This document shows positions 1 to 64,000 of a stretch of 64,000 bases of DNA, one piece after another. Origin of the DNA: Thelephora terrestris (Eukaryota > Basidiomycota > Agaricomycetes > Thelephorales > Thelephoraceae); assembly GCA_015956445.1 (NCBI GenBank), contig WIUZ02000010.1:1178001-1242000 (forward strand), in the 5' to 3' direction. The translations under genes and the position numbers were made by a program. The notes under the pieces were generated by a model that saw only the letters and a program-made list of their open reading frames with translations, was not told the origin of the DNA and ran no database searches. Position 1 is the stretch's first letter; every line of letters begins with the position of its first letter.

Positions 1-921
1 ATCTCAATGGCAATATTCCACATACGAACTTCCACGTGTTCGAAGGGCCTCTTCAGCGCGTGCTGTAACTTTGCGAGTTTCACAATCGCGTCCATGCATT
101 TTATCTCCGAATCAAGATCCTCTGTCATGTGGGATATCTTGAGCTTCCTGATCTGTGGGAATATGATGGGTCGTTCCGAGTCTTCGAGCTCTGGATTGTC
201 AAGGAAGGTGGAAACCGGGAATAGACGTAAATCACAACCACGGATGGTCAATTCGTCCAAGGGCCCCAATGAACTGAGCAGTTCCTCAACCCTGCTCACC
301 ACAGGTTCCACCCAAAAGGTTTCCAAAACAGCCCAATGCTCGAGTTCAAGTCGTTTAATGTGGGACAGTAGGGGGTGATTTCGGATGGTCGTAAGGGCTT
401 GAGAGAAGATCTCCCAACACATCTCTGCATAGGACATGCTCAAGTCGGCATCATTCGTGTCAGGGCCACTCTTCGCCCTTCAGGTACCAGTGCTGTTGGT
501 GAGTCGCAACTCCAACCAACAAGAAACAGTGGGGCAAAGGGGGAACGACTTCCCTATATCCACCCAAAGTCTACGTGGTCCAAAACGCGATGGACGAGCG
601 TTCTCCGGTAGGTTGTCCGAATTCACAGCAGGAGTGCCGAGCCTCTATCAGATAAATCCCTATCGTCTTCGGAGGGCAGATATAAGAGCCCGAGGATGGC
701 GCCTCAAACTGGTGCTTGATCAAGAGAGCGGCGAGGAACTCCTTTTCGTAAGCGCGTTCGCCGATTCTTGACACAAGGCTGAGAGAGAGAGGAGAGCGAA
801 CGTGTTCAGAGAGTTACTCGATAAGCTCTTCAGTGGCCTACAGCAAATACACTGATGCTGCAAGGAGAAGAGGACTTCCCGAGATATCAAAGATAGGGAG
901 TCCTCAGCTACTCTACCGGTA

Positions 922-929
922 CTTATATA
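922..929 (-). promoter_or_regulatory. Outward TATA box of element A1
   Basis: TATATAAG reads on the minus strand about 465 bp inside the TGTCAGGGCC end. The equivalent box is present in A2 and A3. It points out of the element, opposite to the element's protein gene, which is where an LTR promoter would lie if the CTGACA end closes U5. Confidence 0.5.
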
Positions 930-1293
930 GAAGAGTGGCCGGGACATAGATAACCCTATCTAATAATAACCCGGAGTAAAGAAGGGCCGAGAGTAAGCTG
1001 GAACAGTAAGCGGCCCGGATTATAGAATAGAAATGACAAAGGAATGACTAATGGGTCAGGGTTCGTGAGAGAATGGGAAAGGGGTCATGACGTCGTGTGG
1101 GAAAGGAATGACAAAGGACAATATCACATGTGAGGACGAACCAATGAGAGGACGATGCGTCAGCTCGTCCGATCGGGACAACAAAAGACCGAGTGGGGTT
1201 TGAATGTCGAGGGCGAATTGTATGGGGAGTCTGGACCGGTGAAACGATGGACCGATCCAATGGCGGATAGGGCGCGAGCGCTATCGGTGGTCG

Positions 1294-1300
1294 GATAAAG
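1294..1300 (+). promoter_or_regulatory. Weak TATA-like box of the A1 gene
   Basis: GATAAAG lies 81 bp before the ATG of the A1 protein gene. It is a weak match, but the position fits a core promoter facing away from the outward TATA box at 922-929. Confidence 0.25.
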
Positions 1301-1380
1301 CGTAGCGCGAACCGGCCGTTGGATCCATCAAACTCCCTTCCTCCAAACCAACACTTCCACCAACCAACTACTCATCCATC

Positions 1381-3130
1381 ATGCCCATGATCTCCGACCG
1401 TGTCTTCCGTGCTGAGAACAGCACTGCTACCATTGAGTCCGCGGATCCTCGGTCCGTACAGAACAAGAGTTACTTCCTGCCCAACGCCAATGTGGCGTAC
1501 CCAAGTTATCGCGAGGTGCGACGTCACGTGTCACCGTTTGCTGGCAACAACTGACATCGCATTTGTAGATCTTCGCAGCAGCCGACAAGGTGGATGCTCG
1601 ACAACTGGAGGCGACGATTGCCAAGCCTCCCAGCTATCTGACCATGGACAACGAGCTGTGGTACCACAACTTGATCGACCACAAGCTGCAAGAGTCGATG
1701 CGCGGGGTAACGTTTAACACAGAGTTGCGCATGCCGTACGAGACTCCTGTGGCTTCGTCGCTGTGGGGGCTCCTGCGGATGGGGATCTATGACTTGGAGA
1801 ACGGGGAAGGAAGGTGGCCTGGAGCGACTCGCTCCCAACACTACACAGCTGCCGTTGGTCACCGCCTTTGGTTCCTTTTGAGGACGGAACAGAAAGCGGT
1901 GAGTCGATCTGTGCATCCCGCTTGTGGGATAACACTGATTGGCTGTAGAATGAACGGCTGAAACACGAGGTGAAGGAAGCGAAAGACGACGCCCGCTGGA
2001 TGTACTCGGAGGCGTTGGGCATGAAGAAAACGCTCCTCCTGATGAACGACACGCTTCGTGTGACGTTCGAGGGTGAGATGCTGGCGATGCGGGAAGAACA
2101 CAATTGATTGGTGGAGTCCTTGAAGGAACGGGATGACACCATCCAGCGAGACTTAATCGAGGTCGACCGACGGCTCAACCGTCATCGAAGGGCTCTGAAT
2201 GAGCTTGACACCAAAGTTGGTGCGACTTCTCCTGGTCTTTGTCCAAGAGAGCTCACGCCACTTCTAGGTTGATACGTTGGACGACGCCTTGCCGTTGCTG
2301 GGCGCTCGAGTCGAGTCGATGAGTGAGCGATTGTGCCACTGCCGTACTTGTTCGGTGGCTGCGGTTCGTGACGAGTCCGGGGATGAGTCGATCCCAGATC
2401 GGATGGCTTCTCCAATAGGTCGGGATGTCGGTTGACATATTAACTTGTCCACTGACATCCCTTTTAGCGTCCGATGGTTCGTACCGTACGCCGGCGCATA
2501 CCGATGGCGGGGAGGAGGTCGTCTGTGAGACGTCTGAAGAGACGGCCGTTAATCCCGTCAGCAGTTCTCCTGAATTAGAGTACGCGGGGGAGAACGAGGT
2601 GGCCGTTCCGGTTCCGCCTCCATCGATCTCTCCGGTGCGTGGGCAGCGTTCCATTCGTGCTCGTCGGTGGGTTCCTTATCGTGGGGCACTTCGTCCAGCG
2701 TACCGCATGCGTCCCAGTAATCCAGACGCTGTCCGCCAGGGTGGAGACATCGAGTCCACCGTCCTATTCCGACGCGACGATGTTACAGTGTCGCCTGGAT
2801 CGCGGCAAGCTGATTCCGGTGGAGTCCGTCGACGTGAACGGTTTAACCGACCTTACGCTCTTGTCGGTCCAGCGTGCAGTGGAGGCCGTTCGCCTAGTGG
2901 CTCAACTGACCGAGAGAGTAGAGGGCTGGTCAGTCCAGAGGACTCTGGATCAGACTATGGTCGATTCAGCGAGGAACCGCCTGCGCGCCGAAGTTCAGCT
3001 AGCCGTCGCTCATCGTCTGGAGGAAGCTCGGGTCGTCGAGATGGTCGACGAGGAAGTTGTCGAGAGTGCCTCGGAGGGGACGGAGGAGGAGATTGCCAGT
3101 GCTGAAGAGTACTGGCAAACCAGGTCTTGA
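1381..3130 (+). pseudogene. Element A1 coiled-coil protein gene (one in-frame stop)
   Basis: No named family is recognised. The hand-spliced model is 1381-1515, 1569-1898, 1949-2215, 2268-2418, 2468-2730 and 2789-3130, all introns 49-58 nt with GT-AG ends, giving about 495 codons. Order: a short N-terminal segment; a globular part with WYHNLIDHKLQESMRGV and RTEQKA; a long charged coiled coil; VESMSERLCHCRT; an acidic linker; RGQRSIRARRW followed by RMRPSNP; and a C-terminal coiled coil ending EEYWQTRS. One TGA at 2105-2107 interrupts the coiled coil where copies A2 and A3 read CGG, so this copy is damaged. The B-element protein shares the layout and several motifs. The last intron is the least certain: without it the frame ends at 3105 with a low-complexity tail. 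Confidence 0.6.
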
Positions 3131-4719
3131 CGACTAGAGTCGGTGCACGTTAGTCTCTGTTCATAGGGTCGGTGCGGATTCAACTCCGTTGGCCATTCGT
3201 CTTGTGTCTTTGTTGCGGGTCCGCCCGTTGTAATATCATCTGTGTTCTGCCTTTCGAATGACGTGTGAGTCATGACAAGGAAAATGATAAGATAAGAAAG
3301 GGGTATGGGTAAGGAAAGTGGGCGAAAGTTGGGTGTGAAAAAGCTTAAAAAAAAGGAATAAAATTCAGCACGCTGACAATTCGGACACAGTATTTTTACA
3401 ACTTCAAAGCCCAATCTAACGACAGCCGTCTCGGATCGGAACACGAGGAAGCCCTGGATGTTTTGGTCCCGCGGGTGATCTATCTTGAGTGTTACTGCCT
3501 CGATTGGGCTTGCTGTATACTGTTGAACAATCGCGTTCCACAAAAAGGGGGTGGGGAATATCCTCAGGTGGGCGTTCATCATGTCTGAGGTCTCCCCGTG
3601 TGCCAGTGATGTAGACGTCGCACGAGGACATGATATATGGGCTGCTATAGCATATACATCTGCCATGTGGCCATCGGAATACAAGGAGAAGGTCTTGACA
3701 TTGGGGAGTACGACCACCGTTTCTTGTGGGACATCCCGCAGGTCGATTTGATGGGAAATGCTTACTTCGACCGTTTGCAACATAGGTGAAGCGTTCAAAA
3801 AGCTAAGCAGGAGCAAGGTGCTACACCGCTCTCTCGACCACGATGATAGTTTGAACATGGTGAGGTTCGGAAAGACGAAATGGCTCAAGGAGGAAAGCTC
3901 GTAGGAAGAGAGGACAAGTTGTTCCAGATTGATGGAACCTCTAAAATAGGGGGACGAGGAAGGGCTCGCGACATTGGATTGATCGCGTGGGTGGGAGCTT
4001 TTGAGCCACAAGATTTTGAGGGTGCAGAGGAGCGGAAGTTGCCCGGAGTTGAATTCGGAGAATGCTATGATGTCTTGCCAGTTGTTTCCCCTGAATTCGA
4101 GATACCTGATCTGATGGGCGCGGGGAGATATCATTGGTGTGGTGCCGGCAGGGGCATCGCAATTGGTAATGATATCTAGCGCGGAACCTTTTGCGCGTTT
4201 GAGGAGGGTTGACACATAGTCCTCGCCCCTCACGAGAAATAATTGTGACCATAGTGCGCCGTGTTTGAGGAGAGTTCCGCGCCAATGACGGCACACAGAA
4301 GCGGCGCGAAAGCGATCCTTCTGGGCAGGGAGGTGGGTAGGGATGAGGGAAAGGATGTCCGTAGGAATACGGTTGACGCGACGGAATGAGTTCTTCCACT
4401 CACGAATGGATGCCAACGCAGCTGAAGCACCCTGTTCAAGTTGAGAGACCGCTTCCAAAGTGAAGCTGCAGTGGTAATCAGCGTTGTCATTCTTCAATGA
4501 GTCCAAAATGACCTGTTGCGACATACGACGGAGAATGCGTCACGCGCTTCAACTCTTCGTTGAGAGCAAAGACGAGATGCGAAAGCGACAGGCCCCTTCC
4601 GGGGTAAACAGTGTGTGTGTCCATTTGAGAGATAGAGAGTGTGGAAGATGATCGCGTTGGCTTTCTGCGCGTGAACGTTTGAACACTGGCGATGTCGATG
4701 AACGCGTGGGAGGAAGCCT

Positions 4720-5556
4720 CACTGGGGGCAAGGGGACAAATACCCGGTGGGTACATGCTGAATACATTGTGATCACAGTCAAAAAGTGATCACAATGTGC
4801 CCAGTGGGAAAATTTTGAATACATTCAAAATGTGCCAGGCCAAGTGTATCCAATGTGCCCACTGTGTACATTTTGATTGTGATCACAATGTACTCAGCAA
4901 TGTGATCTCAATGTGCCCAGTGGGGACATTTTGATTGCAATCACAATGTACCTACCAATGTGTTCACAATGTGCCCAGCTCAGTACATGATGGTTTCTTT
5001 CACAATGTTGTCCACAATGTGTCCAGCATGTGCCTGAGCCACTCATTCAAACTTCTTTCACAAAGTATCCAGTGATGTGTCCATAATGTCCCCAGGGGGT
5101 ACTTTTTGAAGTAATCACAATGTAATCACAATATTGTTCAATTTTACCATGTATTCTCAAAGAAATCATCATGTATATGGCTGCACACATTGTGAACACA
5201 TCACTGGATACTTTGTGAAAGAAGTTTGAATGAGTGGCTCAGGCACATGCTGGACACATTGTGGACAACATTGTGAAAGAAACCATCATGTACTGAGCTG
5301 GGTACATTGTGAACACATTGCTGAGCACTTTGTGAAAGAATTTAAAATGTGCCCACTGGGCACATTGAGATCACATTGCTGAGTACATTGTGATCACAAT
5401 CAAAATGTACACAGTGGGCACATTGGATACACATGGCCTGGCACATTTTGAATGTATTCAAAATTTTCCCACTGGGCACATTGTGATCACTTTTTGACTG
5501 TGATCACAATGTATTCAGCATGTACCCACTGGGTATTTGACCCCTTGCCCCCAGTG
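4720..5556. mobile_element. 837-bp CACTA-like hairpin element
   Basis: Its ends are CACTGGGGGCAAGGG and the reverse complement, with 3-bp duplication CCT (4717-4719, 5557-5559). The element is one long imperfect palindrome: almost every stretch in the left half returns inverted in the right half. Its arms are packed with variants of ACATTGTGATCACAATGT. It has no ORF. The 3-bp duplication and CACTG ends are those of CACTA/CMC non-autonomous elements. It sits about 95 bp upstream of the first exon of the split F-box gene. A copy of the same length is at 53629-54465. Confidence 0.85.
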
Positions 5557-6666
5557 CCTGGCACTTGGGGAACTCTACGGACACCATGGTGCACTCGACC
5601 CTCTGAAGGTCGCATGGAGCATTGTTCTCGCAGCCACTTCATCCGGAGTCGCATTGTACGTTTGTTGCGGGGTCCATCTTTTACGAACGTCCGTACCAGA
5701 CACCCAGTGCGTCGTTATTTATCAAGGCGGCCGTCTCGCATCTATCCCTCCACACTCCCCCGCGTTATCACTCCGCTCGTCAAGATGACAAGGTCGTCTC
5801 CCACTTCCATCAAAGTGTTCGAGTCCTCCTCCGCCGCCGATCTCTATCCAGATCATCAGTCAACCTGGATTTCATCAAATAAGTGAAAATAAGTGCAAAT
5901 AAGTGCCAATAAGTGAATAAGTGACACTTATTTAAGCCAGGGTATTTTAGCGCCCGAAAAATTAGCACAGGAATAAGCGCAAATAAGTGCAAAAAGCAAA
6001 AAGTGATCGCAAATTTCACTGATGATATCTACACAAACCCCCACCACTAAGGGGCTTTACCTCCGCCATGGTATCGTCCTCCTCCTGGTGTCATGAAGGG
6101 CCCTACTCGCACCCGGGCTTCAATCATCGGTGGACTTCTCATTTCAAACGACGAGGGACACAGGTGGTTCAAGGATGATACGTACAACTACGAGCTCCCC
6201 GATAACCGCCGTCAAGATATCAACGTCACCATTCGACTTGGAACGTTGCTCGAGGAGGAGAAGGACATTGCCTTGGGCTGTTGCACCGCCTGAAGTCCGA
6301 TCTATGCGACTTCCTAGTCATCACGCTAATCATACAAGGACCTTTCGTCCACGACGGCCCACAAGCCTATGAAGAAGTTTACGATGTAGATCGAAAGCCT
6401 ATCCCAGGTGTGAAGGAGGATACAATCGAGGCACAATTTAAAGGAGAGTTTAGTGAGCGAGGGTGTTCCCCAACTTCCACCTCCCCGATTCACCTCGTTT
6501 TTTAGACATCGAAACAAGCGAGTTCGAAAGCTACTACTCTAACAGGTACTAGTAACCACATCTTCCGCACTGGACTGGAGGTTGTATCGCACAACAACCC
6601 ATTTGATCCCTTTGTGACCTAACCAGAAAATTCAAGCACGTGTAGCAGTGGCACGCTCCGTACGGT
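5557..6666. other. Region with no confident gene
   Basis: After the hairpin there is about 1.1 kb without a convincing gene. Short open frames at 6093-6293 and 6281-6505 (plus) could be exons of a decayed gene: a putative acceptor lies between them, and the second contains PFVHDGPQAYEEVYD. No family is recognised and no start or end is secure. A short repeat array lies at 5876-5940. Confidence 0.3.
5876..5940. repeat. Short tandem AATAAGTG-type repeat
   Basis: AAATAAGTG occurs in five near-identical units of 8-10 bp and is followed by an inverted CACTTATTT. A further two units lie near 5970-6000. It is a low-complexity satellite-like patch with no evident function. Confidence 0.6.
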
Positions 6667-7797
6667 TTAGCCAGCCCTCGTCCTGAGAAGTACCCGCCTG
6701 GTCTTCTTCACCTCCTGAACCGAGGCCCCAAAGTACCTGGGACCAGTGAGGCTCCACTCGATATACCCTCTTACGCTGGCTGCCATCCCCTTGATGTACT
6801 CGGAAACGGCAGCATCGGTCTCTGAACCCCAGCTCGGCAACTGATCCTTCCACGTGTTGAAATCCTCGGCGTATTTAGCAAAAAAGCCTCCAGAAATGTC
6901 CATGGCTCCTTGCAGGTCGACTCCTCGCTCTTTCTGGATGACGGTGATGAAGTTGTTGGCTGCGTGACCACCGGCTTGTTCTTTGTTGTAACTGTATATA
7001 TCCTACGGAGAAGGTGTGTTAAATTACATATATACAAAACGTGACTCTCGATGAAACTCGAAATTTACATTTGCGATGAAGAGCATATCACCGGCAATTT
7101 TGGTGAGATTCCACAGTGCGGGGTGATTGAACACCTCCGGCTGGAGGTCGATCGAAAGAATGCATTCGATGATGGCGTAGGCGGGGTAAACCCCGCTGTT
7201 ACCCCTTCGGAGTTCCATGAAATCGCTGAGACTGAGGATGATGCCTTCCTCTCGGTTTTGTGCTTCGCGGACGGTGGCTTCGAGGTAGTGGTCGAATGTA
7301 TCGATGAAACGTTGTCGGGCAGTGGAGCTAGCCGTCGCCAACCGTGCTCTGAACCTGTACGAGGCATCCCCCACCGCTGCGTCAGTGACATGGAAAGAAG
7401 ACTGGTGAATTGTGAGTAGAACACACTCTCTGGCCATCTTGGCAAATGGCGTTCCGTCGTCCCAGGCGGGTTCTCTCAGCGCATTCATGAATGAATCCGC
7501 CATGCGACGAGCACCTTCCCCACCCTCGTCGTCGCTGTAATCGTCCAGGATGAAGGTGGTGTTCAGGTAGTCGCAGGAAGTCCTGTATCCCTCCCGGTCA
7601 GCATACGGGCAGGTATGTGCGGCGAGGAACTCGAAAGCAGAATTGGAGAAGTATGTTTGCTTCTCTCCAGAGAGGATACCGAGGCTGTCGATCCAAGCTT
7701 TTGATTCGGACGCGACGGCCGAGTCGTAGTGGGGATTGAAAGATGGAGAGAAGGGATCCTGGCAGATTCCTGGCAGGTCTGGGAGTGTGAAGTACAT
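6667..7797 (-). CDS. Sesquiterpene synthase (class I terpene cyclase)
   Basis: It would ionise a prenyl diphosphate, most likely farnesyl diphosphate, and cyclise it to a sesquiterpene. Exon 1 is 7069-7797 and exon 2 is 6667-7002, with a 66-nt intron 7003-7068; the product is 354 aa, normal for fungal sesquiterpene synthases. The metal-binding motif FILDDYSDD lies near residue 92. The NSE/DTE triad is formed across the intron: exon 1 ends on Asn and exon 2 begins DIYSYNKE, giving NDIYSYNKE. The C-terminal RY pair (GPRYFG) is present. The start at 7797 (MYFTLPDLPG) gives the usual short N-terminus. No cytochrome P450 or other pathway gene is seen nearby. The product cannot be predicted from sequence alone. 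Confidence 0.9.
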
Positions 7798-8673
7798 GTT
7801 GAATGTGCTGGGGGATGTGGTCTTTCACCGTACCACACCGTGTATTTATGAAGTTCGGGTCGGACCTCGGAGGTGTTATCATGTCGTTCAGCGGTTCCCA
7901 GCGCCCTTGGTAAGAGGGTGTAGCGAGAGGTCTCTCACAGGATTCGGGGTTCACCACCCAGCGAAGCGAGGAATCCGGGACAGGCGTTGACCGAGGGTCG
8001 TAAGATCGGTTCTCCAGGCGTTGATGTTGAGTCCAGATATCCAAGATCAGAGCATGTCCATCCTGATTCATCAGGGAGGCATGGGCGTGTAGGATAACCC
8101 TTCCATAGATCTTGCCCATTCGACGGTTCAGCACTTACCGTTTTCTCACCCCTACTGAAGGTCTAGGGTGGCCGGTGGCCGGTGACCATGTGGGGGAAGC
8201 ATTGGCGCCGTACTGGCGATCTCAATTAGCCTTCTCAATTCCCTAATGGCAATGCTAAGGTTTCCCTACCCAGTTAATAATGCGGCGAGGACACAGCACC
8301 GGTTAGCCGACTCGCGACTCAAGACATGGAAGCGGTTATGTCAGGTGGGAACAATGCTCGTCCGGTGTGATTTTTCATCGAAATTGCATAACGCATAATG
8401 CCTAACCACCCGGTAACAGCGACAGAGACATTACTGACTTCAGGAAGGTAAAGGTCCAGACTTCCAAACCCCGAGGACTGGGGTAACTCTTACATCGGTG
8501 GTTTCCTCTTGCACTGTTTGCTTTTTCAGACACTGGCTGTTTTTGAGCAACCGACAAGCATCAACCCAATCAATTGCTCTTCCCAAAAGTATACTACCTG
8601 GTATTTCTATCATGTGGTACAAATACTTGCAACCACGTTGTTAAGGAGGGGTACAGAGATGGGTGATCTTGGA
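7798..8673. other. Intergenic stretch, nothing recognised
   Basis: The gap lies upstream of the terpene synthase and downstream of the second F-box gene. It contains only antisense open frames running through the terpene synthase upstream region, and no RNA gene or repeat that I can support. Confidence 0.4.
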
Positions 8674-10431
8674 CTATAAGACCCAATCAATGATTGATTT
8701 CTTCATCTCCTCCTGACCTGAATAACAGTACTCCACACTGTCAACCCACGGCCCCAGCTGCTTCTCTATCTTGCGGAGCCTATCCCGACCACGAAGGACC
8801 ACACATTCAAAACCAACCCCTAACTTGCGTTGTAACTCCGCAAGACGTACGATCCCAATAGAACACGAATTGCTGGGGTGGGAAATCATGAGCCGCTTGA
8901 TTGGTGGGAACACAACAATCTCCTCCTCAGTGCCACACCTGGACGGGGGAGGAAAGTGTTGTTCCGGACTGCAGCGGTGAAAAGTCAACTCATCCAGAGG
9001 GCCCAAACCCTTGTATAGTCGAATGAGTTCGTACGAGATATCTGTGGGGCAAGGCGCACCAACGGTGGTGGATGTGAAGGCGTCTGACATCAGCTACTTG
9101 TGGGTGATCCAGGATGATCCTAGTGGCGTCACCAAAGGCTTTGTCAAAAATCGGTCCATGAGTGGGCTCGTCCTCGCGTTCGTCCGGCCAGTGTTCAATG
9201 AACGCTGCACTTTTGAAACCCAACTTGAGGACAGACCCATCGGAGGATCGGAAGGCGAGTTTGCATGCGGTGACAGGAACACCTTTAATTTCAAGTGCGA
9301 CCTCCTCCAACGGGCTTCTCGTGTACTGACCGACGATTCTACGCCACAGATTCGAAGGGGGGAATATCTTCTCCTCTTTGAATCTTTTCGTGTTCGCTGA
9401 ATAGACGAGATTTGTGGAACTTGCTGAAGGGCATGAGACGTGAGCCGCAAACCCGTAGACCGATCCACGAATGATCACGGTCAGGCTGAAGTTGTCAACG
9501 TTGGGCAGGGTTACAACCCTATCCTGAGGGACGTCTTCGAGTTGTATGTCGGCGTGAATTTCCATTCGCACCACTTGCAGCATTGGGGAAGCTTCCAGGA
9601 AGTCGAGGAGTTGTGCGCCGCGAAGTGTTCTGTTGTGTGGGTTTGCCGACAAATCGAACGAGGTAAGGTTCGGAAAGGCGAAGCAATCCAAGGACGGAAA
9701 CCACTTCGAGGTTGAGCAAAAACTGAACTCTTTCAGATCTGTGGCCCTGTTCAGGAGGAGTGCGGAGGGAGGGTTTATCACGGGATCTATCTCGTCGGTG
9801 AAGATGTCGAGGGTGCGTAAGAGCGGGAGCGGTCCATAGTTGGCCTCTAGAAACATTTTGATATCCTCCGACCCGTTGTCTTCGAAGCAGAGGCTCCTGA
9901 ATTGTTCCGTGCGAGAAGAAAGCAGTGTCGTGATACTGGCAGAAACCCCGGGACCGACGATGACATCCAGCGCAGATCCCTTTGCACGCCCGAGGAGGGT
10001 CTTCACGTAGTCTTCACCCTTCGAGAGGTGCAACTCTGACCACAGCTCGGCACGCTGAAGGAAGGTTCTGCGCCAGTGGCGGCACACGAAACTAGAACGG
10101 AAACGGTCCTTCTGGGTACAGAGGTGGGTGGGGATGAGGGAAAGGATATCCAATGGGACCCGGTTTATCAGAGCGAACGAATTCTTCCATTCAGAAATGG
10201 CCGTAAACGCAGTCAGGGTATCTTGATGGAGTTGAGAGACCTGATCAGACGTGACTCTATCAAGGAAAGTCAGCACTTGGTCGTTTTAGGAGACCCCGCA
10301 AAACGAGTGGAGTCCACAACGATCTATTGGACGTACAACGAAGAGTATGCTGTGTGCTTCAACGCCTCGTTCAGAGCAAAGACGAGCTGAGGAGGAGACA
10401 GGCCCTTTCCGGGATGAGTTTGTGAGCTCAT
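8674..10431 (-). pseudogene. F-box protein, paralogue of the split gene, with a frameshift
   Basis: By family this is an SCF adaptor. Exon 1 (10337-10431) encodes the same N-terminal module as the split F-box gene (HPGKGLSPPQLVFALNEALK). An 80-nt intron is 10257-10336. Exon 2 carries the F-box (NRVPLDILSLIPTHL, VCRHWRRTFL) and a long leucine-rich-like body. Around 9065-9090 the frame breaks: the upstream frame ends at 8990, while the homologous C-terminus (GLGPLDELTFHRCS to SIIDWVL) continues in another frame to 8674. A 22-nt intron would be too short, so a real frameshift or a sequence error is likelier. Apart from that the copy is open. If the shift is an artefact it is an ordinary gene of about 580 codons. 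Confidence 0.7.
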
Positions 10432-10984
10432 AGAGGCGGTGAAAGCTGATGGAGGTGGACGATGCATGGTCGAACCCAGACGGCTATAAACGAGGGGACG
10501 CGATCAGCATGGCACCGGTCCAGTCTCACACTCCAACCGTGTGGAAGACTTGCCAAGCCACGGAGTTCGTTTTTGAGGCATTGTCCCACCATGATGTCTC
10601 AGATATTCAACCATCTAGCATGGACCTCACCGACGCGCAGCACCTCACGATCGCCAAACGACTTGTCATTTCGGTCACCGCGAGAGATTAAAGATAGGAC
10701 CGAGGTCTGCGACTCGGAAAAGTCGAATCTTCCCTCGCATTACTGGTTCTATCCGGAGGCTCGTTGCCGAATGGCGTCTCCCTCGAACCCTTTCCAAGTT
10801 ACGGAAACTGGAGAGGTCAAGTGAGACAACGGAATCAAAAACAACCGTTGAACAACGTACTCGCGTCCCCGTTTCACGGGGTGAAGGTGGAAAGTTTCCA
10901 TTGCATTAGATAGTTGCTTAGGACCTCAAGCAGTAGTGTGTTTCGAACGGGAATCCTAATATGACAGACAATCACATTGAACGT
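10432..10984. other. Spacer between F-box copies
   Basis: There are two overlapping plus-strand open frames (10449-10691 and 10462-10824) without recognisable domains. I see no supported gene here; it is the upstream region of the second F-box gene. Confidence 0.35.
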
Positions 10985-11345
10985 AGGCCCCTTCCTCATT
11001 CAAGGAGAGCCATCACAAAAACCCCGCCCTTGTTGAAAGCAACCGTGATAATTTTGCGCCAGCGGTGGCGCACCGAGCCGGAGCTTCGAAAAAGATAGGC
11101 GGTGACGAGATTGATATCCAGTGGGAAGCGGTTCTCCCGAATGAACAGTGAGTTCCTCAATTGACGAATCGTCACCCACGCGGTAGAGGTATCCTAACCG
11201 GTCAGAGAAACGATATTGCCAGTGGAGGTAGGCGTACCATTCCACGGGACGAGCCCCGACGGGGGCGTGCGACGTAGAACACGTATCGTAACCTTCGGCT
11301 CTCCATTCGTGGCACGGACAGGCCTTTCCTGGGATAAGTTTGTGC
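10985..11345 (-). pseudogene. F-box family remnant
   Basis: This is a broken third copy of the local family. The minus strand keeps the YPRKGLSVP-like start module and, after stops and shifts, a segment matching the F-box region of its neighbours (IRQLRNSLF, NRFPLDI, HRWRKI). It ends within about 360 bp, with nothing left of the leucine-rich body. Confidence 0.6.
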
Positions 11346-12861
11346 ATTCATTGGGGGGGTGAACTACGCGCGTCGAAAGAGGTGGTTAGCTACCTTGCCA
11401 TTTGAGAGACGAAACTGGGTGTGGTCACTGACCTCCGTTCGCCGGTGTTAGAAGGGCGCTTGCCTAACTTCATTCCTGTTGGGGAGTTACGCAACCTGCT
11501 CGGGTGCCGACCGCTTACCTGGGTCTATGTACAGTAGTCAGCGACATATGCACCAACTCCCAGATTTTGAATGTCAGGGACGCATCCTAGCATCACATCT
11601 TCTGCGTTCAGTTGAAGCGGTCTACGACCACGCAATAGCCGGTACTTATCGCGCGTAATTTGCTGTAGGCGTGGGCTACAATTCCTCCGTTCCATATCCG
11701 GCAGGTTGAAAGAAGCGACGACTCTTCCCTGAAGCCACGGGATTCATCCTCCAGGAGGACGTCGAAGATCTATAAAGGCAGTGCAAGCGTATAGTAAGCG
11801 TCCAGCCATCCGGTTTCACACGCACTTTGTTGGATACCAGAAACTCCATGCGACACCGTTGAATATGCTTACATTGAAGTTACCTCCGAACGAACCGTCG
11901 CCGCGGTCTTCCCGAAATCCAGACCCTCAAAGTCTCTCAAAGTACGACATCGAAGAAGGCGGCAACCAACAAATCCTATCTCCGCCACACATAACGGGAA
12001 TGGTCGATAGTAGGATCCCATCCATGATCCGGCTTTTTTTGCGCCTTCCAGGTTGAACGTTGACGTCAGGCGTCTTGTGCATGAATCTTCCCAGGGCCGG
12101 TCAGGGCGAACCCACAACCACTGGTCCCGGCGCTCAAGTCGACTAGACTGGTGCGCTCTTTCGAGGCGTCAGCAGGTCCGCCCCACAACCACCACGCGCC
12201 ACGAGATCTGACAGCGTCTAGATACAATCAACCCGAATCGACCCCGCACGTCCCTAGAGAGAATCCCGATCGTATCAGCGGTGTAAGTAGTCTCTTCCAA
12301 ACCAAGTAAGGTCCACGAAAATAATTTCCAAATCCTCGACCCGATGGAGGAAAACAGAAGAGCGTCTTCGAGGACATGGTCAATTGAGCAATATGCACAT
12401 ATATCTACAGAACAGATGCGGTGATTCGAATTTCAACTTCGTTAGTTATATGATTTCTAAGGGGGAGGAGGGAAATTGCTAGTAATACATCGTTTTTACT
12501 TCTCTTTCTTTTTCAAACAGGCTCCCGGAACGTGAGACCCAACAAGGAGGACGAGGAGGGGAGTAGCAAAGCCAGAGCAAAAGCCGAGCGAACGACCGAC
12601 CAAATAAACAATAAGGGAATAAGAAATCAATCAAGACATGTGATGGAGATGGGTACCATCGATGCAGGTTCTCGGAATGTGATGCTTGGTTAGCAAAGCA
12701 AATAGACAAGAAGACCAGGGACATGTGGGCCAGGAATTAGGCCGATGAGAGGTGGGTATAAAGAAAAGGCGAAATTTTTACACTGTGTCGCTTATGGGGA
12801 AAAACAAAAGATGAGTGGAGCGAAAAGCAAGTAGAATAAAGGGATGCGTTGGTATACGCGG
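11346..12861. other. 1.5-kb intergenic region, nothing recognised
   Basis: Only short, unconserved open frames occur on both strands, such as 11781-12056. I see no repeat structure, RNA gene or mobile-element end. Confidence 0.4.
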
Positions 12862-14411
12862 TCACGGACGGGAATCCCCCCACGGGTTCCTCGTGTCGCA
12901 TCTGACTTCGGGCACGTAGATCTTCAACCACTGGAGCAGCGCCTTGCTGAGATGACACCTCGTAAGGTCGAGTGACCGCAATCGTTCCGGTGACCCTGGT
13001 GGTGTTGATCTTCGATCGTCAGTTTTGGTCTTTCCCTGCAGGGGTGGCTGAGTGGGGAAAGCTCTAGCGTGATCGGGAAGCCTGGATTCGACGAAGGAGC
13101 GAAGTTGGTCCCTGTTTATCGCGCAGCCCTCCAAGCTCAAGTTCTGGATCCTGGGACAGATCCATGATTGTTCACCAGAAGGCCTAGAGAGGACCTGGAT
13201 GCAATTACGGTCATCAGTCTCGTATGCAATAGGGCACTGCGTAAGAATCGAACCTTCAGCACGTCAGATGACAGGTCTTCGATATCCACCAAGTCCAACG
13301 AGCGCAAACTCGGCAACCGCTGCAGCAATCTCACCAGCTTTGGCTCAGAAAAGTAAACCGACTCCACGCGAAGGTGTTGGAGCGGGAGGGTGGACAACGA
13401 CTGGCGATGTAGAATATCGAAGAATGGACCGGCGTCATCCAAATACATGATGTCGATTCGTTCCAGCGCTGGAAAGGAGATCCTGTCCAACACGGACAGG
13501 GTTCGATTGGATCCGGAGTAATAGAGCGTGATCTTCGTGAGGCGGGGCAAATGTATGAGATCTGCACTCGAGCTCGTTGTCCGTGATTCGGAAACGTCAG
13601 AAAGGTTCCGTAACGCCAACTCGCGTACGCTTGGACACTCGCGAAGTATACCCAGGATCATAACGGTGGAGGGGTCCGAACCGTTCCAATACCCATCGAA
13701 CGTGATCACCTGTAGGTTCCTCAGGATGCTGTGACCCCAACCGAGATGGAAGGACTTGAGGGAGCAAGATTCCAAGGATGGTGTGTACCCACCGAACAGC
13801 GAGTTCGGAGGCTGTGACACGACGTCTTCTTGCATTGAATGGAAGACGTGAACGGTGAAGACCCTGAGCATGGGAGCCTCGGATAAGCAATGTGAGAGCG
13901 CAGTGTTGGCTTGAAGCCGGTTCGGAACGCTGAGATGGAAAGAGTTCCAACGGCGAATGGATGGGGAAAGCAAGTCCATCGCTCGCGTGAGGACGTCCGA
14001 TATGGAACCTTGGCGGTTGTACCGATCGTTAAAATCAACGGAAATGTCCAACGGAACGGATTTGGACCTGGCGAGCATCCGAGCAGCCTTCTCCACAGAG
14101 TTATGATTCCCGATCCGGATCTTGGACCACAGGGTGGGGGTGTTGATCGCGATATCGTGCCAGTATCGGGAGACGAGCATGAGCGTCGGGAGCATCAGTG
14201 GATCTTCTTCCTCTTCAGACGGGAAAACTCCCAGGGCGAAGATGGAGGCCATGAGTTCGCAGGGGAGTCGGTGGATCGGGGAGGGACATTGGGTTCGGAC
14301 GGCTTGCTCGAGCTTGGATTCGATTTCTTCGCGTTGTGTACGGAGGTTTGCCATTTCTGACTCGAGGAGAAGGAGGGCTTGTCGGAGGTGGGGGATGGAG
14401 AGGCTTGCCAC
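12862..14411 (-). CDS. F-box protein with N-terminal coiled coil
   Basis: This is a typical Agaricomycete F-box protein, an inferred SCF ligase adaptor. Exons are 13254-14411 and 12862-13194; the intron 13195-13253 is 59 nt, and the product is 496 aa. Residues 1-40 form a coiled coil (LLLLESEMANLRTQREEIESKL). The F-box follows (PIHRLPCELMASIFALG ... LVSRYWHDIAINTPTLWSKI). The rest is leucine-rich-like repeats, with exon 2 adding IQNLSLEGC and LRSLDLTRC repeats. Without splicing the frame stops at 13137 in a non-repeat tail, which favours the intron. It lacks the PGKGLS module of the other family members and is a distinct type. No target can be inferred. Confidence 0.85.
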
Positions 14412-15068
14412 AGAATCAGAGTCTGGGTGGCGGAAACGAGAGATAAGATGATGTGGGCTGTGGAGAAGAGAAACCGGCGCGTTGGGGCTGACCTTTACCG
14501 CAGTTGTACACCTGAACAGTCTCGAACGAAATTCTCTGCTCCATAGTCAATAGTTGAGGAGGAGTGGAGAGTGTGGGGTAGTAGTTGAGGGGAGGCCGCG
14601 GTTGGACTTGGAGCATGGCCACGCAAGTCGCAACGCAAAAACTTTCGTGGTAAAGGGGCCGCAAAGCGTAGGCAAGGGTGCATTAACACGAATCAACGAA
14701 AGCTGAAAAGTGGGACCATGAGGATGATCAGACATAGCGCACGAGAGATTAGGGCGACACCCCGGCTCACCTTTTGGGCTTAATGGGAGTTTTTCATCCC
14801 GCGAGTTCGTCAACAAGGAGGGGGGGAGCGCAGGAGAAAAACATCAGGGGGGCGTATGATGCCGGTAGATAAAGGCTGGTGCATGCGGCTACACGAGGCG
14901 GGCCAACCATCTCTCATTGTCTCAGTTGGGAACGAGTACAAGCTGACCTGGAACGTGTACTGCAACGAGTCTGATGGTCACCGGTTAGCCGCGGCTTCGG
15001 AGCACATGCTCCTTTACAAGCAGGCGAGGTGGCCGGCTGAAGCCAAATTTTATGAACTCGAGGCATGA
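14412..15068. other. Spacer between F-box gene and YPQ1-like gene
   Basis: This is the upstream region of the F-box gene and the downstream region of the transporter. One plus-strand open frame (14856-15068, 70 codons) has protein-like composition (PSLIVSVGNEYKLTWNVYC) but no recognised family, so I do not call it a gene. Confidence 0.35.
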
Positions 15069-16274
15069 TCACAACTGTATCCTACGCTGTTTACCGGAAC
15101 GATAATACACAAATTGAGCAATGACCTGATGTGGGGGAGAAAAAAATCATCAGCCACAACCTCCTTTCTGCTCATACCCGATCTCTGGATTCCACTTACG
15201 AATAAATCAAGAAATACCGTCAAAAGACTCCCTGCACACCAAACAAACGGTGATGTCAATAAAATTTCTCGAATGACATAACGTTAACCGAACCTGCTAG
15301 CCAAGGAGCGTTCGCCAATAAATACTTCCTCTTCGTTGAAGCGAAGCATATCGACAACGCGAACGTGCAGTTCCCAGTGATTGTGAACAGGAACAGGGCA
15401 GGGGATAGCCCTTCGCATCTCGTCTCGAGGTTCTTCACTGCGGACGGTGAGTGTGGGTAGAGGGTTCCGACAAAAATACATGCATGCCGTCACTCACGGA
15501 TCTGTGGTATGCGAGCGCCCACTGTGGTGGATGAGCGAAACAAAGCCCAAGATTAAAGACCGAGGATGACGTACGAAACATTATCGCGCTAGCCCACCCC
15601 AGGATCTGACTTCTCCATTCTAGAATACCTTCCGGTTCGTTTGGGATCTTGCGTCCGCGAATTGTCAAGTCTATTGCGCATGCCAAGGTACCAGCGACGG
15701 AGACGAATACGAAGTAGAGTGAATTCTTAAGGACTTCGTTTTCCGGGATCCACCGCTTTGTAGGTTTGACTGGGCTTTCTAGCAGAGGGGTATCTTCAGA
15801 GGGGTCTATTTCTTGTGCGATGGCTTCATCGGCATGTGCGTTCTTCCATCGATAATAGTAGATCTGGAAAAGGAGCAGGGTATCACAGAGGACGTACTGG
15901 GGCAAGAAGTTTCGTGAGTGAACTGTGTGGCGGATCGGGTTCATTGAACCCACGTATATCGCGAGAATTATCGCTGTCGGTACGAGGTGTGCGATGAGCC
16001 CTCCTATCAAGCTGAGCACATCTCCGGCTAGCCAGATCAAGACAAACAGAACGCTGAGGCCCTGTCCGGATTGTAGGGTATAGTTCTCCCAGAGTTGCGG
16101 GGAATAGACAACGATCCTGCATGGTATGAATTGATAGGGGAATCACTTTGAAATTCGAGAAACCCACCAACAAGCCAAGGAGATCCAACCAAACTATCGC
16201 TTAGTTAGGGAGGAAATGAAAGTTGATGAGAGGGCACGATGGCTCACCGCACAGCTCAGGAGCGCGTTTGCCAT
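15069..16274 (-). CDS. PQ-loop vacuolar basic amino-acid transporter (YPQ1/PQLC2 type)
   Basis: The family exports lysine, arginine and histidine across the vacuolar or lysosomal membrane. Exons are 16248-16274, 16168-16193, 15575-16116, 15498-15521, 15294-15437, 15200-15231 and 15069-15125, totalling 852 nt and 283 aa, the usual size. PQ-loop 1 reads CWIVVYSPQLWENYTLQSG with LSVLFVLIWLAGD; PQ-loop 2 is assembled across exons as LGARIPQILKN with CEGLSPALF. About seven hydrophobic segments are present, with an acidic cytosolic loop between them (residues 95-125). The model depends on a 27-nt first exon and a 24-nt exon; both PQ motifs restore exactly, which supports it. It is head-to-head with prohibitin-2. 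Confidence 0.9.
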
Positions 16275-16400
16275 CCACCCGAGGTCTTAGAGGAACGTAA
16301 ACAGGAACGGGGGACGGATTTCCGCGCTTAAGAGTCGGCAATTGCCGAAAATATTTCGATCCGCTGGTTTCGCCGGCTTCCCTGCGTCACCCCGCACAAC
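16275..16400. promoter_or_regulatory. 126-bp bidirectional spacer
   Basis: Only 126 bp separate the ATG of the YPQ1-like gene (minus) from the ATG of prohibitin-2 (plus), so both promoters must share or overlap this stretch. No TATA box is obvious. Confidence 0.6.
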
Positions 16401-17775
16401 ATGAACTCTCAAGAGGCCTGGAAGAGACTCACGAACCAGCTTCAGAAGGCTGCTACTTCTGGTGGACGCGGTGGGGTTCCGGGAGGGAAGGGTGCTTTTG
16501 CTGGAGGAGGTCTTCTGATTGCCCTCGTTGCTGGAGGCATCGTGCTCAACGCAAGTTTGTTCAACGGTGCGTGTGCTTGTCACTCTGCCCCAAAGGTTTC
16601 TTACTGAACTGCCAACAGTTGATGGTGGTCACCGTGCCATCAAATACACCCGGTTCGAAGCTCTACATCGTGTCACTCTATCCCCTACTCATGGCCAGCG
16701 ACAGGTTGCGTGGAATTGGGCAGGAAGTTTACCCTGAGGGAACTCATCTCATGGTGCCGCTCGCTTTGTAGCCCGTTGATGCGCACAGTCCTGACCCGCA
16801 ATTAAGATTCCCTGGTTCGAGACTCCTATCGTATACGACATCCGAGCCAAGCCCCGAAGTATCGCCAGCCTGACGGGCACAAAAGGTCGAGACTGGGCCG
16901 CCTTCACGTTAAACGCGCCTTTGACGTTGTCGTTCTAGATCTACAGATGGTCAACATTACGTGTCGTGTGTTGTCGCGACCTAACCAATCAGCGCTCCCA
17001 ACAATCTACCGCGAATTAGGAACTGATTATGATGAGCGAGTGCTGCCATCTATCGTAAACGAAGTCCTGAAAAGCGTTGTCGCTCAATTTAATGCAAGCC
17101 AGCTGATCACGCAACGTGAAATGGTACGGTGCCGAATAAGCCTCCATCCACGTTTTGATCCTGAATCTGGCCAAAGGTTTCTCGACTCGTCCGAGAAAAC
17201 TTGACTAGGAGAGCGTTGCGGTTTAACGTCGTCCTGGATGACGTCTCTATCACGCACGTCGCGTTCTCTCCCGAGTTCACCCATGCCGTTGAGGCCAAAC
17301 AGGTTCGCCCTCGTGTTTCATTTACCCAACCCCTCGTTTTCCTGACAAAGTACGTCCAGGTGGCGCAACAAACGGCGTTCAGGGCCGCGTTCCTCGTCGA
17401 TCAGGCTATTCAGGAAAAACAAGTGTGTTAGACCCTTCTTTCTCGCGAACGTTGTTCTGATTAGTACATTTCCCACACCTTTAGTCTATCATCGTGCGAG
17501 CTCAGGGTGAAGCACGATCTGCTGAACTCATCGGAGAGGCGCTCCGGTCCAACAAGGGCTTCCTTGAATTGCGCAGACTTGAGGCTGCCCGCGATATCGC
17601 AAACCTTCTTTCGACATCCGGCAACCGTTTGATGCTCGATTCTCAGAGCTTGTTGCTCAATGGTTCGTAAACCCCCCCTCCTTTTAGGTTTTCCATTCCG
17701 TTCTCATTCGTTCTTCCTTCCAACATAGTTGCCGGTAATGACGCTAAGGATTTGTTGAATGTGGGTAAAAAATAA
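16401..17775 (+). CDS. PHB2: Prohibitin-2, inner mitochondrial membrane scaffold
   Basis: With prohibitin-1 it forms ring complexes in the inner mitochondrial membrane that stabilise respiratory proteins and modulate m-AAA protease. Exons are 16401-16566, 16619-16652, 16705-16753, 16807-16885, 16939-17123, 17177-17302, 17360-17422, 17485-17662 and 17729-17775: 927 nt, 308 aa, the family length. Seen in order: glycine-rich N-terminus; membrane segment ([21 protein letters not shown]); [19 protein letters not shown] with [17 protein letters not shown]; then [30 protein letters not shown] written across the SPFH core; [36 protein letters not shown]; and coiled coil [18 protein letters not shown]. 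Every junction keeps the frame and consensus. Eight introns in 1.4 kb is dense but normal for these fungi. MSH5 starts 173 bp downstream on the same strand. Confidence 0.93.
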
Positions 17776-17948
17776 ATCCGTAGGGCATTAATTCATGTCG
17801 TTCTACATTTGATGCCTATTGGACAATCTCGACATTCCCCCCTCTTTCTCTACCGCGTGATGAACCACGTGATGTGACATTTCATGCTGGGCCGTCTCGG
17901 AGATTACCTCTCGTGCTTTCTCTCTACCATCTCCCTCTTATTCTCGCA

Positions 17949-20900
17949 ATGAGGTCCAAAGCGTTAAAGCGGACATTATCGACTGCACCCGCAAGCGCGG
18001 GGGAATCAGGCGAAGACGGTAGATCCAAGAAAAAGGTCCGATGGGACCCCAAATCGGATGATGAGGAAGTGAGGACGGTCACGGCGGCTTCTGATGATTT
18101 TGAGGGGACTGGTGAAGAGCGTAGCGCGACTTCTGATAACGAGAAGGTGCGTCTGTTTCTGTATCACGGTATTGCCCTTTGGATCTCACGTTCTCGGAAC
18201 CCCGTTCATACATAGATTTGCCTTGCGATTAGTTGTCAAGGGTAAGGTCCACATCCACGTTCGAGTTGCAGCGTGAATTTGAGGCATCCCAGTGGCTCTT
18301 TGGGCGCCGCATATTTTGACTCCATCAAATGCGTCGTACGCGTTGTTGAAGACACGCTTGAAACGTCTCATTTGGATTCCACGACTATGAGTACGTAAAC
18401 GAACGATTTGCTTTGGGAATGTCGGAGGACCAACTGTCGCCAGTCCTGGAATTGGTAGGACCAGACCAGATCTTGACCACGAGCAAAACGGACGATAGAT
18501 GCATACGCCTTCTCCAGAAGCACGGTATGGGTGGAAGGCCAATTTCCCAGTTCAATTGGGGCTGACCTTGCGCTCCAGCGGAAGACTCTGGCGGGTTTTT
18601 TCAAATACGACCTCAGAAGGATTTTAGTGTCCGAAGAGGGCGGGATCGTCTTCTTTCCTTGCCCCTCCTCTCGGAATTCCCAATTGAAGGTCCAGATCGG
18701 ACCGACGAAGATAGCCGGACCAGTGCCAGCGTCTCGAATGCTTATGATTTCATGAGGAGAACCGACCCTGGCGGAGATCCGTCCGTTAAACGAAGGAATG
18801 CTTCTATTCGGATGGCGAACTTTGCTTCGTTTGATCAGTCCCCTCTATGCGTGAGTGCCAAACGGGGATATATGCGCTCTGGTTTCTGAGTTGCTGCCCC
18901 AGCTGGGTGCCGTTGGCGCTCTCCTCGACCACTTAATCCGCGAAAGGGCCGTAGGCGATTTGTCAGATGAAGGGTTGGACGTTCGCGGCATTGAACTCCT
19001 AACGTTGTACGTGCGTTCTATCTCCTTTGGCGTTTCTCCTCCCTGAATAGCGCATACGTTTAGTGACCGAGTCATGCACATCAACTTGGATGCTTTACAG
19101 TGCGTGCAAAGCCTAGGAGTTCAAACACCAGGTTGACACCGCGCTTAGTTCTTTGCAGGTTTTCGATCCGGAGGATCACGCCTCCCTCCATTCTGACAAG
19201 TTCAAAGAGGGTCTGTCAATCTATGGTGGGGTTGGTCGGAACTCTTGCCGGTTGCACCTGTCTGACCAGATCTCAGGAATTTTGAACAACACTCGAACAA
19301 CTTTGGGACGCAATCTCCTCCGTGAATGGCTGCTCCGACCCTCCCTTTCGTTGCCCATCATTGCGGCTCGCCACGCAGCGGTGGCGTGCTTCGTCAATCC
19401 TGATAACATCACGACGGCAGGCGACATCCAAGGACACATGTCCGGAATCAAGAACACACCCAGGGCATTTAAGATGTTGAAATCCGGACGGGGGAAAGTT
19501 CAGGATTGGCAAGGAGTTGTGAAGGTGCGATTGCATCGCTGTCGCGCTACGTGGCCTTTCGTGCACCAATCTTAACCCTTGAACCCAGTTTGCGTTTCAC
19601 GCCGCGATGATTCGTGACTCGCTGGCGGAATTGGTCCACGCCAATCACGTAGATGTACTCAAGAAGGTCTGGTCTGGAATTTCCACCGAAACGTCGCCAA
19701 GTTGACTCTGCGAAGTTGTTCGGCGTACTAGACCTGAATATGCTCCGGGATGTTGGAACGATCATCAACGAAACGGCGAGTTTCCATGGATTAGGTGCAA
19801 CGCCTAAGCTGACAAGAAATAGATCGACTGGGAGGAATGCATCAATGCTGGCCGTGTTTGCGTTCAGCAGCATATCGATGAGGAACTGGATAACAGGAAA
19901 CACATCTATGCTGGTCTCGACACTGTCCTTGTGCGTTCGTCATTTTTCCTCATATATCTACCGGTTCACACGAAGATGCAGGCCAAAGTCGCGCAGCAGG
20001 TTGCCTCCACGGCGCCGGATGTGGTCAAAACCCTCAACGTTGTTTACTTCCCGCAGCTAGGTTTGGTCATGACCGCCCTCCTGCGTGATCTACTGGATGT
20101 GACCATTTTCAGGTTTCCTCATCTGTGTCCCTATGCTGGAGGAGTGGTCTAGTAGGGGACAGATTAACGATCTAGACGGTTGGACTTTCCAGGTTTCAGA
20201 CATTTATCATCAACGTTTTGAGCACCATCTGAATTATTTGTCCTCAGTTCTCCTCTGAGTAAGCTCACTGATATCTGGTTGGGTCTTGGCTGATTCCTGG
20301 TTCGTAGAGCTCACGTGTATTTCAAGTCGCAGCAGATGACAGGTATGTCACTCCTCCTCGTTGGGTGCCAGCCATTCCGCAACCGCACTGCTCACGGATC
20401 CCAGATCTGGACACGCACATCGGAGACTTGCATACTTCCATCGTTGGTGATGACACACCTTTCGCAGAACTCGGAGCTGTATTAACCCTCCGGTTGCAAT
20501 TAGATAGGGAGCTGGAGATAATCGAAGAACTGCTTCAGAGAGTCATCGTCTACGAAGAGGCATTAACTCAGATATGCGATCTCTGTGCGGAACTTGATTG
20601 TCTCCTCTCGTTCGCCCAAGCCGCAAGGACGTACAACCTCAACATGCCAGATATGTGCGAAGGCAATGTCACGAAGATTATTAAAGGCCGGTGAGGCAGC
20701 TGGTGCTCCTGCGATGGGCGCCCCGCTGACTCCAGGATAGGCACCCTCTACAAGAACTAGTCGTCGATACCTTTGTGCCGAATGACGTCCACATCGTGGG
20801 TGGTCCTCCGACGCCTATCGTGAGTGGTGAGCAGGGCGATGGCCAAGAGGAGGAAGCCCCGAATGTGGTTATTTGCACCGGTGCAAATGCTTGTGGAAAG

Positions 20901-22246
20901 GTCAGTGATGTACCCCATCTTTTTCCGATCGGTCTTTCTTAACTATTGGGGTTCCCAGAGCGTATACTTGAAGCAGGCAGGGTCACTGTCATCCCGAACA
21001 ACTATGTTCACTGACAACAGCTCTACAGACTGCTCTTATCCAGTATATGGCACAGGTCGCTGCGAGCGGTCATTTTTATAGTCCCCCGCTGATTCCGTCC
21101 CTAGATTGGATGGTGAATCTGCGCCTTTCTATCAATCAACAAACTCACGTCCGATAGTTTTGTTCCTGCCGAGTCCGCAAGGCTAGGGCTGGTTGACAAG
21201 AGTAAGTTTCTTATCGTTTGTGACGAGGATATGCTGACTTGTGGTCAGTATTCACTCGCGTACAAACACGCGAATCCGTCTCTAAGGTCCTCCCGGACAA
21301 CGCCTGTGGCTTCATCCCTGTTCGCGGCTGATCCGGGTCCATCTACTTCAGGAACAATCCGCCTTCATGATCGATCTCAACCAAGTCTCGTTTGCTCTGA
21401 GGAACTGCACTGAACACTCGCTGATCATTCTAGACGAATTTGGGAAAGGAACCTTGTCGACAGGCTCGTAGTCACTCCTTCGCTCTTTTGTCGCTCGGCT
21501 CGCCGTTTCGTTATTCGTCTTTGCTCTACTGCGCCGGTCCCTTGAATCGTCTGTCGCGTTATCTGCTAACTCTGCCATGTAGATGGCGCGGGACTCTTTT
21601 GCGGCGTCATCAAACATCTCGTCAATCGTACTTCTGGCTGTCCTAAGATATTGGCCGCAACGCATTTCCACCAGGTCGCTGCTGAAATTCTCAAGTCTTC
21701 TGATAGCAGAGTTTCGTTCGTTCATATGCAAGTCATGTTCTCTTCGTCGTCGACAGGAAAGCCTCTGGCTCCAGTCTCCGGCGTAGATATCCCGGTTGTT
21801 GGCAGCCGACCAGGAGAGAAGATCACGTATCTTTACAGGTCCGAACCTGTCTTTGACACTCCTCTCGACTGACCGACCAGGACAAAGGGTAGTGAAGGGT
21901 TTTGCTGATCACTCACACGCTGCGAGATGCGCTGAGCTTTGTGGGCTCCCTCACACGGTGGTCGAGAGGGCCGAGCACGTAAGGTGAGCACAGATCCTCC
22001 TCCCTCAGTCACACGAACGCCCACAAACTTTCGCAACTCGAAAGTGCTTTGTTGGCCGCTCACGAATTGGAGAAGCTACTGGACGAAGATATGACCGAAG
22101 AGGAGCTGAGAGAGTTGGAAGAGGCAGAAGCAATCGGAAGAAATTTTTTGGCGTGGAACTTGGACGATGAGACGGCGATGGACCGGCCCCCGAAGGAGGT
22201 TGTTGCCGAAATTTTGGGCATGAAAAACGAGGATCAAGATGGATGA
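17949..22246 (+). CDS. MSH5: MutS homologue MSH5 (meiotic crossover factor)
   Basis: With MSH4 it forms the meiotic MutSgamma clamp that stabilises recombination intermediates. My model has 26 exons, 2946 nt, 981 aa, somewhat longer than yeast or human MSH5. Core exons: 18579-18850 ([13 protein letters not shown]), 19159-19524 (lever region), 20405-20690 (clamp helices), 20741-20900 (Walker A GANACGKS). Then come 20959-20976, 21029-21055, an 8-nt exon 21105-21112 (restores [14 protein letters not shown]), 21158-21201, 21249-21286, 21352-21463 ([12 protein letters not shown]; Walker [11 protein letters not shown]), 21583-21838 (ATHFH), 21888-21983 and 22009-22246. Exon 20248-20258 is only 11 nt. 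FMIDLNQV and VPAESA identify MSH5 rather than MSH4. Introns at 19776-19822, 20977-21028 and 21464-21582 appear to use GC donors. No stop or shift is needed, so the gene looks functional. Confidence 0.92.
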
Positions 22247-22513
22247 AGCGCATGACGGTGGTAAAGTCACAGTTGATAAATAATGAATGGACAAATCTCC
22301 TGCAGTGTAACAAGTGTTTGATCAGTGTGCCTTTGAAATAGTGTATGTATCTCAGCCTCTGTCTACCCGCGAGGAGAGCGAATCTGGCCCGTCAGGACTG
22401 CCACGGTATTCCGTTAGTCCCACGCGGTGTTTCAACAAACGCAGCAAATGATATGGTACAATTGACATTGACTTCACCGTTGCCTACCGAGCAGATTGAG
22501 AAATGAAAAGATT

Positions 22514-23071
22514 TTATGCCGTTAGAGATATTGGACTGTATTCTGAATCGTCGTCACAACGACTCCATTTAAAAGCCGACACTGTGACAGAGGTGTTGGT
22601 TTTCCATCGTATCGTCAACTTGAAGGAAGGCTTACTTGGAAGGAGATACTCGTCTTGCGCCTTCTGAATAATGCCAGCTTCAAGGTACCACTTTGGCTTG
22701 GTGTTGTCTGGAAGGCTGAAAAGCTCCTTGATAGTGCGAAGAGCCTTGTCCACCTTGTCCCCGGGGATCCTCAATGCATAGTTTGTTGATATCTCCAGCA
22801 TCACCTGTGCTTCTTTCAAGTAAATATACTTGCTGTTGAACCGGAGGTCTGTGCCCGGCAACGGGTCAACCGGCTCCACCGCTTCGTGCGAGAGCCGATG
22901 CCGGAGAGTGCTCAATAAGCAACCTGAAGGGATGGTATCACATCAGTGATCCAATTGATTGGTATGATGCGCGTGTGCCTTAAGCTGCCGCACGGACCCT
23001 GCATCAGTCACACTGTATAGTTGTGACACCAATAGAGTAGATAGATATATATACCCCACATGTGTAGATAG
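22514..23071 (-). pseudogene. Unrecognised gene or gene fragment, left arm of an inverted duplication
   Basis: A minus-strand frame runs 22915-22514 with protein-like sequence (AVEPVDPLPGTDLRFN, then RIPGDKVDKALRTIKELFSLPDNTKPKW). A possible 54-nt intron is at 22582-22635, whose removal or retention keeps frame. Upstream (22930-23060) lie a possible acceptor, a short ATG frame and TATATATA. I recognise no family. The portion from about 22790 to 23071 is repeated inverted at 25838-26085, on the other side of element C, where the reading diverges after DLRFN. It converges on MSH5, whose stop is 267 bp away. It may be a real gene, or a fragment of a retroelement internal region, since it abuts the TGTCAGG end of element C. 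Confidence 0.4.
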
Positions 23072-23327
23072 TGTCAGGCCGACGCGACCTCTACAGTTCA
23101 ATAGCACTCTTGCTATCCAAACCTATCACACTTAGGGGTCAAACACACAGTTATAGCCCTATTGCAAATCCAGGGATATCGGAAATCTCTTCACAGACTA
23201 GATTGGAGAGGAGGAGAAAGAAGGAGACAAGGGTCTTCAGATACTCTTGCTCTTAGCACACAGCAGTAGAGGTCACGGAGAGTCTGATGATAACAAATCT
23301 AAGGAGTACAGGCTAAACTACTCTGAG

Positions 23328-23335
23328 TATATATA
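23328..23335 (-). promoter_or_regulatory. Outward TATA box of element C
   Basis: TATATATA on the minus strand, about 256 bp inside the TGTCAGG end, in the same relative place as in A and B. Confidence 0.45.
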
Positions 23336-23699
23336 CTACCTAGATTTGTGATGTGACAGTGACGTGTAACTACACTAATGATACAAACACAGACAAACAT
23401 GGTCTGTGCACAGCACTGCATGGTCTGTGCGTTACGTGGTGACTAATGCTACAAATTATCAGCTGATAAACGAAAATGTGGTGGCCAATAGCAATTTGAG
23501 AGCATTACAAAGCAGTTACAAAGCATGACGTATCCTGAGAATGTTCGGAAGGAATGTGGGTATGGCTGACTAACAGCCAATAGCAAAAGGGGAGCATATG
23601 ACTAAGAAATAGGGGCATATGATGTCATGTGGGTCATGCACAGTAAACAATAGAAAAGATGACTCAACTCCTGAGTCATGGAAGGGGTGTGGCATTTGG

Positions 23700-23706
23700 T
23701 ATATAA
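23700..23706 (+). promoter_or_regulatory. TATA box of the element C gene
   Basis: TATATAA followed by an A-rich stretch. Without the hairpin inserted at 23737 it would lie about 70 bp upstream of the ATG at 24132. Confidence 0.5.
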
Positions 23707-23736
23707 TAAAAGGGGGTTGGATGACTAGGTCTCCCA

Positions 23737-24098
23737 CACAGTGGGCAATGGGGTCCAATCCCATCCGGATTTTCCCTTGTTTATATTCTGATTAGGATAA
23801 ATATTACTTACATTTTCTGTATTAGTTTAGTACTGGAAAATTATTGGTAATATTGCTAAGAAAATGTTGGGAAACTTGTAAAATATTCCGTGTCGGAATA
23901 TTGTGATTGGAGCCAGCTGATTGGCTAGCACAGCAAAATATTTTAGATAATCCGAAAAATATTCAAACAATAATCCTTGTTGGATTATTCTTGGATTTTC
24001 AGATATATACTAGATTAGAAAATACACGGAATATTTATCCTAATCAAAACATAAACAGGGGATAATCCGGATCGGATTGGACCCCATTGCCCACTGTG
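23737..24098. mobile_element. 362-bp hairpin element in the leader of the C gene
   Basis: Ends CACAGTGGGCAATGGGG and its reverse complement; 3-bp duplication CCA (23734-23736, 24099-24101). Arms of roughly 90 bp pair almost perfectly around an AT-rich centre. The ends differ from the CACTGGGGG group, so this is a second CACTA-like non-autonomous family. It separates the TATA box from the ATG of the C gene. Confidence 0.8.
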
Positions 24099-24131
24099 CC
24101 AACAAACCATCCTTTGTCCCACACAGCCAAC

Positions 24132-25316
24132 ATGCCTCGTGCCAACATCCGTTCTACCTCTCGTTGTGCCTCCGTTTCTCCTGTCATGGAGGACGACTTC
24201 AACATTGAACGCTTCTCCCATGCTCGTCGTGATCGGTCCCGCCCTTATCCTACTCTTGGGAATGTTATGGACTGTTCCGCCACCGCCAATCCTAATGAAG
24301 GCTTTACCGACTTAGGTGGGAGGTCTGGTTGCGCATTCCAATTTTAGGAAAGCTAACCAAACACCCTTTTTAGGATTTTGGGATTTCATTCAAGCTTCTC
24401 GTAGGGTGTCTTGGCGTAAGTTGGTGCGTATCGAGACTAACCCTTACGTGGAAGAACTCCTGACTCGTGGGGTTGAGTTCGTTACGGAAACAAATGAAAC
24501 CTACAACTCGATCCTTGAGGCCAGCGTTATTCATACGAGTAACGTTGGTACTATGTTGATGGATGAGTTGGCCTATGTTCAGGCCCGAGTCGATAGTAGG
24601 AAGGAGGATATTGCAAAGCTTGAAGAATGGAAGGGGACCGCCCAGGATATTATGCAAGGACAGGAAGACGTGATCAATATATTGAAGGGAGAGTTTGCTA
24701 CTCTCAAGGATTTGATCCGGAGTCTGGTCACTAAGACCGGAGAGTTGGAGGACGATAAGGTACTGGGACTGGGATCGAAGATAATTGGTTTCTTCTAACC
24801 CTGTTCCTTTAGGTTCACCTTACTCGTTGTGTCTCCAAGTTGACCGGGGAAATCCAGGATCTCCAGAGGAGGTGCAACGAACCGGAGGTTCGAGTTGAGG
24901 AAGAGGAGTTGATGATTCCGGAGCGGGCCGAGTCTCCGCCAGCTCGTCTCGTGGTTCAGTACGAGAACCGGTTGGTTCCGATTGACGATGAGGTGGTAGA
25001 AATTCAAGAGGAGGAGTTCTACCGGAATGTTGGAGTTGTCCGTAGGGACACTCCTCATCCGGTTAGGAGGTTGACTCCTCTTATCACCGTCACGGACACC
25101 ACTCAGCCAAGGGGGCAATGGCCGGTTCAGGACTTTGATCCGTATGCCGAGTTTGTTCCTGACTCGGAACCGAATTCTGATACGGAGGATCTCCCTAATT
25201 ATGACGACTTGTCTGATGTAGATCCAAACGAGATTAGGGAGCAGAACTGGGCGAACGAGGAGTTGGTGAGGTTGGCCTTGGAGGCAGTACAAAGGATCCG
25301 CAGAGATATTGATTAG
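24132..25316 (+). CDS. Element C coiled-coil protein (open)
   Basis: Family not recognised. Exons 24132-24315, 24374-24759 and 24813-25316 give 1074 nt and 357 aa with no internal stop. The N-terminus is basic and serine-rich; a helical body follows (FWDFIQASRRVSWRKLVRI); a long coiled coil spans about residues 100-210 (ARVDSRKEDIAKLEEWKGTA, KLTGEIQDLQRR). The C-terminal half is acidic (DSEPNSDTEDLPNYDDLSDVD), ending LALEAVQRIRRDID. The architecture (basic start, coiled coil, acidic tail, three to six short exons) parallels the A, B and D proteins, though direct similarity is weak. Upstream, the hairpin at 23737-24098 lengthens the leader. Cellular role unknown; assembly through the coiled coil is inference. 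Confidence 0.7.
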
Positions 25317-25837
25317 ATAACTCTTTTGTACTGTGGCTCCTGGAATTAATCTTCTATTTTGTCTTTTGCGTGTGATCCATGAGTCGTAAAGCATAATGGT
25401 TTTCATAAGTCCAATCCAAGGGTCAGATTAATAAGTTGGTTGACTTCTGCGAGAGGTCAACACTGTCACTCATTAATACATCCCTTGTTGTCGGTAGCCT
25501 GAATATCTACTAGTCGTCCAGGGGCAACAGAGGGCCAGGTAGGGGGGATCTTTGTATGAAGGTCTGCCGGTACATGTTCACGTATTATACCTCGGGTCTT
25601 CTGGGGTATCTTGACTAGTAGCATGTTCCATGTATTGGACTTTGAGTTGTTAAGCATAGGGCATATGGCATAATAAACAGTTTACCGCTGTGTTTAAGAC
25701 AGGGCACCAACTGACTTAGTGGTGATGAGGTGTTAAATATTGGAAATGAAAGGGGGTAAACAGTGAAATCATCACAGGAGGATCTTATAGTAGATGATGG
25801 GGGAGAGAGAGAGAAGCAATTGATTGATCTATCTACA

Positions 25838-26222
25838 CATGTGGGGTATATATATCTATCTACTCTATTGGTGTCACAACTATACAGCGTGACTGATGCA
25901 GGGTCCATGCAGCAGCTTAAGGCACACGCACGTCATACTGATCGATCAGATCACTGATGTGATACTGTCCCTTCAGGTCGCTTATTTAGCGCTCTCTGGC
26001 ATTGGCTCTTGCATGAAGCGGTGGAGCCAGTTGACCCGTTGCTGGGCACAGACCTCCGGTTCAACAGGGAGTTTTTTGAAAGGCTCGTTCTCGAACATGT
26101 ATGAGACATGTAAGACCTAGCCCTATGTCAGGCGCCACATTTGAGACGCACAGGAGAACAAACCTTGTTGAATCTGGCCAGACTTGAACCTCCTGACCTG
26201 AACCCCGTCTTTAGTGAATATC
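25838..26222 (+). pseudogene. Right arm of the inverted duplication, gene fragment
   Basis: From CTATCTACACATGTGGGG on, this arm repeats the left flank of element C in inverted orientation for about 250 bp. It includes TATATATA, the possible splice acceptor and AVEPVDPLLGTDLRFN. It then diverges and stops (LVLEHV, stop near 26104). The sequence up to 26222, resuming at 42229 after B1, still holds open patches (RLEPPDLNPVFSEYL) that span the B1 insertion point. Confidence 0.5.
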
Positions 26223-27525
26223 TGTCAGGGCCACTCTACCCCAACAACTACCAGTGCACTGAGCCGACTCCGCAGAGTACTCACTAGTCCAACTAGCTGT
26301 GAGAGAAAGATCACTTCTCTATTCTTCCGGTAGGTTGTCTGAGGTCACTACAAGTCAGGTCGAAATCCTAAAGAGAAACCCAACCTAAACCGTACTTCGT
26401 TCGGTTTAACAGGCAAGGGTTTATCCCTACAACAGGATTTGATGACTCCACCAGGTGATCGACTGGACGCTCGAGGTGTTCTAATATGAACGCTGGGGTT
26501 CTATAGTTACGAGGCGCAGTTGACGCGCAGAGCGGGAGGGAGAGCAGATGGGGGATGCCTTGTGTTCAAACAAGAAACTCTGACTTGTCCTTAACTGCAA
26601 CTGGGCTGAGAATGGCAGAGGATTTCCTGAGGTAACAAAACTAAGGTACTACGATACAGCCACAGTTGTTACTTATACTAAAGGAGTGGCCATGTCGTCA
26701 ATACCCTAATATACCCTTATCAAGTCTGAACAAAGGGAGATAAGGAGTGTGAGAACGCTAAGTAAGGGAAGCGAACAAGTATGACGCGTGGGAGAATAAA
26801 GGACAAAGGGCCTTACTAGCGTGTGAAGGATTGCGTAAAAGATAACGAATGTCCGCATGAAACATAGGGGTAAAGATAACACTAGTCCTAAAAGAAATAG
26901 GGGCATGGGGTCATGAAAGTTCGTACCTGGGGATCACACCCAAGGGTCAGGTGAGAATCTTCTTGGATGCTTCCTTTGGAGAGGCCAAAGATAGAGACCA
27001 TGCATCATCCCTTGTTGTCTGTAGGCGGTAACAGCATCACGGACTAGTGGCAACCTCAACGTGCGTCCAAACATGAGGAGGTCGGGCCTAGACTCATGGG
27101 ACATGAGGGATTACAGATTCACCGGCATTTCACGCTAACGGCTACTCCACATTCGCTTGTCTAAACAAAAGGAGTCTAAGGCACTCCTTCCGAATAACGG
27201 CAATTCCTTCCTCCGGTTAGGAGACTGTGATGTGACTGTCCATGTGTGTTATCAGGGTCCAGGGTTGGTCGTAATCATGATGTCATAAATGAGTCATCAG
27301 GGTCGTAAAGGGGTTCGTAAAGGGGTCGTCAAGGTCATGAGACCTGTTTTTAGTGTGCGCACGTTCTAGGTGTTCCGGAACGAAGTTCTTCCAAGGCTGT
27401 CCCGCGGGCCGAGGTGTCAGCTTGATGTAGTAAGCCAACGATGATGGTACAGGGGCGGAAGTTGATGTGACCCGGACCAATGAGGTTTGTTGAGGTAGGT
27501 CACGTGAAGGATCACCGATCTAGGC

Positions 27526-27532
27526 TATAAGA
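27526..27532 (+). promoter_or_regulatory. TATA box of the B1 gene
   Basis: TATAAGA, 72 bp upstream of the ATG at 27598, in a block conserved in B2, B3, B4 and B5. Confidence 0.6.
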
Positions 27533-30012
27533 AGGACGTCTTCTTGGAGCCATCCTTGATCAGCAACACCAGCAACTTCCCCATCATCTTACCAAACATG
27601 TCTTTCCCCAACAACCATACCTACCAAGTTGCCAATGGGATCTCTACCATCTCCCATATTGACCGTCGTGCCACCAACTGCAAGTCCTATGCCAGTGAGG
27701 CAGGGGTTCCCTACCAAACCAATGAACAGGTATGGGGGAGAACTAGGGCTTCTTGTGCTGGTGCTAACTCTTTCCTTAGGTAGAGGTCATACGTTCTTTG
27801 GCAGGATGCTGAGCTAATGTCCTCTAGATCTTGGAGGTCGTCAAGAAGGTGGACGCCGAACGTCTCAGGGAGACGATCCCACATTTGATGGGGTTGACCT
27901 GGGATGATGAGCTCTGGGTCCGGTCCATGATCGCCGAGAAGGTGATCTTCCAGATGAGGGGTAGGTTCGGGGAATTGGAGCATCCAATTAAAAAGGAGCT
28001 CTGGTACACCCTGCAGAGGGGGATCTACGATCAGGACCTATTGGAGCACGGGGCAACCGTTCCTCGGGCCGTCCACCATGCCACCGCTTCCATGATGCTG
28101 TTGTGGTTGCTCGTTTGAGAGGGGGAAAGCCGAGTAGGTTTTCCGTTTGGATATTCGAGTATGACTCTCGACTAACCAAACTGCCTAGGTCGAACATTTA
28201 GAGCGCGAGGTGAAGGAGGCAAAGGCAGATGTCCTTCGTCTGTCGGCGGAGGGTCTCTTGATGAAGGAGACCATGGCCGACTTCCAGAAGAGGACAAACG
28301 AGCCGTTGGAGGCGATGGTGGCTAACCATCAAGAGTTAGTTGCAGGATTGAAGGTTCGGGACGTCAACATCAAGAAGGTGTTGGACACGAGGGACGATCG
28401 CCTGGACAGGCACTCGAAGAAGATCAGGGGTGAAAGTGCTAAGGTTCTTTCAGCCTTTGCAGGTTTATGCAATTGCTGATAGACTTCTTATAAATCGAGG
28501 AGCTTGAGGATCTGGTGTCCGTATTGACGGCGCAGGTCGAGTCCTTGCAGGACAAGACCTGCAACTGCAAGGAAGGTCCCGTCTTGGTTGGACAGGGGAC
28601 AGCCGACATTCCGTTCGAGTTGGAGTACGCCGATGAGGTGGTACTCCTGTCACCAAACCCGTCATCCTATGCCATGCCTCCGATCGAGAACATGGTTCCC
28701 GTTCTGACTCCGGCTCCAGCTTCTACTTTGGCCGAGTCCGACAAGGAGAACTGTCGGCGTTGCCCGCTGCAGCCGATCAGTCAGCTGGTCAAGATCGAGG
28801 ATGAGGTCATGAAAGTTGACTGGGCCGAAGATATTCCGAGGGTTGCCGAGGTACGTCCGGTGATAACAGGGCAGCGTTGTAAACGCTCTCGACGCCGTGT
28901 TGCTCATTGCATGGCACCCTCGGCTAATCCTTATCCGCGTCCAGTTGAGCTGGATGGTGACCAGTCTGGTCGAGATGAGGGAGGAGGATTCCGATATCGG
29001 GTCAACCGTCCCAACCAACAGGTCGAGTCGGAGGTCCAGCAAAGGCACCTCACCAGACTCGCAGTACAGGATCCCGGCCAGTGTCAGGGCCACTCTTCGC
29101 CCTTCAGGTACCAGTGCTGTTGGTGAGTCGCAACTCCAACCAACAAGAAACAATGGGGCAAAGGGGGAACGACTTCCCTATATCCACCCAAAGTCTACGT
29201 GGTCCAAAACGCGATGGACGAGCGTTCTCCGGTAGGTTGTCCGAATTCACAGCAGGAGTGCCGAGCCTCTATCAGGTAAATCCCTATCGTCTTCTGAGGG
29301 CAGATACAAGGGCCCGAGGATGGCGCCTCAAACTGATGTCTTGATCCAAAGAGCAGTGCGGAACTCGATGTCGTGTCCGAGCTCGCTTCAAACACCGGTT
29401 AAGGATCGAGTCTGAGTGAGAGAGGAGAGCGAACGGTTCAAGGAGTTACTCGATAAGCTCTTCAGTGGCCTACAGCAAATACACCGATGCTGCAAGGAGA
29501 AGAGGACTTCCCGAGATATCAAAGATGGGGAGTCCTCAGCTACTCTACTGGTACTTATATAGGAGAGTGGCCGGGACAGAGATAACCCTATCTAATAATA
29601 ACTCGGAGCAAAGAAGGGCCGAGAGTAAGCAAGAACAGTAAGCGGCCCGGAGTATAGAATAGAAATGGTAAAGGAATGACTAATGGGTCAGGGTTCGTGA
29701 GAGAATAAGAAAGGGGTCATGACATCGTGTGGGAAAGGAATGACAAAGAACAATATCACATGTGAAGACTGACCAATGAGAGGACGACGCGTCAGCTCGT
29801 CCGATCGGAACAACAAAGGACCGAGTGGGGCTTGAATGTCGAGGGCGAATGTATGAGGAGTCTGGACCGGTGAAACGATGGGCCGAGCCAATGGCGAATA
29901 GGGCGCGAGCGCTGTCGAGGGTCGAATAAAGCGTAGTGCGAACCGGCCATTGGATCCATCAAACTCCCTTCTTCCCAAATCAACAATCCCACCAACCAAC
30001 TACTCATCCACT

Positions 30013-32266
30013 ATGCCCATGATCTCCGATTGAGTCTTCCGTGCTGAGAACAGCACCGCTACCATCGAGTCTGCAGATCCTCGCTCCGTGCAGAACAAGA
30101 GTTACTTCCTTCCGAACGCCAACGTGGCGTACCCCAGTTATCGTGAGGTGCGACGTCACGTGTCGCCGTTTGCTGGCAACAACTGACATCGTATCGTAGA
30201 TCTTCGCGGTCGCCGCCAAGGTGGATGCCCGACAGCTGGAGGCGACGATAGCCAAGCCTCCCAGCTATTTGACCATAGACGACGAGCTGTGGTACCACAA
30301 CTTGATTGACCACAAGTTGCAGGAGTCTATGCGCGGGGTCACGTTTGACACCGAGTTGCGTATGCCATGGGAGACTCCGGTGGCGTCATCGTTGTGGGGT
30401 CTCCTGAAGATGGGGATCTACGATCTGGGAAACGGCGAAGGAAGGTGGCCGGGGGCGACTCGTTCGCAACACTATACCGCAGCCGTTGGTCACCGCCTTT
30501 GGTTCCTTTTGAGGACAGAACAGAAAGCGGTGAGTCGGTCTGTGCATCCCGCTTGTGGGATAACACTGACAGGCTTGTAGAATGAGCGACTGAAGCGTGA
30601 AGTGAAGGAAGCGAAGGATGATGCCCGTAGGATGTACTCGGAAGCGTTGGACATGAAGAAGACGCTGCTCCTGATGAACGATACGCTCCGCATCACGTTC
30701 GAGAGCGAGATGCTGGCGATGCACGAAGAACACAACCGGTTGGTCGAGTCCCTGAAGGAACGGGACGACACCATTCAGCGAGACCTGATCAAGGTCGACC
30801 GACGGCTCAACCGTCATAGAAGGGCTCTGAATGAGCTCGACACCAAGGTTGGTGCGACTTCTCCTGGTCTTTGTCCAAGAGAACTCATGCCACTTCTAGG
30901 TCGATACGTTGGACGACGCCTTGCCGTTGTTGGGTGCTCGGGTGGAGTCCATGACACTGGGGGCAAGGGCACCTGGAATCAGTGATTACATCTTGATTAC
31001 ATGGTGAGTTCATGTGCACTTTCCAATAATTGTAATTGCCGGTTCCAGGTTGATTACATTTCAAATGTTACCTTGACATGTGATCCAACCAATGTCCACT
31101 AATTCCATCTGAAATGTTCTCAAAAAATGTTTCTGGGATGCTTTTGACCTGTTGGCAAAAATGATACTGCAATGTAATCAGCATGTTCTTCAATCGTCCG
31201 AGATGTAATCTAAATGCGCTCAAAAACATGAGATGTTTTCACAATGTGCCCACTGGGCACATTCAGGAAACATTGCTTGGGAACATCTTGAGGAAATTTC
31301 AAATGGAGTTGGTGGCAACAGTTGAATTACATGTCAAGGTAACATTTGAAATGTAATCAACCTGGAATCGGCAATTACAATTATTGAAAAGTGCACATGA
31401 ACTCACCATGTAATCAAGATGTAATCACTGATTCCAGGTGCCCCTGCCCCCAGTGTGAGTGAGCGGTTGTGCCATTGCCGCACTCGTTCGGTGGCGGCGG
31501 TCCGCGATGAGTCCGAGGACGAGTTTATACCAGATCGGATGGCTTCTCCCATAGGTGGGATGTCGGTTGACATATTTGGCTTGTCCACTGACATCCTCTT
31601 TAGCCTCCGACGGTTCGTACCGTACACCAGCGCACACTGATGGCGGGGAAGAGGTCGTCCGCGAGACGTCCGAGGAGACGGCCGTGAATCCGGTTAGCAG
31701 TTCTCCCGAGTTGGAGTACGCGGGGGAGAACGAGGTGGCCGTTCTGGTTCCGCCTCCGTCGATCTCGCCGGTGCGTGGGCAACGTTCTATCCGTGCTCGT
31801 CGTTGGGTTCCTTATCGCGGGGCACTTCGTCCAGCGCACCGCATGCGTCCCAGCAATCCCAACGTTGTCTGCCAGGGTGGAGACATTGAGTCCACCGTCC
31901 TATTCTGATGCGACGATGCTACAGTGTCGCGTGGATCGCGGCGAACTGATTCCGGTGGAGTCCGTCGACGTGAACGGCTTAACCGACCTTACGCTCTTGT
32001 CGGTCCAGCATGCAGCGGAGGCCGTTCGCCTGGTGGCTCAACTGACCGAGAGAGTGGAGGGTTGGTCAGTCCAGAGGACTCTGGATCAGACTATGGTCGA
32101 TTCAGCGAGGAACCGCCTGCGCGCCGAGGTTCAACTGGCCGTAGCTCATCGTCTGGAGGAAGCTCGGGTCGTCGAGATGGTCGACGAGGAAGTCGACGAG
32201 AATGCCTCGGAGGGGACGGAGGAGGAGGTTGCCAGTGCTGAGGAGTACTGGCAGACCAGGTCTTGA
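30013..32266 (+). pseudogene. Element A2 coiled-coil gene (early stop, hairpin insertion)
   Basis: Same exon plan as the A1 gene. Codon 7 is TGA (30031-30033) where A1 has CGT; A3 carries the same TGA. The hairpin at 30955-31455 splits a later exon just before the cysteine motif. The remainder to EEYWQTRS (32266) is well preserved. Confidence 0.65.
30955..31455. mobile_element. 501-bp CACTA-like hairpin in A2
   Basis: CACTGGGGGCAAGGGCACC ends; TGA duplicated at 30952-30954 and 31456-31458. A full-length imperfect palindrome without coding capacity. Copies of identical length are at 43196-43696 and 47021-47521. Confidence 0.88.
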
Positions 32267-33632
32267 CGACTAGGGTTTGTACACCTTAGTCCTCGTCCAT
32301 AGAGTCTGGGCGGATTCAACTCCGTTGGTTTGATAGTCTTGTGTCTTCGTCGCGCGCCGTGTGCAATATCATCAGTGTCCTTGTCTGTGTTCCTTGATGA
32401 CGTGTGAGTCGTGATAAGGGAATCGATAAGATAGAAAGGGGTATAGGTAAGGACAGTGGGCGAAAGTTGGGTGTAGAAAATGGTTTAAAAAGGGAATAAA
32501 ATTCAGCACGCTGACAGCCAGGCCTCCGATGAGGGAGATGGAGGGTCGCTCTTCAACTACGTCGACAGCGCTGCCGAGCAGTCACCCGGTGATGGAGATG
32601 TGGGACCAGGTGTTCTGCAGTTTGGTGACATCTGGGAGGCTGATCGGTCCGCTCGAAGGCATCTCTTCCTATCGGCTTGAACTCACTGGGGGCAAGGGGT
32701 CACTTACCCAGCGATTACATTGTGGTTACATTGTGATTTTTTAGACAATGTATCCAGCCTGTGGCCAGGAGGTACATGCTGAGTTCTTTTAGAAAGAACC
32801 CATCAATTTGACCACAATGTGGCCAGCACTGGGTCCAGGATAGAATAGGTTTCTGGGGATTATTCTAAATAATAGGGGCCCCTTGATCCTTAACCACCAT
32901 CGAGTGAAGGATTCCCACGGTTCAAAAGTGGCAAGGGTAGCTCAGCCAGTAGGCTGAGCCAGCAGGTGAAGACACCGTCCCTACACAGAAATGTCCCTAG
33001 GTACAATAGCTACACGCTCGTGAGTGAGGAAACCCTCCTACCCCAACCGCGATAGTGGTTAAGAAGGATACACGGGAAGACCGGCGGAGGCCGCCTCCCC
33101 CGAGAAGGGAGAGGCTGGAAGATTGAGATGAATGTACCCCCTCCCCCCCAAGTAGCGAATGAAATACTACGACCTAGATAAGCATACCGAGGACCCCTCC
33201 CCCGCAATAAGCCCCACCCCTGAGGCAGACTGGTGGACAGACGCATACCACTGGGAAGAGGAAGTACCCCCCCCCCTAGACGCGCCGCGACGCGTCCCGA
33301 AAGAGAACTGCCGAGATAGCAGGAGGCACGGCTGACCACCCTAGCGGGGAACAAAGGAGGTAAAGTCAGGAGGACAGCCGTGACCCGAAGACAAAAGAAA
33401 AACGACCACGCACACCGTGAGCCCCCAGAGATCAGAGATGACGCGTCCTAGAACCCGCTCTCAAAGGAGGAAAGGAAAGAAACCGTGACGCATGGCAGAG
33501 GAAATGGGCCACGACCAGAAAGTACTTAAGGGCGAGAGATCTCTCCCCCAAGACGACAAGAACCCACCTTGCCTTATCTGAAAAACCCCCATCTCTCCTG
33601 TACTACCTCTCCCATACTTTCCATCCCCTGCA

Positions 33633-35147
33633 ATGGCTACACCCATGAACAACCGCGAAGGCAGTATCGCAGTACCCCCCCACCCCAACCCCCAAACCCC
33701 TGCCTTGACGGCGACCGACAGTCAGAACCCAGCGAGTGACTACGACCACGAGATGGAGATCGCCTCAGAACGAGAAGAGGAGATCGCACAGGCAAGTGGA
33801 CAACCCACCCGAGACACCGAGAGTACAGGTACCCTCCCCCCTAAAGCCACCGCCGCGAGACCAGGTCCCATGAACTACGCCAAGGCCTTGAAACGCCCTG
33901 CAGAACGATCCGACAACGATGAAGAGGACGAGGACGCGACCCAAGCGGAACCCGGGTCCCAAGAGGGGACTGTCCCGAAACGGAAAGAAAAGCCGGGTCC
34001 AGGACCCATCAAAGGCTTTAGCCCGAGTAGAGTCCTTGAGAACCTAGACCCGCAGGTACGAGAGACCTGGGCTGAGCAAGCCCCCAAAGCGGTGTTCGTC
34101 CATTACCTGAACGGAGGGTATACCCTAAACATTGCTCAGAACGTGCATGCCATAACGGACGACTTGACCGGTGAGCCCCACTGGCCCTCTCTCTGGAATA
34201 GAATGAAGTACTCACGAAATGAGATAGTGATCTACGCCGAGACCTTTCAGGGGACGGAGCCAATCGACCCTATCGTGGTCCACCCCACGGCGGCTGTCCC
34301 GGAGCTCCGTAACCAGTACGGAGCCCCCTTCGTCTTCTTGGTCACTGGCATACCGGAGGACTTCCGCAAATGGCTGGTCGCCGTCGGAATCCACGAAGTC
34401 AAGAGCCACCTTGAGGTCCTCTTCGTAGAAAATGGAGAGCCGATCCCGCACGACTACGCGGTCACGCTTACGAATTACAACATGAGAACCGAGACGGACG
34501 TCCTCCGCGAACGTGCCCATGAGCGGGTCCGTAAATCGGTTACCGACACCCTCTTTGACAAGCTCTCCGATACGTCGCGGAGGACGAAAAGCTTCGTGGG
34601 ATTGTACCGCGATAACCTAGATGAATCCCTTAGTAACGAGGAAGCCTGCTGCTTTGTGCGAGACTCAGTCAAGGTCACCTCCCTCGACATCTATATCCCT
34701 GGAGTCAAAATAAAAGCGACCGTATACAACGTCTACATCTACCCCCCGACGACAGACCCGAAACTCCTCGAGAGTTGGCGACCGTGGATCGCGTCCCAGA
34801 AGTATCACGCAGACATCAACGGAGTGGGCGTCAAGTACAAAAGCCCCTGGAACTGCAACCACTGCAAAGCGATCGACCACCCTAGCGGTCTCTGCAAAAC
34901 GCTAGAAGCCATCAAAAGCAAAGCCGGAGGATCCAACGAGACACTCGCTGCCGGCGAAGAACTCCTCCCCCTCGGCCCGATACCGGGCTCCTCCAAACAC
35001 CCGCAGAGTCAGCCCCAGGGACAGAGAGGCGCCACGAAGGACAAGGGAAAGAGGAACCCCGCGACTGCGAAAGGCAAAGCCCCCGGGAACCCCGGAAAAG
35101 CGAGTGCAGTACGTACCACTGGCTCGAAGAAGAGAAAAATCAACTGA
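33633..35147 (+). CDS. LINE ORF1 protein (gag-like, zinc knuckle)
   Basis: 504 aa; would bind the LINE RNA in the ribonucleoprotein particle. The N-terminal 130 residues are proline-rich and acidic, probably disordered. A central domain (about 150-390) is unassigned. A CCHC zinc knuckle at about residue 407 reads CNHCKAIDHPSGLC, with the exact C-x2-C-x4-H-x4-C spacing. The tail is basic (KGKRNPATAKGKA, GSKKRKIN), fitting nucleic-acid binding and a nuclear signal. ATG 33633 lies about 760 bp inside the element. ORF2 follows after 449 nt in another frame. Confidence 0.88.
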   Translation: MATPMNNREGSIAVPPHPNPQTPALTATDSQNPASDYDHEMEIASEREEEIAQASGQPTRDTESTGTLPPKATAARPGPMNYAKALKRPAERSDNDEEDEDATQAEPGSQEGTVPKRKEKPGPGPIKGFSPSRVLENLDPQVRETWAEQAPKAVFVHYLNGGYTLNIAQNVHAITDDLTGEPHWPSLWNRMKYSRNEIVIYAETFQGTEPIDPIVVHPTAAVPELRNQYGAPFVFLVTGIPEDFRKWLVAVGIHEVKSHLEVLFVENGEPIPHDYAVTLTNYNMRTETDVLRERAHERVRKSVTDTLFDKLSDTSRRTKSFVGLYRDNLDESLSNEEACCFVRDSVKVTSLDIYIPGVKIKATVYNVYIYPPTTDPKLLESWRPWIASQKYHADINGVGVKYKSPWNCNHCKAIDHPSGLCKTLEAIKSKAGGSNETLAAGEELLPLGPIPGSSKHPQSQPQGQRGATKDKGKRNPATAKGKAPGNPGKASAVRTTGSKKRKIN

Positions 35148-35596
35148 ATCATGCCGTTGCAAGCGACGAACCTACCGCAACAAGAACCGTTACTCTGTAC
35201 TAGAGTAGTTAGCATAGCCCCTAATCCGAAGAATACGCCCTAGAACACATCTGAAATAGAATATTTGCCTTGAGTTACCGAACTGACTGTATGCTGGAAA
35301 CGGCTGCGGAGACCGGAGTAAGAACCGGCATGAGCGACGCCCTGCTAGAGAAAAGGTGGGGAACCGTCGAGTCTGACCAGACAGTATTTTTCGGCCGGCC
35401 TCTTGAGGCGGGGAGGGCCGAGGGTGAAACCAAGTCCGGCAGAGGCGTCCGCACCTATCCAGCAGGTACGGGTGCCCGAGCGGGGCATCTTCCTAGGGCC
35501 GGGTGCCTGGCCTAGTACCTGTGTCCCGAAAATTAGCTGGCTCCTACACACACGACATATCAATCGCAGCTCCAGGATCACGAGGGGGGTGCGACG

Positions 35597-38500
35597 ATGC
35601 CGTACCGAACGCACCCCCCCTTGATGGGTCCTGGACTCAACCTACCAAGTACGGCGGGGACGAGGAATTTGGATATCTCCCCCATCGCGGGGATAGGACA
35701 TAACGTCCAAGGAAGGAGAGACCCCACGGGAAACCGCCGAGAAGGTGGCAGTGGGGATGCCCTTCGGAGTCAGACGGAAACAAACTGTTCCGTAGACGTA
35801 CCGACGTCAAACAACCGACACACGGATGATGGAGCACAGGCTCCAGAAAATGAGCAACACCTACCGGAGGGAGGGCGACTTGAACCGACGCCGAGACCAC
35901 GGAACGAACCAAATGGTACCCTGAACCAACCGAGGCGAAAGCGCAAGCAGCTTAAAATAGCATTGGTAAACATGAACGGGAAGGGGGACACCTCACAAGA
36001 CAAGTGGGGATCGATAAACAACGTTATGAAGAGGAGACGAATTGCTGTCCTCGGAATACAGGAGACACACCCATGTAATGTGCTAAGAGAGAATGTGAGC
36101 CGTAGATTCCGAAACACCCTCCACCTCGCACACTCTGAAAACCCGATAGACCCTAGTAGAATTGGGGGGATATCCATAGTGGTAAACAAGGGACTGGTAG
36201 ATACCAAGAAAGTAACTCACCGGGAGATAGTACCCGGGAGGGTGATGATGGTGGAAATACCATGGAACGACTGTGACAAGCTACGGATCATGAATATATA
36301 TGCGCCAGTGAATAACGCCGAGAAAGCGGACTTTTGGAGAAATCTCCGAGAGACCATGGAGCAGGACGAAAACCTACAGCCGGATGTAATGTTGGGCGAC
36401 TTTAACCTAGTCGAAAACCCAGAAATAGACAGACTGAGCAACAGAAGGGGGACGGACCCCCGAGCTGCGCGAGAGGCGCTGTCAGACATCATAGTGGAGG
36501 CGAACCTAACGGATGGCTGGAGACGAAGACACCCCAAAAAGCGGGGATACACCTACACAGGGAACGGTCAGTCGAGACTAGACAGGATATACACAAAAGA
36601 GGACCTCTATCCGTGGTGCACCGACTGGAAAATTGAACACCCGGGCTTCAGGACAGACCACAGCCTGACGAGTGTGCAAATCACCTCAGAAAACATGCCC
36701 TTCATTGGGAAAGGGAGGTGGGCAATCCCCGTGAACCTCCTCAAAAACGGACCACTAAAGAAGAAAACACAGGAGCTCGCCATGCGGCTCCAAGACAAAG
36801 TGAACAGTACCACCCTAACCGATGCCGCGGCAAACCCCCAGACGGCCCTAAAGGAATTCAAAACGGAGATCGTGAGATTATTCCGAGACCACCAGAGAAC
36901 AAACCAACCTAAGATAGAGAACGCCATCAGGAGGCTACAGGGTGAGCTGAAAGACAAAGGCGACGCACAACACCTGACTGCAGACGAGATAGCAGAGGAC
37001 TCAGCACTGATCACGGAACGCATCGACGCCCTGGAAAAAAAGAGGAGAGATAACGCCAAACTACTGAGCACTGCTAGGAACAGACTAGAAGGGGAGACAA
37101 TGTCGAAATACTGGGCGAGATCGGCGAAAGAGAGTACCCCGAGGGACACGATCCGAGCACTACGGAATCCACTGTGCAACCAAGGCCGGAAAGAAACGAG
37201 GTCTGACAAGATGGCAGAACTCGCTAAACAATACCACCAACAGCTACTTGCCATAGACCGAGACCCCGGAGAGGAACCGGACGTCGAAAAACTAGCCAAG
37301 GTTCTGGAAAACGTAGAGACCCGACTATCCCCAGAAGATGCAGAGAAGATCGGTAACGACATCACCGAGGAAGAAGTGGCCGAAGCCATAATGGATACGG
37401 CAAGCGACAAAGCAGCCGGACTAGACGGCATACCAGTAGAGCTGTGGAAACTACTCCACCAACAATACAACTCCGCGAAGGAGGACGAGAGGCACAAGCT
37501 CTGCAACATTGCGTCAGTGCTGGCGGATATCTTCAAAGATATTGCGAAGAACGGCATACATGAAGGGACGAACTTCAATGAAGGGTGGATGTGCCCGATA
37601 TATAAGAAAAAAGAAGCTGACAATATAGCGAACTACCGCCCGATTACGGTACTAAACACAGACTATAAGATACTTACCAAGGCCATCGCGACGCGGCTCA
37701 CAGGAATCGCGCCGAGCATAATCCACCCGGACCAAGCAGGCTTCATCAGGGGAAGAAGCATCTTCGACCAGATCGACCAGACGGCGACAACGATAGATTA
37801 CGCAAAACTGAAAGGGATAAATGGGGCAATAGTGGCCCTGGACCAGGAGAAGGCGTACGACAAAATAACGCACCCATACCTGTGGAAGATACTTCACAAG
37901 TTTGGGTTCCCGGAGCGGGCGATCAACATGATCAAAGTACTATACAGAGACGCCCCAACATCCGTAATAATTAATGGGATAATAAGCGACCCCTTCTACG
38001 TCACAAGAGGGGTAAGGCAGGGAGACCCGATGTCCTGCATACTCTTCGACCTCAGCATAGAACCGCTAGCAGCCAACATACGGGCGTCAAACATCAAAGG
38101 AATAGAAGTCCCCAACCTAGACGATAAAGTTAAAGTGTCCCTCTTCGCAGACGACACAACAGTTGTGCTAACCGAGCAAGACAGCTTCTCCGAACTGATC
38201 GGAATCCTAGACGAGTGGTGTGGAATGTCAGGCGCCAAGTTCAATGTCGAGAAGACAGAGATTATTCCAATAGGGACCCCGGACTTTCGGGCCAGATTTC
38301 GAAACACCAGGATGTTAAAAGATGGGGGAGAGGCTATACCAGAGTCTATCCACATAGCACAAGACAGAGACGCTACCCGAATACTTGGAGCATGGGTAGG
38401 AAATGACGTGAAACCCGAGGAACCCTGGAAAAAAATAGTTGAAACGATAAAGAAAGACTTTAAGAGATGGGAAGCAAGGTACCCTACCCTGGAGGGCAAA

Positions 38501-40744
38501 CGCCTGATAGTACAAATGATAGCGGGTGGAAAAACCCAGTTCCTGGCTAGAGCCCAAGGGATGCCGGACTCGATCCAAGCCGAAATCCGCAAAGCGATCA
38601 CCCAGTTCGTATGGGGCAAAGAGAGAGCCACCATGGGTATCGACGATGCTGCACAAGACCCCGAGAGGGGCGGACGAAAGGTCCTGAATATAGTAAGAAG
38701 GAACGAAGCGATTGACTTAATGTGGATCAAACAATACCTAAACATGGGGCCGGAGAGACCCAAATGGGCATACATGATGGACGAGATCTTCAGAATGGAG
38801 CGACCCAAGCGAACAAAGGACACATACCAGATGATTGAACACTGGAACCCACTAATACAAGACTGGAAACCCAAGGCAAAATCGTCCTACGTCACAAGAA
38901 GAGTCCAGAACGCTATGCGCCTGGCGAGAAAGCATAAGGTGGAGCTCGAAGCCCTGGAACCAAACAACGAAACCAGAGAGGAGATGCCAGTCTGGCTCCA
39001 CCGGAAAACGAGTGCGGAAGCCGGGAGACTTTACAAGACAGACGGCGCGAAATGCCTAAAAACCAGACACAAGACTCACTACATGAAACAACTGGTTGAG
39101 ATGGTGAGAGACGTACCGGACGAACATAGGTACACAAACTTCTGCGCGTGTCAAAAATGCCGGGATGCATCAGATCTGGGCTGCACCCACCCAAACAAAT
39201 GCATCGAAACCGCCCGAAAGCTAATCGAGGCGATAGCCCCTAGGTGGAGACCGGAAATCGACCAAGATGCAATGAACCGGGTGCCCGCCGTCATCACGAC
39301 GGAGATCGAAGACCCTCAAGAAGGTATACTGGTAAATACCGTGAGGGAAACAACAGACCTGAGAGGTTCAATCAGAATCTTCACGGAGAGGAAAAACCTC
39401 CTCAGCGCGACAGCCCTAAAACTGACCGAGGACGAAACCGAGAGAACCACAGAACTGGTGATATACACCGACGGCTCGTGTATCCATAACGGAACCGAAG
39501 ACGCCAGGGCTGGCAGCGGGATATGGTATGGCCACCGAGACGCGAGAAATACGGCGATCCGGGTCCCCGGGGAAAAACAATCGAACCAAATAGGAGAGCT
39601 ATTGGCGATCCTGCACGCAGTAAAAAACGCGCCGGCAAACCAGCCACTCAGGATAAAAAGCGACTCGAAATTTGCGATTGAAGGACTCACTAAACACGCA
39701 AAGGACTGGGAGTCAAAGGACTGGATCAGGGTAGCGCACGGCCCCCTCTTCAAATGCACTACCGCGTGGTTGAGAGCCAGAACAGCAACCACGACCTTCC
39801 AGTGGGTCAAAGGCCACGCTGGCATAGAAGGAAACGAAGAGGCGGACAAATTGGCAGCCGCCGGGGCACAAAAGGAGCCAGACCAACCCGAGATAGACAT
39901 GAGGATCCCGGCTGACACGATGACAACAGGCGCAGCACTAACGAGGGTGAGCCAGAAATTGATATACCATCACCTCACGAACCGTGAAGACATTGAAAGA
40001 ACCGCCACCAAACGGTCGATTGAAAAAATCAAGACAGCAGTAAAGGAACTGTTTGACGAGACCCCGACGAGCGAAGCGATATGGAAAAGCATACGTCATA
40101 AGGATGTGACGAAGAAGATTCGAGACTTCTTATGGAAGCATACGCACGGCATCTATAGGCTAGGCGCCTTCTGGAATCACATACCCGGGTACGAAGACAG
40201 AGCAGAGTGCCCCATGTGCGGAAAATATGACACCTTTGAGCACATCGTAACGGAGTGCGACTCAGTAGAGAGAAACACAGTCTGGGAACAAGCGAACGAC
40301 CTGTGGCGACGCAGACATAACGAGAACCTACCCGTGTCGGAAGGTGCGATACTAGGAAGCGGCCTAGCAAACTTCCGAAACGACGAAGGGAAACCGGACG
40401 CCGCAAAGAACAGACTATATAGGATCCTTATGACCGAATCGGCCCACCTCATATGGGTCCTAAGATGCGAGAGGAGGATCGCAAACGGGGACAACCCCCA
40501 CAATTACCACACGGAAGAAGCGGTAAAAGGCCGATGGTACCGGAAGATAAACGGGCGAATGCAAATTGACTGCCTCCTTACAAACAAGTTCCTCTACGAG
40601 AAGAAAGCGCTAAAGACGAAGAAGGTATACAATACCTGGACGAGATGTTCCACGAGCCAAGAAGACCTCCATTGCGAGTGGTGCAAGTACCCTGGGGTTT
40701 TAGTGGGTAAGACACCGAGGCGCCCTCCAGGGCGACACAGATAA
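35597..40744 (+). CDS. LINE ORF2 polyprotein: endonuclease, reverse transcriptase, RNase H
   Basis: 1715 aa, performing target-primed reverse transcription. An APE-type endonuclease from about residue 117 has LGIQETH, MLGDFN, RLDRIY and the TDHS histidine. Reverse transcriptase spans about 650-930, with NYRPITVLNTDYKI near 680, QAGFIRGR, VALDQEKAYDK, GVRQGDPMS and the catalytic LFADDT near 849. A CxxC pair (CACQKC) is near 1183. RNase H starts near 1289 with YTDGSC, then GELLAIL, KSDSKFAI and GHAGIEGNEEADKLA, so all four acidic residues are present. A zf-RVT-like motif near 1536 reads CPMCGKYDTFEHIVTEC. The start may lie downstream of 35597, since the first 110 residues show no domain. No stop or shift is seen. 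Confidence 0.95.
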   Translation: MPYRTHPPLMGPGLNLPSTAGTRNLDISPIAGIGHNVQGRRDPTGNRREGGSGDALRSQTETNCSVDVPTSNNRHTDDGAQAPENEQHLPEGGRLEPTPRPRNEPNGTLNQPRRKRKQLKIALVNMNGKGDTSQDKWGSINNVMKRRRIAVLGIQETHPCNVLRENVSRRFRNTLHLAHSENPIDPSRIGGISIVVNKGLVDTKKVTHREIVPGRVMMVEIPWNDCDKLRIMNIYAPVNNAEKADFWRNLRETMEQDENLQPDVMLGDFNLVENPEIDRLSNRRGTDPRAAREALSDIIVEANLTDGWRRRHPKKRGYTYTGNGQSRLDRIYTKEDLYPWCTDWKIEHPGFRTDHSLTSVQITSENMPFIGKGRWAIPVNLLKNGPLKKKTQELAMRLQDKVNSTTLTDAAANPQTALKEFKTEIVRLFRDHQRTNQPKIENAIRRLQGELKDKGDAQHLTADEIAEDSALITERIDALEKKRRDNAKLLSTARNRLEGETMSKYWARSAKESTPRDTIRALRNPLCNQGRKETRSDKMAELAKQYHQQLLAIDRDPGEEPDVEKLAKVLENVETRLSPEDAEKIGNDITEEEVAEAIMDTASDKAAGLDGIPVELWKLLHQQYNSAKEDERHKLCNIASVLADIFKDIAKNGIHEGTNFNEGWMCPIYKKKEADNIANYRPITVLNTDYKILTKAIATRLTGIAPSIIHPDQAGFIRGRSIFDQIDQTATTIDYAKLKGINGAIVALDQEKAYDKITHPYLWKILHKFGFPERAINMIKVLYRDAPTSVIINGIISDPFYVTRGVRQGDPMSCILFDLSIEPLAANIRASNIKGIEVPNLDDKVKVSLFADDTTVVLTEQDSFSELIGILDEWCGMSGAKFNVEKTEIIPIGTPDFRARFRNTRMLKDGGEAIPESIHIAQDRDATRILGAWVGNDVKPEEPWKKIVETIKKDFKRWEARYPTLEGKRLIVQMIAGGKTQFLARAQGMPDSIQAEIRKAITQFVWGKERATMGIDDAAQDPERGGRKVLNIVRRNEAIDLMWIKQYLNMGPERPKWAYMMDEIFRMERPKRTKDTYQMIEHWNPLIQDWKPKAKSSYVTRRVQNAMRLARKHKVELEALEPNNETREEMPVWLHRKTSAEAGRLYKTDGAKCLKTRHKTHYMKQLVEMVRDVPDEHRYTNFCACQKCRDASDLGCTHPNKCIETARKLIEAIAPRWRPEIDQDAMNRVPAVITTEIEDPQEGILVNTVRETTDLRGSIRIFTERKNLLSATALKLTEDETERTTELVIYTDGSCIHNGTEDARAGSGIWYGHRDARNTAIRVPGEKQSNQIGELLAILHAVKNAPANQPLRIKSDSKFAIEGLTKHAKDWESKDWIRVAHGPLFKCTTAWLRARTATTTFQWVKGHAGIEGNEEADKLAAAGAQKEPDQPEIDMRIPADTMTTGAALTRVSQKLIYHHLTNREDIERTATKRSIEKIKTAVKELFDETPTSEAIWKSIRHKDVTKKIRDFLWKHTHGIYRLGAFWNHIPGYEDRAECPMCGKYDTFEHIVTECDSVERNTVWEQANDLWRRRHNENLPVSEGAILGSGLANFRNDEGKPDAAKNRLYRILMTESAHLIWVLRCERRIANGDNPHNYHTEEAVKGRWYRKINGRMQIDCLLTNKFLYEKKALKTKKVYNTWTRCSTSQEDLHCEWCKYPGVLVGKTPRRPPGRHR

Positions 40745-42329
40745 GGCCACTGTGCCTGTCTGCTTGGTGCCAGTCCCACACTGCCCTGCGTGAGCAGGAG
40801 CGTGCATAAAGCATTTCCCCAAGGTTACCTTCCCCCCGACAGTAGGGTGCAAGCCCCTACGCCCCTAGCAGATGAGATAAACCGCGCTTATTTGCGCGAG
40901 TGTTATCCCATCACGTGCTCCACAAAAAAAAAAAAAAAAAAAAAAAAAAGATTATTCTAAATAATATTCAGAATATAATCAGAATAATAAACATGTCTTA
41001 TTTTAAACATATTCTAGCCATATCCTAGGATTATTTTATTCAAATCTGATGCCCAGAGCCAACTCTGCTGAGAGTTCATTTGCATTTGCATATTCCTTGA
41101 ATGTGGGCAGAATCTGTTTTGAAAATAATACATTTACTATTTTAATTATATTCAGAATATTGTTTAGAATAATCCCCCAAAACCTATTCTACTCTGGACC
41201 CAGTGCAGTGGGTCCATCTTGATCACTTTTACAAAGTACCCACCAATTTTATCACAATGTGCCCTGTGGGTCCATGCAGGATACATTGTAAAAGTATTCA
41301 TCAAAGTGGCCACTGGGCACTTTGCGAAAGAAACCAGGGTTTTCTTTCACAATATAATTTATAATTTATCCTACTTGGTGCCTGAGCCACTGATTGAGAG
41401 TTCTTTCAAAAAGTACCCTGCAATGCAAACACAATGTCCCCAGGGGGTTCTTCTCAATGTTTTCACAATAAACTCTCAATGTGGTTGGATTTCACAACTA
41501 ACTCTCAAAGAAACCATTGAGTATCTGGTTGAATACTTTGTGGACACATTGCTGGATACTTTATGAAAGAACTCTCAATGAGTGGCTCAGGGGTATACTG
41601 GACACATTGTAAGCAAAATTGTGAAAGAACCCAGGGGTTTCTTTCACAAAGTGCCCAGTGGCCACTTTGATGAATATTTTTATAATGTATCCTGCATGGA
41701 CCCACAGGGCACATTGTGATTGAATTGATGGGTACTTTGTAAAAGTAATCAAGATGGACCCACTGGCCACATTGCAGTCACATTGATGGGTCATTTCTAA
41801 AAGAACTCAGCATGTACCTCCTGGCCACAGGCTGGATACATTGTCTAAAAAATCACAATGTAATCACAATGTAATCGCTGGGTAAGTGACCCCTTGCCCC
41901 CAGTGACTAGTGGTTCAGTTGAGCGCGGAAGATGGTGACGCCATGTTTGGAGAGATCCTTGCGAGGAGGGGTCATTTCTTTGATCGCCGAGATGGAACGC
42001 TGATGACCATGAGGCATGCCGTAGATCGAGTTGAATTTTGATGGACATTGTATAAGCATAGTATAGCCATGTCGTTTCGTATTGCCGTGAATGTATGCGC
42101 GTTTGGGTGTGTTTGAATGGTTGGTGTGAAGAATAAGGAGTGTGAAGCATTCAAACATAAGAAATGGTAAGAAGAGTTCAAAGAAAGAGCGTGTTATAAA
42201 AAGTTTAAAAATACCATGTTCCTGACAATATCTTGGCTGACATTGGAATGGGAAGGGAACGAGATGGGTCGAAGGGTACCGCCGGTTGAGCTTTTGCCAG
42301 ATTCACACCTTCTGGGCTATACTTCAATA

Positions 42330-42998
42330 CACTGGGGGCAAGGGGTCAAATACCCAGTGGGTACATGCTGAACACATTGTGATCACAGTCAACAAGTAAT
42401 CACAATGTGCCCAGTGGGGGGAGTTTGAATACATTCAAAATGTACCTGGCCATGTGAGTCCAATGTGCCCAGTGGGCACATTTTGATTGTGATCACAATG
42501 TACACATCAATGTGATCTCAATGTACCCAGCTCATTAAATAATAGTTTCTTTCACAATGTTGTCCACAATGTGTCCAGCATGTGGCTGAGCCACTCATTC
42601 AAAATTCTTTCAAAGATTATCCAGTGATGTGTCCATAATGTCCCCAGGGGGTTCTTTTTGAAGTGATCACAATGAAATCTCAATATTGTTTGATTTCACC
42701 ATGAACTCTCAAAGAAATCACTATGTGTATGGCTGTACACATTCTAGACACATCACTGGATACTTTGTGAAAGAAGTTTGAATGAGTGGCTCAGCCACAT
42801 GCTGGACACATTGTGAACAATATTGTGAAAGAAACTACTATGTAATGAGCTGGGTACATTGGGAACACATTGATGGGAACATTGTGAAAGAAATTCAAAT
42901 GTGCACAGCAGGCACATTGAGATCACATTGATGTGTACATTGTGATCACAATGTGTTCAGCATGTACCCACTGGGTATTTGACCCCTTGCCCCCAGTG
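42330..42998. mobile_element. 669-bp CACTA-like hairpin
   Basis: CACTGGGGGCAAGGGG ends with ATA duplicated (42327-42329, 42999-43001). A shorter relative of the 837-bp type, with the same arm sequence and a missing internal block. Confidence 0.88.
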
Positions 42999-43084
42999 AT
43001 AAAAACTTTTGAGCATGGCTTTCTTTTGTGGGGAGAGCGTGAAGGATGAGTCGACAGGGAATGTCGACGAAAAATCCAAGTTTG

Positions 43085-43868
43085 CACTCTAAATGGTTGA
43101 TGAGCTCCGGTTCCGGACCCTAATCGCTGAGCAGATGATTCATCAAATGAGGGGTCGCTTTGGGGAACTGGAGCATCCCATAAAGAAGGAGCTATCACTG
43201 GGAGCAAGGGCACCTGGAATCGGTGATTACATCTTGATTACATGGTGAGTTCATGTGCACTTTTCAATGATTGTAATCGCTGATTCCAGGTTGATTACAT
43301 TTCAAATGTTACCTTGACATGTAATCCAGCCAATGTCCACCAATTCCATTTGAAATGTTCTCTACAAATGTTTCTGGGATGTTTTTTACCTATCAGCAAA
43401 AATGATACTGCAATGTAGTCAACATGTTCTTCAATCGTCCAAGATGTAATCTAAATGCGCTCAAAAACATGACATGTTTTCACAATGTGCCCAGTGGGCA
43501 CATTCAGGGGACATTGCTTGGGAACATTTTGAGGAAATTTCAAATGGAGTTGGTGGGCACAGTTGAATTACATGTCAAGGTAACATTTGAAATGTAATCA
43601 ACCTGGAATCAGCGATTACAATCATTGAAAAGTGCACATGAACTCACCATGTAATTGGGATGTAATCACCGATTCCAGGTGCCCCTGCCCCCAGTGTATG
43701 GTACACCTTGAAGCAAGGGGTCTTCGATCAAAACCTGCTGGAACATGGGGCAACCATTCCTCGGGCTATCCAACCTGCAACCACCTCTACCACCCTGCTA
43801 TGGTCTCTGGTTCGAGAAGGGGAAAGCAAGGTGGGTTTTCTCTTGGAATAACGAGTATGACTCTCGTT
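43085..43868 (+). pseudogene. Diverged B-type gene fragment
   Basis: Plus-strand remnant of exon 2 of a B gene (DELRFRTLIAEQMIHQMRG, FGELEHPIKKEL, then LLEHGATIPRA). It is split by a hairpin at 43196-43696 and cut at 43869 by A4. It is more diverged than B1 to B5, so it represents an older insertion. Confidence 0.65.
43196..43696. mobile_element. 501-bp CACTA-like hairpin in the old B fragment
   Basis: CACTGGGAGCAAGGGCACC to GGTGCCCCTGCCCCCAGTG; TAT duplicated at 43193-43195 and 43697-43699. Same length as the copies in A2 and A3. Confidence 0.88.
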
Positions 43869-44309
43869 TGTCAGCGTGCTGAATTTTATTTCCTTTTTGA
43901 ACCATTTTTTACACCCAACTTTTGCTCACTTCCCTTACCTTTCTTTCTTATCTTATCAATTTTCCTTATCACGACTCACACCTCATCACCAAAGGACAAA
44001 GACAAAGCACAATGGTATTACAGGTGGCACAACCACGACGAGACACAAGACGACCAGCTAATGGAGTTGAATCCACTTGGACTCTGTGGACGAAGACTAA
44101 GGTGTATAGACCCTAGCCGTCAAGACCTAGTCTGCCAGTACTCTTCAGCACTGGCAACCTCCTCCTCTGTCCCCTCCGAGGCACTCTCAACGGCTTTCTC
44201 GTCGACCATCTCGATGACCCAAGCTTCCTCCAGATGATGAGCGACAGCCAGCTGAACTTCAGCGCGAAGGCAGCTCCTCACTGAATCGACCAAGGTCTGG
44301 TCCTGACTC
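43869..44309 (-). mobile_element. Element A4, truncated
   Basis: The minus-strand A end (TGTCAGCGTGCTGAATTTTAT) and the last coding exon. It is cut at 44309, right before the start of B2. The rest of A4 is not found in the window. Confidence 0.75.
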
Positions 44310-46231
44310 TGTCAGGGCCACTCTACCCCAACAACTACCAGTGCACTGAGCCGACTCCGCAGAGTACTCACTAGTCCAACTAGCTTGTGAGAGAACGATC
44401 ACGTCTCTATTCTTCCGGTAGGTTGTCCGAGGTCACTGCAAGTCAGGTCGAAATCCTAAAGAGAAACCCAACCTAAACCGTACTTCGTTCGGTTTAACAC
44501 GCAAGGGTTTATCTCTACAACAGGATTGATGACTCCACCAGTTGATCAACTGGACGCTCGAGGTGTTCTATAAGGTGAACACTGAGGTTCTATAGCTATG
44601 AAGCGCAGTTGACGGGCAGAGCGGGAGGGAGAGCAGATGGGGATGTCTTGGATCAAACAAGAAACTCTGACTTGTCCTTAACTGCAACTGGGCTGAGAAG
44701 GGCAGAGGATTTCCTGAGGTAACAAAACTGAGGTACTACGATACAGCCACAGTTGCTACTTATACTAAAGGAGTGGCCATGACGTCAATACCCTAATATA
44801 CCCTTATCAAGCTCAAAACAAAGGGAGATAAGGAGTGTGAGAATGCTAAGTAAGGGAAGCGAACAAGTATGACGCGTGGGAGAATAAAGGACAAAGGGCC
44901 TTACTAGCGTGTGAAGGATTGCATAAAAGATAATGAATGTCCGCATGAAACATAGGGGTAAAGATAACACTAGTCCAAAAGAAAGAGGGGCATGGGGTCA
45001 TGAAAGTTCGTACCTGGGGATCACACCCAAGGGCTAGGTGAGAATCTTCTTGGATGCTTCCTTTGGAGAGGCCAAAGATAGAGACCATACAGCATCCCTT
45101 GTTGTCTGTAGGCGGTAACAGCATCACGGACTAGTGGCAACCTCAACGTGCGTCCAAACATGAGGAGCGCAGGCCTAGACTCATGGGACTTGAGGGATTA
45201 CAGATTTGCCGGTGTTTCATGCTAACAGCTACTCCACATTCGCTGGGCTAAACAAAAGGAGTCAAAGGCACTCCTTCTGAATAACAGCGATTCCTTCCTC
45301 TGGTTAGGAGACTGTGATGTGACTGTCCACGTGTGTGATCAGGGTCCAGGGTTGATCGTAATCGTAAAGTCATGAGGGGTCGTAAAAGGGGTGCATGATG
45401 TCATAAAGGGGTCATCAGGGTCTTGAGACCTATTTTTAGTGCGCGCGCGTTCTAGGCGTTCCGGAATGAAGTTCTTCCTAGGCCGTCCCGCGGGCCGAGG
45501 TGTCAGCTTGATGTAGTAAGCCGACGATGATGGTACAGGGGCGGAAGTTGATGTGACCCGGACCAATGAGGTTCGTCGAGGTAGGTCACGTGAAGGATCA
45601 CCGATCTAGGCTATAAGAAGAATGTCTTCTTGGAGCCATCCTTGATCAGCAACACCAGCAACTTCCCCATCATCTTACCACAGCATGTCCTTTCCCAACA
45701 ACCATACCTACAAAGTTGCCAACGGCATCTCCACCATCTCTCGTATCGACCGTCGTGCCGCCGCTTGCAAGACCTACGCCACTGCGGCGGGGACTCCCTA
45801 TACCACTGATGACCAGGTATGGGGGAGACCTAGAGCTTTGTGTGTTCGCACTAACGCCTTCCTCTAGGTAGAGGTTACGTTCTTTAGGGCGTTGATGTCC
45901 AGCTAACGGCTTCTAGATCTTGGAGGTCGTCACGGAAGTGAACACTGAACGTCTCAGGGAGACGATCCCTCACTTGATGGGATTTGTCAGTGTGCTGAAT
46001 TTTATTTCCTTTTCAAACCATTTTTACACCCAACTTTCGCCCACTTTCCTTACCTATACCCCGTTCCTATCTTATCATTTCCCTTATCACGACTCACACG
46101 TCATCAAGGAACACAGACAAGGACACTGATGATATTACACGCGACGCGCAGCAAAGACACAAGACTACCAAACCGACGGAGTTGAATCCGCCCAGACTCT
46201 ATGGACGAGGACTAAGGCGTGCAAACCCTAG

Positions 46232-48490
46232 CCGTCAAGACCTGGTCTGCCAGTACTCCTCAGCACTGGCAACCTCCTCCTCCGTCCCCTCCGAGGCATT
46301 CTCGTCGACTTCCTCGTCGACCATCTCGACGACCCGAGCTTCCTCCAGACGATGAGCGACGGCCAACTGAACCTCGGCGCGAAGGCGGTTCCTCGCTGAA
46401 TCGACCGTAGTCTGATCCAGAGTCCTCTGGACTGACCAACCCTCCACTCTCTCGGTCAGTTGAGCCACCAGGCGAACGGCCTCCGCTGCACGCTGGACCG
46501 ACAAGAGCGTAAGGTCGGTTAAGCCATTCACGTCGACGGACTCCACCGGAATCAGCTCGCCGCGATCCACGCGACACTGTAGCATCGTCGCATCGGAATA
46601 GGACGGTGGACTCAATGTCTCCACCCTGGCGGACAACGTTGGGATTGCTGGGACGCATGCGGTGCGCTGGACGAAGCGCCCCACGATAAGGAACCCACCG
46701 ACGAGCACGGATGGAACGCTGCCCACACACCGGAGAGATTGATGGAGGCGGAACCAGAACGGCTACCTCGTTCTCCCCTGCATACTCCAACTCCGGAGAA
46801 CTGCTGACCGGGTTAACCGCCGTCTCCTCGGACGTCTCGCGAACGACCTCCTCCCCGCCATCAGTATGCGCAGGTGTGCGGTACGACCCATCGGAAGCTA
46901 AGAAGGGATGTCAGTGGACAAGCCAAATATGTCAACCGACATCCCACCTATGGGAGAAGCCATCCGATCAGGAATCAACTCGTCTCCGGACTCGTCGCGA
47001 ACCGCAGCCACCGAACGAGTCACTGGGGGCAAGGGCACCTGGAATCAGTGATTACATCTGGATTACATGGTGAGTTCATGTGCACTTTTCAATGATTGTA
47101 ATCGCCGACTCCAGGTTGATTACATTTCAAATGTTACCTTGACATGCAATCCAGCCAATGTCCACCAATTACATTTGAAATGTTCTCTACAAATGTTTCT
47201 GGGATGTTTTTTACCTGTCGGCAAAAATGATACTGCAATGTAATCAACATGTCCTTCGATCGTCTAAGATGTAATATAAATGCGCTCAAAAACATGAGAT
47301 GTTTTCACAATGTGCCCACTGGGCACATTCAGGAAACATTGCTTGGGAACATGTTGAGGAAATTTCAAATGGAGTTGGTGGGCACAGTTGAATTACATGT
47401 CAAGGTAACATTTGAAATGTAATCAACCTGGAGTCGGCGATTACAATCATTGAAAAGTGCACATGAACTCACCATGTAATCAAGATGTAATCCCTGATTC
47501 CAGGTGCCCCTGCCCCCAGTGAGTGCGGCAATGGCACAACCGCTCACTCATGGACTCGACCCAAGCACCCAGCAATGGCAAGGCGTCGTCCAAGGTGTCA
47601 ACCTAGAAGCGGCGTGAGCTCTCTTGGGTAAAGACCAGGAGAAGTCGCACCGACCTTGGTGTCGAGCTCATTCAGAGCCCTTCTATGACGGTTGAGTCGT
47701 TGGTCGACCTCGATCAGGTCTCGTTGGATGGTGTCGTCCCGTTCCTTCAAGGACTCAACCAACCGGTTGTGTTCCTCGCGCATTGCCAGCATCTCGCTCT
47801 CAAACGTCACCCGAAGAGTGTCGTTCATAAGGAGGAGCGTTTTCTTCATGTCCAACGCCTCCGAGTACATCCTACGGGCGTCGTCTTTCGCCTCCTCCAC
47901 CTCACGCTTCAGCCGCTCATTCTAAGAAGTCAATCAGTGTCATCCCACAAGCGGGATGCACAGACCGACTCACCGCTTTCTGTTCCGTCCTCAATAGGAA
48001 CCAAAGGCGGTGACCGACGGCTGCTGTATAGTGTTGGGAGCGAGTCGCTCCAGGCCATCTTCCTTCTCCATTCCCCAGATCGTAGATTCCCATCTTCAGA
48101 AGACCCCACAACGATGACGCCACCGGAGTCTCCCATGGCATACGCAACTCGGTGTCAAACGTGACCCCGCGCATAGACTCCTGCAACTTGTGGTCAATCA
48201 AGTTGTGGTACCACAGCTCGTCGTCTATGGTCAAATAGCTGGGAGGCTTGGCTATCGTCGCCTCCAGCTGTCGGGCATCCACCTTGGCGGCGACCACGAA
48301 GATCTACGATACGATGTCAGTTGTTGCCAGCAAACGGCGACACGTGACGCCGCACCTCACGATAACTGGGGTACGCCACGTTGGCGTTCGGAAGGAAGTA
48401 ACTCTTGTTCTGCACGGAGCGAGGATCTGCAGACTCGATGGTAGCGGTGCTGTTCTCAGCACGGAAGACTCAATCGGAGATCATGGGCAT
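46232..48490 (-). pseudogene. Element A3 coiled-coil gene (early stop, hairpin insertion)
   Basis: ATG at 48488-48490; codon 7 is TGA as in A2. Coiled-coil, cysteine (LCHCRT side split by the hairpin), RGQRSIRARRW and EEYWQTRS segments follow in the same exon plan as A1. The hairpin interrupts the coding exon 26 bp from the position used in A2. Confidence 0.65.
47021..47521. mobile_element. 501-bp CACTA-like hairpin in A3
   Basis: CACTGGGGGCAAGGGCACC ends; AGT duplicated at 47018-47020 and 47522-47524. Confidence 0.88.
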
Positions 48491-51400
48491 AGTGGATGAG
48501 TAGTTGGTTGGTGGGATTGTTGATTTGGGAAGAAGGGAGTTTGATGGATCCAATGGCCGGTTCGCACTACGCTTTATTCGACCCTCGACAGCGCTCGCGC
48601 CCTATTCGCCATTGGCTCGGCCCATCGTTTCACCGGTCCAGACTCCTCATACATTCGCCCTCGACATTCAAGCCCCACTCGGTCCTTTGTTGTTCCGATC
48701 GGACGAGCTGACGCGTCGTCCTCTCATTGGTCAGTCTTCACATGTGATATTGTTCTTTGTCATTCCTTTCCCACACGACATCATGACCCCTTTCTTATTC
48801 TCTCACGAACCCTGACCCATTAGTCATTCCTTTATCATCTCTATTCTATACTCCGGGCCGCTTACTGTTCTTGCTTACTCTCGGCCCTTCTTTGCTCCAA
48901 GTTATTATTAGATAGGGTTATCTATGTCCCGGCCACTCTCCTATATAAGTACCAGTAGAGTAGCTGAGGACTCCCCATCTTTGATATCTCGGGAAGTCCT
49001 CTTCTCCTTGCAGCATCGGTGTATTTGCTGTAGGCCACTGAAGAGCTTATCGAGTAACTCCTTGAACCGTTCGCTCTCCTCTCTCACTCAGACTCGATCC
49101 TTAACCGGTGTTTGAAGCGAGCTCGGACACGACATCGAGTTCCGCACTGCTCTTTGGATCAAGACATCAGTTTGAGGCACCATCCTCGGGCTCTTGTATC
49201 TGCCCTCAGAAGACGATAGGGATTTACCTGATAGAGGCTCGGCACTCCTGCTGTGAATTCGGACAACCTACCGGAGAACGCTCGTCCATCGCGTTTTGGA
49301 CCACGTAGACTTTGGGTGGATATAGGGAAGTCGTTCCCCCTTTGCCCCATTGTTTCTTGTTGGTTGGAGTTGCGACTCACCAACAGCACTGGTACCTGAA
49401 GGGCGAAGAGTGGCCCTGACAGGATTGACCTGGGATGACGAGCTCTGGGTCCGTACGATGATCGCAGAGAAGGTAGCCTTCCAGATGAGGGGTAGGTTCA
49501 GGGAGCCGGAGCATCCAATCAAGAAGGAGCTTTGGTACACCCTGCAAAGGGGAATCTACGATCAGGACCTGTTGGAGCACGGAGCGACCGTTCCTCGGGC
49601 CGTCCGCCACGCCACCACTTCCACTAGTCTCTTGTGGTCGCTCATTCGGGAGGGGGAGAGCCGGGTAGGTTCTCCGTTTGAATATTCGAGTATGACTCTC
49701 GACTAATCAAACTGCCTAGGTAGAATGATTGGAGTGGGAGGTGAAAGAGGCGAAGGCAGACGTCCTTCGTTTGTCGGCGGAGGGACTTCAGATGAAGGAG
49801 ACCTTGGCCGCCTTCCAACAGGGAACAAATGAGGCATTGGAGGCAATGGTCGCCAACCATCAGGAGTTGATTGCCGGTTTAAAGGTTCGGGACAACAACA
49901 TCAAGGGGGCGTTGGCCAGAAGGGATGAAAAGGTAGCTTTCCTCATCTCGAAGACAAAATGAGGGAGGCTGACACTTCTCCTAGACGGAAGAACTCGAGA
50001 ACGTAGTGGCTGTGTTGACAGCGCAGGTCGAGTCCTTGCAGGACAAGACCTGCAACTGCAAAGAAGGTCCCAAATTGGTTGGTCAGGGGACAGCCGATGT
50101 TCCGTTCGAGTTGGAGTACGCCGACGAGGTGGTACTCCCATCTCCTAACCTGTCGTCCTATGCAACACCTCCGATCGAGAACTCGGTTCCCGTTCCGACT
50201 CCGGCTCCGGCTTCCACTTTGGCCGCATCCGATAAGGAGAACTGTGGGCGCTGCGCCTTGCAGCCGATCCATCAGTTGGTGAAGATCGAGGGTGAGGTCA
50301 TGGAGGTTGACCGAGCTGAAGATGCTCCGAGGGTCGCCGAGGTACGTCCGGTGACTAAGGGGCAACGTTGCAAACGCTCTCGACGCCGTCCCGCTCATCG
50401 TATGACCGCGTCGGCTAATCCTTACCCTCGACCAATTGAGTCGGATGGTGACCAGTCTGGTCGAGGTGAGGAGCGAGGATTCCGATATCGGGTCAACTGT
50501 CCTTACTGACAGGTCGAGTCAGAGATCCAACTCCGACACCAGCTTCACCTCGCAAGACAGGATCCCACCCAGGGGTCCGATGAGGGAGACGGAGGGTCGC
50601 TCGTTGACTACGTCGATAGTGCTGCCGAGCAGTCACCCGGTGATGGAGATGTGGGACCAGGTGTTCCGCAGTTCAGTGACATCTGGGAGGCTGATCAGTC
50701 CGCTCGAAGGCATCTCTTCTTATCGGCTTGAACTAGTCGTTCAGCTGAGTGCCAAAGACAGTGACACCATGTTTGGGGAGGTCCTTGCGAGAAGGGGCCA
50801 GTACTACGATCTCCGGGATGGACAGTTGATGACCTTTAGGCCTGCCGTAGATAGAGTTGACTTCTGATGGGACGATGATAGCACCGTATATAGCTCGTTG
50901 TGGATTCACTGGGAATAGTACGCGCGTGTGTGTGTTTTGAATGATTGGTGTGAAGGATAAGGAGTGTGAAGCATTCAAACATAAGAATTGGTAAGAAGAG
51001 TTCGAAGAAAGAGCATGTTATAAAAAGTTTAAAAATACCATGTTCCTGACAAAACCCCACCTAAACCGTACTTTGTTCGGTTTAACACGCAAGGGTTTAT
51101 CTCTACAACAGGATTTGATGACTCCACCAGGTGATTGACTGGACGCTCAAGGAGTTCTAATGTGAACGCTGAGGTTCTATAGTTACGAGGCGCAGTTGAC
51201 GCGCAGAGCGGGAGGGAGAGCAGATGGGGGGTGTCTTGGATCAAACAAGAAACTCTGACTTGTCCTTAACTGCAACTGGGCTGAGAAGGGCAGAGGATTT
51301 CCTGAGGTAACAAAACTAAGGTACTACGATACAGCCACAGCTGCTACTTATACTAAAGGAGTGGCCATGTCGTCAATACCCTAATATGCCCTTATCAAGC

Positions 51401-52272
51401 CCGAACAAAGGGAGATAAGGAGTGTGTGAATGCCAAGTAAGGGAAGCGAACAAGTATGACGCGTGGGAGAATAAAGGACAAAGGGCCTTACTAGCGTGTG
51501 AAGGATTGCGTAAAAGATAACGAATGTCCGCATGAAACATAGGGGTAAAGATAACACTAGTCCTAAAAGAAATAGGGGCATGGGGTCATGAAAGTTCGTA
51601 CCTGGGGATCACACCCAAGGGTCAGGTGAGAATCTTCTTGGATGCTTCCTTTGGAGAGGCCAAAGATAGAGACCATGCATCATCCCTTGTTGTCTGTAGG
51701 CGGTAACAGCATCACGGACTAGTGGCAACCTCAACGTGCGTCCAAACATGAGGAGGTCGGGCCTAGACTCATGGGACATGAGGGATTACAGATTCGCCGG
51801 TGTTTCACGCTAACGGCTACTTCCACATTCGCTTGGCTAACCAAAAGGAGTCTAAGGCACTCCTTCCGAATAATGGCGATTCCTTCCTCCGGTTAGGAGA
51901 CTGTGATGTGACTGTCCACGTGTGTGATCAGGGTCCAGGGTTGGTCGTTATCATGATGTCATAAATGAGTCATCAGGGTCGTAAAGGGGTTTGTAAAGGG
52001 GTTGTCAAGGTCATGAGACCTATTTTTAGTGCACGCGCGTTCTAGGCGTTCTGAAACGAAGTTCTTCCAAGGCCGTCCCGCAGGCCGAGGTGTCAGCTTG
52101 ATGTAGTAAGCCAACGATGATGGTACAGGGGCGGAAGTTGATGTGACCCGGACCAATGAGGTGCGTCGAGGGAAGTCACGTGAAGGATCACCGATCTAGG
52201 CTATAAGAAGGACGTCTTCTTGGAGCCATCCTTGATCAGCAACACCAGCAACTTCCCCATCATCTTACCAAC

Positions 52273-54849
52273 ATGTCTTTCCCAAACAACCACACCTACA
52301 AAGTTGCCAATGGGATCTCCACCATCTCTAGCATCGACCACCGTGCCGCCAACCGTAAGACCTACGCCAATGAGGCGGGGGTTCCCTATACCACAGATGA
52401 ACAGGTATGGGGGAGATCTAGGGCTTCTTGTGCTTGCGCTAACTTTCCCTCTAGGTAGAGGTTACGTTCTTTTGGTGTTGATGTCAAGCTAACGGCTTCT
52501 AGATCTTGGAGGTCGTCAAGCAGGTGGACGCAGAACGTCTCAGGGAGACGATCCCACATTTGATGGGGTTGACCTGGGACAACAAGCTCTGGGTCCGGTC
52601 CATGATCACCGAAAAGGTGATCTTCCAGATGCGGGGTAGGTTCGGGGAATTGGAGCATCCAATCAAGAAGGAGCTCTGGTACACCCTCCAAAGGGGGATC
52701 TACGATCAAGACCTATTGGAGCATGGGGCAACCGTTCCTCGGGCCATTCGCCATGCCACCGCTTCCACCACGTTGTTGTGGTTGCTCGTTCGAGAGGGGG
52801 AAAGCCGAGTAGGTTTTCCGTTTGGATATTCGAGTATGACTCTCGACTAACCAAACTGCCTAGGTCGAACATTTAGAGCGCGAGGTGAAGGAGGCTAAGG
52901 CAGACGTTCTTCGTCTGTCAGCGGAGGGTCTTCTGATGAAGGAGACTATGGCTGCCTTCCAGCAGGGGATGAACAAGGCATTGGCGGCGATGGTTGCCAA
53001 CCATCAAGAGTTGGTTGCCGGACTGAAGGTTTGGGATAATAACATCAAGGGGGCCTTTAATAGGAGGGACAATAAGGTAGCTTTCCTCATCTCGAAGACG
53101 AAATGAGGGAAGCTGACACTTTCTAGATGGAGGAACTCGAGGACTTGGTGTCCGTGTTGATGGCGCAGGTCGAGTCCTTGCAGGACAAGACCTGCAACTG
53201 CAAGGAAGGTCCCATCTTGGTTGGGCAGGGTACAGCTGATGTTCCGTTCGAGCTGGAGTATGCCGACAAGGTGGTACTCCCATTGCCTAACCCATCGTCC
53301 TACGCGACGCCTCCGATCGAGAACGCAGTTCCCGTTCCGACTCCGGCTCCGGCTTCGACTTTGGCCGAGTCCAACAAGGAGAACTGTCGGCTTTGCCTGT
53401 CGCAGCCAATCAGTCAACTGGTGAAGATCGAAGATGAGGTCATGGATGTTGACCGGGCTGAAGATGCTCCGAGGGCCTTTGAGGTACGTCCGGTAACCAA
53501 GGGGCAGCGTTGTAAACGCTCTCGACGCCGCCTTGCTCATTGCATGGCTCCTTCGGCTAATCCGTACCCTCGACCAGTTGAGTCAGATGGTGACCAGTTT
53601 GGTTGAGACGAGGGACGAGGATACCGATCACTGGGGGCAAGGGGTCAAATACCCGGTGGGTACATGCTGAATACATTGTGATCACAGTCAACAAGTGATC
53701 ACAATGTGCCCAGTGGGGAAAATTTGAATACATTCAAAATGTACCTGGCCATGTGAACCCAATGTGCCCAGTGGGCACATTTTGATTGCGATCACAATGT
53801 ACACATCAATGTGAACTCAATGTGCCTGCTGTGCACATTTTAATTTCTTTCACAATGTCCCCATCAATGTGTTCTCAATGTACCCAGCTCATTAAATAAT
53901 AGTTTCTTTCACAATGTTGTCCACAATGTGTCCAGCATGTGGCTGAGCCACTCATTCAAAATTCTTTCAAAGATTATCCAGTGATGTGTCCATAATGTCC
54001 CCAGGGGGTTCTTTTTGAAGTAATCACAATGTAATCACAATATTGTTCGATTTCATCAAGAACTTTCAAAGAAATCACTATCTGTATGGCTGTACACATT
54101 CTAGACACATCACTGGATACTTTGTGAAAGAATTTTAAATGAGTGGCTCAGCCACATGCTGGACACATTGTGGACAACATTGTGAAAGAAACTATTATGT
54201 AATGAGCTGGGTACATTGAGTTCACATTGATGTGTACATTGTGATTGCAATCAAAATGTCCCCAGTGGGCACATTGAGATCACATTGATGGGTACATTGT
54301 GATCGCAATCAAAATGTGCCCACTGGGCACATTGGGTTCACATGGCCAGGTACATTTTGAATGTATTCAAATTTTCCCCACTGGGAACATTGTGATCACT
54401 TTTTGACTGTAATCACAATGTATTCAGCATGTACCCACTGGATATTTGACCCCTTGCCCCCAGTGGATATCAAGTCAACTGTCCCTACCGAAAGGTTGAG
54501 TCGGAGGTCCAGCTCCGACACCAGCTTCATCTCGCAAGACAGGATCCCACCCAGGGGTCCGATGAGGGAGACGGAGGGTCGCTCTTCAACTACGTCGACA
54601 GTGCTGCCGAGCAATCACCCGGTGATGGAGATGTGGGACCAGGTGTTCCGCAGTTCGGTGACATCTGGGAGGCTGATCGGTCCGCTTGAAGGTATCTCTT
54701 CCTATCAGCTTGAACTCATCGTTCAGCTGAGCGCGGAAGATGGTGACGCCATGTTTGGAGAGATCCTTGCGAGGAGGGACCGGTTCTACGATCTCCGGGA
54801 TGGAACGCTGATGACCATGAGGCCTGCCGTAGATCGAGTTGACTTTTGA
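52273..54849 (+). pseudogene. Element B3 coiled-coil gene, interrupted by a hairpin
   Basis: The exon plan is as in B4: ATG 52273, exon 2 from 52503, third exon from 52864 (VEHLEREVKEAKADVLRL), fourth from 53127 (MEELEDLVSVLMAQVESLQ, KTCNCKEG). TGA at 53604-53606 replaces the CGA of other copies. The hairpin follows at 53629. The final frame after it reads ELIVQLSAEDGDAMFGEILARR to 54849. Confidence 0.65.
53629..54465. mobile_element. 837-bp CACTA-like hairpin in B3
   Basis: CACTGGGGGCAAGGGG ends; GAT duplicated at 53626-53628 and 54466-54468. Same length as the copy at 4720-5556, with high similarity through both arms. Confidence 0.88.
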
Positions 54850-56541
54850 TGGACTTGGATAGCACCATATATAGCCATGTTGTTACGATTCGCTGGGAAT
54901 GGTACGCGCATTTGTGTGTTTGAATGATTGGAGTGAAGGATAAGGAGTGTGAAGCATTCAAACATAAGAAATGGTAAGAAGAGTTCGAAGAAAGAGCGTG
55001 TTATAAAAAGTTTAAAAATACCATGTTCCTGACAAAGTTCTAGCTCCACCCCATACCTCTTCATCCAACTGGTATGGAACTCCCACCTCACAGGCATAGG
55101 CCTTGCGAGCGGCAGCACGGCGGTCAATATGGGAGATGGTGGAGATCCCATTAGCGACTTTGTAGGTGTGGTTGTTGGGGAAAGTCATTTTGGTAAGATG
55201 ATGGGGAAGTTGCTGGTGTTGCTGATCAAGGATGGCTCCAAGAAGACGTCCTTCTTATAGCCTAGATCGGTGATCCTTCACGTGAGCTACCTTGACGCAC
55301 CTCATTGGTCCGGGTCACATCAACTTCCGCCACTGTACCATCATCGTTGGCTTACTACATCAAGCTGACACCTCGGCCTGCGGGACGGCCTTGGAAGAAC
55401 TTTGTTCCGGAATGCCTAGAACATGCGCACCCTAAAAATAGGTCTCACGACCTTGACAACCCCTTTACAAACCCCTTTATGACCCTAATGACTCATTTAT
55501 GACATCACGATAACGACCAACCCTGGACCCTGATTACACACGTGGACAGTCACATCACAGTCTTCCTAACGGAAGGAAGGAATTGCTGTTAATCAATGGG
55601 AGTGCCTTTAGGCTCCTTTTGGTTAGCCAAGCGAATGTGGAAGTAGCCGTTAGCGCGAAATGCCGGCGAAGCATGTAATCCCTCATGTCCCATGAGTCTA
55701 GGCCCGACCTCCTCATGTTCGGATGTATGTTGGGGTTGCCACTAGTCCGTGATGCTGTTACTGCCTACAGACAACAAGGGATGATGCATGGTCCCAGATC
55801 TTGGAGCCGCTCGAAAATTGCACAAAGCAATGAGACATTTCCACCTGACCCTTGGGTGTGATCCCCAGGTATGAACTTTCATGACCCCATGCCCCTATTT
55901 CTTTTAGGACTAGTGTTATCTCTTATGCATTCCTTCACACGCTAGTAAGGCCCTTTGTCCTTTATTCTCCCACACATCATATTTGTTTGCTTCCCTTACT
56001 TAGTGTTCTCACACTCCTTATCTCCCTTTGTTCTATCTCAATAAGGGTATATTAGGGTTATTGACGTCATGGCCACTCTATTAGTATAAGTAGCAACTGT
56101 GGCTGTATCGTAGTACCTTAGTTTTGTTACCTCAGGAAATCCTCTGCCCTTCTCAGCCCAGTTGCAGTTAAGGCCAAGTCAGAGTTTCTTGTTTGAACAC
56201 AAGGCATCCCCCATCTGCTCTCCCTCCCGCTCTGCGTGTCAACTGTGCCTTGTAACTATAGAACCCCAGCATTCTGTCACGAACGCGTGACATAGTAGCC
56301 AAGATCTCACAAATAATTCAAGACATTGGTCTCATTCGCAGTAATAATAATACAAAGGTGACTAAAAGGAACTACAAACTTAGACAAGAACAAACGGGTC
56401 GATATCACATGAACAGTTCTGAGGAAGGGGGCAACGATGAGCGAAGTGGTGAGGGTTGTGAATACTTTCAGGACAATAAGACCACTCTCGCGTCACCGGA
56501 GCCAACACTCCCTACACCCCAACACATCATGAGATAAACTA

Positions 56542-57279
56542 TCATACATCTCTCGCCGCACGTCCGACAAGGCCTCGCTCACTAATGCGAACCCATAGCG
56601 GTCTTGGAGACCCGCCACCTCCACCTTCAACTTCATCCTCACCTGACGTGACTTGTCGGAGGGACGACAACGTTGACCAGAACGAGTCATCGGACTCTTG
56701 CGGGTCTTCTTCCTCTGGGACCTCTCCACCATCTGGCGAACTGGGGCAGGACTCCAGGGAGGGGATGGAGGGAGAGGAACGCCCTGATCCTGGCGGTGGC
56801 GAAGGGACGACTGGGGACTTGCAAGGGGGGTCGGTGCAATAAGCCCCGTGACATTGGTGTCCGAAATATCGGAAGAGAGATGCCTGGAAAGGTCCCCAAT
56901 GTTCCAAAGCAAAGTGAGAGAAGTCATCATTCAAGCTGTTCATGATGACGTACATGCGGTCCACCTGCTTCTCCAATTTCGCGATCCTATCCTCCCTATC
57001 CCTCTCCATGACGTCCAATAACTGAACGGCTCCAGGGTGTAGAGCCCGGACCACAGGCCCAGAAAGTCTGGGATCTTCGTAACCGGCCTGTTCCCAGAAC
57101 TCGGCAGGAGCGTTATGGGCGGTAAGGAAGTTGACGGCGACCTGATTGTCGTGGGCGATGTTGGCGGGAGTATCGTACAAGTGTTGCTCCACGTTGTAGG
57201 GAGCATCCGTCTCAAAGGACGGAGTGAAGGGGGTGGCGGCAGCGTTGAGGACGACATTGGCGGCAGCAAAAGCAGACAT
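56542..57279 (-). CDS. Element D coiled-coil protein
   Basis: 245 aa, single exon, open. No recognised family. The N-terminal third holds FLTAHNAPAEFWEQAGYEDPR. A coiled coil runs about residues 88-118 (MERDREDRIAKLEKQVDRMY). A cysteine/histidine patch reads CHGAYCTDPPC, near residue 145. The C-terminal half is proline/serine-rich and acidic (EVPEEEDPQESDD). Its place in the element, orientation against the outward promoter, and coiled coil followed by a cysteine motif match the A and B proteins. A TATA-like box lies about 90 bp upstream of the ATG. Function unknown. Confidence 0.6.
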   Translation of the reverse strand: MSAFAAANVVLNAAATPFTPSFETDAPYNVEQHLYDTPANIAHDNQVAVNFLTAHNAPAEFWEQAGYEDPRLSGPVVRALHPGAVQLLDVMERDREDRIAKLEKQVDRMYVIMNSLNDDFSHFALEHWGPFQASLFRYFGHQCHGAYCTDPPCKSPVVPSPPPGSGRSSPSIPSLESCPSSPDGGEVPEEEDPQESDDSFWSTLSSLRQVTSGEDEVEGGGGGSPRPLWVRISERGLVGRAARDV

Positions 57280-57365
57280 AGTAGCAGAGGATGGGAGAAG
57301 ATAGTACTGGTGTTTGGTGGGAGTGGAAAAGAGACGATGAGGGAAACGATCATTAATCCCCCTGA

Positions 57366-57373
57366 CTTAAATA
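57366..57373 (-). promoter_or_regulatory. TATA-like box of the D coiled-coil gene
   Basis: TATTTAAG on the minus strand, about 87 bp upstream of the ATG at 57279. Confidence 0.4.
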
Positions 57374-57480
57374 CATCCTGACTCAAGGAAAACCAGAAAG
57401 GGAAAACAAAAAAACCCATTATCCGTTAACGTCCCCATTAGGGTAAACGAACCCTCAACCCCAATCGAGATCCCATTAAT

Positions 57481-57625
57481 TCAGAGAAATCCCCATCGAT
57501 CAGGGGAAATCCCCACCACGCTTCTATTGCTGCCATGGATCCAGAGAAATCCCCATCGATCATGAGAAATCCCCATCACGCTTCTATTGCTACCACGAAA
57601 CACGAGAAATCCCTGAATGCTTCCA
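57481..57625. repeat. 60-bp tandem repeat in element D
   Basis: Two complete 60-bp units (57481-57540 and 57541-57600) and a partial third. They differ at a few positions and share AGAGAAATCCCCATCGAT and CGCTTCTATTGCT. They lie between the two divergent promoters, where enhancer repeats of an LTR U3 would sit. Confidence 0.75.
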
Positions 57626-57780
57626 TTGACCCGCGCCCCTATTGTTCCCGTATGAGTAATTACTATCGGTCGTCCTAAGTCCCCTCATTCTGACTCATCT
57701 GCCCTACCCTAAACTACGCACAGACCATGTTGACTCTTGTTTGACTCGTTGTAGAATAATGACTCCTGTAGAGGATTGGG

Positions 57781-57788
57781 TATATAAG
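57781..57788 (+). promoter_or_regulatory. Outward TATA box of element D
   Basis: TATATAAG facing the CTGACA end. AATAAA follows at about 57857, as in an LTR R region, then a plausible leader intron (GTAAGC to TTCTAG, about 57864-57912). Confidence 0.6.
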
Positions 57789-58373
57789 GAAGAGCGTTCG
57801 CTCCTTCTTTTCCCCATTCTCAATCTCTTCTGTACCTCTCTACCCTCAACTCGAATAAACAAGTAAGCTGAAGAATTCTCTTCACGCTTTACTCTTTCTG
57901 ATTCATTCTAGCAGGAATCCTCCTGCCAGTGTATGTTCAGCACCCCTAACCCTTTCCCCTCTACCAGTCCAACCCAGCGACCAGTTGTCCCTGACGCTAG
58001 AAGGTCTATCTGGGAGTATAAACTCATCAGAAGTCTTCAGGTAAACCGAACCGCTGTCAGGAACATGGTATTTTAAACTTTTTATAACACACTCTTTCTT
58101 CGAACTCTTCTTACCACTTCCTATGTTTTGAATGCTTCACACTCCTTATCCTTCACACCAATCATTCGAAACACACACACGCGCGTACTATTCCCAGCGA
58201 ATCCACAACGAGCTATACAAGTGCTATCCCAATCCCATCAAAAGTCGACTCTATCTACGGCAGGCCTGAAGGTCATCAACTGTCCATCCCGGAGATCGTA
58301 GTGCTGGCCCCTCCTCGCAAGAACCTCCCCGAACATGGCGTCACCATCTTCGGCACTCAGCTGAACGACTAGT

Positions 58374-59976
58374 TCAAGCCGATAGGAAGAGATACCTTCG
58401 AGCGGACCGATCAGCCTCCCAGATGTCACCGAACTGCTGAACACCTGGTCCCACATCTCCATCACCGGGTGACTGCTCGACAGTACTGTCGACGTAGTCG
58501 GCAAGCGACCCTCCGTCTCCCTCATCGGACCCCTGGGCGGAATCCTGTCTTGCGAGTCGTAGCTGGTGGCGAAGCTGGATCTCCGACTCGACCTGTCGGT
58601 AGGGACGGTTGACCCGATAGCGGAACTTTTGTCCCCCACCTCGATCAGACTGGTCACCATCCGACTCGACTGGACGAGGATAGGGATTAGCCGATGGAGC
58701 CATGCGATGAGCAGGACGGCGTCGAGAGCGTTTGCAACGTTGCCCCTTAGTCACCGGACGTACCTCGGCGACCCTCGGAGCATCTTCGGCTCGGTCCACC
58801 TCCATGACCTCATCCTCAATCTTCACCAACTGATGGATTGGCTGCAAGACGCAGCGCCCGCAGTTCTCTTTGTCGGAAGCGGCCAGAGTGGAAGCCGGAC
58901 CGGGAGTCGGAACAGGAACCGCGTTCTCGATCGGAGGTGTCGCATAGGACGACGGGTTAGGCGATGGGAGTACCACCTCGTCGGTGTACTCCAACTCGAA
59001 CGGAACATCGGCTGTCCCCTGACCAACCAATTTAGGACCCTCCTTACAGTTACAGGTCTTGTCCTGCAAGGACTCGACCTGCGCTGTCAACACAGCCACC
59101 ACATTCTCGAGTTCCTCCATCTAGAAAGTGTCAGCTTCCCTCATTTCATCTTTGAGATGAGGAAAGCTACCTTATTGTCCCTCCTGTTCAAGGCACCCTT
59201 GATGTTGTTGTCCCGAACCTTCAACCCCGCGATCAACTCCTGATGGTTGGCGACCATCGCCTCCAACGCCTCGTTGGCCCCTTGTTGGAAGGCTGCCAAG
59301 GTCTCCTTCATCTGAAGACCCTCCGCCGACAAACGAAGGACGTCTGCCTTCGCCTCCTTCACCTCGCGCTCCAAACGCTCAACCTAGGCAGTTTGATTAG
59401 TCGAGAGTCATACTCGAATATTCAAACGGAGAACCTACCTTGCTCTCCCCCTCCCGAACGAGCGACCACAATAACGACGTAGCAGCAGTGGCATGGCGGA
59501 CGGCCCGAGGAACGGTAGCTCCGTGCTCCAACAGGTCCTGATCGTAGATTCCCCTCTGAAGGGTGTACCAGAGCTCCTTCTTGATCGGATGCTCCAGCTC
59601 CCCGAACCTACCCCTCATCTGGAAGGCCACCTTCTCAGCGATGATCGTACGGACCCAGAGCTCATCGTCCCAGGTTAATCCCTTCAAATGAGGCATCGTC
59701 TCCCTGAGACGTTCGGCGTCCACTTCCGTGACGACCTCCAAGATCTAGAAGCCGTTAGCTGGACATCAACGCCCAAAAGAACGTAACCTCTACCTAGAGG
59801 AAGGCGTTAGTGCTAGCACACAAAGCTCTAGGTCTCCCCCATACCTGGTCATCCGTGGTATAGGGAGTCCCAGCCGCACAGGCATAGGTCTTGCGAGCGG
59901 CGGCACGACGGTCGATACGAGAGATGGTGGAGATGCCGTTGGCAACTTTGTAGGTATGGTTGTTGGGAAAGGACAT
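58374..59976 (-). CDS. Element B coiled-coil protein, intact copy
   Basis: Exons 59845-59976, 59439-59744, 59171-59383 and 58374-59120; all join in phase 0, giving 1398 nt and 465 aa. N-terminus FPNNHTYKVANGISTISRIDRRAA; a globular part with LTWDDELWVRTIIAEKV and PIKKELWYTLQRGIYDQDLL; a coiled coil in two blocks (VERLEREVKEAKADVLRLSA; ELENVVAVLTAQVESLQDK); the cysteine motif KTCNCKEG; an acidic proline-rich linker; a basic patch RCKRSRRRPAHR then ANPYPRPVESDGDQ; and an acidic C-terminus. A further frame to 58238 (QLSAEDGDAMFGEVLARRG) is conserved in all copies and may be an extra 3' exon. VESxxxxxCxC and the basic patch are shared with A. Function unknown. Confidence 0.7.
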
Positions 59977-60902
59977 GCTGTGGTAAGATGATGGGGAAGT
60001 TGCTGGTGTTGCTGATCAAGGATGGCTCCAAGAAGACATTCTTCTTATAGCCTAGATCGGTGATCCTTCACGTGACCTACCTCGACGAACCTCATTGGTC
60101 CGGGTCACATCAACTTCCGCCCCTGTACCATCATCGTCGGCTTACTACATCAAGCTGACACCTCGGCCCGCGGGACGGCCTAGGAAGAACTTCATTCCGG
60201 AACGCCTAGAACGCGCGCGCACTAAAAATAGGTCTCAAGACCCTGATGACCCCTTTATGACATCATGCACCCCTTTTACGACCCCTCATGACTTTACGAT
60301 TACGATCAACCCTGGACCCTGATCACACACGTGGACAGTCACATCACAGTCTCCTATCCGGAGGAAGGAATCGCCGTTATTCAGAAGGAGTGCCTTAGAC
60401 TCTTTCTGGTTAGCCAAGCGAATGTGGAGTAGCCGTTAGCGTGAAACGCCGGCAAATCTGTAATCCCTCATGTCCCATGAGTTTAGGCCTGCGCTCCTCA
60501 TGCTCGGACCTACGTGAGGTTGCCACTAGTCCGTGATGCTGTTACCGCCTACAGACAACAAGGGATGCTGAATGGTCTCTTATCCCGGAGCCGCTCGAAA
60601 ATTGCACAAAGCAATGGGAGGCTTCCACCTGACCCTTGGGTGTGATCCCCAGGTACGAACTTTCATGACCCCATGCCCCTATTTCTTTTAGGACTAGTGT
60701 TATCTTTACCCCTATGTTTCATGCGGACATTCCTTATCTTTTATGCACTCCTTCACACGCTAGTAAGGCCCTTTGTCCTTTATTCTCCCACGCGTCACCT
60801 TTGTTCGCTTCCCTTACGTAGCGTTCTCACACTCCTTATCTCCCTTTGTTCTGGACTTGATAAGGGTATATTAGGGTATTGACGTCATGGCCACTCCTGT
60901 AG

Positions 60903-60910
60903 TATAAGTA
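60903..60910 (+). promoter_or_regulatory. Outward TATA box of element B4
   Basis: TATAAGTA about 450 bp inside the CCCTGACA end, opposite in direction to the B4 coding gene. The same box occurs in B1, B2, B3 and B5. Confidence 0.5.
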
Positions 60911-62189
60911 GCAACTGTGGCTGTATCGTAGTACCTTAGTTTTGTTACCTCAGGAAATCCTCTGCCCTTCTCAGCCCAGTTGCAGTTAAGGCCAAGTCAG
61001 AGTTTCTTGTTTGATCCAAGACATCCCCATCTGCTCTCCCTCCCACTCTGCGCGTCAACTGCGCCTCGTAACTATAGACTCCCAGCAGTCATATTAGAAC
61101 ACCTCGAGCGTCCAGTCGATTAACTGGTGGAGTCATCAATCCTGTTGTAGGGATAAACCCTTGCTTGTTAAACCGAACGAAGTACGGTTTAGGTTGGGTT
61201 TCTCTTTAGGATTTCGACCTGACTTGTAGTGACCTCGGACAACCTACCGGAAGAATAGAGACGTGATCGTTCTCTCACAAGCTAGTTGGACTAGTGAGTA
61301 CTCTGCGGAGTCGGCTCAGCGCACTGGTAGTTGTTAGGGTAGAGTGGCCCTGACAACCACCGGTTTACTCACCCATTTTCCCTACTACCGACCCTTCGCA
61401 GCCCTCGACGCCAGAGTCACTACTCCTCCTTTCCTTCTAGGCGCAGACCATCAGTTCCTTTGGAACTCAGACCTCACTGAGAGTGTTCTAGCAACGGTCT
61501 ATTTCTGTGTTAGCCCCGCCTTTTACTTCCCGTCTCCCAAAGTCCATCTAACCACCAACGTTCACACTCACTGTCCCACTCTCATCGTCCTTTGGTGGGA
61601 CATCCCTACTGAACTACCTTATTCGATTATAGAATATCTCGTTCACTTCGAACAGCTCAGCGGTCAAGACTTCGAACCGTTCGTTCAGCAATTGAACCAG
61701 TTCTGCCAGGATTATAACTCGCCCGTCCACCCTTACCAGTCAGAGTCACCACTCTCACTTGATATCCCTCCTCCTCTCACCTCTACGCCTGGAACCCCCT
61801 TCAAAACTCGACCCGACACCCCGCACCCCTCTGCTAATCCTCTAGCGCCCCACAAACAGTAAGCAGGCCTACAACCCTGACACATTCATCATATAGAATA
61901 CCTCAAGTGTCCAGTCAATCACCTGGTGGAGTCATCAATCCTGTTGTAGAGATAAACCCTTGTTGGATAAACCGAGCGAAGCACGGTTTAGGTTGGGTTT
62001 CTCTTTAGGATTTCGGCCTGACTTGCAGTGACCTCGGACAACCTACTGGAAGAATAGAGACATGACCGTTCTCTCACAGCTAGTTGGACTAGTGAGTACT
62101 CTGTGGAGTCGGCTCAGTGCACTGGTAGTTGTTGGGGTAGAGTGGCCCTGACACCAACAAGGAGAACTGTCAGTGTTGCCTGATCAGTC

Positions 62190-63208
62190 CATGTCTTCCG
62201 ATGACCCGCCGTCTATTTGCGCGACCTTCAAATCTAGTGCTAGTCCCCAGTCCCTACCTCCCTACCCCGCTGGCTACTGACTATGCGAGCCAACGACCCC
62301 TCGATCGGTCACAGGAGGGTCACGCCCACTTGACGTCCCGATCATCGAACTGTTCCCGCGATCCCTTCGACGCACGTCATCGCACGCTGTTTCTGCCTCC
62401 GTGGCCGTCCTCCCCAAACGGCACGTGATGTTGTGATCGGCCGATGTCTCCCGATCCCTTATCTCGTCGAGATGACATGTCCCCTCCCTCGGTCCGGTTC
62501 CCTTCAGTCTAGACACGTGTCGACTCGTTCCCTCTCGCTCGCCAATCATCTTCGACTGCTCCCGCTCTCCCGCCCGGTTACAATCTTTTGATCTCGAACC
62601 CGTAGACTTCCCCTTTCAGTCCTGTTTCTCACGATCGCTCCATCCTCTCGGTAAGACCTGTCCCAGCCTCGTTCCGGCCTCCCGATGAACCGTTTGTCTC
62701 CCTACCCTGCGTCGGACTCTCGTTTATCCCCTTCTATCTACCTGTTCTTATTCTCCCACCGTTTCTCCATTTGTTCACTACTTTTCCCATCTCTTTCGCG
62801 TAGATCGCACTGTCTGTACCTATAAATACCCTGTACTAGCTAGTTGAATGAACAAGAAACCCCTGGGCCTCTTCACACCTCTTCTCCCTTCTGCCTGAAC
62901 GACCTGATCATCGAAAACCTCCAGCTCCTCGCTCTGACATCGAGTCCACTAGCCTCATAGTTCCAATAGCCCCCTAGCCTACTAGCCCATCGTCCACTAG
63001 CCCCCTAGCCCATCATCATCGTCTAGCAGGAGTTTGCTAGTACAGAGTTTTCCCTTCTCGTCCCGACAACGTCGCGACCTATCGTGATTCCCTCTCCTCT
63101 GTCTAGCTTCTCTCCCCTTCCCGACCTCTGCACAACCGGCGACCCCTCACCCCCACTTCTGCTATTCTGGTCGTGTCCCGACTCCACCCGGATAGTAGCA
63201 GTTCACCG
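62190..63208. other. About 1 kb of inserted sequence with a TATA box
   Basis: B6 coding sequence stops near 62189 and resumes near 63209 with overlapping sequence. The insert is pyrimidine-rich on the plus strand, has TATAAATA near 62821, and repeats CTAGCCC-type units at 62950-63010. TG...CA ends (TGTCTTCC to AGTTCA) are possible, but no clean duplication can be read, so its ends and class are uncertain. It may be a small solo LTR. Confidence 0.4.
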
Positions 63209-63602
63209 ATTGGTCAGTTGGTCCCGATCGAAGAGATGATCGTCGACAAGGCTGAAGAGGAGCCGAGGACTGTCAAGGTACGTCCAACTTGAACTGGGCA
63301 GCGTTGTAAACGCTCCCGGTTTAGTCGAGTGGGTCGGATGGCAGCCTCAAATCCTTACCCTCCTCCAGTTGAGTCAGATGGTGATGAGTCTGGTGGAGGT
63401 GAGGGAAGACAATTCCAGTACAGGGTAAACCAGCCACTCTGACAGGTTGAGTCAGAGGTCCAGCATTGCTACTTCACTCGACTTGCAGTTAAGGATTCCG
63501 CCCAGGGGTCCGATGGTGGATTGCTTGCCGACTATGTTGACACCGCTCCCAAGGAGTCACCAGGTCCTGGAGATGCTTGACCAGGTGTTGAGGAATTTGG
63601 GA

Positions 63603-63773
63603 CACTGGGGGAAAGGGGTGGTGTTCTGGTCCAGAACATTGCAAGTTCATTGCAAGGAAATGGACAATGTGCCTGGCAACAACCAACCCAGTACATCGCA
63701 AACACATTCTGAAATTTTCAGGCCAATTTCCTTGCAGTGTTCTAGACCAGAACACCACCCCTTGCCCCCAGTG
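63603..63773. mobile_element. 171-bp CACTA-like hairpin
   Basis: CACTGGGGGAAAGGGG to CCCCTTGCCCCCAGTG; GGA duplicated at 63600-63602 and 63774-63776. Arms of about 50-60 bp pair around a short loop. The smallest of the hairpin family. Confidence 0.85.
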
Positions 63774-64000
63774 GGAGTATCTGATTGTCTGGTGGGGCCT
63801 TATGAAGGAGTATCTTCATACACGCTTGAACTGACAGTTCAGCTGAGTCCGGAGGATGGAGATGCAATGCTTGAGACATTGGCCGTTGATTGCTTCCAGA
63901 TTGTGGCGTATGAGATAGGCCAAGCGGAGGGGGAAGAAGTGATCTTCGGATTGCAGGGGTGAAACAGTTCCTGGTAGAACGCCAGGTCGGCTAGGATTCA

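Follow-up and report, generated by a model that had tools for sequence, protein, structure and literature searches.

Two Ty3/gypsy chromoviruses of Thelephora terrestris leave solo LTRs that carry an antisense gene under purifying selection, predicted to lie within U3

The LTRs of known Tf1/sushi retrotransposons measure a few hundred base pairs. Among retroviruses, MMTV carries the protein gene sag within the U3 of its LTR, in sense orientation, and retroviral antisense coding regions (asp and HBZ, the latter encoding a bZIP regulator) lie mostly outside the LTR. The antisense genes HBZ of HTLV-1 and asp of HIV-1 are described as being driven from an LTR promoter, and the same account mentions solo LTRs of endogenous retroviruses as yielding antisense RNA, though it presents them as lacking antisense ORFs (PMC10186651). 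The plant Ty3/gypsy elements Retand, Grande and RIRE2 are reported to possess a widespread antisense accessory ORF (TRP28 in Retand), for which a regulatory role has been suggested (PMC11963269). Self-priming is given as a feature of the Tf1/sushi group (PMC6317226, PMC10085805). A literature search of incomplete coverage revealed nothing describing a gene inside fungal LTRs.

The window, the whole stretch of 64,000 nucleotides of T. terrestris DNA analysed here, contains units of four types, A to D, several of them nested, and in all four a gene runs opposite to the element sense. Family A is represented by the solo LTRs A1 (458..3378, sense minus, duplication ATTCG/ATTCG), A2 (29082..32516, minus strand, GCCAG/GCCAG) and A3 (45985..49421, sense plus, GGATT/GGATT). 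The R motif of A1 lies at position 2485 of its 2921 bp, and the unit shows 89% identity with the LTRs of full elements at loci C12, C23 and C5. A2 sits inside B1 and A3 inside B2, and each holds a MITE-like insertion of about 500 bp (30954-31456 and 47020-47521, respectively). Family B includes the solo LTR B1 (26223..42227, minus strand, ATATC), split by A2 and a LINE; B2 (44310..51051, minus strand), split by A3, with LTR ends but no duplication found; the partial LTR B3 (51052..55034, minus strand), with an 837-bp palindromic insertion; the complete solo LTR B4 (58055..61355, sense plus), nested in D; and the 5'-truncated B5 (55032..62153, plus strand), host of the D insertion that itself carries B4. 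Unit D (56275..61882, plus strand) measures 2.3 kb without the nested B4 and has the duplication CATTC/CATTC around it. Unit C (23072..25776, sense minus) reads TGTCAG..ATCACA on the plus strand.

The termini TGTCAG/TGTCAC...CTGACA with 5-bp duplications, described in an earlier note on this DNA, were confirmed for A1-A3, B1 and D; the duplication of B4 (ACCGC/ACCAC) contains one mismatch. Among 180 TGTCA[GC]..[CG]TGACA pairs with a spacing of 1.5-9 kb, an exact 5-bp duplication was present in four, whereas a control in which the right flank was displaced by 10-109 bases averaged 0.24. Tolerating one mismatch brought the number to five pairs, against 3.07 in this control, so the B4 duplication alone would not stand out. 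The ends of B4 are exact in other genome copies, and 32 of the 51 places listed in a genome search with B4, the query included, cover the whole query (40 of 638 first-look candidates scored).

A1-A3 and B1/B4 derive from two Ty3/gypsy chromoviruses of T. terrestris, of which they are solo LTRs. In searches of the genome, the kind of check proposed in the earlier note, same-orientation copies were found to flank gag-pol, and a primer-binding site (PBS) adjoins CTGACA. The complete elements consist of gag and pol enclosed by LTRs of 3.3 kb (B) or 2.93 kb (A) in direct orientation, with TG..CA ends and the target-site duplications GATTA, AGGAT, ATCAC and GTTTT (all four elements checked), as in LTR retrotransposons generally. 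The LTR pairs are 99.94%, 100% and 99.97% identical in family B and 99.93-99.97% identical in family A (three of three measured in each). The Pfam matches of the B pol are RVP_2, RVT_1, RNase H, Integrase_H2C2, rve and Chromo; the order protease-RT-RNaseH-integrase with a C-terminal chromodomain is that of a chromovirus. This domain scan concerns the B pol; over positions 3-1272 of the latter, the pol of family A aligns to it at 63%. Gag gave Retrotrans_gag and CCHC matches in Pfam. The junction pattern CTGACA-N12-TACCAGCC matched 11 times, each time at one of the close pol loci, of which there are likewise 11 (8 in B, 3 in A); the reversed-pattern control gave none. A transposon with inverted termini was also considered and rejected, as any resemblance to inverted repeats is confined to the outermost six or seven bases and the full elements have direct repeats.

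In A and in B, the primer site, at +3 of the internal region, can pair with a segment of the LTR located 34-35 bp past the TATA box; the sequence of this segment differs between the families and the offset is identical. This strongly suggests that sense transcription starts 34-35 bp past the TATA box, and that both families use Tf1-type self-priming, in which the first 11-12 bases of the RNA would pair with the primer site at +3. In B4, the R motif is at position 2883 of the LTR, with TATAAG 34 bp ahead of it. Since the PBS-complementary segment marks the predicted transcript start, U3 would be 2.5-2.9 kb long and hold the complete antisense gene. For B4, the predicted U3 is 58055..60936 (plus strand, 2,882 bp), with the entire antisense gene in it, and R-U5 is 60937..61355 (plus strand), opening with the 12 bases TAGTTTTGTTAC, the complement of the PBS at +3. 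This 12-mer appeared in 0 of 2000 mononucleotide shuffles. The protein gene opposed to a TATA box 250-800 bp from the CTGACA end, another claim of the earlier note, was found as described: counted from the 3' end of the sense strand, the sense TATA box lies at 453 bp (B4), about 480 bp (A), 264 bp (C) and 796 bp (D), and D has a sense gene in addition.

Both families resemble Tf1/sushi chromoviruses in the chromodomain pol, the 5-bp duplication, the TG..CA LTRs and a PBS that can pair with the 5' end of the RNA, the last a resemblance at the level of sequence. They differ in LTRs of about 3 kb and in the complete antisense gene inside U3. In B4 this gene occupies 58238..59976 on the minus strand (exons 59976-59845, 59744-59439, 59383-59171, 59120-58466 and 58395-58238, a prediction transferred from the C11 copy), and its TATA box, recognised by sequence, lies at 60044..60049 on the same strand. 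An alternative intron, 58763-58670, leads into another 3' frame, and the last intron of the B gene has at least two variants among automatic annotations, the 3' end of the gene being uncertain. In this 3' part, frame-wise pN/pS favours read-through of 2591-2683 in frame 1 (0.15), then frame 2 past about 2900. The genes of A1 (starting at about 1389), A2 and C are on the plus strand because the element sense strand is minus there; a sense reading of the A gene was ruled out by the orientation of pol, and that of the C gene was rejected on the TATA/R motif. The A and B proteins are homologous (exon 2, 34.5%, E 9e-10; exon 3, 40%, E 2e-11).

The antisense ORF of Retand, Grande and RIRE2 is internal, placed after pol and ahead of the 3' LTR, and a Retand-type solo LTR would therefore be without it, whereas the A/B gene lies inside the LTR, has introns and lacks a Pfam match; PF04195, the domain of TRP28, is not among the Pfam matches. 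With HTLV-1 and HIV-1, the two families share an antisense gene and, as predicted, an LTR promoter, but their gene is wholly in the LTR. MMTV sag also lies in U3, but it is sense-oriented and its protein is unrelated. Antisense accessory genes have been described in the internal regions of retroelements; here a complete multi-exon gene appears to occupy U3. Because the gene and the genomic RNA run in opposite directions, splicing cannot remove the gene's introns from that RNA, which explains how a gene with introns can be carried by a retroelement.

Strong purifying selection acts on the antisense gene of A and B, whose constraint comes close to that of pol. Across exons 1-4, pN/pS is 0.03-0.10 in the coding frame and 1.4-25 in other frames, though two of nine non-coding control frames are below 1 (0.46 and 0.54); the 3' end is less constrained (0.23-0.35). 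Between three full A elements, exons 1-3 gave 0.047. In one pair of B elements, pS and pN are 0.171 and 0.006 for pol and 0.213 and 0.012 for the antisense gene (pN/pS 0.036 versus 0.054). Synonymous divergence among copies is about 15-39% of sites per exon, at a pN/pS of 0.02-0.10. Two rows were left out of the B alignment: L001, which is the query, and L005, whose partner LTR is L004.

The product of about 470-490 aa has a predicted coiled coil and a disordered tail; the heptad score was equalled in 1/300 and 0/300 shuffles. The AlphaFold model (mean pLDDT 46.9) is essentially one long helix (residues 125-243, with block pLDDT values of 71-93 between about residues 141 and 240) and is unusable beyond the coiled coil. 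Domain searches gave no family match and no functional domain (no nucleic-acid-binding, Gag-like or enzyme domain), and a tblastn search of the protein against phages gave no match. Our best guess is that it is an element-encoded regulator, and it is highly probable, taking all parts together, that the units of A and B are what remains, as solo LTRs, of two related, self-primed chromoviruses whose U3 carries a selected, intron-bearing antisense gene, which may encode a regulator acting in trans. A gene wholly inside U3 would be present twice per element and be kept in every complete solo LTR; a divergent U3 promoter would drive the coiled-coil protein, which may act in trans on the element or its LTR promoter, and solo LTRs could serve as additional gene copies while intact. 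A solo LTR would then be a surviving gene rather than an empty promoter.

It is possible, though on balance unlikely, that the protein is instead a structural or enzymatic helper, such as a particle component, a packaging factor or an integration partner. The near-pol constraint would suit such a role, and a coiled coil could serve assembly, but the gene runs antisense, has a TATA box of its own and is not part of the gag-pol reading frames, and the domain search found nothing of the Gag-like, nucleic-acid-binding or enzymatic kind. More doubtful is an extension of the regulator reading, in which each solo LTR would be a lasting, independently expressed copy of a trans-acting U3 control gene, and some hundreds of copies would form a dispersed copy-number or immunity system; fast synonymous divergence would then reflect diversification between element lineages, and C and D would represent additional, unrelated origins of this arrangement. 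A gene preserved in the LTR makes self-regulation of the element through its own solo LTRs a testable question.

The earlier note had found no right end for C. This end is ATCACA at 25776, and it recurs with exact 5-bp duplications in all five other complete C copies inspected; the window copy has the flanks GATAG/GGAGG and, being without a duplication, may be rearranged. The sense TATATATA of C descends from 23335 on the minus strand and an R-like motif, TAGATTTGTTATC, begins at 23301, the TATA-to-R spacing being 34 bp as in A and B. The gene ORFs are at 24316-24798 and 24840-25316 (plus strand), and a palindromic insertion of 362 bp is at 23737-24098. D has TG..CA ends, with exact duplications in the window copy and five of six other complete copies, and one mismatch in the sixth (C60 at 796239). 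Its sense TATA box is at 57781 (plus strand), its sense ORF (57933-58054 and 61361-61862, plus strand) is interrupted by B4, and its antisense ORF is at 56542-57279 (minus strand). These are two divergent genes under selection in 2.3 kb, and the antisense gene of C is also selected; the counts left out incomplete C copies and the D copies C60:796239 (insertion), C1 and C4 (incomplete). Homology of the C and D antisense genes to those of A and B was rejected, as blastp between the ORFs and hhalign found nothing.

No full element with C or D LTRs around gag-pol was found among the matches listed (best 40 candidates scored for each). The predicted C primer junction had no matches at up to two mismatches, and the D junction had two unconvincing ones, both with three mismatches. 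Neither unit was found in the 3' flanks of six other gypsy pol families (one flank per family), and none of 99 copia RT places fitted the listed C and D places when compared by eye. At C59, a D copy that follows a gypsy pol on its downstream side was rejected as an LTR partner; it has its own exact duplication, AACGC, and no 5' partner in 5.4 kb, and is thus solo.

The absence of full-length C or D among these candidates, the two selected genes of D and the prevalence of single units among the matches listed would suit a new class of non-autonomous, gene-bearing TG..CA elements mobilised by an enzyme encoded elsewhere, which the earlier note had offered as its second option. This is improbable. 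For A and B it is refuted, since gag-pol elements use near-identical, same-orientation copies of these units as their terminal repeats, and C shares the promoter geometry and R-like start of A and B, which makes an LTR likely there too. The note's first option, solo LTRs with an intron-bearing antisense gene in U3, thus holds for A and B; C is very probably, and D, with its extra sense gene, possibly the LTR of a further family without surviving complete copies.

Selection at the level of the host, with the solo LTR genes forming a domesticated family that serves the fungus, seems quite improbable. The database contains 257 + 61 predicted protein sequences (cluster member counts summed by hand), and private changes in seven non-element copies are still 61 synonymous to 30 nonsynonymous. 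However, stops and nonsynonymous changes build up in B2, and A1-A3 have one stop each in exons 1-3, so several solo copies are dead (B2 has two stops); the low pN/pS of other copies may be inherited from the active lineage. All 71 homologous clusters with a named source among NCBI-annotated homologues are from T. terrestris, and about 300 annotated 'hypothetical proteins' of this species look like LTR sequence. It is very improbable that the ORFs are pieces of host genes, captured without serving the element and still open because the insertions are young: the near-identical LTR pairs do indicate little time since insertion, and some solo copies contain stops, but the synonymous divergence at almost pol-like constraint and the presence of the gene in two families with pols only 63% identical speak against it, as do the private changes of the old B2 (18 synonymous, 15 nonsynonymous), relaxed as expected after the death of a selected gene.

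The 40.6-Mb genome assembly of the basidiomycete Thelephora terrestris is divided into 60 contigs; the window corresponds to positions 1178001-1242000 of contig C2. The species is described as ectomycorrhizal (PMC7550596). The earlier note proposed that the gene-bearing TG...CA units of the window are either solo LTRs or non-autonomous units moved by another enzyme, and suggested genome searches with units B4 (58055-61355, +) and A1 (458-3378, -). When the best 40 of 638 first-look candidates were scored, the whole B4 query was spanned at 32 of the 51 places listed, itself included. Three same-orientation pairs with start-to-start distances of 8.4-9.3 kb were present. Within a pair the LTRs share 99.94%, 100% and 99.97% identity, and 5-bp target-site duplications (GATTA, AGGAT and ATCAC) bound the elements. 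The LTRs flank a Gag of 484 aa with Retrotrans_gag and CCHC motifs, its frame open in the elements on contigs C1 and C11, and a Pol of 1272 aa comprising protease, RT, RNase H, integrase and chromodomain. The internal region of the third element, on contig C4, is about 940 bp shorter than those on C1 and C11.

A genome search with the B Pol found eight loci at 98-100% identity and three at 63%, followed by other gypsy families at 24-33%. The three loci at 63% represent family A, with 2.93-kb LTRs; the two LTRs of an element share 99.93-99.97% identity, and their identity to A1 is 89%. The one full A element inspected is surrounded by the duplication GTTTT and encodes a Gag of 552 aa. The whole A1 query was spanned at 23 of 51 places, itself included, with the best 40 of 292 candidates scored. 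In both families the gene of the unit lies antisense to gag-pol. Since same-orientation, near-identical copies flank gag-pol in full elements, the A and B units are solo LTRs, as the first of the proposed readings had it; movement of these two families as non-autonomous units can be discarded, the units being LTRs of gag-pol elements.

In B the internal region begins with GAGTAACAAAACTACCAGCCGGTACC, in A with ATATATCAAAGATACCAGCCGGTACC. From +3 on, a stretch of 12 bases in B and of 11 in A is the complement of a single LTR site, located in B4 at 2883 of 3301 and in A at 2490 of 2934. Upstream of this site is a TATA box, 34 bp away in B and 35 bp in A, and the complementary word occurred in none of 2000 mononucleotide shuffles of the B or A LTR. 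The pattern CTGACA-N12-TACCAGCC has 11 matches in the genome, and each of the 11 close pol loci accounts for one, so that the predicted primer-binding site next to CTGACA is present at all of them; the reversed-pattern control gave no matches. A primer-binding site complementary to the 5′ end of the RNA characterises Tf1-type self-priming in the sources consulted (PMC6317226, PMC10085805). The sequences of the A and B families differ, yet pairing and spacing agree, as would be expected for this predicted mechanism. As the predicted start of R is the complementary site, the U3 of B would be about 2.9 kb long and that of A about 2.5 kb, with an R-U5 of about 420-445 bp.

The B4 antisense gene runs on the minus strand from the ATG at 59976 to the stop at 58238 in five predicted exons, with a TATAAG ahead of it (60049-60044, -). 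The comparison covered ten B copies, three of them belonging to the full elements (C1, C4 and C11) and seven others. The pN/pS of the coding frame of exons 1-4 was 0.06, 0.10, 0.03 and 0.09, against 1.4-25 in the other frames; nine control frames of three non-coding LTR stretches gave 0.84-1.12, except for two at 0.46 and 0.54. The gene model has no gap or stop in nine of the ten copies, B2 carrying two stops. In A, exons 1-3 gave 0.052 (six copies) and 0.047 (three full elements), and each of the three window copies has one stop. In one pair of B elements, pS and pN were 0.171 and 0.0061 for pol and 0.213 and 0.0116 for exons 1-4; on these values, the antisense gene evolves much like a core element gene. 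Private changes numbered 25 synonymous to 6 nonsynonymous in the three full-element LTRs and 61 to 30 in the seven other copies (18 to 15 in the old B2 alone), a pattern that fits selection on active elements followed by decay.

The 3′ exon structure of the B gene is uncertain: annotated models splice out an intron that is coding-like in frame 1 (pN/pS 0.15), and the selected frame changes after about position 2900. Part of the 3′ end, at antisense positions 2591-2977 of the LTR (window ~58763-58380), is open in two frames. Constraint there passes from frame 1 (0.15, 0.35) to frame 2 (0.34, 0.23), with alternative splicing a possibility. The synonymous sites of the gene vary far more than the ends of the B LTR, where about 5% of sites are variable over the first 200 bp of the antisense strand. 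This suggests that cis signals are conserved or that lineages exchange U3 segments.

Homology between the A and B products is seen in exon 2 (34.5%, E 9e-10) and exon 3 (40%, E 2e-11). B-like proteins form 71 database clusters, all of T. terrestris, with 257 member sequences (summed by hand); A-like proteins number 61 sequences in three further clusters. All source-named homologues are from this species (71 among the 72 hits for B, 4/4 for A, 74/74 in a profile search). The profile search scored the 8000 candidates sharing most words and found no homologue outside T. terrestris among them; distant relatives may be missed for this reason. No Pfam match exceeded the cut-off, and the PDB gave no convincing relative (best E 0.38). 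AlphaFold predicts a single helix at 125-243, confident at about 141-240, and little else (mean pLDDT 46.9); the heptad score was equalled in 1/300 and 0/300 shuffles.

Unit C has the ends TGTCAG...ATCACA on the plus strand. Five-bp duplications border all five other complete copies inspected and are absent from the window copy. Over six copies, the pN/pS of its gene ORFs was 0.18-0.29 when the window copy served as reference, and 0.18-0.42 against a different reference copy. On the sense strand, TATATATA is placed 34 bp before TAGATTTGTTATC, which resembles the B start TAGTTTTGTTAC; the predicted primer junction was not found in the genome at up to two mismatches.

Unit D (56275-61882) has the exact duplication CATTC; five of six other complete copies have an exact one and the sixth has one mismatch, and a further copy, on contig C59, is also exactly duplicated (AACGC). 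Across seven copies, pN/pS is 0.28 for its antisense ORF, 0.26 for a second frame that overlaps it and 0.09 for a 214-aa sense ORF, a feature with no counterpart seen in A-C. The sense ORF stops about 20 bp short of the unit end and has no Pfam match. D, with copies at the genomic loci L034 and L038, carries two divergent selected genes, the sense ORFs being 207-215 aa long. Its predicted primer junction has two unconvincing places in the genome, both with three mismatches. The 3′ flanks of six gypsy families, sampled at one locus each, showed no C or D LTR. Because the genome searches score the best 40 candidates, they could have missed a full C or D element.

From the structure, copy pairs, duplications and selection established at sequence level, a working scheme can be drawn. 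Divergent U3 promoters would drive gag-pol in one direction and the accessory gene in the other, the antisense orientation would keep the introns through the RNA cycle, and recombination between the long LTRs would leave solo LTRs retaining the gene. As a tentative best guess, the protein would act as a dimeric regulator on the LTR of its own element. This guess draws on an analogy to retroviral antisense regulators (PMC10186651) and to the antisense genes that Retand elements of plants carry (PMC11963269). A structural helper is somewhat less likely, and a suppressor of host silencing is a further alternative. Plant LTRs can reach about 5 kb (PMC6317226), and antisense ORFs are known from internal regions of plant elements (PMC11963269). 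Our literature searches showed no chromovirus whose LTR harbours a complete antisense gene that has introns and is under selection.

The region consists of LTRs nested in LTRs. B1 (26223-42227, -) contains A2 (29082-32516) and a LINE, B2 (44310-51051, -) contains A3 (45985-49421), and B5, ending at 62153, contains D, which in turn contains B4. The LINE-like element, presumably Tad-like, has two long open frames (33633-35147 and 35597-40744, +), the second with endonuclease, RT and RNase H domains. An inverted-repeat element of about 500 bp, with 136-nt arms in the copy tested, occurs at 30954-31456, 47020-47521 and 43195-43697; its LTR positions in A2 and A3 differ by about 25 bp, so the element may have inserted twice, independently, at almost identical sites. 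The partial B3 (51052-55034) contains a palindromic insertion; a palindromic element of 837 bp, its arms 370 bp long and its internal subrepeats 58 bp, lies at 53629-54465 and 4720-5556. At 63350-63609, a more diverged relative (74%) of the 3′ region of the B antisense gene possibly represents a further family. The window also carries a terpene synthase piece (7024-7797, -; PF19086, E 1.7e-26) and F-box-like genes at 3010-4524, 8990-10276 (just under the cut-off) and 13137-14411.
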